From assembly GCA_036971475.1 (NCBI GenBank), contig JBAIZL010000001.1, positions 211,250,075 through 211,314,074 on the forward strand: 64,000 nt of DNA. The letters run 5' to 3'. A model generated the notes under the pieces. It was not told where the DNA came from, ran no database searches, and was given only the letters and a program-made list of their open reading frames with translations. The position numbers were made by a program, and so were the translations under genes. Positions 1 to 64,000 of this stretch are shown in pieces; position 1 is the stretch's first letter, and each line of letters starts with the position of its first letter. The stretch is from Prosapia bicincta (Eukaryota; Arthropoda; Insecta; Hemiptera; Cercopidae).

Positions 1-795
1 GGTAAGAGAATCTGTTCGAATGATAAGGAATTGGAAGATTTTAATAGAAAGATATCAACAGCCTTCCAGAGAAGAGGATACCCAAAAAGACTCATTGAAA
101 ACCAAATTCATTCAGCACAATCCTCGGTTCGCCCCAAACCACAAACAGAACAAAATAAACTGTCTTTAATAACAGACTACCATCCTGGTCTACATAAACT
201 CAACAAGATATTGAGAGATGGCTTCAAAATTCTTCAAGCTTCCGTCCACACCAAAAATCTTTTCACCGATCCACCGCAAATTTGGTACAAGCAACCTCCC
301 AACTTTAAAAACATCCTAGTACATCCTAAACTACCAGACCCTGATGCAGAGAAACCACACAAACTTCCTCATGGCTCCTTCCCATGCAATAGACCTAGAT
401 GCAAGACATGTCCAATACACCCCTCAGCAAATAGTTTCAACAGCCAAACAACAAAAATGGTCTTCAAAATACAGGGTCATCATAATTGTACATCGAAAAA
501 TGTCATATACCAGCTACAATGTAAACTTTGCTCAGCACAGTACATAGGCCTGACCACGGATGGTCTGAATATCAGAATGAATGGCCACAAACATGATGTT
601 AAAATTATGAATATGGATAGACCAACAGCTCAACATGCTGCGAGTCACAACATCACAACTTTTGATGACTGCTATACCACAAAAATAATTAAATCACTCC
701 CCCCTGATTGCAATCCCTCAGAACTGAGAAGGTGGGAACTATCATACCAGTGGTATACCAAGTCCAGAGAATCCCCTAACCTCAACATCAGATAA
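1..795 (+). pseudogene. PLE-E: 3' part of Penelope-like element ORF (GIY-YIG endonuclease)
   Basis: The frame is open from base 1, so the 5' part (reverse transcriptase) lies outside the window. About 265 codons are visible. The order is an RT-to-EN linker, a cysteine cluster (residues around PCNRPRCKTC), then the endonuclease core with VIYQLQCKLC followed by QYIGLT, the GIY-YIG signature with a preceding CxxC pair, and a downstream RMNGHKHD helix. This architecture is typical of EN+ PLEs, where the domain nicks target DNA for target-primed reverse transcription. The stop at 793-795 is followed by a T-rich run (801-826) and a 3' UTR ending in a hammerhead-like motif and a (TA)n tract. No internal stop is seen in the visible part. 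Sure of the family; copy integrity cannot be judged. Confidence 0.85.
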
Positions 796-827
796 ATCCA
801 TTTTTTTTTTTTTTTTTTTTTTTTTTC

Positions 828-1175
828 CCAATAGCCTTATCTCTTTTCCCCTGACAGACTTATATAAACTATAATCACTCATATGCTCATGGAAACAATT
901 TATATATATATATATATCTTTAATCTGTGCATCTGTGTCATCTGAGGTCTACTCTACACAATCTGTGATTACAACTTATATTTATTTTATTTCATTCTCT
1001 CATATTTCTTTTTGTGTTTTCTCTTCGATTGATAAAGACCACTGTGTGGTTGAAATATATCATTGTTTAAGTGCTTTTATGTGTTTCTATTTCAAGACTA
1101 CAGTGTGGACTCTTACCAAGGTAAGTCTGTCAGTCTCCTAGTCCAAAAAATCTATATATATATATATATATAGAT
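828..1175 (+). repeat. PLE-E 3' UTR/terminal repeat ending in (TA)n
   Basis: This directly follows the PLE-E frame. It recurs inverted at about 43046-43350 and, in part, at 55849-55990 (minus), 56063-56216 (plus), 29975-30080 and 34612-34750. Shared landmarks are the AGTCTGTCAGTCTCCTAG block and a terminal (TA)n. Its presence both beside the ORF and as solitary copies identifies it as the terminal repeat (pLTR-like) of this PLE family. Confidence 0.75.
1025..1061 (+). ncRNA. Hammerhead-like ribozyme motif, PLE-E, variant core
   Basis: Core UUGAUAA (instead of CUGANGA), one extra A, stem II GACCAC/GUGGUU with a UGU loop, GAAA, then a self-complementary AUAU for stem III and the cleavage-site position. 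Stem I is weak, with only two clear pairs. It lies in sense orientation downstream of the PLE-E endonuclease frame. The related copy at 34612-34648 has the canonical CUGAAGA core, which supports the alignment. Activity is untested. Confidence 0.5.
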
Positions 1176-1192
1176 ATTTGTAGAAAGTGTAA

Positions 1193-1310
1193 AGTTAATA
1201 TATTACTATTGTAAATACTTTTATCCACTGCTAAGTGCAATAATTTTACCTTGGTAAAATTATTGCACTTAGCGGTGGATAAAAGTATTTACAATAGTAA
1301 TATATTAACT
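1193..1310. repeat. PLE-D terminal-repeat palindrome
   Basis: Two arms of about 58 bp, separated by 2 bp at 1251-1252, form an inverted repeat with a single noticed mismatch. The arm sequence recurs in palindromes at 35492-35572, 43813-44033 and 55404-55667. Unlike the last two, this copy lacks the central hammerhead-like segment. Confidence 0.8.
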
Positions 1311-1552
1311 ACATAAAGTCAGTGCAACGGAAAAATAATGGAAAACATAAAATATCAAGATATATATGCATATGTATATATATGTAAAACATATATATAG
1401 AAACTTTACCTTGGTAAAATTATTGCACTTAGCGGTGGATAAAAGTATTTACAATAGTAATATATTAACTTCATAAAGTCAGTGCAACGGAAAAATAATG
1501 GACAACGTAAAATATCAAGATATATATGCATATGTATATATATGTAAAACAT
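1251..1552. repeat. Direct duplication of PLE-D arm plus flank (about 145 bp)
   Basis: Bases about 1251-1395 are repeated at about 1408-1552 with few differences. Each unit runs from the GGTAAAATTATTGCACTTAG block through a TATGCATATG stretch. It appears to be a local tandem duplication of the terminal repeat and its flank. Confidence 0.75.
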
Positions 1553-1559
1553 ATATAGA

Positions 1560-3200
1560 AACACACACACACACTTATATGTTTCTGTAATATATACTAT
1601 GGTACTGTAATATATGTTTTTTTCTATGTACCTTTAATTTTATGAAGTTTAACTGGTGAAAGAGCTTGATTATGTTTAGCGAGCTTATTATTGGACAGAT
1701 GGTTCCTGGTGTCCTCCATCACCATGCTCTGTTTTCATTACAACTACTCACTTTTCCTTTAAGGCATTTCTACTTCTACATCCCTGTAATAGAGAAATGA
1801 ATTAAACATTTGAAACTCTTAATCAACAAAACGTTATGAGGAGTTATAAGGTTATTGAAAATAAGGTGAATCAATTTTCTATTTTCTCAATTTTCATATA
1901 TGACACTCAAAAATAATTTTAAACAAGGAAGATGTATTTTAAATATCCCAAACCATAAATAATGATTAAAACTTAAACTAAATATGATCATGAAAACATA
2001 GCGTCATTTTAGCAGTTTATTTTTTAAAGCAATTCTTCTAAAATTAACAGATTATTTTACATGTATATATTCGTACAAAGTATCTGGTTAGGATGGGTTT
2101 GGTCATAAAAAAATATATATTAAGTGTGATAATGTCAACTAAAGATTGGTAAAGTGAAGCAGTTAAGTCCTTTTAGTGTATGCATGGGAACTTGCATCAG
2201 GTTATTGAGAAATGGGTAAGACATTTTTATTCTCGTGCCCTACAATGAGATTTTTATTTTATGTAACTATACTGAAAATATAATTTAAAAAATACACATA
2301 ATTATCATTACTGAAGTTAACAGGTCTTTGTATTTGATGTTATCATTAATAAAGTTTTGGTATTGTAGTATTGAACCCAAAACTCATTTTTATTGCAAAA
2401 ACTCTTATTTAGTGATCCAGACAGACAGATGGCCAGCCTCCCAAAGAACAATGGTGATTTCCCAAAAGTTTACAATTTTAAAAACTCCTAACACTAACAT
2501 ATTAAAACATAAAATCACACTTTTCTTAGTTTTTACTGATATAATATCACATAATACCTTTAAGGAGACATTACAAACACTATTACATGCCAACACAAAA
2601 CATGTAATTTTATAAAAAAGTTATTCTAACATATGCCTAAAAACTTAGCAGAAAAACAAAAAAAGACCTGGGCTTTCTTGAGCAATGAGAATATAATTCT
2701 ATGCCGCAATATCTTTGAATAAATTGAACTGTGAGTGTAGATAACCTATTTCTTTACCACAATTCTATATCACAGGTACTAATGTTGAACAAATGGCTCT
2801 TTTCAATATAGAAAATGTTAATAAATTAATGCCACAAAAATTACACCGATCTCGTAAAACAAAATTCAATTGCTTAGTTTAATATTCAAAACAAACGAGA
2901 CACAAATTGTAAATATTGTGTTGTTTAGACAAATGTTCCAAACATCAGACAGCTTGACCATTTGTTGTTGTATATAAAATGTGGGTAAATTTGTAAATAA
3001 AATTAGTGAATTTATTTTAATCTTATGCAGCCATAAAACAGTTTTAAATTAAAAACTAGTGCTATTGTACAGCCTAAAAATGAGAATTGAGGTTAACACC
3101 TTTTCATACCATTTGTTATTGTAAATAACATTAATTAAATATCTTTTTCTCATTTTTGTTGATTCCACCTTTACGTGAGCTACTAGTTTTCACTAAACAC
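1560..3200. other. No gene recognised
   Basis: AT-rich sequence with short frames only. It has a (CA)n run at 1561-1574 and a short block near 2087-2115 resembling the inner part of the MITE at 8281-9110 (GGTTAGGATGGGTTTGGT). Nothing else could be assigned. Confidence 0.5.
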
Positions 3201-3201
3201 T

Positions 3202-3383
3202 TGTAAATATTTACAAACTTGCCTATAGTAGCACTTACTTATATTTGTTGAGGACGGCCGTTTCGGGAGATGTGTCCCATTGTCAACTCAGACCGTAACT
3301 CTGGAGACACAACTCCCAAAACGGCCGTCCTCAACAAATATAAGTAAGTGCTACTATAGGCAAGTTTGTAAATATTTACAAAT
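3202..3383. repeat. PLE-A terminal-repeat palindrome
   Basis: Inverted arms at about 3202-3261 and 3319-3383 share the CTATAGTAGCACTTACTT block and the GAGGACGGCCGT block found at 13.6, 16.7 and 49.9 kb. The left arm contains a full minus-strand hammerhead-like segment. The right arm is truncated inside it. Confidence 0.8.
3249..3290 (-). ncRNA. Hammerhead-like motif, PLE-A, variant core
   Basis: On the minus strand: stem I UGAG/CUCA, core UUGACAA plus one extra U, stem II GGGA/UCCC with a CACATC loop, GAAA, and a palindromic stem III ACGGCCGU ending in the GUC cleavage triplet. Positions 3 and 8 are U and A rather than C and G. Confidence 0.5.
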
Positions 3384-4364
3384 CTTTTTCTCGTGTAGTC
3401 ATAGTCCGGCTTTAAATATAAATACTACTAATGTATTTGAAGTGGCACTGGATACAATGAGCTTTACTTTTGAAGACGCCAAGTTGAATAAAAAAGGCAA
3501 AATTTCATGTTCATCAAATTTAATAATTCAATATAACTTAATATACATAGACCGCAGGCATTCATTTTTAATTAGCACTATCTTTCTCCAGGAAAGAATT
3601 GGTTTTCCAGGGAAGAATTGCAGGTTACAAGAAAAAAGCACATGGTAGAGGTTGCAACAGATATTACAAGAATCTATATTTCTTCAACACTGCAACTGCC
3701 AAGTTTTTTCAAGTCACCTTGATGTGCCAAGTGGTTTCTTGAAAAATAATTTAATTTATTTTATATTGAAAAAGCAATTATAAATTGTTGTACTAAGTGA
3801 AATAGTACAACTATGGCAACTGTAATCCATTGTATACAGTGTATACTATACACTGTGAAGAAATGTTAGTATTACTGCTGCTGTTAAGTGGTATAAGATC
3901 TGTTCAAAATTTTGTCTCCTTTTAGAATGGTTTAAATGATATAACTTCAAATTTAGGTTTTCAATACTACAGGGCATGTATTTTAAATAAGTAGTATATT
4001 TACAAGAGTGGCACAGCACAAATGAGTCTGAAAAAGTATAAATACTAGGGGTTTGGTACTCACGCATTAACTGTCTATATATGGGTTTTGCAGTTTTAAG
4101 TGTGTGATGTGGATTTAATTATGCCAAGATGGCAATTTTTGAATACATGATATTTATTTAGTTTTCTGCTCTTATGGAAAAACATTTTCATTGTCTACAA
4201 TAACTATTACATCTTTATAAACACATGAATTTTAGCATTAAAAAATTACCATTTCATTTAGAACCAAACCTGTCATCACCAGATACTTTGTTACTGGTTT
4301 TGTATATAAGAATATAAGTAGGTTAAATAGATATATAATTTATTGTAGTATAATATAATGACTC
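3384..4364. other. No gene recognised
   Basis: Short frames only. A 122-codon frame at 3280-3648 starts inside the PLE-A palindrome and has no recognisable domain. A small GTATAC-rich palindrome lies near 3833-3855. Nothing else is supported. Confidence 0.4.
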
Positions 4365-5030
4365 GTTTTACATAGAAAGATTGAGTTATTACACACACGT
4401 GTTTCTAAGTTTATGTGACTATGAATCTGTTTTACATAGAAAGATTGAGTTAATACACATGTTTCTAAGTTTATGTGACTATGAATCTGTTTTACATAGA
4501 AAGATTGAGCTAATACACATGTTTCTAAGTTTATGCGACTATGGATCTGTTTTACATAGAAAGATTGAGTTATTACACACACATGTTTCTAAGTTTATGT
4601 GACTATGAATCTGTTTTACATAGAAAGATTGAGTTAATACACGTGTTTCTAAGTTTATGTGACTATGAATCTGTTTTACATAGAAAGATTGAGCTAATAC
4701 ACATGTTTCTAAGTTTATGCGACTATGGATCTGTTTTACATAGAAAGATTGAGTTATTACACACACATGTTTCTAAGTTTATGTGACTATGAATCTGTTT
4801 TACATAGAAAGATTGAGTTAATACACGTGTTTCTAAGTTTATGTGACTATGAATCTGTTTTACATAGAAAGATTGAGTTAATACATGTGTTTCTAAGTTT
4901 ATGTGACTATGAATCTGTTTTACATAGAAAGATTGAGTTAATACATGTGTTTCTAAGTTTATGTGACTATGAATCTGTTTTACATAGAAAGATTGAGTTA
5001 ATACACGTGTTTCTAAGTTTATGACTATGA
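4365..5030. repeat. Minisatellite, unit about 60 bp, about 11 copies
   Basis: The unit contains CTGTTTTACATAGAAAGATT and TAAGTTTATGTGACTATG. Because the unit is a multiple of three, frames stay open in several directions (for example a repeating HINLETCVLTQSFYVKQIHS on the minus strand). These are satellite artefacts, not genes. A CACACAC-bearing variant recurs about every third unit (near 4393, 4577 and 4759), so there is a short higher-order period of about 183 bp. Confidence 0.9.
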
Positions 5031-6070
5031 ATCTGAATCCCAATTCCAAGATATTTCTGTTTCACTAGTATAAACACTTTTGCTATATATATTTTAACCC
5101 ATTAATGAAGCTATATTGATCCTACAATGTTTCTGTTTTCAGCTTCATGAAATGTCATTTTTTCTGCTCAATTTTAGATATGCTTGATGGTTGTAGGTGT
5201 ATTATCATCTCATTGCTGCAAATAAGTAAGTGTAACATGATTCTCATGAGTAAGCAATTGTTTTTTTAGAACATCACAATTTAGTTACCATGATCACTCG
5301 ACATGTAAATTATCTCATATCACTAGATACCTTAGATTATAAATAATATAATCATCAACGCCTCAGTGTTGAGGAAATGCTGCATCTTTAACCTTATCCT
5401 TTATTTACTTAAAAAAGTTCAGAGATTTTTATACAAATTTTTAGCAAATCATTTCATATGTTTTGGACTTCATTTATTATTATATGATTATTATGGGTGT
5501 ACTGTAGATCTTCCCAAAATTAAATAACTAAAATTGTATTACAATAATACATTTGTAATATATAATACTAAAAATTTCAATAAGAAAGTAATACACATAT
5601 ATTAGTGCATTCTATATAACAAAAATTTATCGACAATCTTTCTTACCAAGACATAAAATTCAAAGCTAACTCTAAAATTGTTTATTTACAATTATTTTTT
5701 TTTACCTAATTTATTAAAAACCAAATACATTATACCTGTATATGTTATTATAGCTATATTTTAACGTAACTTTATAATGAGGTAGTTCCATTAACAATTA
5801 ATTCATAAGACGTTTCTGAAGTGAGGTTATATTAATATCCCAATATTTGTTAGGTTTTAACCATTTATAGTTACTTCAATATTCTTTATAATTGATTCTT
5901 CAATTACTTAAGTAAAAAATAAAATCAAAGGTAGTGAGAAAACATTACTATTATAAATTTTTGTAAAATAATTAATGTACAATAAAGAAGTGTTTTACAA
6001 AGAAACATTTACATTATACAATTTCAACTGTATTTGTGCCTTGAGCTTATGATTTAAATTTTTTTAATTT
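5031..6070. other. No gene recognised
   Basis: Strongly AT-rich DNA with no frame above 60 codons and no repeat I can name. Confidence 0.4.
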
Positions 6071-6072
6071 TA

Positions 6073-6210
6073 TAGCAGGATTCCTCACTACGCAGCCCAC
6101 GGGCCGCATGCAGCCCTTAGACAGATTTTTTTGCGGCTCTCAGACTGTTAACATTTTGAGAAATTAAGTTTCTTTCCAACCTGCTAAACATAGATGCCAT
6201 ATGAGTGAGC
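6073..6210. mobile_element. hAT-like terminal relic
   Basis: A GC-rich island in AT-rich DNA reading CTCACTACGCAGCCCACGGG followed by CCGCATGCAGCCC and TTGCGGC. It resembles the ends of SPIN-type and other hAT elements (CAGNGGTNNNCAACCTGCGGCCC pattern). Only one end is recognisable and there is no transposase. Confidence 0.35.
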
Positions 6211-8280
6211 TGTGAAGGATTTCGTTCATTGGGTTCAAAGAATTAACAAATTCAGTTATTTCTGGAGTTCAGTAAAATACATTTTCCGATTTTTTCATAT
6301 GCAAAACAGTTGATTTATTTTAGTGATGTAACAAACTTATTTATAACCATACTGTTTGTAAGTTATTTAATGTCACTTGTAATTGCGGCCAGTAAAATCT
6401 AAGTTGGTACAATCTTTGTCTAGTATTACCTACTCAAGTATATTACTCTCCTGATCACATTTGTAGCTATAGATAACTAAATTACATATAAACAAATCAA
6501 GCAAATACTTGAAAAACATTAAATAAATTTGTTTTTTTAATGGCTATTTAAAAATGCAATACAAGTTGTTTTTTATATGTCAAAAACCATACTGGTTAAA
6601 ATCTGAACAAAATATTAACAATGGCCACACTTACCAACATACTCAAAAATATTAAAAATGATTCTTTAAAAGACGGACACTATATTAATAATATATCACT
6701 ATTAGGTAATATATGACAAAATCTTGAACAACTACAATACTTCACATTATGTTCAAAAATTCATTCTAAACAACAACAAACTTATTTTAAATTTCACAAA
6801 CTGTGGTTAATATTATTTAAAAAATGTACAAACTAAAAGTCTCTTAATAAGACAGAAAGCTATATTGTCTTTGGATCATATTTTAGCTACAAATTATAAA
6901 AAGGTTAGGATGGATTTGGTTATAATGAAAAAAATTAATAATTTCATTAAAGTATGTGAAGAGTCTAATACATATTTAAAAAAAATTTGTAATGTAAAGA
7001 GTCTAACACACATAACAAGATTTTAATGAACAAAGATCTAGTGAGCTTGTTCATCTTTATTACATGTCGCAACATGATTTCATAAAACATTCCTGTAAAA
7101 TTATATCATAACACTGTGTAGACTCGAAAATTAAAATAAAGATAAGGTTTAGCCAACAATTACAAATTTTGAAGTAAAAGTTATCAAGTCTAGACGTAAA
7201 ATTTAAAAATAATTAATACAGAAATTATAGTAGTTAATAAAAAAGAAAATAATAGAGAACAAAAGTCATATATAACCACTCGTTATCTTAAGGTTTTTAT
7301 ATACTCGATGATTATTCATATATGTATGGTAATGAAATGAACACTGGTTTAATTTTAGAAATTGTTTATTTTAAATACTAAGTTAATGTTTTATTTATTT
7401 TTATTACCCATTTATACTCTATCTAGATACTTTATATCGTAATATAGATATATAGAAGTGTGGTATAACAAAGTGCTGTTATTGGCAAATAATTATTTCA
7501 TAAGGGATTAAATTTATAAAGCAAGGTTGTGTTTCTCAAGATAAATTTTTAACAGTGTTTTTTGTTTCTGGCATTTAAAATCACTTGTCTTTTTCTGCTG
7601 GTAGGGCAAAAATCGATGTTGAATAAAATTTGATGAACTATTAACCTATTTAAAATTAACAAAAAAAATATTATTTTACTTGAAAAGTGCTGGATTATGA
7701 TAGCTTTGAATATAAAAAATAATGAGTTTACTAATGGTAACATCGAATTCAGAAAACCGTTGATTCTGGCCTAGCACAGTATAACTTTAACCGCATATTG
7801 TATAAACTAAAGTTTATTATTATTATATACTAGCTGTATATAAGCTAAAATTTATATAAACTAAAGCATATTGAAACTAAAGTTCATTATATAAACTACA
7901 GTATAATTGACTATTATTATACTACATAACTGTATAACTACAAATTAACTACCTACTGTTAAGGGAATAACCAGTTATTAAAAAAACTTCTAGTTCAGTA
8001 AATTATTTATAATAGTAACATATGTCCCAAAATAGGTGTTTAGCTAACGAAGGGCATTATTATTCTTTTTTAATAACCAAATACTTTATCCTGAGGCAAC
8101 TTATGACGAATTACTTCAGGACGATTTAAATATAGGTTTTAACCAATATTTTTGGTTTAAAACACTTAAAAATCACTTGTTTAGAATATATTTATCAGGA
8201 AATCATATTGAAAGGAAAGAAATCAACTTGGATAGACTGTCAAGTTTTACCCTTCATTAGTATTGACATATTATAGTATA
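6211..8280. other. No gene recognised
   Basis: AT-rich sequence. A short block near 6901-6925 (AAGGTTAGGATGGATTTGGT) resembles the interior of the MITE at 8281-9110. No gene is supported. Confidence 0.4.
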
Positions 8281-9110
8281 GGGTAAAAATGCAGAAGCTC
8301 AACGCCATACGATATCTTGGGAAATGGTTTAACACCACCAAATAGGATGATATCCACAAGAATTTTTTTTTAATTGACCTCGGAAAGTTAATTATTTTTT
8401 TCAATTTAAAGTAGCGTAAAAAATTCAGCGCGGATGTAGAAGTTGTGAATAGGCGCGGAGTGATACAAATGCTTCGTGATGTTACAACTGTATTTCAATG
8501 TATAAAATTAAAACCAAATCTAACCTGATTTGACACTTTTTAGGTATATTTTAATATAGGTATACAGTATTGTATAAATTTAAAACCAAATCTATCCTAA
8601 CTGGAGACTTTATAAGTATATTTAAATATATGTATAAAAATTAAGCGAAGTTGTGAATAGGTGCGGAGTTATACAAATGCTTCGTGATGTTACAACTGAA
8701 TTGCAATGTATAAAATTAAAACCAAATCTAACCTGACTTGACACTTTTTCGGTATGTTTTAATATAGGCATACAGTATTGTATAAATTTAAAACCAAATC
8801 TATCCTAACTGGAGAAGTTGTTTCTCAAATATCTATACATGTAAGGTTGCGTGACGTACCGCGGTCAATGCGTACAACCTTATACGCAGCACTGTGACGT
8901 AAGTATCACTCCGCGCCCATTCACAACTTATACATCCGCGCTAAATTTATTACCCTACTTAAAATTGAAAAAAGTAACTTTCCTACTTCAATAAAAAAAA
9001 GTAACTTTCCGAGGTCAATTTAAAATAATTCTTGTGGATATCGTCCTATTTGGTGGTGTTAAACCATTTCCCAAAATATCGTATGGCGCCGAGCTTCTGC
9101 ATTTTTACCG
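8281..9110. mobile_element. MITE-like element with about 190-bp terminal inverted repeats
   Basis: The left end (8283-8466) and right end (about 8905-9108) are inverted copies of each other, both starting TAAAAATGCAGAAGCTC and running through a GCGCGGATGTA block to GCGCGGAGTGATAC. The interior holds a direct duplication: about 8438-8605 and about 8646-8815 share GAAGTTGTGAATAGG through CTATCCTAACTGGAGA. There is no open frame, so it would need a transposase supplied elsewhere. I could not fix a target-site duplication, so the superfamily is unknown. Confidence 0.75.
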
Positions 9111-10150
9111 CTCTTACTATTGATCCTAAATATTCAGTCATTAGTACTTTTTAAATTACATTCTCATAAGTAAGATTCAAATTTTAGGATATAAGTGTGA
9201 GGACAATATTGCATTTAAAAGGTAACAACACATAAACATTTTCTTGATCATGAAAGCAACAAAATTTAATGAATAATTTGTTTAAGTTGGACTGTAGCTA
9301 GATGTGTAACTAATACAGGAAAATTCACATGCAATTAGAGGTTTGGGAAACAGTAAATATTTATCTACAAGATATTACAAGTAAAACGACAATAGGTCTT
9401 GTCAAAACATTTCTATTTTATATCTTTAAAACAGGTTAATTAAATCTTTAACCTGTCAAATGGAATTTGAATTAAAAAATAGGTGAATAAATCCAACTCC
9501 TCGTAAAATTAAGTACACAAACCTTATCTATTACCTTCAGGAGGAAAATATTTGTATTAATTCATTACATTCTTCAAACCCATAAACTTATCAATAAAAA
9601 TGTAACAGTTACGAAGTTTGACAGTTTTCAAGTTCAAGATAGGCTTCTTATAATATGCCTGTATACGACTGGCATAGCCTAGGTTGGTGTCAATAGCCTA
9701 ATGTTCATAAAGACCTACGACTTACAATTATCATGTATGGGTGTTATTATCAATGAACAGTTCGAAAATATCCAACAATATTTAAACTGAAAAGAAATAC
9801 TATTATAAAATAATTCTTATTGTCACCCATTTAGGTGTAACCCAACGATAATCAACACAAAAGAAATTAAACAGTCGCCATTTTCTTCATATTTCAGGGA
9901 CATTCCAAAGAGATTTTAAAAAAATAAGAATTTGTTTACTGTATTGCTGCTTAGAGATTCTTTAAAATATTCTTTTCATTCTCATTTCAGAAGGAAAAGC
10001 CATATCAATTATATATACAATTTATTTAATGTTTCACTCCAGAATCTTTTATAAACATTGTTTATAAAAAAACAGACCAAACCTCTAAAAACTTACCAAA
10101 AAAATTCTTCTCTTTACGTTTACGTTCAAGGCAAGATACAATTTCTGAGG
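9111..10150. other. No gene recognised
   Basis: AT-rich DNA without a supported gene. Confidence 0.4.
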
Positions 10151-10215
10151 GAGGGTCTGAGTTGACAATGTGACATATCTTCCGAAATTGCCGTCCTCAA
10201 CTAATATGTTATTAT
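10151..10215 (+). repeat. PLE-A terminal fragment with decayed hammerhead-like motif
   Basis: GGTCTGAGTTGACAATG followed by TTCCGAAATTGCCGTCCTCAA matches the PLE-A terminal repeat. Stem II and stem III pairing are both damaged, so this is an old copy. Confidence 0.6.
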
Positions 10216-10769
10216 TGTTAACGAAATTTGTGCAAAAACAAGTTATTATACAAATTGGTTTGCAATATCCATTGGAATTCTTATATTTCCGAAAACTATT
10301 TCTAATTTCACATGTAGTCCAATTTTTAAATGGTGTTCATGAGTGGGTTTTTTATTGTTTCTAAAACTTTTGATTACAATGAAGTGTTTTCTTCTCAAAT
10401 ATGATAATTTATCTTTTGTAAAAGCCACTATAATTTGCGTATCACAATTCTCCTCTCAAGTTCAAAGTAGTGTCAGACTGACAAATAAATCATCTCTGTT
10501 GACATAAAAAAAAGGAGTAACATTTTTTGCTCGTAAAAGAATGCATATTTGAAAACAAACTAAAGTGTTATTAATAAAATGTTCCAGTTGTTAGTTTTTT
10601 GTGATTGATGTACAATATTTCCAAATATACTATTTGAAATAAACACTGTGCATAAAGTAAATACACTCAACTCACTGCACAGTGACTCATCTTTTGCTAA
10701 CAACCTAACAGGAACAAACCAGAGTACAAAGACGTAAACTCCAGGCTGAAAATTCTTGTTTTAACACAG

Positions 10770-11110
10770 TACAGCAGTGGTCGGCTAACCTCGGCTCTTT
10801 GTCTTCCTAGTTGCGGAATTACCTCAAAATATTTAGTTCCCTCATGGAATATTATTTACAAACTTGCCTTGTAAGTCTAAGATAAAAGCACGTTTATAGA
10901 AAGTAACAATAGCATGCATAGTCGCTTGCAAACATGTGTATCATTATCTGCGACGAATTTTAGCGCGCAACTCGACAAACAAAACATCATAGGTACAAGA
11001 TATTTTTCCTGTTTTTATTGTTTTACTATTATTTAAAACGATGACGGCCTGGGAAAGGCGTACGGGTTTCTTTCGTAAGTTGTGCAAGAGGGCCCAGTCA
11101 GCACTCAACC
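10770..11110. mobile_element. Possible hAT-like relic
   Basis: Begins with CAGCAGTGGTCGGCTAACCT and CGGCTCTTTGTC, resembling the hAT end pattern CAGNGGTCGGCAAAC. A relatively GC-rich patch follows to about 11110. No transposase frame and no clear second end. Confidence 0.3.
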
Positions 11111-11673
11111 AGCATTCTTACAGCCCAGTAATTAATTTATAATTCGACAATCTTATATATATTAAATCCTTAAAATTATATATATTAGTAGTTGCATCTA
11201 TATTAGCCACCTATTTAACACAGTTCAACATATTTTATTTATTCCACAAGTATTTATTGATACTTTTTTTTACTTTTGTTGTGATTTTGTGTTTATTGCT
11301 TTATTTTTAAATGCAAAATACACAAATTAAATAATAAAATATTTATGTCAAAATGCAACATTTTCTAGGTTCTCATAATGGTTTTTAAGACAAACGGAAG
11401 ATGAAAACCATAAATCAAAATGGAGTTTACAGAACACTTTGCGTCAACTAAATTATAAATCATCTTCCAACCGGCCTTACTTGTCATGAAAAAATGGTAC
11501 ATTAATGATGGAAAGACACTTTAGAACTAAATACAAATCCTTAATTACTAGATATTCAATTAGTGATGAAAGGAAAAATCCAGTCAAGGAACTTCAGAGG
11601 ATACAACTATGCTTTGAGCTTAGCTTTTGAGGTTATGTTGAAACAAATTAAAGACATACATAAAACTCACAAA

Positions 11674-11967
11674 TTAATCATTTTTTGATTCATACGCTTT
11701 TCTATGACAACTCCAATTTGTAGTAGCAACACTCGCGGATGATGATGACTTTTCATTGAAACGCGTATGAGTCAATAAATGATTAATTTGTGAGTTGTGT
11801 GTACGTCTTTTATTTGTTTTATTTTCAGAGGAGACAAAAAGGTCAGCTTCGGTTTTAATCTCTAGATAAAATCTTCTAACAGTGCAGTTTTTGTGTTGTA
11901 CATCTTGAGGTTTTTTCTTATAAATTACACTTTTGTTATCGCGTGGCAATTCAATATTTAAAAACAC
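11674..11967 (-). CDS. Hypothetical ORF or exon, 97 codons, divergent from UPF0598
   Basis: An open frame with balanced codon use, including CG-containing codons (GCG, ACG, CGT) unusual for this AT-rich neighbourhood. It is charged and serine-rich (about residue 74 on: EKSSSSASV) and ends KAYESKND before TAA. The only start is GTG, so if real it is probably an exon rather than a whole gene. I recognise no domain. It lies about 120 bp from the putative UPF0598 start and points the other way, which would fit a shared promoter. A chance frame is quite possible. Confidence 0.25.
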   Translation of the reverse strand: MFLNIELPRDNKSVIYKKKPQDVQHKNCTVRRFYLEIKTEADLFVSSENKTNKRRTHNSQINHLLTHTRFNEKSSSSASVATTNWSCHRKAYESKND

Positions 11968-12086
11968 AGCACAAAGTAGAAATATATTTAACCATAGATT
12001 AACTTACAAGAAACATTCTTGTAACATTCTATTATGCAATCTTGCAGTCTCTGTTGGCTTATTGAATTCAAACTCATCTATTAGGA

Positions 12087-12233
12087 ATGACTTTTTTTTT
12101 TAAAAATGTTTCGTTTTTTAAAACCATTCCAGGAGTTTTAACTAGTAATAAAAGGACAATAAAATATGTACAAGGCCAGTCTCCCGACAAAAGTGTTCGG
12201 GAATACTTTTACTACATTGATCATCAAGGAATG
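12087..12233 (+). CDS. C8orf82: UPF0598 (C8orf82 homologue), coding exon 1
   Basis: Translates to a basic N-terminus with no acidic residue in its first 25 or so codons (MTFFFKNVSFFKTIPGV), then KYVQGQSPDKSVREYFYYID and HQGM directly before a GT donor (GTAAGT at 12234). The second half matches the signature region of UPF0598 proteins, whose human member reads YTQGQSPEPRTREYFYYVDH. Function is unknown; a mitochondrial location is plausible from the presequence-like start. Start choice: ATG 12087 is the only ATG between the upstream in-frame stop (12063-12065) and the conserved block, and gives 49 codons, about the human exon length. Alternatively an acceptor at 12131-12132 (CATTCCAG) would begin this exon at 12133 with the N-terminus upstream. 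Confidence 0.85.
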
Positions 12234-12532
12234 GTAAGTGTCAAAACAAAACTTTGTTCATACTGATGTTTATGCTAGAATGATAAGCATAGAAGAAGGA
12301 AGACTATTAAGATGAAAAATTACTGCTGTTATTACCATAAGAAAAATTTGTTTTCGGGTATGTAGTTTATAGACCACTTCAAATTATACACTTTTATGCA
12401 GTTTATTTTTGCTTAAGAAAAGTAGTTAATAAATCCTAGAATGTCTGCGTGAGACAATATCAGAAGTAAATGATATTGCAAAAAAATTACTTAGTGACCT
12501 AGAAAGTCACAATGTACACGGAAAAAATTGTA

Positions 12533-13064
12533 CGTATTTATTTCCCGTTCCCACATGATCGATTTTAGCAAGAAAAAATTATACTATTTAATGCAGAAGG
12601 TCATCAGGAATACAAAAAAAATATAAAAACTTTCGCTCTAGCCCAAAATTTAAAAAGCTTGGAATATAGCAATTCCGCCCTCCTTCCACAGTATATCTAA
12701 AACGTTACACAAATTGAACATTTCGGCCTAATTTTTTTGACGTAGTAACTCACAAAATGCCTTAAAATTTATTAAACTTATTGGTGGCTCCCAAAAAATG
12801 TCAAATTTTGAAAAAAACATTCAACTGTAACACTGCTGTGGATATTTTGAATCATTTTGCTATTTATTACGTCACAAAAATTAAGTTAAAACTTAAAATA
12901 AGTAACTTTTTACATGGAAGAGGGATTCCATTTCCCAAAATTTTCAATTTTTGGGGTGTGTGAACGATTTCCTAATTTTTTTGTATTCCAGATGGCTTTC
13001 TGCATCACCCGTTTTAATTATTTTCGGTAAAATTGTTTACGTGGGAACGGGAAATAAATAATAA
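12533..13064. mobile_element. MITE-like inverted-repeat element in UPF0598 intron 1
   Basis: Ends are inverted copies: TATTTATTTCCCGTTCCCAC on the left, and its complement (GTGGGAACGGGAAATAAATA) on the right. Similarity continues inward about 100 bp, including ATGCAGAAGGTCATC versus its complement and a GGAATACAAAAAAA block. There is no coding capacity. It is distinct in sequence from the MITE at 8281. Confidence 0.65.
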
Positions 13065-13610
13065 ATTATAAAACCTGTTCACAACGCATTAAACATTAAA
13101 TACACAATCTATGTCATTTATAACAGGAGAAATTATAAAATCCACGGCTTGTTAACAAACAGAGCATTAAGTTCTACATATTGTAGAGTTGGACACTATA
13201 AACACTATTAAAACTTTCATAAACTATCATGTTGGAAACAAGCTTACTTTAGAAGATATTCTTTTATGAAATTATTTTTTAAGAATAACTGTCCTATGTT
13301 TTATCACAGTACTATATACCTATATTTAATTATAGATACAAAGTATGTAATAGGATCGATATAGTTATTAAAAAAAAAAACTTGATAAAAACTAAAAGAA
13401 ACCGTTAGTAAGGGTAAACACTTATCATTCATTGCCCTATATAAATTAATAATAAAGAGTTAATGAGTTGTCATTCAGTCAAGATAGGAGTATTGAAATT
13501 GTATCGAGTAAAATTTTCTCTTGATATATTTTAAATGTAAAACTACTAAACTAATTTTTTTAAAATTATTTTTTATCATTTGTTGATTCCATCTTCGCGT
13601 GAACTACTAG
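13065..13610. other. No gene recognised (UPF0598 intron 1)
   Basis: AT-rich intronic DNA; nothing assigned. Confidence 0.4.
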
Positions 13611-13611
13611 T

Positions 13612-13767
13612 AATCACTTACAACTTTTTTTAAAAAATGTTTTAACTTGACTATAGTAGCACTTGTTGACAAAGGGACACATCTCCCGAAACGGCCGTCC
13701 TCAACAAAAAAAAGTAAGTGCTACTATAGGCAAGTTAAAACCTTTTTTTTTAAAAAAGTTGTAAGTT
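13612..13767. repeat. PLE-A terminal-repeat palindrome (truncated)
   Basis: Inverted arms (about 13612-13664 and 13708-13767) share CTATAGTAGCACTT and a poly-A/T-bearing outer segment. The plus-strand hammerhead-like segment (core UUGACAA plus A, stem II GGGA/UCCC, GAAA, stem III ACGGCCGU, GUC) lies between them at 13662-13703, but its 5' stem I strand has been lost at the junction. Confidence 0.7.
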
Positions 13768-16660
13768 ATTTTTTATATTTCTGTTAAACCTATTAGTTTT
13801 AAATTAACATTTCAATTTTTAAATTAGTTTCTGTCTTTTTACTTAGAACATATGAAAATCACGCTTAACAAGTTATAATTTTGCAACTCTCAAGTACCCT
13901 AACTTCAACATTACTGTAAGTGATCATTTTTCTTTGTAATCAAATTATTTTAAATGGATATTTTGTAGCTTTGTTTGGTAGTACTGTATTTGACGAAAAA
14001 ATACGTTTGTAGTCAAGCATTACCCTTCATGGTAATGTAGTAAAATAAATAGTGCTCTGTTTTGTTGAGAGACTTTATGTTCTTACTAGTTTTTGAGTTT
14101 TGATATATTTAGGTTATGTTCCAGTTTAAAAAAAAATTTAAGCATAATTTATTTGTACCAACAATTGAAATAGTTTTGTTTCAACACTTTGTTTTGTATC
14201 AGCAAAGTAGTTTGTGATATACATCTATATAATGTTTATTTTAGTACAGTATGTGAAAACAAAAAAAATGAAAATTGAATACAATTTGTTTATTATTATT
14301 TTATGTTTAATCGTACTTTAAAATAGTGCTTCATTTTATAAGTAAACTTTTATTTCATACAGTTTCATGTGTGGTGTTTCATATATCTAGGTATGTTTGG
14401 GAAAACTTTATGAGGCATAACATTTTCATTAATTACAGTCTTAACTTGAAATGCATGTTCTTCACAAACCTATGTATGTTCAGAATATTTTGGTTGATGA
14501 ATTATAAGAATCACTGGAGTAAAATTATTATTTTTTTTTAGTAAAGACGAATTAGGTTTCACAATTATAGGTAATTTACTCTTATATTTGCAAAAAGAAG
14601 CTTGGAACGTTTAAAGAAATAAGCTTAGACAAATAACAGACTATATAAAATCACATGGACTACTAACCACTTGCTTGTTATTTGGGACAATAACCACCTA
14701 GAATTGGTTTTAGGGCTTTCACGCCTCGTACATGACTGACAAAAATAAGTTATATTTCTTATAGGAAGGTATTAAGGTTTGGTGTCCCAAGTCAGTGAAG
14801 CGCAACTTCAGAAAGTCTACGTTGTTTTTGAATTTTTTAAACTTTTGACTTAGTTTTATATTGGGTTGAGGTTTTTTTGGTTATTGGAATGACTTACTCT
14901 CTAATGGAAGGTTTTGGTATGGTTTCTCTGGTCGTTGAAACGTTACTTCTAGCTGATATCTAAATAATGAACATTTTACTTACCAAAGTTTCAACACTGT
15001 TGAAATATTTTCTGATACGTCTCCCAGATATAGAGTCATATAGTGTTCGTGAATATGAATTCAGTATCGTTATTGTAATGTTTCTTATCACCATACATTT
15101 AAAACAAAATTAATTACACTGGAAATTTCTGTAACAAGTGTTATGTTTTGCTCTCTGAGGAAATTTTTCTGATCCTAGTTTTGTATGTAACTGTCTTTGA
15201 TCGTCTCTTTCCTAGATTGCAGTATTCTTGAATTGGAATATGCTGTGTCAGAGGTTTTTTTGTCTTTTAGGTAATATACCTTTTTTCTTGGTCCTATATA
15301 CTTTGGCAGGGGCTACTATCGAGCATTTGTTGGCTGGTTCTCTTCCGATAAATCTCCTAGCTGCCATTTTTGAGGTGTTTAAAACTGTGTTTTTGGTAAC
15401 AATTATAGGGATTTTAACCGACTAATAAACACATACATTAAAATACACCAAAACACAGGATAAAACAATTAATTGAACAAATCCAATTCAAATCACATAC
15501 ACTCAAATTCAAAGCTGCTGATCACCTTCCTTTAAAGCCTAGACCTTGCTGAAAATTGTGTAATATGGTGTAAAACGTTTTCTCAGTAAATTTTCTTTCA
15601 TTTAATTTAATTGTATATTTTTAGAAAGTTATTAATTTTAATAAATTCAAACATAAAAACCACAAGTTCTGTCAATCACAATTTGCAAAAAATAAAAAAT
15701 ATAAAGTTTCATAATGTAAGCTGACCAGTTGTTGTATGAAGTGGAGGAGTGAAGATGACGAGCTGATATGTGAAGTTGTTTCCATTGCTACATTGCCGGT
15801 AGGAAGGCTGAATAAAACAGTTATGCCCCAAAATAAAATTTAGAAAACCCCTCCCCACAAAAGAAATTGCCTTTAACAGCCTTCCAACTGCTGTGGGGGG
15901 TGCACATTCTTATAAAATATATTTTAAAATATTGAAAACCTTACTTTTTTGGTCGCAGTATAATTATGAAATGGTTATCTTTGTAGCTGGATCCCTAGGG
16001 ATAAATCCAATCGATCGGAGATAAAGATTCCCTTGTGTGATGAAAAATGCTATTTCTCAGTAAGTTTTTTGTAAATTATAAGTTCGGGAAGTCATTGTTA
16101 TACTAATTCAAACATAAAAGTTCTGCTGATTGTCATTGAAGTTCCCTAAAACAAAATTCATGATTTAACTAACCAGTTGATGTATGATGTGAAAGATGGC
16201 TTTAATCTTCTACACAGTAATAAAATTAAGAATGCTAATTCACATGTAATATTGTCATGTGAAATATACGGTCATGTCTAGTTAATGCAAGAACTTCCTC
16301 AGATTACTGAATTTACAAGTTATCTGCAAAAATTGTTTAAGTTTAACATCCAGAATGAGTCCCTAGTATATATTTTATAGGTATATTGAAATAGATAACC
16401 TTACTAAACAAAATGTGAATGAATTACTATGTACAGTATCTATAAATGTACAAAATACTAATAAAATGTTTTTTATAGAGTTTAAAAAATAATTTAGGCT
16501 TAAAATCAATCATTTTTAATGTTTCTATGCTCGTCCTTAATTTTATCTTGCAATAGATTATAAATTTCTTGAATGCACACGAAATGAAGAATTGTTCATG
16601 ATTTTTAACATATGACAAAAGCTTGCTAACAGTATTGCTATATAAAATATGAGCACTGAC
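13768..16660. other. No gene recognised (UPF0598 intron 1)
   Basis: Frames at 14326-14541 and 15228-15425 are short, AT- and T-rich and show no domain. The region around 14.7-15.4 kb is somewhat less AT-rich than its surroundings and might be an old element, but I could not assign it. Confidence 0.4.
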
Positions 16661-16669
16661 TCTACTCTT

Positions 16670-16830
16670 TATTTATGTTTGTTGATTCCATCTTCACGTG
16701 AGCTACTAGTAATCACTAAACACTTTTAAATGTTTTAACTTGCCTATAGTAGCACTTACTTTTGTTTGTTGAGGACGGCCGTTTCGGGAGATGTGTCCCT
16801 TTGTCAACTCAGACCGTAACTGATTTCAAG
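16670..16830 (-). repeat. PLE-A 3' terminal repeat
   Basis: Contains the CTATAGTAGCACTTACTT and GAGGACGGCCGTTTCGGGAG blocks. It immediately follows the PLE-A endonuclease frame (minus strand), so this is the 3' end of that element. Confidence 0.8.
16770..16811 (-). ncRNA. Hammerhead-like motif, PLE-A, variant core, next to its ORF
   Basis: Same architecture as 3249-3290: stem I UGAG/CUCA, core UUGACAA plus extra A, stem II GGGA/UCCC, GAAA, palindromic ACGGCCGU, GUC. It lies 31 bp downstream of the endonuclease stop codon and on the same strand, as expected for a PLE-encoded ribozyme. Confidence 0.55.
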
Positions 16831-16841
16831 GTTTATGTAGG

Positions 16842-17754
16842 TTAGGGTGGGTGTGGGATATTTTGGTGGTGTGGGTGTATTTTGTGTGTATTAGGAGTTA
16901 TGATGTCAAAAAGTGCGTGTGAGTTGTAATGTAATTGTGTATTGAATATGTGTGTAGGGTGTAGTTTGAAGTGTCTGTATATTTCGTACTGTTCGGTTGT
17001 GTAGCGTTGGTTATTTCTGTGTTGTTTATGAAGAATTTGTAGGTTAGAAGTTATGTCTATGTAGTCATGTTTTGTGGAGGTGAGATGATCGGCACAGTTT
17101 GATTGGTAGTTATTGTTTTTTAGTGCTTTTATATGTTCTTGGTAACGTTTGTAGAAGGATCTCCCTGTCTGGCCTATGTAAAAACTGGGGCACGAACTGC
17201 AAGTTAGTTTGTAAACTCCAGTGGTGTTGTAAATTACGTCGATTTTGTTGTTGGGTTTAAATTGTTTGTTGAGAGTGTTGTGTGTGGAGTAAGCTATTTT
17301 GTAGTTGTATTTTCGTAGTGTGTTGGTTAGATTGTGAGTTTTGGATGATCTGTATGGTATTGATAAGTATTTTATGGGATTGTCATCTTGTGTGTTTGTT
17401 TTTGGTTTATTAGGTTTATTTTTAAGGCGGTTGTATAATTTGTCAATCATTGTTGGGTTGTATCTGTTCGTTTGTGCTGTATATTTTATGGTGTTTAACT
17501 CCTGGTAGTGTTCTTCTTTGTCTAACGATGTTTTAAGCAGGCGATATATATCTTTGTGTTGTAAGCAGCTAGTTTATGTTGGTGTGGGTGGTTTGAGGAG
17601 CTGTGTAGGGTCGTATTGGTACTAGTGGGTTTTTGGTATATGTTGAATTTATGTGTTTGTCTGTTCGTTTAATTGTAAGGTATAGGAAGTTGAGAGAGTT
17701 TTGTTGTTCTGTTTCGATGGTGTATGTTAGTTTTGGGTGTATGTACACTATCAA
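16842..17754 (-). pseudogene. PLE-A: RT C-terminus plus GIY-YIG endonuclease, broken
   Basis: Two frames on the minus strand. The upstream part (17754-17569) encodes a C-terminal RT segment (IHPKLTYTIETE, LTIKRTDKHIN). The downstream part (17450-16842, 202 codons) has GVYKLTCSSC and FYIGQTGRSF, the GIY-YIG core with its CxxC pair, then YQEHIKAL and EQYEIYRH (catalytic glutamate region). The reading frame is broken between 17569 and 17450, and the RT catalytic core is absent. This is a 5'-truncated, dead copy of the family also seen at 48.9-49.9 kb (plus). Confidence 0.85.
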
Positions 17755-18137
17755 ACATACATCGAACTTTATTCACAAATTATTTGTAAAACAAATTTTA
17801 AATCTTCAATGGCGGACCTAGATGAGAGCAGAGGTCAGCATACATATCAAGCTTATTTTCACAATGCCTTGGAATATTCATATTCCAGGGTACTGTTTAC
17901 TTTACCATGACTGTACACTTCATTATCTTGACAGAAGTCATATCTTTACAAAGAAATGTAATAATCAGGTCAGGAGGGAATTTATAATGTGTGTTTCCAA
18001 TGTTTATAAAGGTGTTCATTGCCACTCTTCTTAAAGATGAATTGACCATCCTTCTGGTTGGAACCTTTCTGAGCTTTTTTTGTGGGACTGACATGATTTC
18101 AGCTAATTCCACTAAAGGACTTTCATTTTATTGTAAT
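17755..18137. other. No gene recognised; left flank of BEL/Pao element
   Basis: Several overlapping frames of 60-71 codons show no domain. The last five bases, GTAAT at 18133-18137, are the left target-site copy of the BEL/Pao element. Confidence 0.45.
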
Positions 18138-18996
18138 TGTTCAGTGCAGGTTTTGTATTTTCGTATTTTGCCGCGACATTCCTCAGCTGTACAACTGGTC
18201 TCTTGATCTTCTTTGCAGTTTGACCTGCGGTCAGCTGTTTAGCCAGTGCAACTTGTTAAGGACTGTTGTCAACGTTTTAGTGTTTTTAGGTTGGCATCAG
18301 TGCTCCCCTTCTCCTACAATTTTCTATGCAGTTTCGTGACAGTAGAGAAGTATTTCGTCACTCGACTAGGTCAGTCCTCTGTTAAACCACGCCGCTGTTT
18401 TCCGCATTGGCTTTGTTGTAGCCAATTTTAACGTACCGCAAGCATTTAATAATATGTGCGTAAAGTTCGGACCGTGTCGATGAACATTTTGAACTACATT
18501 TCGTCTCGTTTGTTAAAGTGTCGTTCGTTTACCCCGATGGTGCAATCTCAGTGCGTAGTCGCGTGGTAGGAACTTAAGTGCCTTTGTAAGGTGAAATTTG
18601 TACTTGTTACTCATGGTTTAAATTGAGTTTTAGTTACGTTACTGCCGTCAAGACGTCTCTGCAGCATCCGAGAAGCTTCGCTACCCCGCTCATCAGAAGG
18701 TTACACCACTTCTTACCTCGGGTAAGTGCTTAGTTAAGGTTTAATGAGAACTTGTCGTTTATTCGTATTAAATTCAGTGTCGTTGTTGATTTGTTTCTAA
18801 ATGACTAGATTTTGTTTAGAGCAGTTTTTAAACTTTCTATGTTAAATGTGAAGTTTGATTGCGCAACTTTCAGTAAGCTTTTGTGTCTACCCTCGCTTTG
18901 TGAATCACGATTGCGCAACTGCAAGTAACCTTGTTGACAATATGTTTCACCGCACCGCGTTCTGTTCTAACTTTTAGTCTCTCTACAGACTAATCA
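18138..18996 (+). repeat. BEL/Pao 5' LTR
   Basis: 859 bp, starting TGTTCAGTGCAGG and ending ACTAATCA. It is nearly identical to 22037-22911. It is flanked on the left by GTAAT, the same five bases that follow the 3' LTR. Directly downstream is TTGGTCCCCACTAGG, a plausible tRNA primer-binding site complementary to a tRNA ending GGGGACCA. Relative to the 3' LTR it lacks a roughly 16-bp segment near 18673. Confidence 0.95.
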
Positions 18997-19452
18997 TTGG
19001 TCCCCACTAGGCCGGATAGTTTTGAATTAATTCAGCTATAAATGGTTCGCTTAAATTTTACGATAATTTATATCAGTGATCACGTGGTTCCTTGGTGACT
19101 AACTAAACATTGGTCCATACCGAACTGGAGTATTACCGCTTAAAATATTTATAAATTTAAAATTTTGAATTTGTGACTAATTCAACCACGTGCTTACCGC
19201 GACGTGATAGAATGTGCGTCACATCGATACAGGAAAACGTTAGGGAAATATATCAATGCCAGATTACGCAATAAGCCTCGTGGCTCATAGTGGTATCGAT
19301 CGATGCACGATTAGGAATAAGGAAGTGTTTATGTTTATTACGGCTTACAAACTATATACAGTCCACTCTATCACCGTTGTTGAACTTATTGTGAGTTTAA
19401 AATTTTAATTGATGTTATTGAACTTATTGTGTTTTAAAAATTTATTAGTAAA

Positions 19453-21459
19453 ATGGAGATTAACACAGAATATTACTTGTCCAAGTTGACAAATATTGTA
19501 GCCGAGTTGGAACAAGTAAAAAATGTGCTTAACGACAAAGAAATACCAGAAGGCCTCGCACGGGAAATTCGACGTATTCAGTCCAATTTTATTGAAACTT
19601 TTGACATCTTAGAAAAAACGTTCGCCAGTCAGGTCGCCGATCTTGCTGAAAATGCATTTAAAATTAAAAAGCAATTTTAGGATATGTATTTGCCAATGTT
19701 GACCAAATATCCGAATATTATTAAGACTGAGGTGAAGTCAACCTCACATATTAACCCCGTTACAAGTTCGCCCAACTTACCTAACCTTACAATGCCTAGC
19801 TTTTCAGGCAACAGTAACGAATGGACGGATTTCATAACAATGTTTGACTCAATGGTTCATTGCAATCACAGTATTAATGCCATACAGAAATTTCAGTATT
19901 TAAAGTCAGCGCTTAAAGGAGACGCGTTAGCCATTGTCACTGGACTTACAATATCTGAGCATAATTATGATATCGCATATCAAGCCTTACGCAATCGTTA
20001 CGCTAATCCTCGCCGTTTAGCCGATCATTATTTTCAACTCATTAAGGACTTTAAACCTATTAAGAACGAGTCTCAGAATGAACTCAATCGATTTTTAACC
20101 GCACATTCAAATGCTGTGTGCTCACTAAAGGCTGTCCAGCTAGACGACTTGGCGGACTTCTTGCTCTTTCAAATGTCTGTCAGTAATTTAGACGCACAGA
20201 CTCGACTTAATTTCGAAACTAGATTGGGAACAAATCAAATGCTCACATATAGACTTTTAAACGATTTCGTCACTGAGCAGGCTAGGGCCTTGGAATTACT
20301 TAACCAACCTTCTGCTGCGGCTTCTACTAACTCGAAATTCACTCAACAACCCCAACTGTTGGTCTCCTCTGTCAACGAACCTGACTTAAGTAATACACCT
20401 CCTGAGAGTCCAACACCGCACCTCGAATACCCCACTAGACTCATGACGCTGATATCGACTACCGCAGCCGCTACAAGTAACCACACCGACTTCGCAGATG
20501 AAGCCGCAAAGCTGAACGAAGGTCATCACCGCAGTACAATGCACCACACCACCAGAATTCGACCGCAGGCTCTGCGACCACCAGTGATAAGCCAACGCAT
20601 CCAATTCAACCGAAGAGCACCCGCACCGCAACCGTCACCGCTTGTTAGACAAAATTTACCCAGACCGCTCTTGTCTACCAGATCTACCAACCCGCCTCGT
20701 AACGATCCGTCCGCAGCACAGTGTTTTTATTGTTCAGCCATTCACAATATCTTTTGTTGTCCAGACTTTCTCAAACAAAAAGCCCAGGAACGTCGCGAGT
20801 CTATACGACATATGCAGCGCTGTTTCAATTGTTTCGGCACCCACTACCAAAACAAATGCAAGTCACTCAAGACTTGTAAACATTGCAACGGTAATCATCA
20901 CTCCTTGTTACATGACTCTAACTCAGCTTCGCCCCAGCGACCGTACACGCATCGGCACCCAAACTCAGCCAATAACGGTAACAATTTAACTACAAATATA
21001 AAACCTCTAGCCACCTATAACACTAAAGTTGCTTCTGCCTTGTTAGGCACCGCTCAGGCCATTGCTAATGATCATTATGGAAATCCGCATATCCTTCGGG
21101 CAATCATTGACCCAGGCAGTCAAGTGTCTGTCATAACAAAACCCGCAACTACCATGTTGGGCTTACCTACTAGGAAATCAAATGTTTCTCTTGTCGGGGT
21201 CGCTTCTCAAACCACACTTATATCAGAATATGTGTCCCTACAAATCTCTTCTAGATACGCCTCAAATTTCAAACTCGATGTCGAAGCTGCAGTACTACCT
21301 CACATCGCTGACCCGCTTCCATCTACCGCTTTGGCACCTTGCATACGTGCTCAATATCAACATTTACAACTTGCTGACCCTCACTTTGACACTTCAGCCC
21401 AAATTGACTTAATTCTAGGATCTGACGTATTTAATCGCAGTCTTATTAACGAACCTTAG
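19453..21459 (+). pseudogene. BEL/Pao gag-protease frame with in-frame stops
   Basis: One frame of about 668 codons, broken only by a TAG at 19678-19680. Part 1 (75 codons) is a helical N-terminus. Part 2 (591 codons) begins with the BEL/Pao gag domain (DUF1759-like: LPNLTMPSFSGNSNEWTDF, then LKSALKGDALAIV). Around residues 345-410 is a cysteine/histidine cluster (CFYCSAIHNIFCC; CFNCFGTHYQNKC; CKHCNGNH) of zinc-knuckle type, then a retropepsin-like DUF1758 domain with AIIDPGSQVSVI, giving the DPGS variant of the aspartic DTG/DSG triad. A TAG at 21457-21459 ends it before the domain is complete. Downstream codons (TFFGWIISG) still match the family. Confidence 0.9.
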
Positions 21460-22036
21460 ACCATAATCAAAGGTCAACCTGCTGCCCTACACACCTTCTT
21501 CGGATGGATTATCTCAGGATCGCTTCCAAACCATCGATGTCGTCAACCTCACGCCTTCACTGTAAGATTAGCCGCTCGTTACACCGCTGCACGTCAACCC
21601 ATGGAGAGGAAAGAAGTCATCTGCACCATTAAAGACACTCAACGCTACAAGGACTTACGCAAGGTTACCACCACCAGTGGCTCAGTTAGAAGAATCAACC
21701 ATATCACCGAGTCTTCGCCCTCTAGTCGACGCCTCCGGAATGCTCATGGTGGGCGGGAGAGATCATCAGCCTCCACGAAACCACCCCTTTTAGCAACCAC
21801 CACCGCTCCAACAGATGTCCAACCGCTGCTATCATTCTTGGGCCACCTCCTACTTACTTGCGCAACACCTCACCAACTCTTGTACATCCAGCCATCTCTT
21901 AGCGTTCCGCTTCATCATTAGTTCTTCACCGCCTCCCGACAGTTTCTTCTTTCGTCACCCTCTGGTTTTCGAGTTTTCAGTTCTTCGCCCTCTAACCACC
22001 TTACGGATTCAAAAACATTCGTTTTGGTGGGCGGTA
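21460..22036 (+). pseudogene. BEL/Pao remnant downstream of protease; RT/RNase H/integrase missing
   Basis: After the stop, the FGWIISG segment typical of the end of the BEL/Pao protease domain is still readable, but only about 580 bp remain before the 3' LTR, against several kb expected for RT, RNase H and integrase. A G-rich run just before the LTR (TTTTGGTGGGCGG) may be the polypurine tract. The element is therefore non-autonomous by internal deletion. Confidence 0.8.
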
Positions 22037-22911
22037 TGTTCAGTGCAGGTTTTGTATTTTCGTATTTTGCCGCGACAGTCCTCAGCTGTACAACTGGTCT
22101 CTTTATCTTCTTTGCAGTTTGACCTGCGGTCAGCTGTTTAGCCAGTGCAACTTGTTAAGGACTGTTGTCAACGTTTTAGTGTTTTTAGGTTGGCATCAGT
22201 GCTCCCCTTCTCCTACAATTTTCTATGCAGTTTCGTGACAGTAGAGAAGTATTTCGTCACTTGACTAGGTCAGTCCTCTGTTAAACCGCGCCGCTGTTTT
22301 CCGCATTGGCTTTGTTGTAGCCAATTTTAACGTACCGCAAGCATTTAATAATATGTGCGTAAAGTTCGGACCGTGTCGATGAACATTTTGAACTACATTT
22401 CGTCTCGTTTGTTAAAGTGTCGTTCGTTTACCCCGATGGTGCAATCTCAGTGCGTAGTCGCGTGGTAGGAACTTAAGTGCCTTTGTAAGGTGAAATTTGT
22501 ACTTGTTACTCATGGTTTAAATTGAGTTTTAGTTACGTTACTGCCGTCAAGACGTCTCTGCAGCATCCGACGACCACAGTACTGTGGAAGCTTTGCTACC
22601 CCGCTCGTCAGAAGGTTACACCACTTCTTACCTCGGGTAAGTGCTTAGTTAAGGTTTAATGAGAACTTGTCGTTTATTCGTATTAAATTCAGTGTCGTTG
22701 TTGATTTGTTTCTAAATGACTAGATTTTGTTTAGAGCAGTTTTTAAACTTTCTATGTTAAATGTGAAGTTTGATTGCGCAACTTTCAGTAAGCTTTTGTG
22801 TCTACCCTCGCTTTGTGAATCACGATTGCGCAACTGCAAGTAACCTTGTTGACAATATGTTTCACCACACCGAGTTCTGTTCTAACTTTTAGTCTCTCTA
22901 CAGACTAATCA
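22037..22911 (+). repeat. BEL/Pao 3' LTR
   Basis: 875 bp, same ends as the 5' LTR (TGTTCAG...AATCA), followed by GTAAT at 22912-22916, the second copy of the 5-bp target-site duplication. It carries an extra segment (CGACCACAGTACTGTGG) near 22571 that is absent from the 5' LTR. Few other differences are visible, so the insertion is fairly young. Confidence 0.95.
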
Positions 22912-22916
22912 GTAAT

Positions 22917-23510
22917 AATAGACAATTACTGACTCTAAGCAGTATACACTAACGCATATGTATAAAATTTAATTTCTTTAGTTAATTCATATAATAAAAC
23001 ACACCATAATAGCTTTGGAGGAATACAACACTCCCCAAAGATCTACCAATTATGCTGCATAGATAGACCTCGAGCCTGTATTATTGATTCTGCTCCTTTT
23101 CCTTTATCATCAGTAACATGATTCTTTACAACTCTGATTTTTCCATATACTTTGTCCAACCTGTCTATTCCTAGTATACCTTTCAAAAATATGCTTCGTA
23201 GGAAAGCTGTTGCTAGAGATGAGAAAGATCTATTCTGGACAAAGAAGTAACATTATATACTGTGTTAGTTGAGGGTAAGAGATAGCATCTTGCTACTGCA
23301 ACCTTCTATTTAGTACCTCAACCCTCCTCGAGTTAAACTCATAGTTATTCTTAGATTTATAAAGAATACTGTGTGGTCATTGATTTTCTGACACCCATCA
23401 AAGATTTTAAAGTTGCAAGTTCTTTCTGACTTCACCCCAAGATCAGGTCTATCTTCAATATGAAAATACTTTCCCAGAAACTTGACAGGACTTCCAACAT
23501 TTATTTCTTT
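22917..23510. other. No gene confidently recognised
   Basis: Less AT-rich than its surroundings. Minus-strand reading gives short runs such as RVVKNHVTDDKGKGAES, but frames are broken and I cannot name the family. It may be the remains of an older element into which others inserted. Confidence 0.35.
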
Positions 23511-23513
23511 TAA

Positions 23514-23720
23514 TCACTTAAACAATAGTTTATGACTATCCGAACTTTATAATTAGTAAATTTGTTAAAACTTACTGAGACAGAATGTTTTCGATCGCTA
23601 TGTGCCGATCTTCATCAGTGTCTTCTGCTTGGAGATGTTGGGTCAAGCGGTGACGGTTTTAAAGGTAGGTTTTCGATAGCATAAAAGAGTATGTGTGATT
23701 TGTATTGTGTTTGTTCGTTT
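23514..23720 (-). repeat. PLE-C 3' terminal repeat
   Basis: Matches the terminal repeats at 44573-44786, 59460-59600 and 60000-60140 (AATCACTTAAACAATAG, TTGTTAAAACTTACTGAGAC). It follows the PLE-C endonuclease frame on the same strand. Confidence 0.8.
23577..23625 (-). ncRNA. Hammerhead-like ribozyme motif, PLE-C, canonical core
   Basis: On the minus strand: stem I AGACA/UGUCU, core CUGAUGA, one extra A, stem II GAUCG/CGAUC closing a GCACAUAG loop, GAAA, a short stem III (AACAUU, two A-U pairs) and a UC cleavage position. All canonical catalytic bases are present. The copy at 59528-59575 has GAUUG/CAAUC in stem II, a compensatory change. Confidence 0.7.
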
Positions 23721-24103
23721 CATATGTTTGTATTTTGTGTTTTTGTGTGTCTGTAAATTTCATATTGTTCTAGTGTGTTGAGATGTGGCCCTTTTTTGTT
23801 GATGTGTAGGATTTTTAAATTATGATAAATGTCTGTGTATTTGTGTCCTGTTTCTTTTAAGTGATTGTAAAATGTTGAGTTGGTGTTATGTTTGTGTTCT
23901 TCAACTCTTTGTTTAAAGCTGCGATCTGTTTGTCCAATGTAGAATTTGTTACAGTCGTCGCAGTTTATTTCGTATACGCCTGGTGCTTGTAGTTTATCTT
24001 TGTTGTTGGTGTTGTGTTGTATTTTGTATTTATTTCTTCTATTGCATGATTCCATCATTAACCCAGGATTTACATTACCGTACACAGTGTTCCTCCTGAC
24101 CAA
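23720..24103 (-). pseudogene. PLE-C: GIY-YIG endonuclease fragment
   Basis: 127 codons with GVYEINCDDC and FYIGQTDRSF (GIY-YIG with CxxC), then RVEEHKHN and EQYEIYRHTK. No RT is seen upstream (higher coordinates), so the element is 5'-truncated at about 24103-24110. A relative lies at 59600-59990 (plus). Confidence 0.85.
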
Positions 24104-25080
24104 ACAACAGAATCTACACCTGCTGGTCTATGATCAAATCAGGGTAAAAATTCCTCCACTCTCTCATCAAGTTGCATATTGACTTCCATCTTTAAACCAA
24201 AGTTAATCATAAAAGCTAAAAATATGGTGGAGTTACTACATATTTGATTTTTTAAAAAAACATATTGACCTCAAGGTCCAGCTCTAATAAAGTTTTAAGT
24301 AGCAAATCCCAATTTGTTTTAAGAATATGAAGTATACAATATCAGGAAAAAACTATTTTCATAACTTGAAGAATCTGAAAGTGGTACATTGTAAACTGTA
24401 ATAAGTTGTGTTTACCTTGCCATTTACCAGTTAATGCTACCATTGCTGAGAAACTTAAAGCATTTAGAGGTCTTTTATACAGGAACTCAGCTATAACCAA
24501 TAACTCTATAAAGGAAGTAGTTCAATGGACAGTCCAATCAACTTTAATTACCAATACAATTTGAACATGGTATACTGATTCACAAGTATCATGTATGAGC
24601 ATCTCTTAAAATATAATAAACTGTCATAGATGATAATCAAACAAAATAGTAGTTTGATATTGTTTATAAAGACAAACGTGAAGTCCCATCAGAGTTTTTA
24701 ATGACAAAAAAATAGGAAAAAAGCTAAGTGAAATTTGTAATTCTGTATTTGGTCATCACCAAGAAAAAATAAAATAAAAACTTAGTTTCATACAAACTTA
24801 AAAAGAACAAATTTGTTCTTGCTCTTTTAATAGTAAAGTATTAGATTTTTGTTTAATCAACAAGCAAATAGAACAAACAATAAGTTATAACATTTTATAA
24901 TATGACAAAAGGAAAGGTTGACATTATTAAAAGAATATGCTATTATTTAGTAGGAAAAGGATTCAATAAATAGTCAATTATGTGTAATCCACTATATGCT
25001 TATATAAACCTTTTGGAAATACAACGCTGACTTTTTTTAAAAGAGCTTTGATCAAGTTAAGTATAATGCAGAAAAGTGTA
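24104..25080. other. No gene confidently recognised
   Basis: Short plus-strand coding-like runs (for example KLKAFRGLLYRNSAITNN near 24455) suggest an old retroelement, possibly the 5' part of the LINE that follows. Frames are too broken to assign. Confidence 0.35.
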
Positions 25081-25878
25081 ACTCAACAAAAGATCTTATC
25101 TTATTTAAAAAAACCAGGCAAAACTAAAGCAAGAAATAAAAGCTTGAAGCGAACTGCCCTTAGAAACTATATCAGTAAGCTGTAGTTTAGGAAAGATGAC
25201 GCTAAGGCCCACAGATATATCTCCTGCCTTGATAACAACTGTGCCCAAAACCAACTCCAGGCCCTCATCTATGTTAATAAAACTTTCAGCAATGTGAAAG
25301 CCATTGCAAATGCACTTTCTAAACTTTTTGCCAAAACCAGCCTTACTCTCTATTATAGAAGAATTGCAAAAACCCTTAAAAACAACCAAAAAAACCTATG
25401 TCTTGATGAAGAGTGCCACAAGCTCTTTGCTCTTGACTTCGTAATTGCTGAACTGGACTTAGTCCTTTTACAGACAAAAAATGGGAAAGCAGCAGGAATG
25501 GATGGAATTCTCCCAGAATTCCTAAAAAAACCTTGGTAACAATGCAAAATTTACCTTGCTTGCTGTCACCAATCTCACTTGGAGAATGGATGTTCCACAA
25601 CAATGGAGAAAGGCTTAAATAATTCCTGTCCTTAAACCTGGAAAACAAGCAAGGGTAGCCGAGAGTTACAGGCCAGTATCTCTCACCAGTGCTTGCAGCA
25701 AAGTTCCTGAGAGAATGATAAATAACCGACTTAAGCAGTATATAGAGTTGCACAGAATAATCAATAATGTCCAAGCTGGCTTTAGAAAGTATAGAGGCAC
25801 CATGGATCATGTTGTGAATTTCACTCAACATGTAAAAGATGGCTTCCAGAGGAAGATGTCAACACTAGCAGTCGTGGT
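25081..25878 (+). pseudogene. LINE-A reverse transcriptase, 5' portion
   Basis: Plus-strand RT fragments in order: LDFVIAELDLVLLQTKNGKA and AAGMDGILPEFLKK (motif 1-2 region of RNase H-bearing non-LTR elements), then SYRPVSLTS-type sequence near 25660 and NNVQAGFRKYRGTMDHVV (motif 3-4). Several frameshifts and stops. The sequence is interrupted at 25878 by LINE-B and resumes at 27902 with DLKAGYDTVW. The endonuclease domain is not recognisable. Confidence 0.75.
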
Positions 25879-27901
25879 CCCAGATAGCTTGCCTTAGCAA
25901 CTGGGCGGGTCCACGGGTGGCGGATAGTGGAACGGCCTACAGATATGTAGGTTACTTGTGAATAAGGATTCCGGAAGGTTTCTGAATAAGCAGGCCCGGA
26001 CCAAGTCAATGGTTCAAAGGTGAGGAATTATCCCTCCTCGTCAGTCAACCGGTTGGGTGTGGTAGAAATAACTGCTCTGACTGGGGACTGGGGTAGTTGG
26101 AAATTAAGTCCTCACAATGCTACTCTCACCTTCCAGGTGAACCAAAGGCAATGCGGCTGTGAAGTATGGGCGTGAAACTACCCTAACGACACAGTTGTAA
26201 CAAAAGAGAGTAAAGCAGGCTGTTCGCTCCATGAGCAACAGTTAATAATGTCCTGAACTTGGGGTGTGCTTTAAGGTCAGTGACTGAATACCCAATCCAA
26301 GGTGGAAGGCATCGTGCCGATGGATGAATGGCTGCAGGGTATAAAATGCAGTAGCATACGATCCCCTTGAGGAAGCAGACAAAACCTCATTGTATGTTGT
26401 CTTGCCAGGGCAATGGGGGTTCTGCTCTGGTTGACCGTTCTTTCCCCCATACTTGGGAAGCTAATGGACCAAGTAAGTACACAAATTGATGTTGAGTCTG
26501 CACAGACAGCGGGAGCCAATGAGACGGCAAACCGTGAGTCTGTAGCAGATGTGTCAACGGCAACCACCACTGGGGGTGCGGGGGTGGCTACCAAGCTGCC
26601 GACTGCAGAAACCAGTGAAATGGTTGTAGAGTTGAGCACGCTTTCTCTAATGAGAAGGAGGCCAATAATCCTGAGCACACAACGCAGGGGAGGCCAAAAC
26701 CAAGCCGAGCATGTTAACGTCCAGGGCTTGGATGTTGTAAGGGGTGAGGTGCAACAGGTGGGAAGCAATCAACCACGAGCACCAAACCCCAGCATGGAGA
26801 TTGCATAACTCGAACAACAGGCTAATCTCCCAGATGTTTCGGGACATATGAGTATTGAGTGCGTGGTCAAAGAACCTGTCTTGGAGATGGGCAGTGGCCA
26901 CCTTACTCGGACGTTTGCACCTGACCAGGCCCACCAAACTATGATGGAATGGTCAGGGTCAGTAACATCGGGAGCTCAGATCTGGTACACAGATTTCTCC
27001 AAGATGGACTTCGGCATTGGTGTATTGTGGGGTGTATTGTAAAAACCCAAGGATAAAACTAGTTTTTTCCTTGGGGAGGCATACCTCTGTCTTTCAGGCC
27101 GAAATATACACTATAAATGCCTGTCTGGGAGAGATAGCGAGAAGGGGAATACACAGGACCCGGATTGCTATTTTCTCTGACAGTCAGGCAGCAATTAAGG
27201 CACTAAGCGGATATGTGGTCACCTCGGCCATAGTCAGGGAGTGCCTAAATAACCTAGAAGCCCTGTCAAGGCACAATCAAATCAAGATAGGTTGGGTGCC
27301 AGGGCATAGGGGAATATTTGGAAATGAAGCCGCAGATGTACTGGCCAGAGAGGGGTCTTCAACTCCCCTAATTGGACCGGAGCCGGCGGTAGGTATTTCC
27401 AAATCCATGGTCAAGATTGCAGTGCGAAGGTGGATGGCTGAAAAACACTGTGAGCACTGGGTCAGGGCTGAAGGAATGAGACACAGTAAGGTAACCCTTA
27501 GGTAACCTTCCTTGGGGCTGCAGGAGAGTCTCATCTATCTGTCTAGGCAGGAATTGAGGATAGCCACAGGTCTACTCACGGGACACTGTGGACTAAGGAA
27601 TCATCTGCATAATACAGGTATCTTCAAAGATGAACCAGTGTGCAGATTATGCGGGCAAGAACTGGAGACCGCCACACACATCATTTATAGATGTGAAGCA
27701 CTTGCCGAGAGGCGCTTCAACCTCTTTGGTGATAGCACAGCTCTGGAAGAGGATGCTGAAGGTAAAACACTAGTCAGGAAACTTCTAAACCTGGAAAGAG
27801 GGAAGGGGCTCTTTGACTAGATCAGGGAGGTAAGTACAATATACCTAAGGTAGTGGTGCTTCGGGCAGTTTAAACCCGCTCCCAAGTTAATAAAAAAAAA
27901 A
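25879..27901 (+). mobile_element. LINE-B: internally deleted non-LTR element inserted in LINE-A
   Basis: Bounded by AGCAGTCGTGGT at 25867-25878 and AGCAGTTGTGGT at 27902-27913, a 12-bp target-site duplication with one difference, and ending in a poly(A) run. The 5' part (about 25880-26940) is GC-richer, with an untranslated leader and a frame of uncertain identity (26413-26808). RNase H follows directly: YTDFS, AEIYTI, FSDSQAAI and GWVPGHRGIFGNEAADVLA. No RT lies between, so this is a deleted, non-autonomous copy. Confidence 0.8.
27017..27820 (+). pseudogene. LINE-B RNase H and C-terminal zinc-finger region
   Basis: A 162-codon frame (27017-27505) and a 102-codon frame (27512-27820). The first carries the RNase H acidic residues (E in FQAEIYTI, D in FSDSQAAI, D in GNEAADVLA). 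Its first aspartate (YTDFS) is in another frame just upstream, so there is a frameshift near 27040. The second has GHCGLRNHL and CRLCGQELETATHIIYRCE, the C-terminal CCHC motif of RNase H-bearing non-LTR elements. Confidence 0.8.
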
Positions 27902-29840
27902 AGCAGTTGTGGTAGACCTTAAGGCCGGTTATGATACAGTTTGGCGAACAATGCTCATCCATAAATTGATAAACTATGAGATATCTAGCAACCTCTTGAA
28001 CTGGATGAAGTCTTTCCTGTCCCACAGAGAAATCAGAGTCAAGTTTCCTAACAAAAATTCCGTATCCAGAAGCAAGGCTTAATTCAAGGGGCAGTAATTT
28101 CATATAAACTCTTCAACCTTATGATAAATTATGTCATAGACACCATTCATCCCATACCTGGCTTCCAGGCCCTGTTGTATGGTGACGATATTCTCCTATG
28201 GGCCAGCATCATTACTCTACAGAAGTGTAGTGATGCTTTGCTGAGACTTGAAAAATAGACAGAGCATAATGCCATGATCGTGAATATCTCAAAAACAACA
28301 TTCCAACTTTTATCACTATCCACCAGAATCCCAAACATGAGCTTGACATACAAGAACTCAATCTTGGCTAGAAGCGATATTTCAAGATACTTGCGAATTG
28401 TATTGGATCGATGAATGTCATGGAAAACACACATTGCTCACTGTGTTGAAAAAGCTGTAAAAGTAACAAAATTACTCAAGATACAGCTACTACTTTGGGA
28501 GCTAACCATGGTATTCTAAAAACTGGTGACAGTCACAGCGAGTAAATGCACTACAGATTTGCTTGATTTAGCTCAAAACAATGCCTTAATAGTAATATCT
28601 AGTGCAGCTAAGTCCACTCCTATTGGTATAATGGAGAGTCAAACTGAGACTGAACTGCTAAAAATATGCAGGGAGATGTCAGCCCTATGTTTTTGGGAGC
28701 GGTTTAAACAAAAAAACAAATCTTGGGACCAGTACCATAGACCTACAGATTCTCAAAACCCAGCGAACACTCCTTTTCTGTAACAAGAACTTTTATGAAA
28801 AGTATGGAGTCACTCCCGGAGAACCATTTCTGTTTACTGCTTATCAGAACTGCTTCCAGGAACTCCATGAGGCAGAGCTTCAGACAGCCCACCATTTGCC
28901 AAAGCATGCATCTTTGGATCAGGAACTTAGAAGTGCAGCCCTCAAAACTATCAATGAAAGATACTCTGTACCAGAGTATCAGATTTACACTGATGGATCA
29001 TCCGTGCCTGGATCAGGCGAAATAGGTGCTGCATATATTTTTAATGATTTTCTGCTGTCAGGGCCCACCTTAGCAACTTAGACATTGATGTAGCTGCCAT
29101 ATATGCTGCAGCAATTCAGCTTGAGAACCTGATTACTCTGGCTAAGACGGTTTTCCTTGTTGACTCTAAGACCACCACCCTGAACCTCTGGGAACTCACA
29201 GACTGACTGTAGTAGAACCATAGACTGTAGAAGAAACTAAATACTCTCATAAATGCCGGACGGGTACTCAATTAACACTGGATCCCAAACCATGTAAACA
29301 TCACTGGCAATGAAAAGGGTGATCAACTAGCCATGCAGGGAACAAACGTCTCTCAGCCCGAGGATCTGAGTTCACTACAGTCCTTAAGGTCCCTAATAAA
29401 GATGTCCACCAAAAAATTGAAACACGTTCGATTGAGGGAACTCTCAGCAGGTGGGAGTCTTGTGTCGAGGAGACCAATTGACTATAACTTGCCCCGAGCT
29501 GTTAGTGTTGCAGCTTTTAGATTGAAGATGGGATTACCTTGCTGCGACCTCCACCGCATCCATGTGCTATCGACCGCGGAGTCTTTACTGTATGGTGGTG
29601 AACTTATGAAAGCCAAACACCTTAATGATTGCACAGCCGTGGATCGGGCTCTGGATACAACAGTCCCATCTTCAGGGAGGCCAGTCTCTACTGGCCAGCG
29701 CGTTGCCAAATGGCTCAACAGCCAAGGGTGAGCATGGCTAGTAAGTACTATGTACTTGATATTGCAGAAATAAATCTCAAATCATATATGACAGCAACAA
29801 AAATGAGCAAATTCAAAGATCACACCACCTAAAGGTGTTA
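27902..29840 (+). pseudogene. LINE-A continued: RT palm, thumb and RNase H, decayed
   Basis: Resumes with DLKAGYDTVWRTMLIHKLIN (RT motif A), then AQNNALIVISSAAKSTPIG (thumb/connection), the RNase H start YQIYTDGSSVPGSGEIGAAY, a broken middle, WIPNHVNITGNEKGDQLA, and a C-terminal region with VAAFRLKMGLPCCDLHRIHV. There are many frameshifts and stops. The element ends near 29830. Confidence 0.75.
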
Positions 29841-29940
29841 GGTAAGATTAAAAGTAATTTTAGTAATATCTTAGAATCAATAATACTATAAGTCGTTAAT
29901 TTATTTTAAAACATATTAATGATAAATAATTTTAACTATC

Positions 29941-30090
29941 AAACTATATATATATATAGTTTGAAAATAGTGTAATGTGTTTTTATGTGTGTCTATTTAT
30001 TTATTTCCAAGAGATTTCAGTTTTAGACTATGGCCATTAGGTAGGTCTGTCAGCCTCCTATCTAGTCCAAAAATTTATAAATAAGCTTTA
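29941..30090 (+). repeat. PLE-E terminal-repeat fragment
   Basis: A short (TA)n tract, then TTTATGTGTGTCTATTTATT, GGTCTGTCAGCCTCCTATCT and AGTCCAAAAATTT match the 3' terminal repeat of PLE-E. The hammerhead-like segment is missing from this copy. Confidence 0.6.
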
Positions 30091-30189
30091 AGCTCTACTA
30101 AAACTAGCCTATATATTGTTTTCAAATTACCACATAAATAAATCTAAACAAATACAACTATGCCTATGTGTAGCTGAACATATTGTTTT

Positions 30190-33100
30190 AGGAAGAGAGA
30201 GTATGTTGCCTTTCCTTCAAGCCAAAAGTAAAATAGCTATTCTTTGAAGAGAGAATATGTTGCCTTTCCTTCAAGCCAAAAGTAAAATAGCTATCCTTTG
30301 AAGAGAGAGTTGTTGCCTTTCCTTCAAGCCAAAAGTAAAATAGCTATCCTTTGAAGAGAGAGTATGTTGCCTTTCCTTCAAGCCAAAATTAAAACAGCTA
30401 TCCTTTGAAGAGAGAGTATGTTGCCTTTCCTTCAAGCCAAAATTAAAACAGCTATCCTTTGAAGAGAGAGTATGTTGCCTTTCCTTCAAGCCAAAAGTAT
30501 AATAGCTATCCTTTGAAGAGAGAGTATGTTGCCTTTCCTTCAAGCCAAAAGTAAAATAGCTATCCTTTGAAGAGAGAGTATGTTGCCTTTCCTTCAAGCC
30601 AAAATTAAAACAGCTATCCTTTGAAGAGAGAGTATGTTGCCTTTCCTTCAAGCCAAAATTAAAACAGCTATCCTTTGAAGAGAGAGTATGTTGCCTTTCC
30701 TTCAAACCAGAAGTAAAATAGCTATCCTTTGAAGAGAGAGTATGTTGCCTTTCCTTCAAGCCAAAATTAAAACAGCTATCCTTTGAAGAGAGAGTATGTT
30801 GCCTTTCCTTCAAGCCAAAATTAAAATAGCTATCCTTTGAAGAGAGAGTATGTTGCCTTTCCTTCAAGCCAAAAGTAAAATAGCTATCCTTTGAAGAGAG
30901 AGTATGTTGCCTTTCCTTCAAGCCAAAAGTAAAATAGCTATCCTTTGAAGAGAGAGTATGTTGCCTTTCCTTCAAGCCAAAAGTAAAAAAGCTATCCTTT
31001 GAAGAGAGAGTATGTTGCCTTTCCTTCAAGCCAAAAGTAAAATAGCTATCCTTTGAAGAGAGAGTATGTTGCCTTTCCTTCAAGCCAAAAGTAAAATAGC
31101 TATCCTTTGAAGAAAGAGTATGTTGCCTTTCCTTCAAGCCAAAATTAAAACAGCTGTCCTTTGAAGAGAGAGTATGTTGCCTTTCCTTCAAGCCAAAATT
31201 AAAACAGCTATCCTTTGAAGAGAGAGTATGTTGCCTTTCCTTCAAACCAGAAGTAAAATAGCTATCCTTTGAAGAGAGAGTATGTTGCCTTTCCTTCAAG
31301 CCAAAAGTAAAATAGCTATCCTTTGAAGAGAGAGTTGTTGCCTTTCCTTCAAGCCAAAAGTAAAATAGCTATCCTTTGAAGAGAGAGTATGTTGCCTTTC
31401 CTTCAAGCCAAAATTAAAACAGCTATCCTTTGAAGAGAGAGTATGTTGCCTTTCCTTCAAGCCAAAATTAAAACAGCTATCCTTTGAAGAGAGAGTATGT
31501 TGCCTTTCCTTCAAGCCAAAAGTAAAATAGCTATCCTTTGAAGAGAGAGTATGTTGCCTTTCCTTCAAGCCAAAAGTAAAATAGCTATCCTTTGAAGAGA
31601 GAGTATGTTGCCTTTCCTTCAAGCCAAAATTAAAACAGCTATCCTTTGAAGAGAGAGTATGTTGCCTTTCCTTCAAGCCAAAATTAAAACAGCTATCCTT
31701 TGAAGAGAGAGTATGTTGCCTTTCCTTCAAACCAGAAGTAAAATAGCTATCCTTTGAAGAGAGAGTATGTAGCCTTTCCTTCAAGCCAAAATTAAAACAG
31801 CTATCCTTTGAAGAGAGAGTATGTTGCCTTTCCTTCAAGCCAAAATTAAAATAGCTATCCTTTGAAGAGAGAGTATGTTGCCTTTCCTTCAAGCCAAAAG
31901 TAAAATAGCTATCCTTTGAAGAGAGAGTATGTTGCCTTTCCTTCAAGCCAAAAGTAAAATAGCTATCCTTTGAAGAGAGAGTATGTTGCCTTTCCTTCAA
32001 GCCAAAAGTAAAATAGCTATCCTTTGAAGAGAGAGTATGTTGCCTTTCCTTCAAACCAAAATTAAAACAGCTATCCTTTGAAGAGAGAGTATGTTGCCTT
32101 TCCTTCAAGCCAAAATTAAAACAGCTATCCTTTGAAGAGAGAGTATGTTGCCTTTCCTTCAAACCAGAAGTAAAATAGCTATCCTTTGAAGAGAGAGTAT
32201 GTTGCCTTTCCTTCAAGCCAAAAGTAAAATAGCTATCCTTTGAAGAGAGAGTTGTTGCCTTTCCTTCAAGCCAAAAGTAAAATAGCTATCCTTTGAAGAG
32301 AGAGTATGTTGCCTTTCCTTCAAGCCAAAATTAAAACAGCTATCCTTTGAAGAGAGAGTATGTTGCCTCTCCTTCAAGCCAAAATTAAAACAGCTATCCT
32401 TTGAAGAGAGAGTATGTTGCCTTTCCTTCAAGCCAAAAGTAAAATAGCTATCCTTTGAAGAGAGAGTATGTTGCCTTTCCTTCAAGCCAAAAGTAAAATA
32501 GCTATCCTTTGAAGAGAGAGTATGTTGCCTTTCCTTCAAGCCAAAATTAAAACAGCTATCCTTTGAAGAGAGAGTATGTTGCCTTTCCTTCAAGCCAAAA
32601 TTAAAACAGCTATCCTTTGAAGAGAGAGTATGTTGCCTTTCCTTCAAACCAGAAGTAAAATAGCTATCCTTTGAAGAGAGAGTATGTAGCCTTTCCTTCA
32701 AGCCAAAATTAAAACAGCTATCCTTTGAAGAGAGAGTATGTTGCCTTTCCTTCAAGCCAAAATTAAAATAGCTATCCTTTGAAGAGAGAGTATGTTGCCT
32801 TTCCTTCAAGCCAAAAGTAAAATAGCTATCCTTTGAAGAGAGAGTATGTTGCCTTTCCTTCAAGCCAAAAGTAAAATAGCTATCCTTTGAAGAGAGAGTA
32901 TGTTGCCTTTCCTTCAAGCCAAAAGTAAAATAGCTATCCTTTGAAGAGAGAGTATGTTGCCTTTCCTTCAAACCAAAATTAAAACAGCTATCCTTTGAAG
33001 AGAGAGTATGTTGCCTTTCCTTCAAGCCAAAATTAAAACAGCTATCCTTTGAAGAGAGAGTATGTTGCTTTTCCTTCAAACCAGAAGTAAAATAGCTATC

Positions 33101-33485
33101 CTTTGAAGAGAGAGTATGTTGCCTTTCCTTCAAGCCAAAATTAAAACAGCTATCCTTTGAAGAGAGAGTATGTTGCCTTTCCTTCAAGCCAAAATTAAAA
33201 TAGCTATCCTTTGAAGAGAGAGTATGTTGCCTTTCCTTCAAGGCAAAAGTAAAATAGCTATCCTTTGAAGAGAGAGTATGTTGCCTTTCCTTCAAGCCAA
33301 AAGTAAAATAGCTATCCTTTGAAGAGAGAGTATGTTGCCTTTCCTTCAAGCCAAAAGTAAAATAGCTATCCTTTGAAGAGAGAGTATGTTGCCTTTCCTT
33401 CAAGCCAAAAGTAGCTATTCTTTGAAGAGAGAGTATGTTGCCTTTCCTTCAAGCCAAAAGTAGCTATTCTTTGAAGAGAGAGTAA
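30190..33485. repeat. 54-bp satellite array, about 61 units, higher-order structure
   Basis: The unit contains AGCTATCCTTTGAAGAGAGA and GTTGCCTTTCCTTCAAGCC. As 54 is a multiple of three and one minus-strand frame lacks stops, long frames arise (342, 306 and 396 codons repeating KERQHTLSSKDSYFTFGL). They have no start context and I treat them as satellite artefacts. Three variants alternate (AAAAGTAAAATAG, AAAATTAAAACAG, AACCAGAAGTAAAATAG). A 1-bp-deleted unit (GAGAGTTGTTGCC) marks higher-order copies near 30310, 31335 and 32252, 1025 and 917 bp apart (19 and 17 units, each less one base). Units at the right edge are 48 bp. Confidence 0.95.
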
Positions 33486-34529
33486 AACATATATAGTTAA
33501 CTCTAGGATTATCACAATAGGAATCTGGACATCAAATGATTATCCGCAAAAGTGCAAGATGTTATATTTTTTCAAAAATATAGAAAACAAACCCATAAAT
33601 GCTGTGCAATTTGTGGGAATAGTATGTGCAAAGACCATATAGAAGAAATGTGAAGTGAATGTTTCAATGTGTTTACACTGTGTATTAATGTTTTATATTT
33701 CTAAGATTAGGAATTCAAGAGTAAAGCTTGCTAATAAAGCTCATTATGAATTTAATTAAATTGAAAGCGGTTTAATATATTTTTTAATGTCTGAAACCAA
33801 ATCAATGATTAACTACCCATATGAGCTCCTGAGTTACAGGATTAAATACGGGTACTCTAGGGTTAATACATTCAACAATATACCCAAGACCACAATGTAA
33901 TAATAATAATAGTAAAATGTTTAATGTTTTACATAGTTATATAATACTAGGCCATCTTGTTAATGAAGTAAGTCATCATCATCATCAGTTTGTATAACAA
34001 TTGAAAGCACAAAACAAACTATAGAAAATAATGCCTAGGGTTGTTGTAGTGCCAGATAATCTGTCTTGGTAGTTAGATTAGAGTTTATCAAGTTTCCTTG
34101 TGAACCACATTCAACCTCAATTAAAAATGTTTATCTAACCAAAACATCCTTCATGTGGACATGTGAAGACCTTTAGAGAGGGTCTCTGAAGATAGTTGAT
34201 TGGAGAAGGATCATCCAGTTAAAAGTAATAAGATAAATTCCAACCAATCTTGTTAGAGGTAGAGTCCACATGGACTGTCACAACTCACACTCAAGAGTAA
34301 ATCAGAAAAAAGAGAGAGAACCCATATAAAACTCCATGTTTGAGCTCTCAAGAGATATATAGAAATATAGCAGGTATATAGTATATACAGTAGTTAGGAC
34401 AGATAGTTAGTGGCATTTTTTATTATGTTGTATTAACTAAGTGTTTTATTAGAAGTGTGTTATTCCTGTACTGAAGATGTTGAACAGTAAGTCAAATATA
34501 TATAAATAATCTTTACCAACCAAAACTAA

Positions 34530-34530
<1 letters not shown>
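33486..34530. other. No gene recognised (UPF0598 intron 1)
   Basis: AT-rich DNA. Its last part (ATAATCTTTACCAACCAAAACTAACCT, 34506-34532) recurs at 56222-56248 next to another (TA)n tract, so it is a shared PLE-associated flank. Confidence 0.45.

Positions 34531-34531
<1 letters not shown>

Positions 34532-34588
<57 letters not shown>
34532..34588. repeat. (TA)n microsatellite
   Basis: An uninterrupted TA tract of about 57 bp, directly followed by the PLE-E terminal repeat. Confidence 0.95.
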
Positions 34589-34590
<2 letters not shown>

Positions 34591-34611
34591 TTTGTTTTGT
34601 TTTTCTCTTTC

Positions 34612-34648
34612 TTGACTGAAGAAGGTCATGTTGATCGAAATATTTCAA
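34612..34648 (+). ncRNA. Hammerhead-like ribozyme motif, PLE-E subfamily, canonical core
   Basis: Stem I UUGA/UCAA, core CUGAAGA (allowed at the free position 7), extra A, stem II GGUCA/UGAUC with a UGU loop, GAAA, self-complementary AUAU stem III. It aligns base for base with the variant at 1025-1061 (UUGAUAA core), showing the C3/G8 versus U3/A8 change within one family. The terminal block GTCTGTCAGTCTCCTATC lies downstream at 34724. Confidence 0.65.
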
Positions 34649-34753
34649 ATAATAGTGTATTAAGTGTTTTATATGTGCTTATTTCCAAGAGATTGCAGTT
34701 TTGGACTATTGCCTTTAGGTAAGTCTGTCAGTCTCCTATCAAGTCCAAAAATG

Positions 34754-34754
<1 letters not shown>

Positions 34755-34814
<60 letters not shown>
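34755..34814. repeat. (TA)n microsatellite
   Basis: A TA tract of about 60 bp at the end of the PLE-E terminal repeat and before a PLE-B fragment. Confidence 0.95.
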
Positions 34815-34818
<4 letters not shown>

Positions 34819-35053
34819 CTTGTAAATTCAAATATAATTCTTGTATTTGTATTTTGACTTTTGTTCTTTATTAATACACAAGAAAATCTATTGCGATATT
34901 TATATATATATATATATATATATAAAGAACATAAGTCAAAATACAAATACAAGAATTGTAATTGAATTTACTATTCAAAGCTTTTCGTTGGCTAACAGTA
35001 CCAACATCATCAGGAATATTAAACATTATTATTACACAAGAATACATATTGCG

Positions 35054-35058
<5 letters not shown>
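34815..35058 (-). repeat. PLE-B terminal fragments between (TA)n tracts
   Basis: Contains inverted short copies of TTTGTATTTTGACTT around a 24-bp TA tract (34901-34924), followed by a minus-strand PLE-B terminal repeat with AAGCTTTTCGTTGGC. Confidence 0.7.
34972..35018 (-). ncRNA. Hammerhead-like ribozyme motif, PLE-B
   Basis: Minus strand: stem I UAUUC/GAAUA, core CUGAUGA, extra U, stem II GUUGG/CCAAC, GAAA, palindromic stem III AAGCUU, UU cleavage position. Stem I pairing is complete and differs from the copies at 35222 and 42884, which also pair. Confidence 0.7.
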
Positions 35059-35098
<40 letters not shown>

Positions 35099-35119
35099 TA
35101 CGTTTTCTTATTTAATAAT

Positions 35120-35307
35120 TTAAAACAACATAGGTTATTCAAATACAAGAATATTTATTAATTTATATCCAAAGCTTTTCGTTGGTAAACAGTACCAACA
35201 TCATCAGGAATGAAAATTTTCATTCCTGATGATGTTGGTACTGTTTACCAACGAAAAGCTTTGGATATAAATTAATAAATATTCTTGTATTTGAATAACC
35301 TATGTTG

Positions 35308-35313
<6 letters not shown>
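35120..35313. repeat. PLE-B perfect palindrome, 97-bp arms, no spacer
   Basis: The centre lies between 35216 and 35217. I compared the arms base by base and saw no mismatch. Each arm carries a complete hammerhead-like motif (minus 35167-35211, plus 35222-35266). (TA)n tracts lie to the right (35313-35365) and to the left (35060-35093). Confidence 0.95.
35222..35266 (+). ncRNA. Hammerhead-like ribozyme motif, PLE-B (mirror copy at 35167-35211, minus)
   Basis: Stem I AUUC/GGAU (one G-U), core CUGAUGA, extra U, stem II GUUGGUA/UACCAAC, GAAA, palindromic AAGCUU, then U. All canonical catalytic bases are present. Confidence 0.7.

Positions 35314-35365
<52 letters not shown>
35313..35365. repeat. 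(TA)n microsatellite
   Basis: A TA tract of about 52 bp between the PLE-B palindrome and PLE-D material. Confidence 0.95.
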
Positions 35366-35368
<3 letters not shown>

Positions 35369-35491
35369 TATCACTTTCGTGAAAGTGATAAGTGTATACA
35401 AGAAAACAGTGTTGCATAATTACAAATATATATATATATATATATTCTTGATATTTAACGTTATCCATTGTTTTTCCGTTTCACTGACTTT

Positions 35492-35567
35492 ATGAAGTTA
35501 ATATATTACTATGTAAGTAATTTTATCTTACTGGTGGATAAAATTACTTACATAGTAATATATTAAC

Positions 35568-35572
<5 letters not shown>
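35492..35572. repeat. PLE-D terminal-repeat palindrome (short)
   Basis: 36-bp arms beginning ATGAAGTTAATATATTAC with a 9-bp spacer (35528-35536). No hammerhead-like segment. Followed immediately by a 52-bp (TA)n tract (35573-35624). Confidence 0.85.
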
Positions 35573-35628
<56 letters not shown>

Positions 35629-35689
35629 ATAATGTGATATGAACTTCATTTACATTTTTTGGTATAAAATAAAAAATACCACAAAATTG

Positions 35690-36300
35690 TTTAAAGGTAG
35701 CAATATCAAATTCGCATATAATACCAATAACAAATTAATAAATATAATAAATAATAATAATAAAATTATTAATATGCATGAAAAAAACGGTGTATATAAA
35801 TATTAGAATGTGATTATTATAATAAAGATTATATAGGACAAACTAAGAAAAATCTTAAAGATAGATATAAAGAGCATTTCAATGCATATAAAAAGCCAGA
35901 CATTTATAAATCAATTTTTGCTAGTCATTGTATTAAAAATAATCACATATTTCCTAGTATAGATAATATGATGATTGTAAAAGAAATTAACAAAGGCCTG
36001 AGAATGAATATGTATGAGGCTTTAGAAATACATTAATATAATACTAATAATGAGTTGATAAATGAACAAATACAAGTAAAATCTAAATTTGATACTATAT
36101 TCAGTGTTTGTAATGTTGGGGCAGGAAAGTAATAGTTTGACAACGTTGTAATAAATTTGTCAATGCTGTTTGTAGCATCTAGTTTGCAAATGTATGGTTG
36201 ATGTTAATTAAGTCTCTAGTATTCCTGAGGATGTTGGTACTGTTTGCCAATGAAAAGCTTTGAATTGTAGATTCAATAAATTATTCTTGTATTTGTAAAT
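35690..36300 (+). pseudogene. PLE-B: upstream partial copy (EN C-terminus and terminal repeat)
   Basis: Reading across frameshifts, the plus strand shows the end of the PLE-B protein: a KNGVYKY-type start, DYIGQTKKNLKDRYKEHF (GIY-YIG), ASHCIKNNHIFPSIDNM and NKGLRMNMYEALEI, ending near 36132. It is followed by a terminal repeat with a hammerhead-like motif and a (TA)n tract, after which a longer PLE-B copy starts. The two copies are thus head-to-tail, as is common in PLEs. Confidence 0.8.
36221..36265 (+). ncRNA. Hammerhead-like ribozyme motif, PLE-B, upstream of main ORF
   Basis: Stem I AUUC/GAAU, core CUGAGGA (position 7 is free), extra U, stem II GUUGG/CCAAU, GAAA, AAGCUU stem III, then U. 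It is in sense orientation about 130 bp before the PLE-B frame. Confidence 0.6.
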
Positions 36301-36310
36301 TGTTTTATTT

Positions 36311-36315
<5 letters not shown>

Positions 36316-36366
<51 letters not shown>
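36316..36366. repeat. (TA)n microsatellite
   Basis: A TA tract of about 50 bp separating the two tandem PLE-B copies. Confidence 0.95.
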
Positions 36367-36368
<2 letters not shown>

Positions 36369-36391
36369 TACATTTAAAACTAGCATTTTTT

Positions 36392-38516
36392 ATGGATATA
36401 ACAAAATGGGAAGACAAATTTAATAAAATTAATATCCTTTTGTTCAATTATAGACAAAGAAAAGGGAACACTCTAACCAAAAAACTAGATATATTAAAAA
36501 TGAACAAAGATAAAAATACTGAAGTAATCATACATCATAAGTTTCACCCCAATTTTGTTAATTTAACAAATACTAAATTCAGCCAAAATGAAATAAAAAT
36601 TTTAGAAAATAATAATAAAGTCAACCTTAAAAAAGATATAAAAAGAAATATTGATACAATAATAATAGATACTGAATTGGCGATCAATAAATTAAAAGTA
36701 GAGGAACAAGAAAATATGCGAATAAAAACATCACATGAAATAATAAAGTTAATTAAAAATAACAAAACCAATCATACACACATAAAACAATACTCGCAAA
36801 TTCATCAAATTAAACAAAAATTACAAACTAATGATCTTATTATGACAAATGCTGATAAAGGTAATGCTGTAGTTATTATTGATAAACAAGAACATATAAA
36901 TAAAACTGAAAATTATATATATAAAAACCAATATACAGAAATAAATAAAGATCTCACAGACAAATATCAAAATGAAATAAAAAATATAATAAAAACATCA
37001 TCTAAATTATTTAATCAAAAATATACTAATAATTACATAAATGAGAATCCTAAAATTCCAAGATTAAATTTACTAATTAAATTGCACAAAGAAGATAAAC
37101 CAATTAGGCCATTAGTTAATTTTACAACTGCTCCTTCTTATAAAATTTCAAAATATTTGGCTTTATCACTTAAAGATAAGGTAAAATTAAATAATACTCA
37201 TAATATAAAAAACTCGATTGAGCTTATTGACAAATTAAAAGATATTAAAATTGATAATAACACAAAATTAATATCATTTGATGTTACTAACATGTATAAT
37301 AACATACCTATAATGAAAACACTTGAAATAATAAAAAAATAATATAGATACATTTGAAAAAGATAACACATTAACACAAGAAATAATAAATACATTAAAA
37401 ATCATATTAAATCAAAATTATTTTTTATATAATAATAAAATTTATAAACAAAAGGATGGATTAACAATGGGCTCTTCAATGTCCAGCATATTATCGGAAA
37501 TATTTTTACAAAATATAGAAATTGAAATAGATAAGATTATTAAAACATATGATCAAAATGGACACTGGTTTAGATATGTAGATGATGGATTATACATATC
37601 AAATAATAATGGTTTAAATATTGACAAAATATTAAAATTTATAATTAATATACACGAAAATATAAAATTTACTCATGAATTTAAATCAAAAAATAAACTA
37701 AATTATTTAGATATTACAATTACTAGAAATAAAGAATCATTTGAATATAATATATATAGAAAACCAACGCAGACAAATCAAATAATACCTAATTATTCAA
37801 ATCATCCATACAACCAAAAAATGGCAGCGCTTTATAATTTACTACATAGAATGCACAAAATACCAATGAACTTAAATGATCAAATAAAAGAGAAAAATAT
37901 AATATATCAAATTGGTTTAGAAAATGGATATAAAAGAAAAACTATAGATAAATTAAATAATAATATAATAAGAAAACAGAAACTCGAAAATAACTTTGTT
38001 TCTAATAAGAGAGAAAATATTTGGACAACTTTTACATTCACTGGTAACGAAATAAATAAAATTACAAGATTATTTAAAGAAACAAATTTACAAATTACAT
38101 ATAGAACTGATAATAAAATTAAAAATTTAATAAACAATAACAAAAATCAAAATAATATGCACGAAAGAAATGGAGTATATAATATAAAATGTCAAACTTG
38201 TAATAAATTATATGTAGGGCAAACAAAAAAGAAATTAAAGGAAAGATACAAAGAACATTTAAACGCTTATGTCAAACCAAACATATACAAATCAAATTTA
38301 GCTACACATTGTATTAATAATGGACACGAGTTTCCGGAAATAGAAAATATGAAATTAATAAAAGAATTAAATAAAGGATTAAAAATGAATATATTTGAAA
38401 CATTGGAAATTTATAAGCATAAAGTTAAAGACAAATTAATTGATGAACAAATTCAAGTGAGATCAAGGCACCAAACTATTTATAAAGTCATTGATGTTAT
38501 AGAAAAATTTACATAA
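36392..38516 (+). pseudogene. PLE-B: near-complete Penelope-like RT-endonuclease ORF with one frameshift
   Basis: Two frames (36392-37342, 316 codons; 37467-38516, 349 codons) form one protein of about 700 residues, broken by an apparent 1-bp change in the A-run at 37334-37340; the frame stays open between them. RT landmarks in order: TNADKGNAVVIIDK, PRLNLLIKLHKEDKPIRPLV, LISFDVTNMYNNIP (motif A aspartate), GLTMGSSMSSILSEI (motif B) and FRYVDDGLY (catalytic YVDD). LNYLDITITR and YRKPTQTNQIIP follow. The C-terminus holds GVYNIKCQTC, LYVGQTKKKL and YKEHLNAY (GIY-YIG endonuclease with CxxC pair) and ETLEIYKHK. The start is a TTG on the track; the first ATG is at 36393-36395 (out of that codon register) or 36509, so the true start is uncertain. 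All catalytic motifs look intact; this is the best-preserved PLE in the window. Confidence 0.85.
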
Positions 38517-38594
38517 AGTGCAATACTTATAAACATATGGTCGTTTGTAGCACATATGATTTAATTTTGTAAAAATATTTTATTAGATAATTTT

Positions 38595-38640
38595 TTTCCT
38601 GAAGATGCTGGTACTATTTTATTGGCGAAAAGCTTTGAAT
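38595..38640 (+). ncRNA. Hammerhead-like ribozyme motif, PLE-B, downstream of main ORF
   Basis: About 80 bp after the PLE-B stop, sense strand: core CUGAAGA, extra U, stem II GCUGGU/AUUGGC (with G-U pairs), GAAA, palindromic AAGCUU, then U. Stem I is short (UUC/GAA). Confidence 0.6.
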
Positions 38641-38706
38641 AAATATATTCATTAAAAGTATTCTTGTTATTGAAATATTTTTAATTTATTAACTATATTA
38701 CAAGAA

Positions 38707-38710
<4 letters not shown>

Positions 38711-38757
<47 letters not shown>
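38711..38757. repeat. (TA)n microsatellite
   Basis: A TA tract of about 47 bp closing the tandem PLE-B pair. Confidence 0.95.
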
Positions 38758-38760
<3 letters not shown>

Positions 38761-38762
<2 letters not shown>

Positions 38763-38893
38763 CGGACTATAGCCATCCACGTTGGGAGCCAATTTTATAT
38801 AACGTTCCTTGCCTTCCACATTGGGCGACAATTTTTATATAACGTACCTTGCCATCCACGTTTGGGCGACAATTGTTATATAACGAACCTTCA
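38761..38893. repeat. Short tandem repeat, about 59-bp unit, nearly 3 copies
   Basis: Units share CCATCCACGTTGGG, a GCGACAATT block and TATATAACG followed by CCTTGC. The units are diverged, and the last is incomplete. Confidence 0.8.
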
Positions 38894-39609
38894 CTTAATG
38901 CTTCTCTACAGGATAATTTTTACTCTTAGGATTTTAAATTAATAATCCAGCTACTTGCTTTTATAATTACAGATTTATTTTATCCTGAGATCAATATTGC
39001 ATTTACAGGTAGTTCATATAATTCTTTTACTAACTCTAATATTTGCCGATAGGCATCAAGACTCAAATTTTACTATTGATTTTTTTAAATAATTCTAAAT
39101 TTACTTTCTTTAGCTATCTAAGGGCATGTATAAGTTATTGCACTTGGTTTGATAAATTTTATATTTCAATTAACTATGACTTTTTAATGAATTTATAAAA
39201 GTTTAAAAGATTCTTAATGTTTGTTGCTTTAAAGAGTTGGCTTTAAGTTACAATAAATGTATTGTTTATTACTTGCGTGGTTCCTGGTTTTACTTCACTT
39301 GACACAAATTCACTTAGTAATACTTTCCCATCAATTTCACTTTTCTTAATTTCTCGAAATGCTTCTATTCCTTAACTGACTTTATTAATCACTCCCTTAT
39401 TTTAATCTCACTTGTTACCCTTTAATCTCCCTCTTTATACTTCACTTTCTATTTAATAATCTCCCTGGCTACCCTTTAATCTCCCTTACTTTAAATTTCC
39501 ACGTTATTTGTTTGAATTTGATATTTTTTTTTTACTAAAAACTCAACATTACTTCTCCTTGAGTCCTACCACTTGACCCTTTCGAGTACTGAAAATTGAC
39601 TGCCGTTCC
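38894..39609. other. No gene recognised
   Basis: T- and CT-rich runs with related phrases (for example TTTAATCTCCCT twice near 39421-39485). No gene. Confidence 0.4.
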
Positions 39610-40051
39610 TGAACATCCTCTTGGATCGTATCCGTTTGTGTTTCATCCCCTCTTCAAATTTGATTGGCTCCCTTATGGCGCTCAAACTCTGGCTAGCCTA
39701 TGAAATTTTGACGCTTCCCGCACTTTCCTTTTTTGGCTTCGTGGGAATTTGTTGAACTTTCCCACAGGTGCATGTGTTTTTCTGTATTCTCAGGGATTCC
39801 TAGTCATAAATCTCCCTGGTCCGTGGATGTCTAGGTAAAGCTTCTCTCCCATGAACGAGGCACATCTTGGTTTACTTACAATTAACTTTTCGACGTTTAT
39901 TAATATTTATGGCTCACCAGATGTGTGCAGTAACCGTTTCTGGCCGAAAGATATAACAATAGACTACCCCTTGCTAGATAGCGATCGTGTACTACGATCT
40001 CACAAGTTCAAATATTAACAGTTTGCTTAACTTAATGAATTTCGTTATAAT
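39610..40051. repeat. 442-bp direct repeat, left copy (possible LTR)
   Basis: Starts TGAACATCCTCTTGG and ends TTTCGTTATAAT. The copy at 41686-42127 has the same length and only a handful of substitutions. Two equal-length direct repeats around a 1634-bp interior suggest LTRs. However, the ends are TG...AT rather than TG...CA and I see no matching target duplication, so a segmental duplication is also possible. Confidence 0.8.
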
Positions 40052-41090
40052 GTCCCCTAGCAAAATTTTTGATTAATTTTCAATTTATCAAAAAGTTTTG
40101 TATCTAACTCCCAAATTTTTAATATGCTTTATTTATTTACTTCCCTATTGAAATGATAATTTATTTAATCAATTAGTTACTTATATAATTTCATTAGTTA
40201 CTGATCCTAAACCTATGATTGAAATCAGGATTGTTATTACAAACTAATCTAAACCTAGATACAAACATAATGCCTAATATGGTGCACTATAGAATTGAAC
40301 TGCCCATTTCATATGACAATACTAAATTTACTTGCATCTTACTGTTTCTTGTACATTATAATACAATTATTTAATTTACTCCTTACATCATAATATCGTT
40401 ATTCTAGTTTCTTGTTACAATGATCTAATGTCGCTGAAATACAATCTTCTAATTACTAAATTTGTTTCCTAATATTAATTTCATTGGCTGCAGAACAATT
40501 GTTTTTATAATTGCTTAACCTTAAACAGCATTATGTAATTAACTCATTTTACAATAAATGAAATTAAATTGAGTGTTTGTTGTCCATACTCTAAATACTG
40601 TAACCAAACCTAGCCAATAGTTCAAAATTTAACCACATTTACAAACGCAGTAATTACATATTTATCTTATCCTAAAATACAATTACTAAGCCCACTTGTC
40701 TAAGGGTGGTTAATAACCCCTTTTGACCCAACTGTTTTCACTTTCACTTTTGTTTTGGTTTATGGCTGTCCCTTTTCAACATTTACTTCTCTATAATCAT
40801 AATAAGTTCACTGCCTATAATTTGTCCACATTGAAAGGGAAAGGGTTTTCTTTTTCTACCTGAGCCTTTCAGTGTAATGTTTACATTTTGGGTCTTTTAC
40901 CCACAGGCTACTTTCACTTCATTCTATCTTTGTAACAAAATAACTTTCTGTTTCTGTAACTCAGTTTAAATGTTTACATGTTTTTTTTTTTATACTCTAC
41001 TTCTTAAATTTATATTCAATTATAACTAACATATTTTTTAAGTAATCGACAATTAAATACCCCTCTCAATTTTTGGTTTGTATCAGGACC
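40052..41090. other. Interior of the repeat-bounded unit; no gene recognised
   Basis: AT-rich DNA between the left 442-bp repeat and the vigilin fragment. It shows no RT, protease or integrase motif and no clear primer-binding site after the left repeat. Confidence 0.4.
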
Positions 41091-41648
41091 AATTGATAAC
41101 TAGTTGTACCAAACCGGACATTAAACTGATATTTTTATCACTTTTCTGTCGCATGATGTACTTGTGCATCCAATCGGGAGCTTCTATGTCCTTTGGTTGG
41201 AATCTGTTTACTTTCTCAATTTTGTAGCGGTGAACAAACGTGGTGGCACTTCAACTCTTACACCCATCCTTCTTAAGATTTCTGTAATTTCACTGCCATG
41301 TTGAATAATTTCATACTTGTGTTGCGTTTTGACAACTTCTACCAATACCGTAGTACACATTTTAATTACTGCCTGATACATAGCACCAATCCTCTCTTTT
41401 GTTCCAGTCACAATTATCTTTTTCTTAGCTTCATTGATGCGTGGAACTGAATTTTTTTTTAATGTTTCTTTTTTCATTTCTTTTAAACTATCTTCAGACT
41501 TTCCCAAAATCTCTTTATGATGATCATTTGGTATCTGATCGGTATTGTTTTCCTGAGTTTGAATGTTTTGCCTTATCTTCCCTTTAGCTTTTAGAACACT
41601 GTCCTTCATATAACTCTGACATGTTCTTACTGATTCCTTTTCTCCCAA
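41091..41648 (-). pseudogene. Vigilin (HDLBP)-like KH-domain fragment, intronless and decayed
   Basis: A 146-codon minus-strand frame (41648-41208) reads IPNDHHKEILGKSEDSLKEM, then KIIVTGTKERIGAMYQA, then VEVVKTQHKYEIIQHGSEIT and ILRRMGVRVEVPP. After a frameshift, APDWMHKYIMRQKSDKNIS follows at about 41190-41130. In order these match three KH domains of vigilin, an RNA-binding protein with many tandem KH repeats (the family shows IPKEHHRFVIGKNGEKLQ, KSQHKYVIGPKG and APSWLHRFIIGKKG). The KH domain expected between the first two is missing, and the GXXG loops are damaged. No introns interrupt it, so it looks like a processed copy trapped between the 442-bp repeats. Confidence 0.75.
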
Positions 41649-41685
41649 GCCGTCATTATGATCAACCCTTTCATCCGTTGGTACA

Positions 41686-42120
41686 TGAACATCCTCTTGG
41701 ATCGTATCCGTTTGTGTTTCATCCCCTCTTCAAATTTGATTGGCTCCCTTATGGCGCTCAAACTCTGGCTAGCCTATGGAATTTTGACGCTTCCCGCACT
41801 TTCCTTTTTTGGCTTCGTGGGAATTTGTTGAACTTTCCCACAGGTGCATGTGTTTTTCTGTATTCTCAGGGATTCCTAGTCATAAATCTCCCTGGTCCGT
41901 GGATGTCTAGGTAAAGCTTCTCTCCCATGAACGAGGCACATCTTGGTTTACTTTCAATTAACTTTTCGACGTTTATTAATATTTATGGCTCACCAGATGC
42001 GTGCAGTAACCATTTCTGGCCGAAAGATATAACAATAGACTACCCCTTGCTAGATAGTGACCGTGTACTACGATCTCACAAGTTCAAATATTAACAGTTT
42101 GCTTAACTTAATGAATTTCG

Positions 42121-42127
<7 letters not shown>
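41686..42127. repeat. 442-bp direct repeat, right copy (possible LTR)
   Basis: Same ends and length as 39610-40051. It is directly abutted by a (TA)n tract (42127-42194), so any original flank on this side is lost. Differences from the left copy include TATGGAATT versus TATGAAATT and CCAGATGCGTGC versus CCAGATGTGTGC. Confidence 0.8.

Positions 42128-42194
<67 letters not shown>
42127..42194. repeat. (TA)n microsatellite
   Basis: A TA tract of about 68 bp between the right 442-bp repeat and the large PLE-B palindrome. Confidence 0.95.
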
Positions 42195-42198
<4 letters not shown>

Positions 42199-42280
42199 AT
42201 CAAATGTGTTTTCCTGTTACAATATTTTTAAGATCAAATAATACACACAAATACAGGAATATTTAATTTATTGAACAATA

Positions 42281-42327
42281 AACTCAAAGCTTTTCGTTGG
42301 TTTACATTACCAACATCTTCAGGAGTT
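42281..42327 (-). ncRNA. Hammerhead-like ribozyme motif, PLE-B (left arm)
   Basis: Mirror copy of 42884-42930: stem I AACUC/GAGUU, core CUGAAGA, extra U, stem II GUUGGU/ACCAAC, GAAA, AAGCUU, U. Confidence 0.7.
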
Positions 42328-42883
42328 ACAATAGCAAGAATGATAAAAGAACTGTCTAACAAACATGAATCTACTAGATAAAGCAATACACAGTTGCCAA
42401 ATCTATTACAATATTGCCAAACCTATTCCACTGCTGCCACAACATTATATACATTGAACAAAGTATGGTATTTAGAACGTATTTGAATTTGTTCATCTAT
42501 TAATTTGTTATTAATATTATGTTTGTAAATTTCAAATGCTTCACATACGTTCATTTTTAACCCTTTACTTACTTCTTTTAAAGTAAATATAAAGTAAAGT
42601 ATTTTCCTAATATAAATAATATGAAAATTATAAAAGAAGTAAATAAAGGGTTAAAAATGAACGTATGTGAAGCATTTGAAATTTACAAACATAATATTAA
42701 TAACAAATTAATAGATGATCAAATTCAAATACGTTCTAAATACCATACTTTGTTCAATGTGTATAATGTTGTGGCAGCAGTGGAATAGATTTGGCAATAT
42801 TGTAATAGATTTGGCAACTGTGTATTGCTTTATCTAGTAGATTCATGTTTGTTAGACAGTTCTTTTATCATTCTTGCTATTGT

Positions 42884-42930
42884 AACTCCTGAAGATGTTG
42901 GTAATGTAAACCAACGAAAAGCTTTGAGTT
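42884..42930 (+). ncRNA. Hammerhead-like ribozyme motif, PLE-B (right arm)
   Basis: Stem I AACUC/GAGUU has five Watson-Crick pairs that differ from AUUC/GGAU at 35222 and UAUUC/GAAUA at 34972, a covariation that supports a functional fold. Core CUGAAGA, extra U, stem II GUUGGU/ACCAAC, GAAA, palindromic AAGCUU, U. Confidence 0.75.
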
Positions 42931-42980
42931 TATTGTTCAATAAATTAAATATTCCTGTATTTGTGTGTATTATTTGATCT

Positions 42981-42983
<3 letters not shown>

Positions 42984-43046
<63 letters not shown>
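42984..43046. repeat. (TA)n microsatellite
   Basis: A TA tract of about 63 bp between the PLE-B palindrome and a minus-strand PLE-E terminal repeat. Confidence 0.95.
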
Positions 43047-43048
<2 letters not shown>

Positions 43049-43350
43049 TTTTTTGGACTAGGAGACTGACAGACTTACCTTGGTAAGAGTCCACTCTGTA
43101 GTCTTGAAATAGAAACACATAAAAGCACTTAAACAATGATACATTTCAACCACACAGTGGTCTTTGTCAATCGAAGAGAAAACACAAAAAGAAATATGAG
43201 AGAATGAAATAAAATAATTGTAATCACAGATTGTGTAGAGTAGAAATCAGATGTCACAGATGCACAGATTAAAGATATATATATATTGTTTCCATGAACA
43301 TATGAGTGATTATAGTTTATATAAGTCTGTCAGGGGAAAAGAGATAAGAC
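43047..43350 (-). repeat. PLE-E 3' terminal repeat, solitary
   Basis: Inverted copy of about 830-1152, including the AGTCCAAAAAATCT end, the TCTGTCAGTCTCCTAG block, and the stretch up to CTTATCTCTTTTCCCCTGAC. Contains a hammerhead-like motif at 43138-43174. Confidence 0.85.
43138..43174 (-). ncRNA. Hammerhead-like motif, PLE-E, variant core
   Basis: Minus strand: core UUGACAA plus extra A, stem II GACCAC/GUGGUU, GAAA. Same variant as 1025-1061 apart from the free position 7 (C for U). Confidence 0.5.
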
Positions 43351-43695
43351 TTCAACCGATGCCGAAACTTCGCCAACCCCCGAAGTTTTCTTTTGGGATG
43401 GAGGAGTTATATGAACGATTTATGTGAACATTTCATAATTAAATGCGTACTAGGAAAATTCCTGCTTACGCAGCTTTAGTATTATATAGATGGTGAGAAC
43501 GGATCCCCGACAGTGTGTAACTCGCCTCTGTATCGAACAGACGTTTTCCACTCCAATTGAGTGCATATCAATTGAATTGTTTTATTAAATAATTTATGTA
43601 ACAGTTTTCTAAATTAATTGTTTATTAAACTTAATGAAGGTTTATAAAAATAAAAATAATTTTTAAAAACCTTTCCAGCTTAATATAACATGTAA

Positions 43696-43697
<2 letters not shown>

Positions 43698-43766
<69 letters not shown>
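43698..43766. repeat. (TA)n microsatellite
   Basis: A TA tract of about 68 bp before a PLE-D palindrome. Confidence 0.95.
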
Positions 43767-43768
<2 letters not shown>

Positions 43769-43812
43769 TTGATATTTAACGTTATCCATTGTTTTTCCGT
43801 TGCACTGACTTT

Positions 43813-44028
43813 ATGAAGTTAATATATTACTATGTAAGTAATTTTATCCACCATTAAGTGCAATAATTTTACCTTGAGTGATGAGGCACCTTTCGGTCGT
43901 TGACCATTGTCGAATCACTCGACTTGAGTGATTCGACAATGGTCAACGACCGAAAGGTGCCTCATCACTCAAGGTAAAATTATTGCACTTAATGGTGGAT
44001 AAAATTACTTACATAGTAATATATTAAC

Positions 44029-44033
<5 letters not shown>
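43813..44033. repeat. PLE-D palindrome with two hammerhead-like motifs
   Basis: 108-bp arms with a 5-bp spacer (43921-43925) and no mismatch noticed. (TA)n lies on both sides (43698-43766; 44032-44069). No PLE-D coding sequence occurs in the window; I assign it to PLEs by its structure and surroundings only. Confidence 0.9.
43926..43970 (+). ncRNA. Hammerhead-like motif, PLE-D, variant core (mirror at 43876-43920, minus)
   Basis: Stem I GAGUGAU/AUCACUC (7 pairs), core UCGACAA plus extra U, stem II GGUC/GACC with an AAC loop, GAAA, stem III AGG/CCU with a UG loop, UC cleavage position. Positions 3 and 8 are U and A; position 4 is C instead of U. Confidence 0.5.
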
Positions 44034-44070
<37 letters not shown>

Positions 44071-44072
<2 letters not shown>

Positions 44073-44572
44073 ACATTAATTTCTGCTGCAAACACTGTCT
44101 AGTCATTAAGAACCACAAACCTTTCCATCACACCAATGAAGTTCCAGTGTCTGTTTACAATCTATAGCTAGGCACATTACATTGTGCAGGTTTAAATTCT
44201 ACACTATTACAAATTTGATGAAATATACTAAATGTTCAATATAAAATTGGACAACAATATTGACAAAATCACAAAATTTACTATTCACTACTCATTTCCC
44301 AAGACAACAGTGCAGAATGCTTGTTCTCACTAGACACAATGGCTGGTTGTCATAAAACTCTTATGGTAAGGACAGATCTAACTTGTCTAAGTTCATTTTA
44401 GATCTCAGAATATTGTTCTTTGGTTTTAAGACCTAGAAACAACAAACAGGGAGATTTTTCTAGAAAGCCAATACTCTTATCAACTCCCCAATTTAATTGT
44501 TCTTTGCAAAAATCCTTACAGCATTTCTTAATACAAGCTTTTATTGATTTGGGGAAACATATGATTAAACAG
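44071..44572. other. No gene recognised
   Basis: AT-rich flank of the PLE-C palindrome; the short frame at 44398-44583 shows no domain. Confidence 0.4.
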
Positions 44573-44786
44573 TTATTAATCACTTAAACAATAGTTTATG
44601 ACTATCCGAACTTTAAATTTAGTAAATTTGTTAAAACTTACTGAGACAGAACGTTTTTGATCGCTATGAAGACACTGATGACGATCGGCACATAGCGATC
44701 AAAAACGTTCTGTCTCAGTAAGTTTTAACAAATTTACTAAATTTAAAGTTCAGATAGTCATAAACTATTGTTTAAGTGATTAATAA
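44573..44786. repeat. PLE-C terminal-repeat palindrome
   Basis: 96-bp arms with a 22-bp spacer (44669-44690). The spacer and right arm hold a full plus-strand hammerhead-like motif. The left arm stops at the stem II loop, so the inverted copy was joined inside the ribozyme. Confidence 0.9.
44670..44715 (+). ncRNA. Hammerhead-like motif, PLE-C, with damaged GAAA
   Basis: Stem I AGACA/UGUCU, core CUGAUGA, extra C, stem II GAUCG/CGAUC, then AAAA where GAAA is expected (loss of the catalytic G12), palindromic AACGUU, UC. Probably inactive. Confidence 0.6.
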
Positions 44787-46650
44787 GATTCACCGAATGT
44801 AATGGACTAAAACATTCAAGAAATAAACAGTTATATTACAAAACTTTTGATCTATTGAAATTAATGATATTTTAATTGAATTCGTAATATCTTTTAATTT
44901 CATCTTAATCATAAGTAATTATTTGAAGAACAAAGTGTAAACTATTAAAATCTACAGTTCTTAGTTTTCCCTCTATCCAAGGTTCCCTCTACCGACAGAC
45001 AAGGTTAATAGTTTTCACTTAGTTCTTTAACGAGTTACTTTGTAATTTAATTAATAAAATCAAGATCAACAATCATCTTCATAATATTTTAGTTTCAAAA
45101 TTTGAGGTCATAAACTATAAGAAATTCAAAAGAAAATGAAATTTGACTAAACCCTTGATAAAATGGTAATTTTTTAAAATTTGTTTTTCCATTTCTTCAA
45201 CTTGTTACAGAATTTTGAATTGCCCATTTTTACCAATGTTACAATAAAGTGAATACTTAGTGAAGTTTTGTTGAAAATTTTAAATCTCCAAGTACAACTG
45301 TAAAGTTACAACAATATTTATACAGAAAATTCTGAACGAACAACCATGAGCCCAAGAGTTGCATAGGTGAGGGGAATATATGTAAATAGTTTTCAATTAT
45401 ATTATTTGTTATACATTTATTAAGATAAAGATAAATAAAAATTGTAACTTTAAATAGTAAAAAAACAATAATGTTATTAATACGAAATTATAAAGAAAAC
45501 TTGCACAAATCTAGAAATTCCTATCAGATATACTAACTCATGTAGTTCCTAGGTTATTAGAGTTAATTGCAAGGTTATCTCTTGAATGAATTTTCTACTT
45601 ATGTTTTAAAATGTCAGTCATTGTTCTTAAAAGATCTGAAACTTTCCAGAAAACTTTATTAAGTATTGGTTAAAATAGGTAATTCAAAAATTTGTTACAA
45701 CTTTTTAATTTGAAAAAAAAACTTGAAGAATTGGGAGGACAAATTTTCAAAATTCTGTCACTTTGTTTATTATTATTAACATGAGTCTTACTATTTTTTT
45801 TTGGAATTGCTCACAGTTTAATGCTTGAAAAATTGAAACCGAAATATTAAGAACGAGCAAAAACATCACAAAATTTATGAATTGTATGGTTTAATTCCCC
45901 CACTTCAATAAAAAAAAATTATTAAAGAGGTTGTGAGGATTTTTGGAAGGAACATTATGGTATCACATTTGGCTGGTTGAAAGTTATCATATTTGGGCAG
46001 TAGTCATATTTTTATAAGTAGCTCGCCTATTTCCATTAATCTTATTTTTAATAATTGCAGTATTTACACTAGTAGTGGTTAGCATTACGTAGAACAAAGA
46101 GAGGCCAACCCTTGAAGAAGAGGAAACATGCAAATTGTAAAAGGTTAAATAAATTATAACAGGTTTCCCAGATAGTTATTCTGATTTTCATGACACAATT
46201 CTTGCATGCCCATAATGAGTGAAACTTAAGTTCCATCCTAATAAGTTTGTTTTGTCCATCCTAATAGTTACAGTTGTAATGAGACTAATGGTGGTTGCTT
46301 CAGTTGGTTAGCGTTACTAGAGTAACGTTGACCAGTTAGTAATCAGATAAACTATTAATCAAAAGTTCGGAGCCATGGTATGGTTTATTGAGTTGTATTA
46401 CATATCAATGGTTAGCTAGTTTATTTCTGGGGGTGCAGTTATTTTCTAGGTGTAGTTCTGCACTTAACATGTAACTTAGATATATGCTCCACAGCTTCTA
46501 TTATCTGCTTTTTTGGAAAGGTATATTTTAATGGAACATTATCTTGAAAAATAAGTAACTCATGATTGAATGTTAAATATGCCCAAGTTATCAAGTGAAA
46601 TGTTTTCATTCCAAATTTTCCTTATTGAAACAAAGTTGCCTTTTTAACAA
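44787..46650. other. No gene recognised; includes the unoccupied hAT target site
   Basis: Bases about 44787-45040 repeat the DNA around the hAT element (60120-60257 and 63346-63460). The sequence TTCATCTTAATCATAAG at 44906-44922 is the uninterrupted form of the site occupied at 60258. The rest is AT-rich, with no gene. Confidence 0.6.
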
Positions 46651-46654
46651 GACA

Positions 46655-47035
46655 AGTTGGCTTCTCATCGAATATTATTACATTGTTCGTTGTTGTTATT
46701 TTGTTATTTATAGTTTTATATTTTTTATTGTTATTTTTTCAATATTTCTATTTATTTCCTAATCAAAGGTTTTTTTTATTGTTATAGATTTATTGTTGTT
46801 TTTTGTTATTTATTATTACGTTTTTCTTATTGTTATATATTTATGGTTACATAATTAATTTTATATATTGCTGCTTTGCTCAAGTTTTGTTTGTTTTGTA
46901 ATTTTTTGTTTTATTTAAAATTTATTTTGTTATTTTATTTTATTTAAAATATTGCGTTTTGTAGTTTTTGATTGGCGATGATAACCACAGCTGGTTTTTT
47001 GCTAGGAAAGAAAGAAAAGAAAAGAAAAAAAAATA
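46655..47035 (+). repeat. LINE-C-type 3' tail, solitary
   Basis: A T-rich, TTATTGTTAT-type stretch ending in TTTTGATTGGCGATGATAAC and CTGGTTTTTTGCTAGGAAAG. It matches the 3' end of the LINE at 51.5-57.0 kb. No coding part remains, as in a heavily 5'-truncated insertion. Confidence 0.65.
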
Positions 47036-47540
47036 TTACACACAAAAAAATTCAAAACCATTTTGAGTTAAAACTGACTTTGTACACATCTTACAATATT
47101 ATCAAATATGCTGACATTGTCTTCTTGTACAATTGAGAAAATTAGTAATCCTATTTAAGCTCTTACTTCTGGTGTATCTGTAAAAGCCCAGATGCTATTT
47201 TTTGATAATTTCATTGTTTAAAATTAATAACTTCATTAAATATGTTTAATAGACTTCAACAGTTCTGTCTTTGGTTTTAACATTGTCTTTAGCTTTACGT
47301 TTAACATGAAAAATATACTGAGCCTGTTTGTATGAGTGTGTGTATGTTTGTTAATGATCTTATTTGTTTGGTCTAACAATAACCAATATGTTATGTATAT
47401 GAAAATTATATTGGTAAATGTTCTAAATTACCACATTTTTGCCAATATACAGAAGTTGATTTATTCCTTAATTTCTAATACTGATTTCAAATATCTTGAA
47501 ATTTTTCATGAAAATAAATGATTTGTTTTTATATTTTCAG

Positions 47541-47589
47541 TTATTTTTGGATGATTCAAAAATGAAGAACTTTACATCTTGTTTTAAAG
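47541..47589 (+). CDS. C8orf82: UPF0598 (C8orf82 homologue), coding exon 2
   Basis: A 49-bp exon after a TTTTCAG acceptor, encoding LFLDDSKMKNFTSCFK plus one base, then a GTAAAT donor. This is nearly identical to the human family segment LFLDDSKMKNFITCFKD. The incoming phase (0) matches the exon ending at 12233, and the outgoing phase (1) matches the exon starting at 58259. It is too short for ORF finders and was recognised by motif. Confidence 0.93.
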
Positions 47590-47590
47590 G

Positions 47591-48200
47591 TAAATTTCAG
47601 TAAGTACATTTTAATTTTGAGTATTAAAAGAAATTGGAGAATTAAAAAAAAAATATCAAACTTTTTAAAATTTCATTTCCAGGAAATCAGTAAGTCTAAT
47701 CTGTTTAAATTAGTTAATTGTAATGGCAAATTAGTTTTCAAAATGTGTATACAGAAATTTGGCAACATCCATGTTCGGTATGGAACCATATGGTTAAAAT
47801 TTGGCATATGGAAAAATATACAAAACATTTAAAAGTATAAATCAGATCCTATTTTGAATAATAAAAATTTAACTACAACAAACAATCTAAATATTTAAGT
47901 GGCTTACAAATGCAGTTTAATTATACAATAAAAATTCCTAAAAACTGAAACATATTTAAGAGCACAGAACAATAAATAAGGTAAAACATGAGCTTAATCA
48001 AAAACAATTAAAAACTTATATACTATAAGGTAATGTAAAAACATTATACTAAAAGGAAACGAAAAACTTAAAAAATATTACAAAAGAAAAAAACAATAAC
48101 AAAAATAAAAGAACTAAATATAAATTTAAAAAAACAATGCAAATTTATAAAAGAAGAAACACATATGACAACACACAACTTTTACTGATAGCCGGCTAAA

Positions 48201-48235
<35 letters not shown>

Positions 48236-48850
48236 AGTAGTAGCCAACTACTACTCTTTTATATGATATTTATTGTGTGTACCATTTAGTTCTAAACAGG
48301 AATTTGTAAATAAGCCTAGTGCCTAGGCTTATTTTTAGCTGTTTTTTATACTTGAAAATGGGACTTGTTTTATATTCCTGAATCATGTTTTTTTGTCTTG
48401 CTCTATGTAAATGATCGAAAATATTTGAGTAGTTAAACAAAAACACTGATTTTATTTTGAGAAATTGACAGAGTTTTAAGCTATTTGGCATTATTAATTT
48501 TAAACTATTAATTTTAAACAATTTAAGTGTCAATTTTAGAGTTCTGAACAAATAACTGTACTTTTACTATAGTTTTAAAATTTGTTGTTAATTTAAACAC
48601 TCTTTTCATATTACTTTTAATTATCATGCACTACTTAATTATTTGCCATAATCAATAAGAAAAACAGAAACACCAATTTCTTTGATATTTGCATTTTATT
48701 AACACCATTCCTGGCTTATGGAAATGAACCTCTCTTTGTTATATTGTTTTTTTACCCTTGCTTGTAAAGTTAAAGACAAATGCTTGCTATCCATGATGTT
48801 TAACAGGTTCTAATGAGATGCACAAACTTAAAATTAAGATATATAGTTAT
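47591..48850. other. No gene recognised (UPF0598 intron 2)
   Basis: AT-rich, with an A-rich segment ending in a poly(A) run (48208-48232) that may be the tail of an unrecognised retroelement. A small hairpin near 48313-48333 (GCCTAGTGCCTAGGC) is visible. Confidence 0.4.
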
Positions 48851-50035
48851 TGATTCCATCTTCACATGAGCTACTAGTTTTCACTAAAAACACTTGTAAA
48901 AATTACAACTTGCCTACAGTGGTATTTACTTAATGTTTGTATATTTCGTATTGTTCGGTAATGTATCGTTGATTATTTTTGTATTGTTTATGAAGAATTT
49001 GTAGGTAAGAGTGCACATATTTTTAAAACATCTTAATTTCATACACCCAAAATTAACATACACCATCAAAACAGAACAAAACAACTCACCTAACTTCTTG
49101 GATCTTACACTTAAACGAACAGACAAACAGATACATAAATTCAACATTACCAAAAACCAACCAATACCATTCATAACTCCTCAAACCACCCACAACAACA
49201 TAAACTTGCTGCTTACAACACCATGATATATCACCTGTTTAAAACACCGTTAGACAAAGAAGAACACAACCAAAAATTAAACACCATAAAATATATAGCA
49301 AAAACCAATGGATACAACACAACAATGATCGACAAATTTTACAACCGCCTGAAAAATAACTCAAATACAAATACACAACATGACAAACCCATAAAATACT
49401 TAACAATACCATATAGATCATCCATAACTCATACTATCTAACACACTATGAAAATATAATTACAAAATAGTCTACTCCAAACACAACACTCTCAATAAAC
49501 AATTTAAGCCCAACAACAAAATATTCAACACTGCTGATAACTACAAACTAACTTGCAGTTTGTGCCTCAATTTTTACATAGGCCAGACAGGGAGGTCATT
49601 TTACACACTACCAAGAACATATACACGCACTAACAAACAAAAACACTCAATCAAACTTTGTTGAACATTTCATATCCACAAAATATGACTACACAAACAT
49701 AACACCCAACCTACAAATTCTTCATAAAGAATACAAAAATAACGAATGATAAACAACTGAACAATATGAAATATACAAACATTTCAAACTACACCATACA
49801 TAGATACTCAACACCCAATTACATTGTAACTCACACACACTTTTCGACATCATAACTCCTAATACTCACCAAAATACACCCACACCCCCACTATAATATT
49901 CCACCCCTATCCTAACCTACAAAAACCTTGAGATCAGTTACGGTCTGAGTTGACAATGGGACACATCTCCCGAAACATGGCCGTCCTCAATAAATATAAG
50001 TAAGTGCTACTATAGGCAAGTTGTAATATATTTAC
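48850..50035 (+). pseudogene. PLE-A: second copy, frameshifted
   Basis: Plus-strand pieces in order: IHPKLTYTIKTEQNNSPNF (RT C-terminus), a segment with IYHLFKTPLDKEEHNQKLN, TMIDKFYNRLKN (49335), broken GIY-YIG core (CLNFYIGQTGRSF region near 49565), and EQYEIYKHF (49760). The terminal repeat follows at 49935-50035. Frames break repeatedly. It is the same family as 16842-17754 in opposite orientation. Confidence 0.8.
49946..49989 (+). ncRNA. Hammerhead-like motif, PLE-A, variant core
   Basis: Stem I UGAG/CUCA, core UUGACAA plus U, stem II GGGA/UCCC, GAAA, then ACAUGGCCGU (two inserted bases in stem III) and GUC. Sense and downstream of the PLE-A coding relic. Confidence 0.5.
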
Positions 50036-50397
50036 AAATGTTTTTAGTAAAATTAAGAGTAATTATTTAGAAAGTAACTGAAACACAACATTTATGATAA
50101 CTCCTGAATAACTTATCAGTGAATCTAAATGAAGAGATGTATGGAGTTAAATATGTTAATTTTATCATTGATTTTCATCAATTTAAAAATGCTCTGTTGG
50201 CTATTTTAAAAATTAACTTTAATTGTAAATTTGCTCTGACTGTTTAAATAAATTATAAAGTTTTAATCCTACAAAATTAGTATAATTAATTTCTACCTCT
50301 ACTTAATTTAATACTGTTAGCTAAATAATTAGAGATTAAAACTCAAAAGAATAACAAAATGATTTTAAAAAAGTAACTATTTCTATTAAATATAAAT

Positions 50398-51482
50398 ACA
50401 GTAAATCTTGTTAAAAGCGGAATCGCAAAGGGCTGAAAATATTCTCCAGATTGGACAAGTTTTAAAGTCATAAGTGGTGTAATAATTTTACTTTGTACAG
50501 TACAGGAGTATTACTTATCTTATTATGAGAGAAGCTGTTGATTCTGGAAATAATATGGTAGAATATTTACTTTTAGTAAACTAAATCACTACACTAGACT
50601 TTCACAAAATTACTCAAGTATAAATAAAGTATAACATATTATTTCTATTTTAAAGTTATCCTAGTTTATATTATTCTGTTTTTTCCAAATGTCTAACAAA
50701 GAAACTAGTTTCCACTTTTTAGTTACTATATACTTAAGTTATTATTGGATACAGTCCTTTACAGACTACAATAGTTCAAGAAGACAGGAAGTTGTAATCA
50801 GCAGAGAACTGCTTGGCGTTTCTTATGCTTTGTAGGGCCTCTTCATGAGTTCGTATCTTTGTTTGGACCTCCGATCCTCTGGCTTCTTCCTCTTTATCCC
50901 CATCTTCGGCAGTTCTGATGGCTAAAAGATCTGCAGTCGATTCAAAGTTATGATGCGTGGCAAGATTGTCATTAGCACAAATAAGTCGTCACAATTACAC
51001 GGGATGTTTTTGTCTCTACAAAGATTGGATATTGCCTTTTCATTTTCACTAGCTTTTCTAACATCCTCTGTATCATCGCTTTCACCAACCACTGCTTTAA
51101 CAAAATACTTGGTTACTGTTTAATTTTCAATTTGTTTGACAGCCAACCCAACCAGTTCACAGCATCCAAAATTTGACACAGATCTTGTCATATCATTGTA
51201 TCAGCTTCTTCTATATTTAAAATTAAAGATTGCATTAAATACTACCTGTAGTATGATTTAAATGTGTAAAGAATACCAACATTCAAAGGCTGCAGTACGC
51301 TCGTAGCATTAGGCGGGAACCAGGCCAGTTTCACATTCAAAAAGGTCATGTCTGTGGCACGTGGCATTGTTCAAAAAAGAATAACCTTTTGCCACTATTG
51401 CACACTAATAAACTTTCTACAGACACCACATATTCAACACAATCTCTAAACATTTCAACACTTACACCTTCACTTAGGTACT
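50398..51482 (-). pseudogene. Tigger/pogo (DDE_1) transposase, C-terminal half
   Basis: Read on the minus strand from 51482: VEMFRDCVEYVVS, GKRLFFFEQCH (decayed form of the family's LLLxDNCxAH), WFPPNATSVLQPLN (the family hallmark PPNTTSVLQPLD), and YRQ-type sequence. It ends in an acidic tail (EDGDKEEEARGSEV) with HEEALQSIRNAKQF. A candidate inverted-repeat end lies at about 50398 (CAGTAAATCTTGTTAAAAGCGG). The N-terminal half is at 57040-57560. A LINE has split the two. Confidence 0.8.
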
Positions 51483-51727
51483 TTTGACTGGTCAAAACTG
51501 TTGCGCGTTGGGAGTGCTGAAAAGGCCAGAGCTTGACAAACTCTGGTCTGGAAGACTGATGTGAGCTTGCTCTGCTGAAGACGTAAGCGCGGTTTCTGAT
51601 CTACTAGCCGCTATGGTCCTCAGTCAGGGAGTATACGCGGTGCACAGGTGTCGGAGCTTCTGCACAGTATTACGAGAGGAAATGATCTTTTTGTAATGAA
51701 AGGGTCTCGCCCGTAACACCCAACACG
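51483..51727 (+). mobile_element. LINE-C 5' UTR
   Basis: GC-richer leader (GCGCGTTGGGAGTGCTG onward) before ORF1. It begins where the Tigger homology stops. Confidence 0.6.
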
Positions 51728-52539
51728 ATGACTGGCTTTACACAGTTTATGGATTCTACTAACCTGTCCAATGTTTTGAGTTTAAAGAGGTCATGTCAGT
51801 TTCCAGCTGACGAGCCTAGCAATGTAGATGTGATTAAGAAGTTGATGGTGGCAACTACACCGGCATTGCCATCGTTAAAGTATTTAACGTTTTCTAGTGC
51901 TGAAGAGGGGAAAGATCTTTCAAAAGTTTCACCTTTCCTTATTAACAAGGTGATTACTGCCTGTGCAGGAGGTCCAGTTTCATCTGTAAAAAAATTTAAA
52001 AATGGGATATTTCCTTGTTCAAATGTCTAATGAGAGGCAAACGTGTTCGCTTTTAAAAATGACTTACTATTTTGATTTGGTCAAGGTATCTGACTCCCTA
52101 CAGATCCTTGAATTACCCAAAGGGGCTCATCACATGCAGGGATTTAATGTACATCCCAATTGATGAAATTAAGTCCGAAATGTACGTTCAGTCAGTTACG
52201 GATGTTGTAGCTATAATAAAAATGGGCAAAGGTGAGAAAGTAGCAACTTGCTCTTTTATTATCACCTTTGGAAAACCTGAGATACCCAAATACTTACATG
52301 TAAGGTACCAAAGGCTCTCAGTGAGACCATATGTGGCTAATCCTAGGCGCTGCTTCAAGTGTCAGCGCTTCAGGCATATCAGCTCTACTTGTTCGAAGCA
52401 TATCGTATACGGTAAATTTAGCGTTGAAGGACATGATGGTAAAGACTGCGTTAATGCTCCAAAGTGCACCAACTGTGGTGGTGATCACCCAGCACAATCA
52501 TACAACTGCCCTAACCTGAAGGAAGAGAAAGCTTTCTAG
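51728..52539 (+). pseudogene. LINE-C ORF1: gag-like protein with zinc knuckles
   Basis: Two frames (51728-52030 and 52072-52539) with a frameshift near 52030. The second ends with CFKCQRFRHISSTC, the start of a CCHC knuckle, and CTNCGGDHPAQSYNC, typical of the nucleic acid-binding ORF1 of Jockey/I-group LINEs. Confidence 0.8.
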
Positions 52540-52739
52540 GCACATGGCTCAAGAAAAGATATCGTTTTCATAGGCGAAGAGAAATTATAGATCTACTCAG
52601 CCAAAGACTGACAGTAAAACTTATGCTGCTACTCTGACAGCCTCTATCCTCTACACTACTCCGTCCTCTACAGTGTAGAGAAAATTAAAATCAGTTTGTG
52701 GTAATTCCAGAGCGCTGCCAACCATTGCGCTGAAGCAAC

Positions 52740-54990
52740 CGGATGGAGGATTTATCACAAACAGTGGTGATATTGCTAATGTACTGGGAACATCATTACT
52801 CTATAGAGGAATTGGAGTCAGCTATCGTGTCAACAAAGGATTCTGCACCAGGTCCTGATTCCATTGTATACTCCATGCTGAAACATCTACCATCATTGTC
52901 AAAACCCGTCCTCCTTCGAATATACAATTGTTTATTTGAGGAGTAGTCTTCCCTCAATGCATGGTTAGAAGGAACAGTCATTCCACTTTTAAAACCAGGT
53001 AAAGACAAAACCAATCCTAGTAGTTACAGGCCTATATCTCTTACAAGCGTCTTGTGCAAACTACTGGGGAAGATGGTCAACCGCCGTTTTGTCGGGTATC
53101 TAGAAACTAATGATTTTCTTAGCAAAGAGCAGTGTGGTTTCAGACAAGGGCGATCATCTGTTGATGAATTGGTTTTGTTAGAATCCGCTATTCAAAATGC
53201 CTTTCTCTTGTGTCGAACACTTGTTGCTGTTTTTTTCGACATCGAGTAGGCATATGATATGGCATTGAAAGGAGGAATTCTGAACACTTTGAAATCATGG
53301 GGTATACAAGGGAATATCTTAGCATACATCGCTAACTTTCTATCAAACAGATCTTTCTGCATTCATCTTGGAGGCATATACTCAAATAGTTATAAACAGG
53401 ACAATGGTGTACAGCAGGGCAGCGTGCTGAGCGTCACCTATTTGCCGTTGCAATAAATAGTATAACATCTAATACACAATCTCCGGTAAGTTGCTCTCTC
53501 TTTGTGGAAGACTTTTGCATTTATATGCCTAGTTGTTGTATGGTAACCACAGAAAGATCTATACAGTTAGCAATATACAGATTAGAGGAATGGTCAAGGA
53601 CTACTGGTTTTAAATTCTCTGCTCCGAAGACCAAGTGTGTAGCATTTAGTCGTCGTTGGCAACACCAGGAGCCGATCCTTTATCTTGATGGGATTCTGCT
53701 TCAAATCATGGGTAGTGTTCAATTTTTGGGTCTTTTATTAGATAAAAGTGAGATGCAACAAGAAATTGGATATGTTAAGAGTCCTTAGTGGTACAAATGG
53801 GGGAGCAGATAGAACATGTATGTTAAGGTTCTGTTGCACGGTCGTTAGATCATGCATAAATTATGGCTGCCTAGTCTATTCATCTGCATGACCTACAGTT
53901 TTGAAAACTCTCGTTCAGTCGAACACTCTGGAGTTGCTACTGGTGCGTTTGGAACTAACCCCAATCCCTAGTCTTCTTGTCGAGGCTGGAGAACCCACTC
54001 TTTCAAGACGACGTCATATGCTGCAATTATTGTACATCTCCTGTGTTCGAAGCAAACCTAATCATCTGTCATTCAATTGTTTATTTAACAACCCTTATAA
54101 ACATCATTGTAATTCACGCAAACGTTTGACAGCTCCATTTGGAATAAGGATGCCCGCATTATAAATAACCTTGAGTTAGAACCTCCTGTCATGTTTGAAC
54201 GATCCATGTGCTATCTGCCTCCATGGATAATAAAACCGCCATGCTTCGATTTTTTGTTGTCCAGTTATATCAGAAGTAATACTCCTGACGTGGTGTACCA
54301 CCAGGAATTCTTAGCAAAATGTAGATTCCACCAATACAGTGATGTTATATTCACGGATGGGTCTAAACTGGACAATGGGGTTGGGTGCACGTTTTATGCT
54401 TCAGGACCGATCTATTTGTACAGCATCTTGTAGTGTTTTTACAGCAGAACGGTTTGCTATTTTTAAAGCACTAACCGACATTCAATCTAGTTATTCACAC
54501 TTACTTTTGTGTTCCGATTCCAAAAGTGCTCGTCAGGATTTTTTCTCTGTAACCCCCTTGGTTGGGGATATTTTGTGTGCTGTACACAATCTTCAATGGG
54601 GGGGGGGTGTTGGGGTAACATTCTGCTGGGTTCCTGGTCACTGTGGAATTCACGGAAAAGTGGAATTCTTAGCGGATGAAGCGGTGTCATCTACATGTGT
54701 CATGGCATCTGATTATATATGTTATATAAAACGTTCATTGCTCACTGCTTGGAATGATGAATGGCAAAGTGTTAATCACAATAAGCTGAGGGAAGTTAAG
54801 GATACCGTCCGCCCATGGAGGTCTTCTATTAGTTTGAAACGTAGGGAGGAAGTAGTAGCTATCCGCCTTCGCATGGGACATTCTTATCTAACTCATGGTC
54901 ATTTGATGGGTCGTGAGGACCCGCCTTTATGCCAGTTCTGTGGAAACACATCACAATCAGTCATATACTGGTGGATTGTGGTGGTTTGAG
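52740..54990 (+). pseudogene. LINE-C ORF2: RT and RNase H, no endonuclease
   Basis: RT motifs across frames: SIEELESAIVSTKDSAPGPD, PLLKPGKDKTNPSSYRPISL, CGFRQGRSSVDELV, VAVFFDIE with a stop in the motif A region, and DNGVQQGSVLSVT (motif B); the catalytic FADD-type site reads FVEDF near 53500 and is lost. RNase H follows: IFTDGSKLDNGVG, FTAERFAIF, LLCSDSKSA and CWVPGHCGIHG, then RLRMGHSYLTHGHL and PPLCQFCGN (terminal Cys motif). The apurinic endonuclease expected between 52540 and 52740 is missing. Dead copy. Confidence 0.85.
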
Positions 54991-55336
54991 GCATGTCGCG
55001 ACAGTTTTAATTTACACGGCAGTCTAAAGGTGGTGTTAAAGGACTATGCCGCTGCCGTCAACCGTATCATCACATTCCTTCGCCACCAAAATATAATTTT
55101 TAAAATTTAACATTTGAATATTTAAAATCTATAGTTTACAAATTTATTATACTACAGATTTATTCATGTTAGTTTGTGTTTAGAGTTTATTATTGTTAAC
55201 ATATTTATTTTCTACATTAACTGTTATTTGTTATTGTTGTAAATTTATTGTTATATTGTTTTGTAATTTAATGTAATGTTGTTTTGTTATTAAGTGCGAT
55301 GTTGTTTTGTTATGGGTTTCCTTATTGTTTTATGTG

Positions 55337-55340
<4 letters not shown>
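54991..55340 (+). repeat. LINE-C 3' UTR, first part
   Basis: A TTATTGTTGT-rich tail, interrupted at 55341 by a (TA)n/PLE cluster and continuing at about 56895. Confidence 0.7.

Positions 55341-55401
<61 letters not shown>
55341..55401. repeat. (TA)n microsatellite
   Basis: A TA tract of about 60 bp at the left edge of the PLE hairpin cluster. Confidence 0.95.
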
Positions 55402-55403
<2 letters not shown>

Positions 55404-55404
<1 letters not shown>

Positions 55405-55667
55405 GTTAATATATTACTATTGTAAGTGATTTTATCCACCATTAAGTGCAATGATTTTACCTTGAGTGATGAGGCGCCTTTCGGTCACTTGACCATTGTC
55501 GAATCACTGATTATTTTTTCTTCAGTGAACATCCGCACCAGAAAAATTAAGAAAAAATAATCAGTGATTCGACAATGGTCAAGTGACCGAAAGGCGCCTC
55601 ATCACTCAAGGTAAAATCATTGCACTTAATGGTGGATAAAATCACTTACAATAGTAATATATTAACT
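55404..55667. repeat. PLE-D palindrome with two hammerhead-like motifs
   Basis: About 118-bp arms with a 28-bp spacer (55522-55549). Motifs at 55464-55508 (minus) and 55563-55606 (plus). Arms match the palindrome at 43813-44033 with scattered changes. Confidence 0.9.
55563..55606 (+). ncRNA. Hammerhead-like motif, PLE-D, variant core (mirror at 55464-55508, minus)
   Basis: Stem I AGUGAU/AUCACU, core UCGACAA plus U, stem II GGUCA/UGACC (one pair longer than at 43926), GAAA, fully palindromic stem III AGGCGCCU, UC. Confidence 0.5.
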
Positions 55668-55848
55668 ATATAAAGTCAGTGCAACGGAAAAACAATAGAT
55701 AACGTAAAATATCAAGAATATATCACCATATTTAAAATATATATATATAAATTTTTTTTTTTTTAACAACAGGTTATTCAAATACAAGCATATTATTTAT
55801 TTATATTCATATAAAAGTTCATATTTATTAAATTTATATATATATAGA

Positions 55849-56216
55849 TTTTTTGGACTAGGAGACTGACAGACTTACCTTGGTAAGAGTCCACTCTGTA
55901 GTCTTGAAATAAAAGCACTTAAACAATGATATATATCAACCACACAGTGGTCTTTGTCAATCGAAGAGAAAACACAAAAAGAAATATGAGAGAATGAAAT
56001 AAAATAATTGTAAAATAAAATACATTCAATAAAATACATACAATAAAATACATAAATAAATTCTCTCATATTTCTTTTTGTGTTTTCTCTTCGATTTACA
56101 AAGACCACTGTGTGGTTGAAATATATCATTGTTTAAGTGCTTTTATGTGTTTCTATTTCAAGACTACAGAGTGGACTCTTACCAAGGTAAGTCTGTCAGT
56201 CTCCTAGTCCAACAAA
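55849..56216. repeat. PLE-E terminal-repeat palindrome
   Basis: Inverted arms of about 140 bp (about 55849-55993 and 56063-56216). The spacer contains three AATAAAATACAT-type units. Hammerhead-like segments at 55928-55964 (minus, GAAA changed to GATA) and 56091-56127 (plus, core G5 changed) are both damaged. Confidence 0.85.
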
Positions 56217-56247
56217 TCTAAATAATCTTTACCAACCAAAACTAACC

Positions 56248-56576
<329 letters not shown>

Positions 56577-56579
<3 letters not shown>

Positions 56580-56838
56580 AAAACAACACAGGTTATTCAA
56601 ATACAAGAATATTTATTATTTTATATCCAAAGCTTTTCGTTGGCAAACAGTACCAACATCATCAGGAATGAAAATTACAATTTTTTAAGCTTTTCGTTGG
56701 CAAACAGCTGTTTGCCAACGAAAAGCTTAAAAAATTGTAATTTTCATTCCTGATGATGTTGGTACTGTTTGCCAACGAAAAGCTTTGGATATAAAATAAT
56801 AAATATTCTTGTATTTGAATAACCTGTGTTGTTTTAAA
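56577..56838. repeat. PLE-B palindrome, 131-bp arms, no spacer
   Basis: The centre is between 56707 and 56708. Each arm holds a complete hammerhead-like motif (56625-56669 minus; 56746-56790 plus: AUUC/GGAU stem I, CUGAUGA, extra U, GUUGG/CCAAC, GAAA, AAGCUU) plus a partial second copy of the AAGCTTTTCGTTGGCAAACAG segment meeting at the centre. No mismatch noticed. Confidence 0.95.
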
Positions 56839-56894
56839 TTATTAAACAAGAAAACGTATTTTATATTTATATATATATATATATATATATATAG

Positions 56895-57040
56895 TTGTTT
56901 AAATTTTGTTTGTTTTTTATGTCTTATAATTTTAGTGTTATTTAAATTTTAATTAAATATTTTACTTTATCTAAAATTTTGCTTTTGTTTTGTTGCTGAT
57001 TGGTGATGATAACCATAACTGGTTTTTCGCCAGGAAAAAA
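56895..57040 (+). repeat. LINE-C 3' UTR, terminal part
   Basis: Resumes the T-rich tail and ends GATTGGTGATGATAACCATA and CTGGTTTTTCGCCAGG, matching the end of the solitary tail at 46655-47035. Confidence 0.7.
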
Positions 57041-57560
57041 GTCCAACAACAGTCTTTACCATATTTACTGCACAATAATATCGTCTTTCTTTTGACCTTT
57101 TACTCCCAGGACATTTTTCCTCCTTAACTATAATTGATTTAGTTGGTAATGCCCGTTTTGTCTGCGTTATAAATGTTTTTAGGTTCATATATTGCAATAA
57201 AATCTTGCAGATTTGTTTTCCACTCATTTACAACACGTTAATCTGCACCTATTGATTCACCACTGATCTCATTCCAGACAATGTTATGTCTCTTCTTGAA
57301 ACTGTCCAGCCATCCTGTAAACATTTTAAACGAGATTTGGTTTCTGCAAGAGCTTCACTTTTTTACCATCGGATCCAAAATTTGTATATTTTTCGATCTT
57401 GCACAGATAAACCACTTCCAAACTATAGCATTAATTTCTTCATTAAAAGTTAAAGTTGCTTTTTTCTTCATCTATCCATTTCCCTTCAACTACTCAACTG
57501 TATAATTATCCGGACCTTGTTTCTAGGAACTGAGGACAATTTAACTATTCATTTGATCAT
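57041..57560 (-). pseudogene. Tigger/pogo (DDE_1) transposase, N-terminal half
   Basis: Minus strand, in order: a CENP-B-type HTH remnant (SDGKKVKLLQ), GWLDSFKKRHNIVWNEISGE, VVNEWKTNLQDFIAIYEPKN, IYNADKTGI (first catalytic aspartate of the DDE triad), then EKCPGSKRSKERRYYCAVNM. This joins logically to 51482-50398 on the same strand, with about 5.6 kb of LINE-C and PLE DNA between. In-frame stops make it dead. Confidence 0.8.
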
Positions 57561-58258
57561 GCACTCTCTATGTTCTGTTTCCTCGTTTAACAAATTATGC
57601 TCTATACAAAGTAAACAACAATAATGCCTATGTAACTGTCTCGAAACCAGTAGTTTTCCACATTGTACAAGTTTTACTGTATCATACTTATTAATAAAAA
57701 TTTGGATAATCCATCCGTAAGTTTTAAAATAATCACTACCTGTTAAGATATTAAAATCTTTTGAATAGAAGGGATGAATAATTTTATGGATGGACTGAGA
57801 TTAATTCTGAGTATTTTAGAAATTATAAAATATGCCCTTTTAATTTATGTACCAAGTTTTTTTTAAAGGTATAGACATGCTTCTAACAAAATTGATAATA
57901 AAACTTACTTTTTAATAACATTGTGATAGTTATCAAGCAAATCATGACAATATCAACCAAGGAAACTACTTTTATTATTAATAATTGATTATGTTAATAA
58001 CTATTCAAAGTAATGATGCTTACTAGTTATAAACATGAGTTTTTTTACCTTCTCTATTGCCTCAATTACCTTTCATAATTTTTAACAATAAAAAAAGTTG
58101 TTCTGTTTCACAAAAAAGTAAAAGAAACATAAGCAGTCCTACAATGACATAAAAAGTATATTTCTGTTTTAATAAAAAACAATAAAAAACTGAATTACTG
58201 ATCATAATATAGTTGATTTGCTTCATTTAAGTAAAAAGTGGATTATTTTTTTTTCCAG
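57561..58258. other. No gene recognised (end of UPF0598 intron 2)
   Basis: AT-rich intronic DNA ending in the polypyrimidine tract TTTTTTTTTCCAG that precedes exon 3. Confidence 0.6.
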
Positions 58259-58695
58259 ATAAGACATTTTTGGTCTTTTTCTTCAAACGTTTAAGGCTGA
58301 ACAATACAGGTCGATACGAAAAAGATTTTCCATTTTTTTCTCCTTGTGGGAAAGAACGTAATTTTATTAGGTGTGATGACACACCAATTGTATACACACA
58401 TGTAGCTGAAAAAAATGAAAAAGATATATTTTGCTATGGTCATGCAGGAAATGAATTACATCAAGAGTTTCAACCTGACCACATTTATATGGACACAAAC
58501 ACTGGCAGAGTTTATCATCCAGCACCAGAATCTGGAGGGTCGGTTGGTTTAATTCAGTCAAAACTAGCCATTGATTTTAGTCGCCACTTTACATTTAACA
58601 ATGGAGAGGGTAAAAGTCCAACACATTTTTCTTGGAAAGAAAATGATTATATTTTAAATGCAGAATGGTATAAGAAATTGAGAACCAGTGTTTAG
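58259..58695 (+). CDS. C8orf82: UPF0598 (C8orf82 homologue), terminal coding exon
   Basis: Begins after CCAG with AT, completing a GAT codon with exon 2, then KTFLVFFFKRLRLNNTGRYE, FPFFSPCGKERNFIRCDDTP, a variable middle, and GRVYHPAPESGGSVGLIQSK before TAG. These are the most conserved blocks of UPF0598 (human: RYEAAFPFLSPCGRERNFLR and LYHPAPE). The three exons give about 210 codons against 216 in human. No stop or frameshift is seen, so the gene looks intact and under selection. Its biochemical role is not known. A weak ATTAAA lies near 58905; no AATAAA follows closely. Confidence 0.95.
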
Positions 58696-58853
58696 TATTT
58701 AAACAATTATTTATAGTTAATAGAGTAGATAATATTTACCCTTATAAATAACTCAATTTATTGAAGTAGTAATTGAAATATAATTTACAATTCTTTCACA
58801 TTAGTAATGTGAACTTGTGTGTGTATGTGTGTGTGTGTCATTTTTCATTTTGA
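58696..58853. other. Probable UPF0598 3' UTR and (GT)n microsatellite
   Basis: AT-rich DNA after the stop codon with a TGTGTGTATGTGTGTGTGTG run at about 58817-58838. Confidence 0.5.
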
Positions 58854-59345
58854 AGTACACCGGAACTCCAATTATCCAAACTCTGACTATCCGAATTGCT
58901 TTTCGATTAAAAAAAAAATTATAAGACAAACGTGATTTCCAAATTATTTTTTTGGCTACATATGCTATTGGGCTTTACTCCGTAAAGCTAGTGTAGGCAC
59001 AGCACAAACATTATTTGGATGCAGTTCTGTATGGTTGTGGTTGTTCTAAATGAGAATTAGTTGTCTTATCTTTAGCAGATAAACTAATTATAGATCAATT
59101 AGATAAAGGCGATACAACTAAACAGTTGACTGAGATGTATAGTGTTGGACAATCAACGATTTCACATTAAAAGGATCAAACCAACATTTTAAAACTTTGT
59201 TCCATTGCTTGAAAACGAAGATGAAAGTTCTAGAAAATCAATGAAGGCGTCAGAAGACAAAGAATTAGAAGATACCATTTTCAAGTTGTTTTCTGGAACA
59301 ACATGCTATGGGAAAATCAATTTCAGGTCCAATTATTTGTGAAAA
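58854..59345 (+). pseudogene. Second Tigger/pogo relic: terminal repeat and HTH N-terminus
   Basis: Starts with a TIR-like GTACACCGGAACTCCAATTA, TCCAAACTCTGACTATCCG (pogo-type ends carry ATTATCCGAAC). From about 59075 the plus strand reads LSLADKLIIDQLDKGDTTKQ and LTEMYSVGQSTISH, the CENP-B/psq-type helix-turn-helix of Tigger transposases, then decays. No DDE region follows. Confidence 0.7.
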
Positions 59346-59527
59346 AGCTAAGATTTCAGAAACTTGAAAACAATATAAAACTAAAAAGATATTTATTTCC
59401 ATTTGCAACATACATACAGTATTCTTGAATTTTGTAGTCCATTACGTTCGGTGAATCTTATTAATCACTTAAACAATAGCTTATGACTATCCGAACTTTA
59501 ATTTTAGTAAATTTGTTAAAACTTACT

Positions 59528-59575
59528 GAGACAGAAATTTTTCGATTGCTATGTGCCAATCTTCATCAGTGTCCT
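59528..59575 (-). ncRNA. Hammerhead-like ribozyme motif, PLE-C, with covarying stem II
   Basis: Core CUGAUGA, extra A, stem II GAUUG/CAAUC (versus GAUCG/CGAUC in other copies), GAAA, short A/U stem III, UC, stem I GACA/UGUC. The paired change in stem II keeps the helix. Confidence 0.65.
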
Positions 59576-60021
59576 CTGCTTGGAGATGTTGGGTCAATAC
59601 AAAATGTTGGTTACAGTAAAAAATACAAGACAACACCAACATTAAAGATAAACTACAATCACCAGGCCTATACAAACTGAACTGCGACGAACGTAACAAA
59701 TTCTACATTGGACAAACAGATCTCAGCTTTAAACAAAGAGTCGAGGAACACAAACAGAACACCAATTCAACATTTTACAATTAAGTAAAAGAAACAGGAC
59801 ACAAATACACAGATATTTACCATAAACTAGAAATCCTACACATCAACAAAAAAGGACCAGATCTCATCACACTAGAACAATATGAAATTTACAGACACAC
59901 AAAAACACAAAGTACAAACATATTAAAAGAACAAACGCAATACAAATCACACATACTATTTGATACTTTCGAAAACCTACCTTTAAAACAGTCACCGATT
60001 GACCCAGCATCTCCAAGCAGA

Positions 60022-60067
60022 AGACACTGATGAAGTTCGGCACATAGCGATCGAAAACGTCCAGTCT
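60022..60067 (+). ncRNA. Hammerhead-like motif, PLE-C, partly decayed
   Basis: Core CUGAUGA and GAAA retained; stem II GUUCG/CGAUC has one mismatch; stem III and the cleavage site (ACGUCCAGUC) are altered. Confidence 0.5.
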
Positions 60068-60676
60068 CAGTAAGTTTTAACAAATTTACTAAATTTAAAG
60101 TTCGGATAATCATAAACTATAGTTTAAGTGATAAGATTCACCAAACGTAATGGATTACAAAATTCAAGAAATAAACAGTTATATTACAAAACTTTTGATC
60201 TATTGAAACTAATGATATTTTAATTGAATTCGTCATATCTTTTAATTTCATCTTAATTAGGGTGTCTAGTAAAATAGCTTGAAGAAATTCCCTGAGTTTT
60301 CCCTGACTTTTCCAGGGTGCCTAGTAAAATAGCTTGAAGAAATTCCCTGAGTTTTCCCTGACTTTTCTAAATTGTATTTACACTATATTTATAACACTTA
60401 GAATATAAAAAATTTATACAACTGTCTTGTCTTAGCTTTTTTGCTTTAGTTTTTCAATCTCTTCAGATATAAGTTTATTTCTTTTGTAGCAACTGACTTC
60501 ACTTTTGCTTTTTTAGCTTCCAGTTCCTTCAGCTGAATATTATTTTTCCTCTTCTTAGCTGCTCTTCTATTTTTCTCGGTCATTTTCTGTAATTAAAACG
60601 CTTTGTAGTTTACATGATATTAGTTTATGGTGCCACAAGCAAACAAAATGTAACAGGATTTTTCCTTGGTATAAAC

Positions 60677-62415
60677 TTATTTCAAAATAAATAATAATAA
60701 TATGTTTAATATAATAATATGTTTTATAAATAATATATGTTTACCTACCCTCTTTCTGTCATCCTCTGCTTCTTTGAATCTGCTGTGTGCATTTCTCATG
60801 CAAAGAATCATTTTTTTGGGCATTGGTTCAGAAAATAATTTCATAAGTCCGCCAGCATCAGTTATTGCAACGTATATTACTCTTTGAGCAGTAAGTGACT
60901 CCTCTTTTAAATTTTTAACTAACATTTCTTTGTTAATTGAGAATCCTCTCTCTAATGTGGCATTGCCATGTGATAGAATTAACATTTTTTTAATAACATC
61001 TTTCAAATTTTCTTCTAAACCAACTTTCAACATCCAAAACTTGTCCAGCCTGGTTTCTGTCCTTTTATAATTTGCACATTCCATTTTGAATGTAGGCCTT
61101 GCCAACAGCTTCTTAAATTCTGTGTCAGCTCTATCAGCTACAGCAGATGAAATGACATAGTTTTGAACCAAAATTTCTAGTGTTTTACCCATGTTCTGAC
61201 AGGCTTTCTCTTCATATGTAGCAATATTTGATGGTTTCAAGAATGACAGATGGATTTTGTTAATTCATATTTCAGAGGTGACCTTTCTTGAGTTTTAAAA
61301 ACAAAATGTTGAAAACAACTCCTAATATCTTTTCTCAAGCCCATAACCTCTTTATCCTTTTTAGATTCACATTGTCTCAAGGCAGCTCTCGTTCCATAAC
61401 CTATATCAATGTCTCTGACTTTAAGCAGATTTTTGAATAATCTTTCTTCTTCCTCAAACATATTTACCTTGAAAAAATCTGAGTTTTGCATAATTTCTAC
61501 TTTCACAAATCTGAGCATAACTCTCTTAACAAGGTTGAGAAGAGTGTCATACAAAAATGGCACCATTGGGGCATCAGATTGAAATTCAGTTAAAAATGGC
61601 TCCAATGCTTCAGCAAAACACTGGAAAAAAGCCAGTTTAGCACAAAGGAATTTATCATTTAAACAATGTTCAACTACCTTAAAACTATTACATTTGGGCT
61701 CTTTGTCGGTTCCTTTCACACAATCCACATATTTTCTAAGTGCCGGTAGCAAATCTTGAGCTCTTTTTGCTACTCTGGAGTTTTCTACCCAACGAACCAT
61801 GCAAAATGGAAGAGGGAATAACAACGATCCTGTTAGCTGTGTAAATTGACCTCTTCTAACTGGAACCATCTTAAACAAATTGTGGATAGCCCTCAAAAAT
61901 TCTATCAAGTTCCAACCAGTTTTATTAATTCCCGTTTTAAAAGCTCCATTCACAATATGCAGTTCACAAGAACCCAATTCTAAAAGTTTTGGCGCTTTTT
62001 CCCCATGGATGGTTATTGATTTCCTCTTTTAGATGTCTATAGAAAGCCCAGTTTACATTGGGCCCATCTATTGATATCTGAAGGATCTTGGATAAATCCA
62101 GACTTTGAACACCTTTTAAGAACGAATTGAGTAACTCTTTTGCTTTTGTGTCTGTAAGGAACACAGAACCAAAATATCGAGCTTTCACTTCATCCGTCTC
62201 TGCATCCCGATACCTAACACTCAAATCCATTTGGGCTCTTTGTAATATTTTGTTTAAACTTTCATCAAAGCCAGTTACATAGTTAGAATTTGAATTTAAT
62301 GATGTCAGTAACAGGTCTTTAAAATAATTTGATAAACCAAATACAACACTATAGGAAATTGTATCTCCGCAATCTCATGTTCTGTGCAATGGTGCTATTG
62401 ACTTATTTTTACTCA
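60677..62415 (-). pseudogene. hAT-like transposase, broken by stops and frameshifts
   Basis: Minus strand, possible start at 62415 (MSKNKSIAPLH, soon followed by a TGA). Then SYSVVFGLSNYFKDLLL, VTGFDESLNKILQRAQMDL and ISIDGPNVNWAFYRHLK (catalytic aspartate region). A frameshift near 61970 is followed by GSCELHIVNGAFKTG and CMVRWVENSRVAKRAQ (the RW motif). A stop/frameshift near 61240 precedes the C-terminus with LSHGNATLERGFSINKEML, the hAT dimerisation-region hallmark. An N-terminal BED-type finger is not seen. The protein resembles a large group of uncharacterised hAT-related proteins common in animals. Non-functional as it stands. Confidence 0.85.
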
Positions 62416-63240
62416 TCTTAAAATCTGAAAAATATACAATACTGCTGTATGTTTGTAGCATAATTATACATATTATAATGTTATTGACAGATCAAATGTC
62501 AATATACTACAAATTAGAAATGTATGGCAACTATTTTCAACAATAACTTTGAATAACTTGCCTATGAGTTTTCCAGAAAGACAAAATGCCACAACACCAC
62601 TATTCAAACAAATGAACAAACTGAAATTACAAAACCAGAATTGAAAAATGAACTGCTTTATCACAAGAGGCCTGTTGATGTGTTCATACTTCCGCCAGTT
62701 CTGAATATTGACCAGCGAGCACGTACAGCTGGGAAGATTTAGCGTGGACCATGGCCGGTGCGTGAGGGGCAGTTGGTAGGCCTCGCTGAGACCGAGAAGG
62801 GAAGGAGGGGAGGTAATGATGACATCTGCATGTAGTGATTGCCCGCTACGGCAATGAAAACCGGAACCTTCCATGTTGAAATAAACAGTGTAAAAATAAT
62901 CACCGTCAAATAAAACACATACTATCACGAGTCTAGACAATGTTTACACAGCGTTCTGTGTGGTCAGAAACAGACTGAGTTATCTGTTATCCCCACCCGT
63001 CCATATAACAGAATCACTGCGCACCCCAAGGCCATGGTCCAGGCTAAAATTTCCCAGCTGTACCGACTCGACACATTTATTATTTATTGACATAAGTCCT
63101 GAAGTCATAGCAACGGGCTTATCAAATAAATAATGGGCATCTAAATAAAGAAGTGTTATTTCCTGACTGCCCTGCCCCTAAACCAGCCCGCTGGCTTACA
63201 ATACCAAATATTCGAGAGCAATGGTCACTAGTTTTGTTTC
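62416..63240. other. hAT 5' internal region (relative to its minus-strand transposase); no gene
   Basis: GC-richer patches (62690-63060). The 155-codon minus-strand frame at 62473-62940 shows no domain. The block around 62745-62755 (GTGGACCATGGCC) recurs inverted near 63030-63043 (GGCCATGGTCCA), a subterminal inverted repeat of about 300 bp span. Confidence 0.5.
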
Positions 63241-63350
63241 TAATCAAAATAAATATTTTCCTGATTTTAAAAAATTTTCCCTGAATTTTCCAGAATCTTA
63301 AAATTCCCTGACTTTTCCAGGTTTTCCCTGTCGCTAGACACCCTGTTAAT

Positions 63351-64000
63351 CATAAGTAATTATTTGAAGAACAAAGTGTAAACTATTAAAATCCACAGTT
63401 CTTAGTTTTCCCTCTATCCAAGGTTCCCTCTACCGACAGACAAGGTTAATAGTTTTCACTTAGTTCCTTCAATAATTACTTTGTAATAATTAATACATAC
63501 AGTAATTATTTAAAATTGACCCTATTTTTGATAAAAATCCAATTATCCTAATTGTTGTTTATTTGTATGAGATCCAGTCCCAAATGGTTTAGGTAATTAT
63601 AGTTCTGCTGTACCTTATTTCAAGTGCATGTGCTTAGTCTCATACTGGCTTGTCTTGAAAAAAGTTTTTAATTAGTGATTGATGCTGTAAATACTCCTTA
63701 GCAGACAGATTCAAACAAATAAATATAAATACATTTAAGCAAAATTAATGTATTAGGTCTAGTAAATTTAGAATTGTAAATTACAATTTTTTTTTATTAA
63801 CTTGACAAAAAAACCACTATTTACTGATTTACTCAGCAGACGCGTTTCACACTAGGTCAGTGCATTATTCAATGCTGTTAGTTAACGACAAGACTGTTGC
63901 TCAGATGTGTTGTGTTGGTGAGTCTGTGGTGTTATTGTTCATAGAGTAGTTGTTAGTTATGTGCTCAAATATAGTATTTGATTGTGACTGTGTTTTGTCA
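63351..64000. other. No gene recognised
   Basis: The first roughly 110 bp duplicate 44915-45030 (old repeat around the PLE-C copy). The rest is AT-rich, with a less AT-rich end (63835-64000) without a recognisable frame. Confidence 0.5.

Follow-up and report, generated by a model that had tools for sequence, protein, structure and literature searches.

We identified 19 hammerhead-like motifs in the window (the whole 64-kb stretch of DNA analysed here), and in 19/19 of them the descriptor scan placed exactly one extra base before stem II. Judging from sequence, they are probably minimal type I hammerheads of Penelope-like elements that act as dimers and that took the extra base from a common ancestor; we give these claims jointly a probability of roughly 0.8. 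What seems to be new is the uniformity of the extra base, an A or a U at position 10, within one genome.

Hammerhead-like motifs in the window

The descriptor comprised a core with the 3-8 pair as C-G or U-A, YGA and A9, then 0-3 bases before a stem II with 4 or more pairs, GAAA, a short stem III, UH and a stem I with 3 or more pairs. All 19 strict motifs fall within 27 copies that an earlier, sequence-only reading had listed and had said to fit throughout. This held for 19/27 copies and was too strong for the other 8/27, which are decayed in ways that we judged by eye from sequence. The copies, together with one of a further family (G) that was absent from that list, are as follows.

Family A
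16770..16811, minus strand: strict; core TTGACAA (U3-A8), extra A, loop III CGGCCG
3249..3290, minus strand: strict; core TTGACAA, extra T
49946..49989, plus strand: strict; extra T, 2-nt insertion in loop III
10158..10199, plus strand: decayed, stem II broken; no strict match
13662..13704, plus strand: decayed, stem I lost at an inverted junction; no strict match

Family B
34972..35018, minus strand: strict; core CTGATGA, extra T, loop III AGCT
35167..35211, minus strand: strict; arm of an inverted pair
35222..35266, plus strand: strict; arm of an inverted pair
36221..36265, plus strand: strict; follows an endonuclease relic and precedes the next ORF
38596..38639, plus strand: strict; downstream of the RT-EN reading frames
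42281..42327, minus strand: strict; inverted pair
42884..42930, plus strand: strict; inverted pair
56625..56669, minus strand: strict; inverted pair
56746..56790, plus strand: strict; inverted pair

Family C
23578..23623, minus strand: strict; core CTGATGA, extra A
59529..59574, minus strand: strict; extra A, loop III AATT
44670..44714, plus strand: decayed, GAAA changed to AAAA, extra base C; no strict match
60022..60066, plus strand: decayed, mismatch in stem II; no strict match

Family D
43876..43920, minus strand: strict; core TCGACAA (U3-A8, C4), extra T, loop III GGTGCC
43925..43971, plus strand: strict; inverted partner
55465..55508, minus strand: strict; loop III GGCGCC
55563..55606, plus strand: strict; inverted partner

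Family E
34612..34648, plus strand: strict; core CTGAAGA, extra A, 2-nt stem III loop
1025..1070, plus strand: decayed, core TTGATAA, about 2 pairs in stem I; no strict match
43138..43180, minus strand: decayed, about 2 pairs in stem I; no strict match
55928..55970, minus strand: decayed, GAAA changed to GATA; no strict match
56091..56135, plus strand: decayed, core G5 lost; no strict match

Family G
11731..11772, plus strand: relaxed scan; core CGGATGA, one extra base, loop III CGCG

In family E, 4/5 of the copies in the window are affected by decay, and an intact relative of the family G motif sits in locus L018. The full CTGANGA core is present in 12/19 strict motifs and U3-A8 in the other 7/19; U3-A8 replaces C3-G8 in families A, D and H, the family D core deviating from CUGANGA at positions 3, 4 and 8. 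Three helices surround CUGANGA and GAAA, with UH before the predicted cleavage site and the structure open at stem I, which is the arrangement of type I hammerheads. The usual consensus, with no unpaired base from A9 to the pair 10.1-11.1, is broken by all intact copies: the unpaired base that had been described between core and stem II is there, once, in each of the 19 strict motifs.

As a chance control, 60 dinucleotide shuffles in 1-kb blocks were scanned. They gave no CTGANGA matches, and the wider core gave 8 matches in total (a mean of 0.13 per 64 kb), scattered over gaps of 0-3; with 19 motifs in the window, a chance origin was rejected. This was the outcome of a custom scan allowing an inserted base, which the sequence-only reading had proposed together with an Rfam hammerhead scan. 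In the latter, no hammerhead model matched the window up to E = 5 or the segment 42840-42980 up to E = 10.

The missing Rfam match and the 8/27 broken copies would fit a reading of the motifs as inactive relics, or as hairpin-rich terminal repeats that merely resemble hammerheads. We consider this quite improbable, as the excess over shuffles speaks against it, as do stems and a 3-8 pair that vary together between families, a loop III that forms a palindrome in one or more copies of every one of the eight families (A-H) seen in the genome, and the identity of both D motifs examined in a tandem element whose frame is open. From sequence, the analysis supports reading the motifs as minimal hammerhead-like structures of type I that are associated with Penelope-like elements.

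Penelope coding regions beside the motifs

The following coding regions and relics were found in the window.

36386..38516, plus strand: Penelope-like RT-EN of family B, in two reading frames that overlap, with a frame break near 37335-37342
35666..36117, plus strand: endonuclease relic of family B that precedes the motif at 36221
16842..17573, minus strand: GIY-YIG endonuclease frame of family A, assigned through similarity and without a Pfam match
48921..49890, plus strand: coding relic of family A that precedes the motif at 49946
23720..24127, minus strand: family C GIY-YIG endonuclease, Pfam PF01541
59551..59994, plus strand: coding relic of family C that precedes the motif at 60022
1..795, plus strand: family E C-terminal coding region, nearest to P0066, no Pfam match

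Wherever a relic of family A, B, C or E is attached, the motif lies on the sense strand downstream of the endonuclease, as had been noted, the attached copies of E (1025) and of one C relic (60022) being decayed ones. The family F motif has the same position; with D (see below), Penelope coding regions are linked to six families, A-F. In family G, a Penelope relic lies 1.9 kb downstream of the motif, and no Penelope coding region was seen beside the motif of family H.

Family D was rejected as an orphan non-coding family, since it is part of a 2.7-kb tandem Penelope element with an open RT-EN frame of 858 codons. Eight plus-strand copies of the D motif are spaced 2,681-2,699 bp apart on C8. 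The D motif comes after the frame, whose stop codon is inside stem I. In family B, the motifs at 36221 and 38596 flank one coding region; tandem motif copies were thus observed in both B and D.

Over both RT and EN, the proteins of B and D can be aligned with Penelope-like proteins, while those of A, C and E are known here as C-terminal pieces; the nearest relative of the family E protein, P0066, represents a different branch of Penelope-like elements. The Penelope proteins of families A-E are homologous. Thus the description of the five families as sequence-unrelated is true of the motifs and not of the proteins, and the recurrence of the extra base is one among homologous Penelope-like elements, D included, rather than among unrelated families. 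Given this homology, shared ancestry is the simplest cause, and the extra base would already have been present in a common Penelope ancestor.

No Penelope relatives were found in viral contigs. The Penelope search of GTDB genome contigs returned 8 loci, one of which (L029) has an RT/GIY-YIG frame but no hammerhead and looks like a eukaryotic contaminant. When these 8 loci were rescanned with a loosened descriptor, three rows came up at two sites, in L031 and L035; their stem III stretches are very long, and we attribute them to chance.

The extra base at position 10

Among 15 representatives, all chosen by a descriptor that requires stem II at one gap or another, pairing at the first position of stem II occurs in 0/15 with gap 0, in 15/15 with gap 1 and in 7/15 with gap 2. 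Gaps of 0, 2 or 3 were rejected, as no strict or relaxed match had them in the window, in a 200-kb sample of the same contig or in loci L001-L008. Over 15-17 cross-family representatives, stem I, stem II and the 3-8 pair each show two or more pair types with pairing kept. In alignment A4, two of the five covariation measures do not exceed shuffles, namely pairs changed on both sides (330/500) and further pair types (497/500); only four pairs were counted there because MAFFT left the 3′ arm of stem I unaligned. We regard the helices as supported by covariation at the sequence level, with descriptor-chosen representatives and with two of five measures not above shuffles.

The 200-kb sample consisted of twenty 10-kb stretches taken in 10-Mb steps between 5 and 195 Mb, and 13/13 of its strict matches, including three families new to the list, have exactly one extra base. 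In the wider scan, 10 of the 43 strict matches sit in L001-L008, which were fetched with the B pattern, and were excluded from unbiased counts; another (L015, 8598), outside the 13 of the sample, has an unusual core and is probably due to chance.

Genome-wide, family B has 18,974 copies with the extra base versus 3 without it, and 2 copies with a one-base deletion in loop II; at up to 3 mismatches its pattern has 34,452 matches. Family A, at up to 2 mismatches, has 19,038 copies with the base and 93 without, 10 of the latter exact, and the C and D patterns have 11,006 and 5,492 matches, respectively, at the same threshold. Position 10 is non-T in 174/18,974 B copies. Counted by eye among the 100 exact matches listed per family, it is A in 79 and T in 21 for family A, A in 98 and G in 2 for C, and T in 100/100 for D. 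As copies descend from few source elements, such within-family counts are not independent and are no proof of selection. B copies show no sign of selection at the extra base, since its loss (3) is no rarer than that of a loop base (2).

The base itself is not unprecedented. The (+) hammerhead of chrysanthemum chlorotic mottle viroid is reported to have an extra A10 between A9 and G10.1, the same site as here, which moderately lowers its trans-cleaving rate; changing it to U raised the rate 3-4-fold, and C and G there were strongly detrimental in vitro (PMC3705267). Deletion of A10 is said to raise cleavage (PMC11014351). The viroid hammerhead is a single case with loop 1-loop 2 contacts, whereas here the base is a trait of retroelement families. 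Because a base at that spot was already known from the viroid, it looks like a fixed family trait and not like a new kind of ribozyme.

Why the base was kept is a question apart from what the motifs are. It may be a neutral ancestral quirk, tolerated and inherited with no benefit, and this comes close to an even chance: the A-E proteins are homologous, B copies have lost the base as seldom as a loop base, and A10 moderately slows the viroid hammerhead (PMC3705267). Nevertheless, the base is retained by families with hardly any other non-core position in common, and A or U is found at position 10 in the representatives of 8/8 families, which matches the in vitro ranking (PMC3705267) and in AT-rich DNA is only suggestive. 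Alternatively, the base may have been kept since A and U are tolerated and U helps a ribozyme that lacks tertiary contacts between stems I and II; we put this forward tentatively, at somewhat less than even odds. In the families with A10 (C, E and most of A), the base may even cost activity, considering that A10 moderately slows the viroid hammerhead and that its deletion is said to raise cleavage.

Perhaps the extra U serves translation instead, with A9-U10-G10.1 as an AUG that starts the Penelope frame, comparable to the start codon at stem II of the PAc element. U10 copies with G10.1 do carry ATG, but C, E and 79/100 listed A copies have A10 and hence no ATG, H has no G10.1, elsewhere the unspliced frame ends after 3-16 codons, and the long D frame has its own downstream ATG. 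The AUG was rejected as a general cause, being missing in C, E, most listed A copies and H, and this reading is very improbable.

Proposed dimeric action and known hammerheads

In all eight families, the strand that joins stems I and II has 8 nt rather than 7 nt, with an unpaired A or U at position 10. Under the favoured explanation, stem III would be a single A15.1-U16.1 pair closing a palindromic loop. With only one pair and such a loop in stem III, the monomer is expected to be weak. Two copies in a tandem transcript would pair through the palindrome into a double hammerhead, which would cut after H17 and free unit-length RNA. The loop III palindrome is perfect in 12/14 representatives, the two exceptions being ACAT in C (no palindrome) and GGTGCC in D (a palindrome only with G-U pairs). 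For A, B and D, the predicted MFE homodimer takes the form of a double hammerhead. That of C, of H and of one F copy out of three does not, and the core pairs differently in the MFE dimers of E, of G and of the remaining two F copies.

Dimeric minimal hammerheads that need a palindromic loop III have been described in Penelope elements (PMC6155905, PMC7761336, PMC6466107). Those found here have the same kind of loop and may differ from them by one added base, which every intact copy of the eight families carries. Type I hammerheads of newt and axolotl share the single-pair stem III and the palindromic loop, and their dimers cleave efficiently (PMC7229834), but they belong to satellite or retrozyme repeats with loop 1-2 tertiary contacts and not to Penelope elements. 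As for U3-A8, Perreault et al. 2011 reported several natural examples of its replacing C3-G8 (PMC3088659), whereas here it marks three families (A, D and H), with thousands of copies in A and D.

Other Penelope hammerheads are reported to self-cleave at 3-25 mM Mg2+; in the lizard Penelope element PAc, cleavage by the hammerhead depended on the presence of its protein and was dispensable for insertion in vitro (PMC11167929). What role Penelope hammerheads play has been called a mystery to date (PMC7761336). Eight families with a common extra base and with varied stems, 3-8 pair and A/U10 make a natural test set for the minimal dimeric hammerhead. Rfam found none in the window, while the patterns of A, B, C and D together hit about 70,000 genomic sites; should the extra base prove general, descriptors and covariance models that place stem II right after CUGANGA may miss such ribozymes. 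It is even conceivable, although we consider it unlikely, that Penelope hammerheads as a class have the 8-nt strand, with an ancestral, functionally kept A/U10 that offsets the missing stem I-II tertiary contacts in a ribozyme active only as a dimer. If so, searches built on a 7-nt core would miss active Penelope ribozymes.

Extra-base motifs in the window and across the genome

The sequence-only reading had listed 27 hammerhead-like motifs from five Penelope-like (PLE) families, A to E, each with one extra base between the 7-nt core and stem II; in hammerhead numbering this is position 10, between A9 and pair 10.1-11.1. We scanned both strands of the window with a descriptor that tolerated 0, 1, 2 or 3 bases before stem II, asked for four or more pairs in stem II and three or more in stem I, and required GAAA and a short stem III with UH at its end. 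Nineteen loci were identified, every one among the 27 and each with a single extra base, never 0, 2 or 3. By reading and by the scan, the remaining 8 copies are decayed, with defects in stem I, stem II, the GAAA or the core. Twelve of the 19 loci have the CTGANGA core, and in 7 U3-A8 replaces C3-G8. Dinucleotide shuffling in blocks, repeated 60 times, yielded no motif with CTGANGA and 8 in total with the wider core (0.13 per window, over all gaps).

Beyond the window, the same descriptor detected 13 motifs, 13/13 with one base, in twenty 10-kb stretches sampled at 10-Mb steps from 5 to 195 Mb of the same contig (404 Mb). Three of the families represented were absent from the earlier list: F, with loop III TGTACA; G, with CGCG; and H, with GTTAAC and a single intact copy. 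When the scan was relaxed and applied to the window plus 28 fetched loci, it gave 45 motifs, all with one base; of the 43 strict matches in this set, 10 come from loci fetched with the family B pattern and should not be counted as independent. The relaxed scan also revealed, within the window:

11731-11772, decayed copy of family G

Pattern counts over the 2.2-Gb genome, all of them lower bounds, gave at least 18,974 exact family B matches with one base at position 10 (not T in 174 of these), and, with up to 2 mismatches, at least 19,038 matches with the base for family A, at least 11,006 for family C and at least 5,492 for family D. Family A without the base had at least 93 matches with up to 2 mismatches, 10 of them exact and several of the non-exact ones being deletions within the stem II GGG. 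Reversed-pattern controls gave 0 matches for each pattern counted in A, B, C and D. Among 100 exact matches listed per family and counted by eye, position 10 was A in 79 and T in 21 for family A, A in 98 and G in 2 for family C, and T in all 100 for family D. The source elements thus had the base. These counts are not evidence of selection, since in family B loss of the base (at least 3 exact matches) is no rarer than the one-base loop deletion used as a control (at least 2).

The family B 37-mer occurs at 34,452 places at least, with up to 3 mismatches. Short divergent inverted pairs are common among the copies, in the window and genome-wide; by eye, the 100 listed 37-mer places include 12 of these pairs with a spacing below 90 nt and no convergent pair. 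Those in the window adjoin (TA)n:

35094-35312, inverted pair, minus then plus
42222-42989, inverted pair, minus then plus
43812-44034, inverted pair, minus then plus
56573-56842, inverted pair, minus then plus

This arrangement would be consistent with reverse transcription that starts at both ends of a break in TA-rich target DNA. Several Rfam microRNA matches below the gathering score coincide with window palindromes (e.g. 56659-56756 and 35182-35253) and are probably due to these inverted repeats. The window also holds a 54-bp tandem repeat of about 61 copies (30192-33484), whose minus strand reads as long, repetitive open frames, and an open frame with Pfam DUF4505 (58231-58695; PF14956, E 3e-59), which is probably a host gene or a copy of one.

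Stem II register, covariation and predicted dimers

With one extra base, the first four pairs of stem II form in 15/15 representatives. This figure is partly by construction because the representatives were chosen by a pairing descriptor; the range of pair types they show is not. Zero extra bases leave the first pair unformed in all 15 (A-C, U-C or U-U), and two allow it in 7/15. In a MAFFT alignment of 17 motif sequences, in which four pairs were examined, 13 sequences have C-G at pair 3-8 and 4 have U-A, and three Watson-Crick types occur at pair 10.2-11.2. Three measures exceeded 500/500 shuffles: the number of paired cells, the number of cells in which both sides had changed, and the covariation score. 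The remaining two covariation measures did not exceed all 500. Paired cells amounted to 100% in register vs 72% for the best slid version.

Loop III is a perfect palindrome in 12/14 representatives, and every one of the eight families has at least one copy with such a loop. The predicted minimum-energy homodimer is a double hammerhead in families A, B and D, with A14 additionally paired to U17 in B. For E, G and 2/3 F copies the intermolecular stem III is predicted to form and the core to pair differently; the minimum-energy dimer predicted from C, H and the remaining F copy has another structure.

Association with Penelope coding regions

The motif had been placed on the sense strand, downstream of the endonuclease, in families A, B, C and E, and this was borne out; family F behaves likewise (loci L019 and L027). 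An endonuclease relic lies 1.9 kb downstream of the motif in family G (locus L018), and no Penelope coding region was seen at the family H locus. Family D had been taken to lack a coding relic, which did not hold: on another contig than that of the window, eight plus-strand family D copies are spaced 2,681-2,699 bp apart, and one such unit (L037) carries an open frame of 858 codons, 851 from the first Met, with RT and GIY-YIG regions. The stop codon TGA of the frame is within hammerhead stem I (L037:2855-2860), and therefore ribozyme motif and coding sequence overlap.

Directly 3' of stem I, families A, C and D have splice-donor-like GTAAGT or GTAAAA, for example:

window 16770, 23578 and 43971, 3' side of A, C, D motifs
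L037:220-290, in the family D unit

In family D, a candidate donor and an AG just before the long frame would join in frame (by eye). A palindrome that, by eye, has the family D tail without the hammerhead overlaps two 160-bp tandem copies (window 1215-1288 and 1245-1557).

The proteins of families A, B, C and D match one another. That of family E matches best a Penelope-like protein of a different branch (33% over 200 residues) and the other families weakly (D about 1e-5, the rest worse); from these comparisons, the families appear to span two PLE branches. As the protein matches make the families homologous, a single common origin of the extra base is a simpler account than five separate ones.

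Precedents and proposed action

Two papers, of 2014 and 2017, reportedly define Penelope hammerheads. They may describe the extra base; no description of it in these elements was found in the portions of the literature surveyed.

In the CChMVd (+) hammerhead, A10 sits between A9 and G10.1 and moderately lowers the trans-cleaving rate; changing A10 to C or G was strongly detrimental and to U raised the rate 3-4-fold (PMC3705267). An extra nucleotide accompanies weak activity in a viroid hammerhead, and its deletion raised cleavage (PMC11014351). Covariation of C3-G8 to U3-A8 occurs in several natural hammerheads; the search in that work dropped core-changed or core-adjacent mispaired matches unless activity had been measured (PMC3088659). 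U4 to C, present in a natural hammerhead, left viroid hammerhead self-cleavage unaffected (PMC9608096), which bears on the C4 core of family D. Double hammerheads and palindromic loop III are known in Penelope elements (PMC6466107), in which the hammerhead's role is given as unknown (PMC7761336).

Transcripts of tandem elements would pair via the stem III palindrome; the paired molecules would have two active sites and be cleaved after H17. Many copies seen retain the whole hammerhead and a short tail, so the inserted RNA had not been cut at that hammerhead. This agrees with the lizard element PAc, in which hammerhead mutants are still able to insert and RNA that has not been processed is described as the main substrate (PMC11167929). 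The same source reports PAc cleavage only with protein present, though it refers to Penelope hammerheads having earlier been seen to self-cleave at 3-25 mM Mg2+; an assay on naked RNA could be falsely negative.

The extra-base hammerhead motif is real and regular, and known parts account for most of it. The apparent novelty lies in the extent and uniformity of the extra base in one genome, in position 10 matching A or U, and in a family D element that has an open frame together with a core unusual in two respects (U3-A8 and C4).
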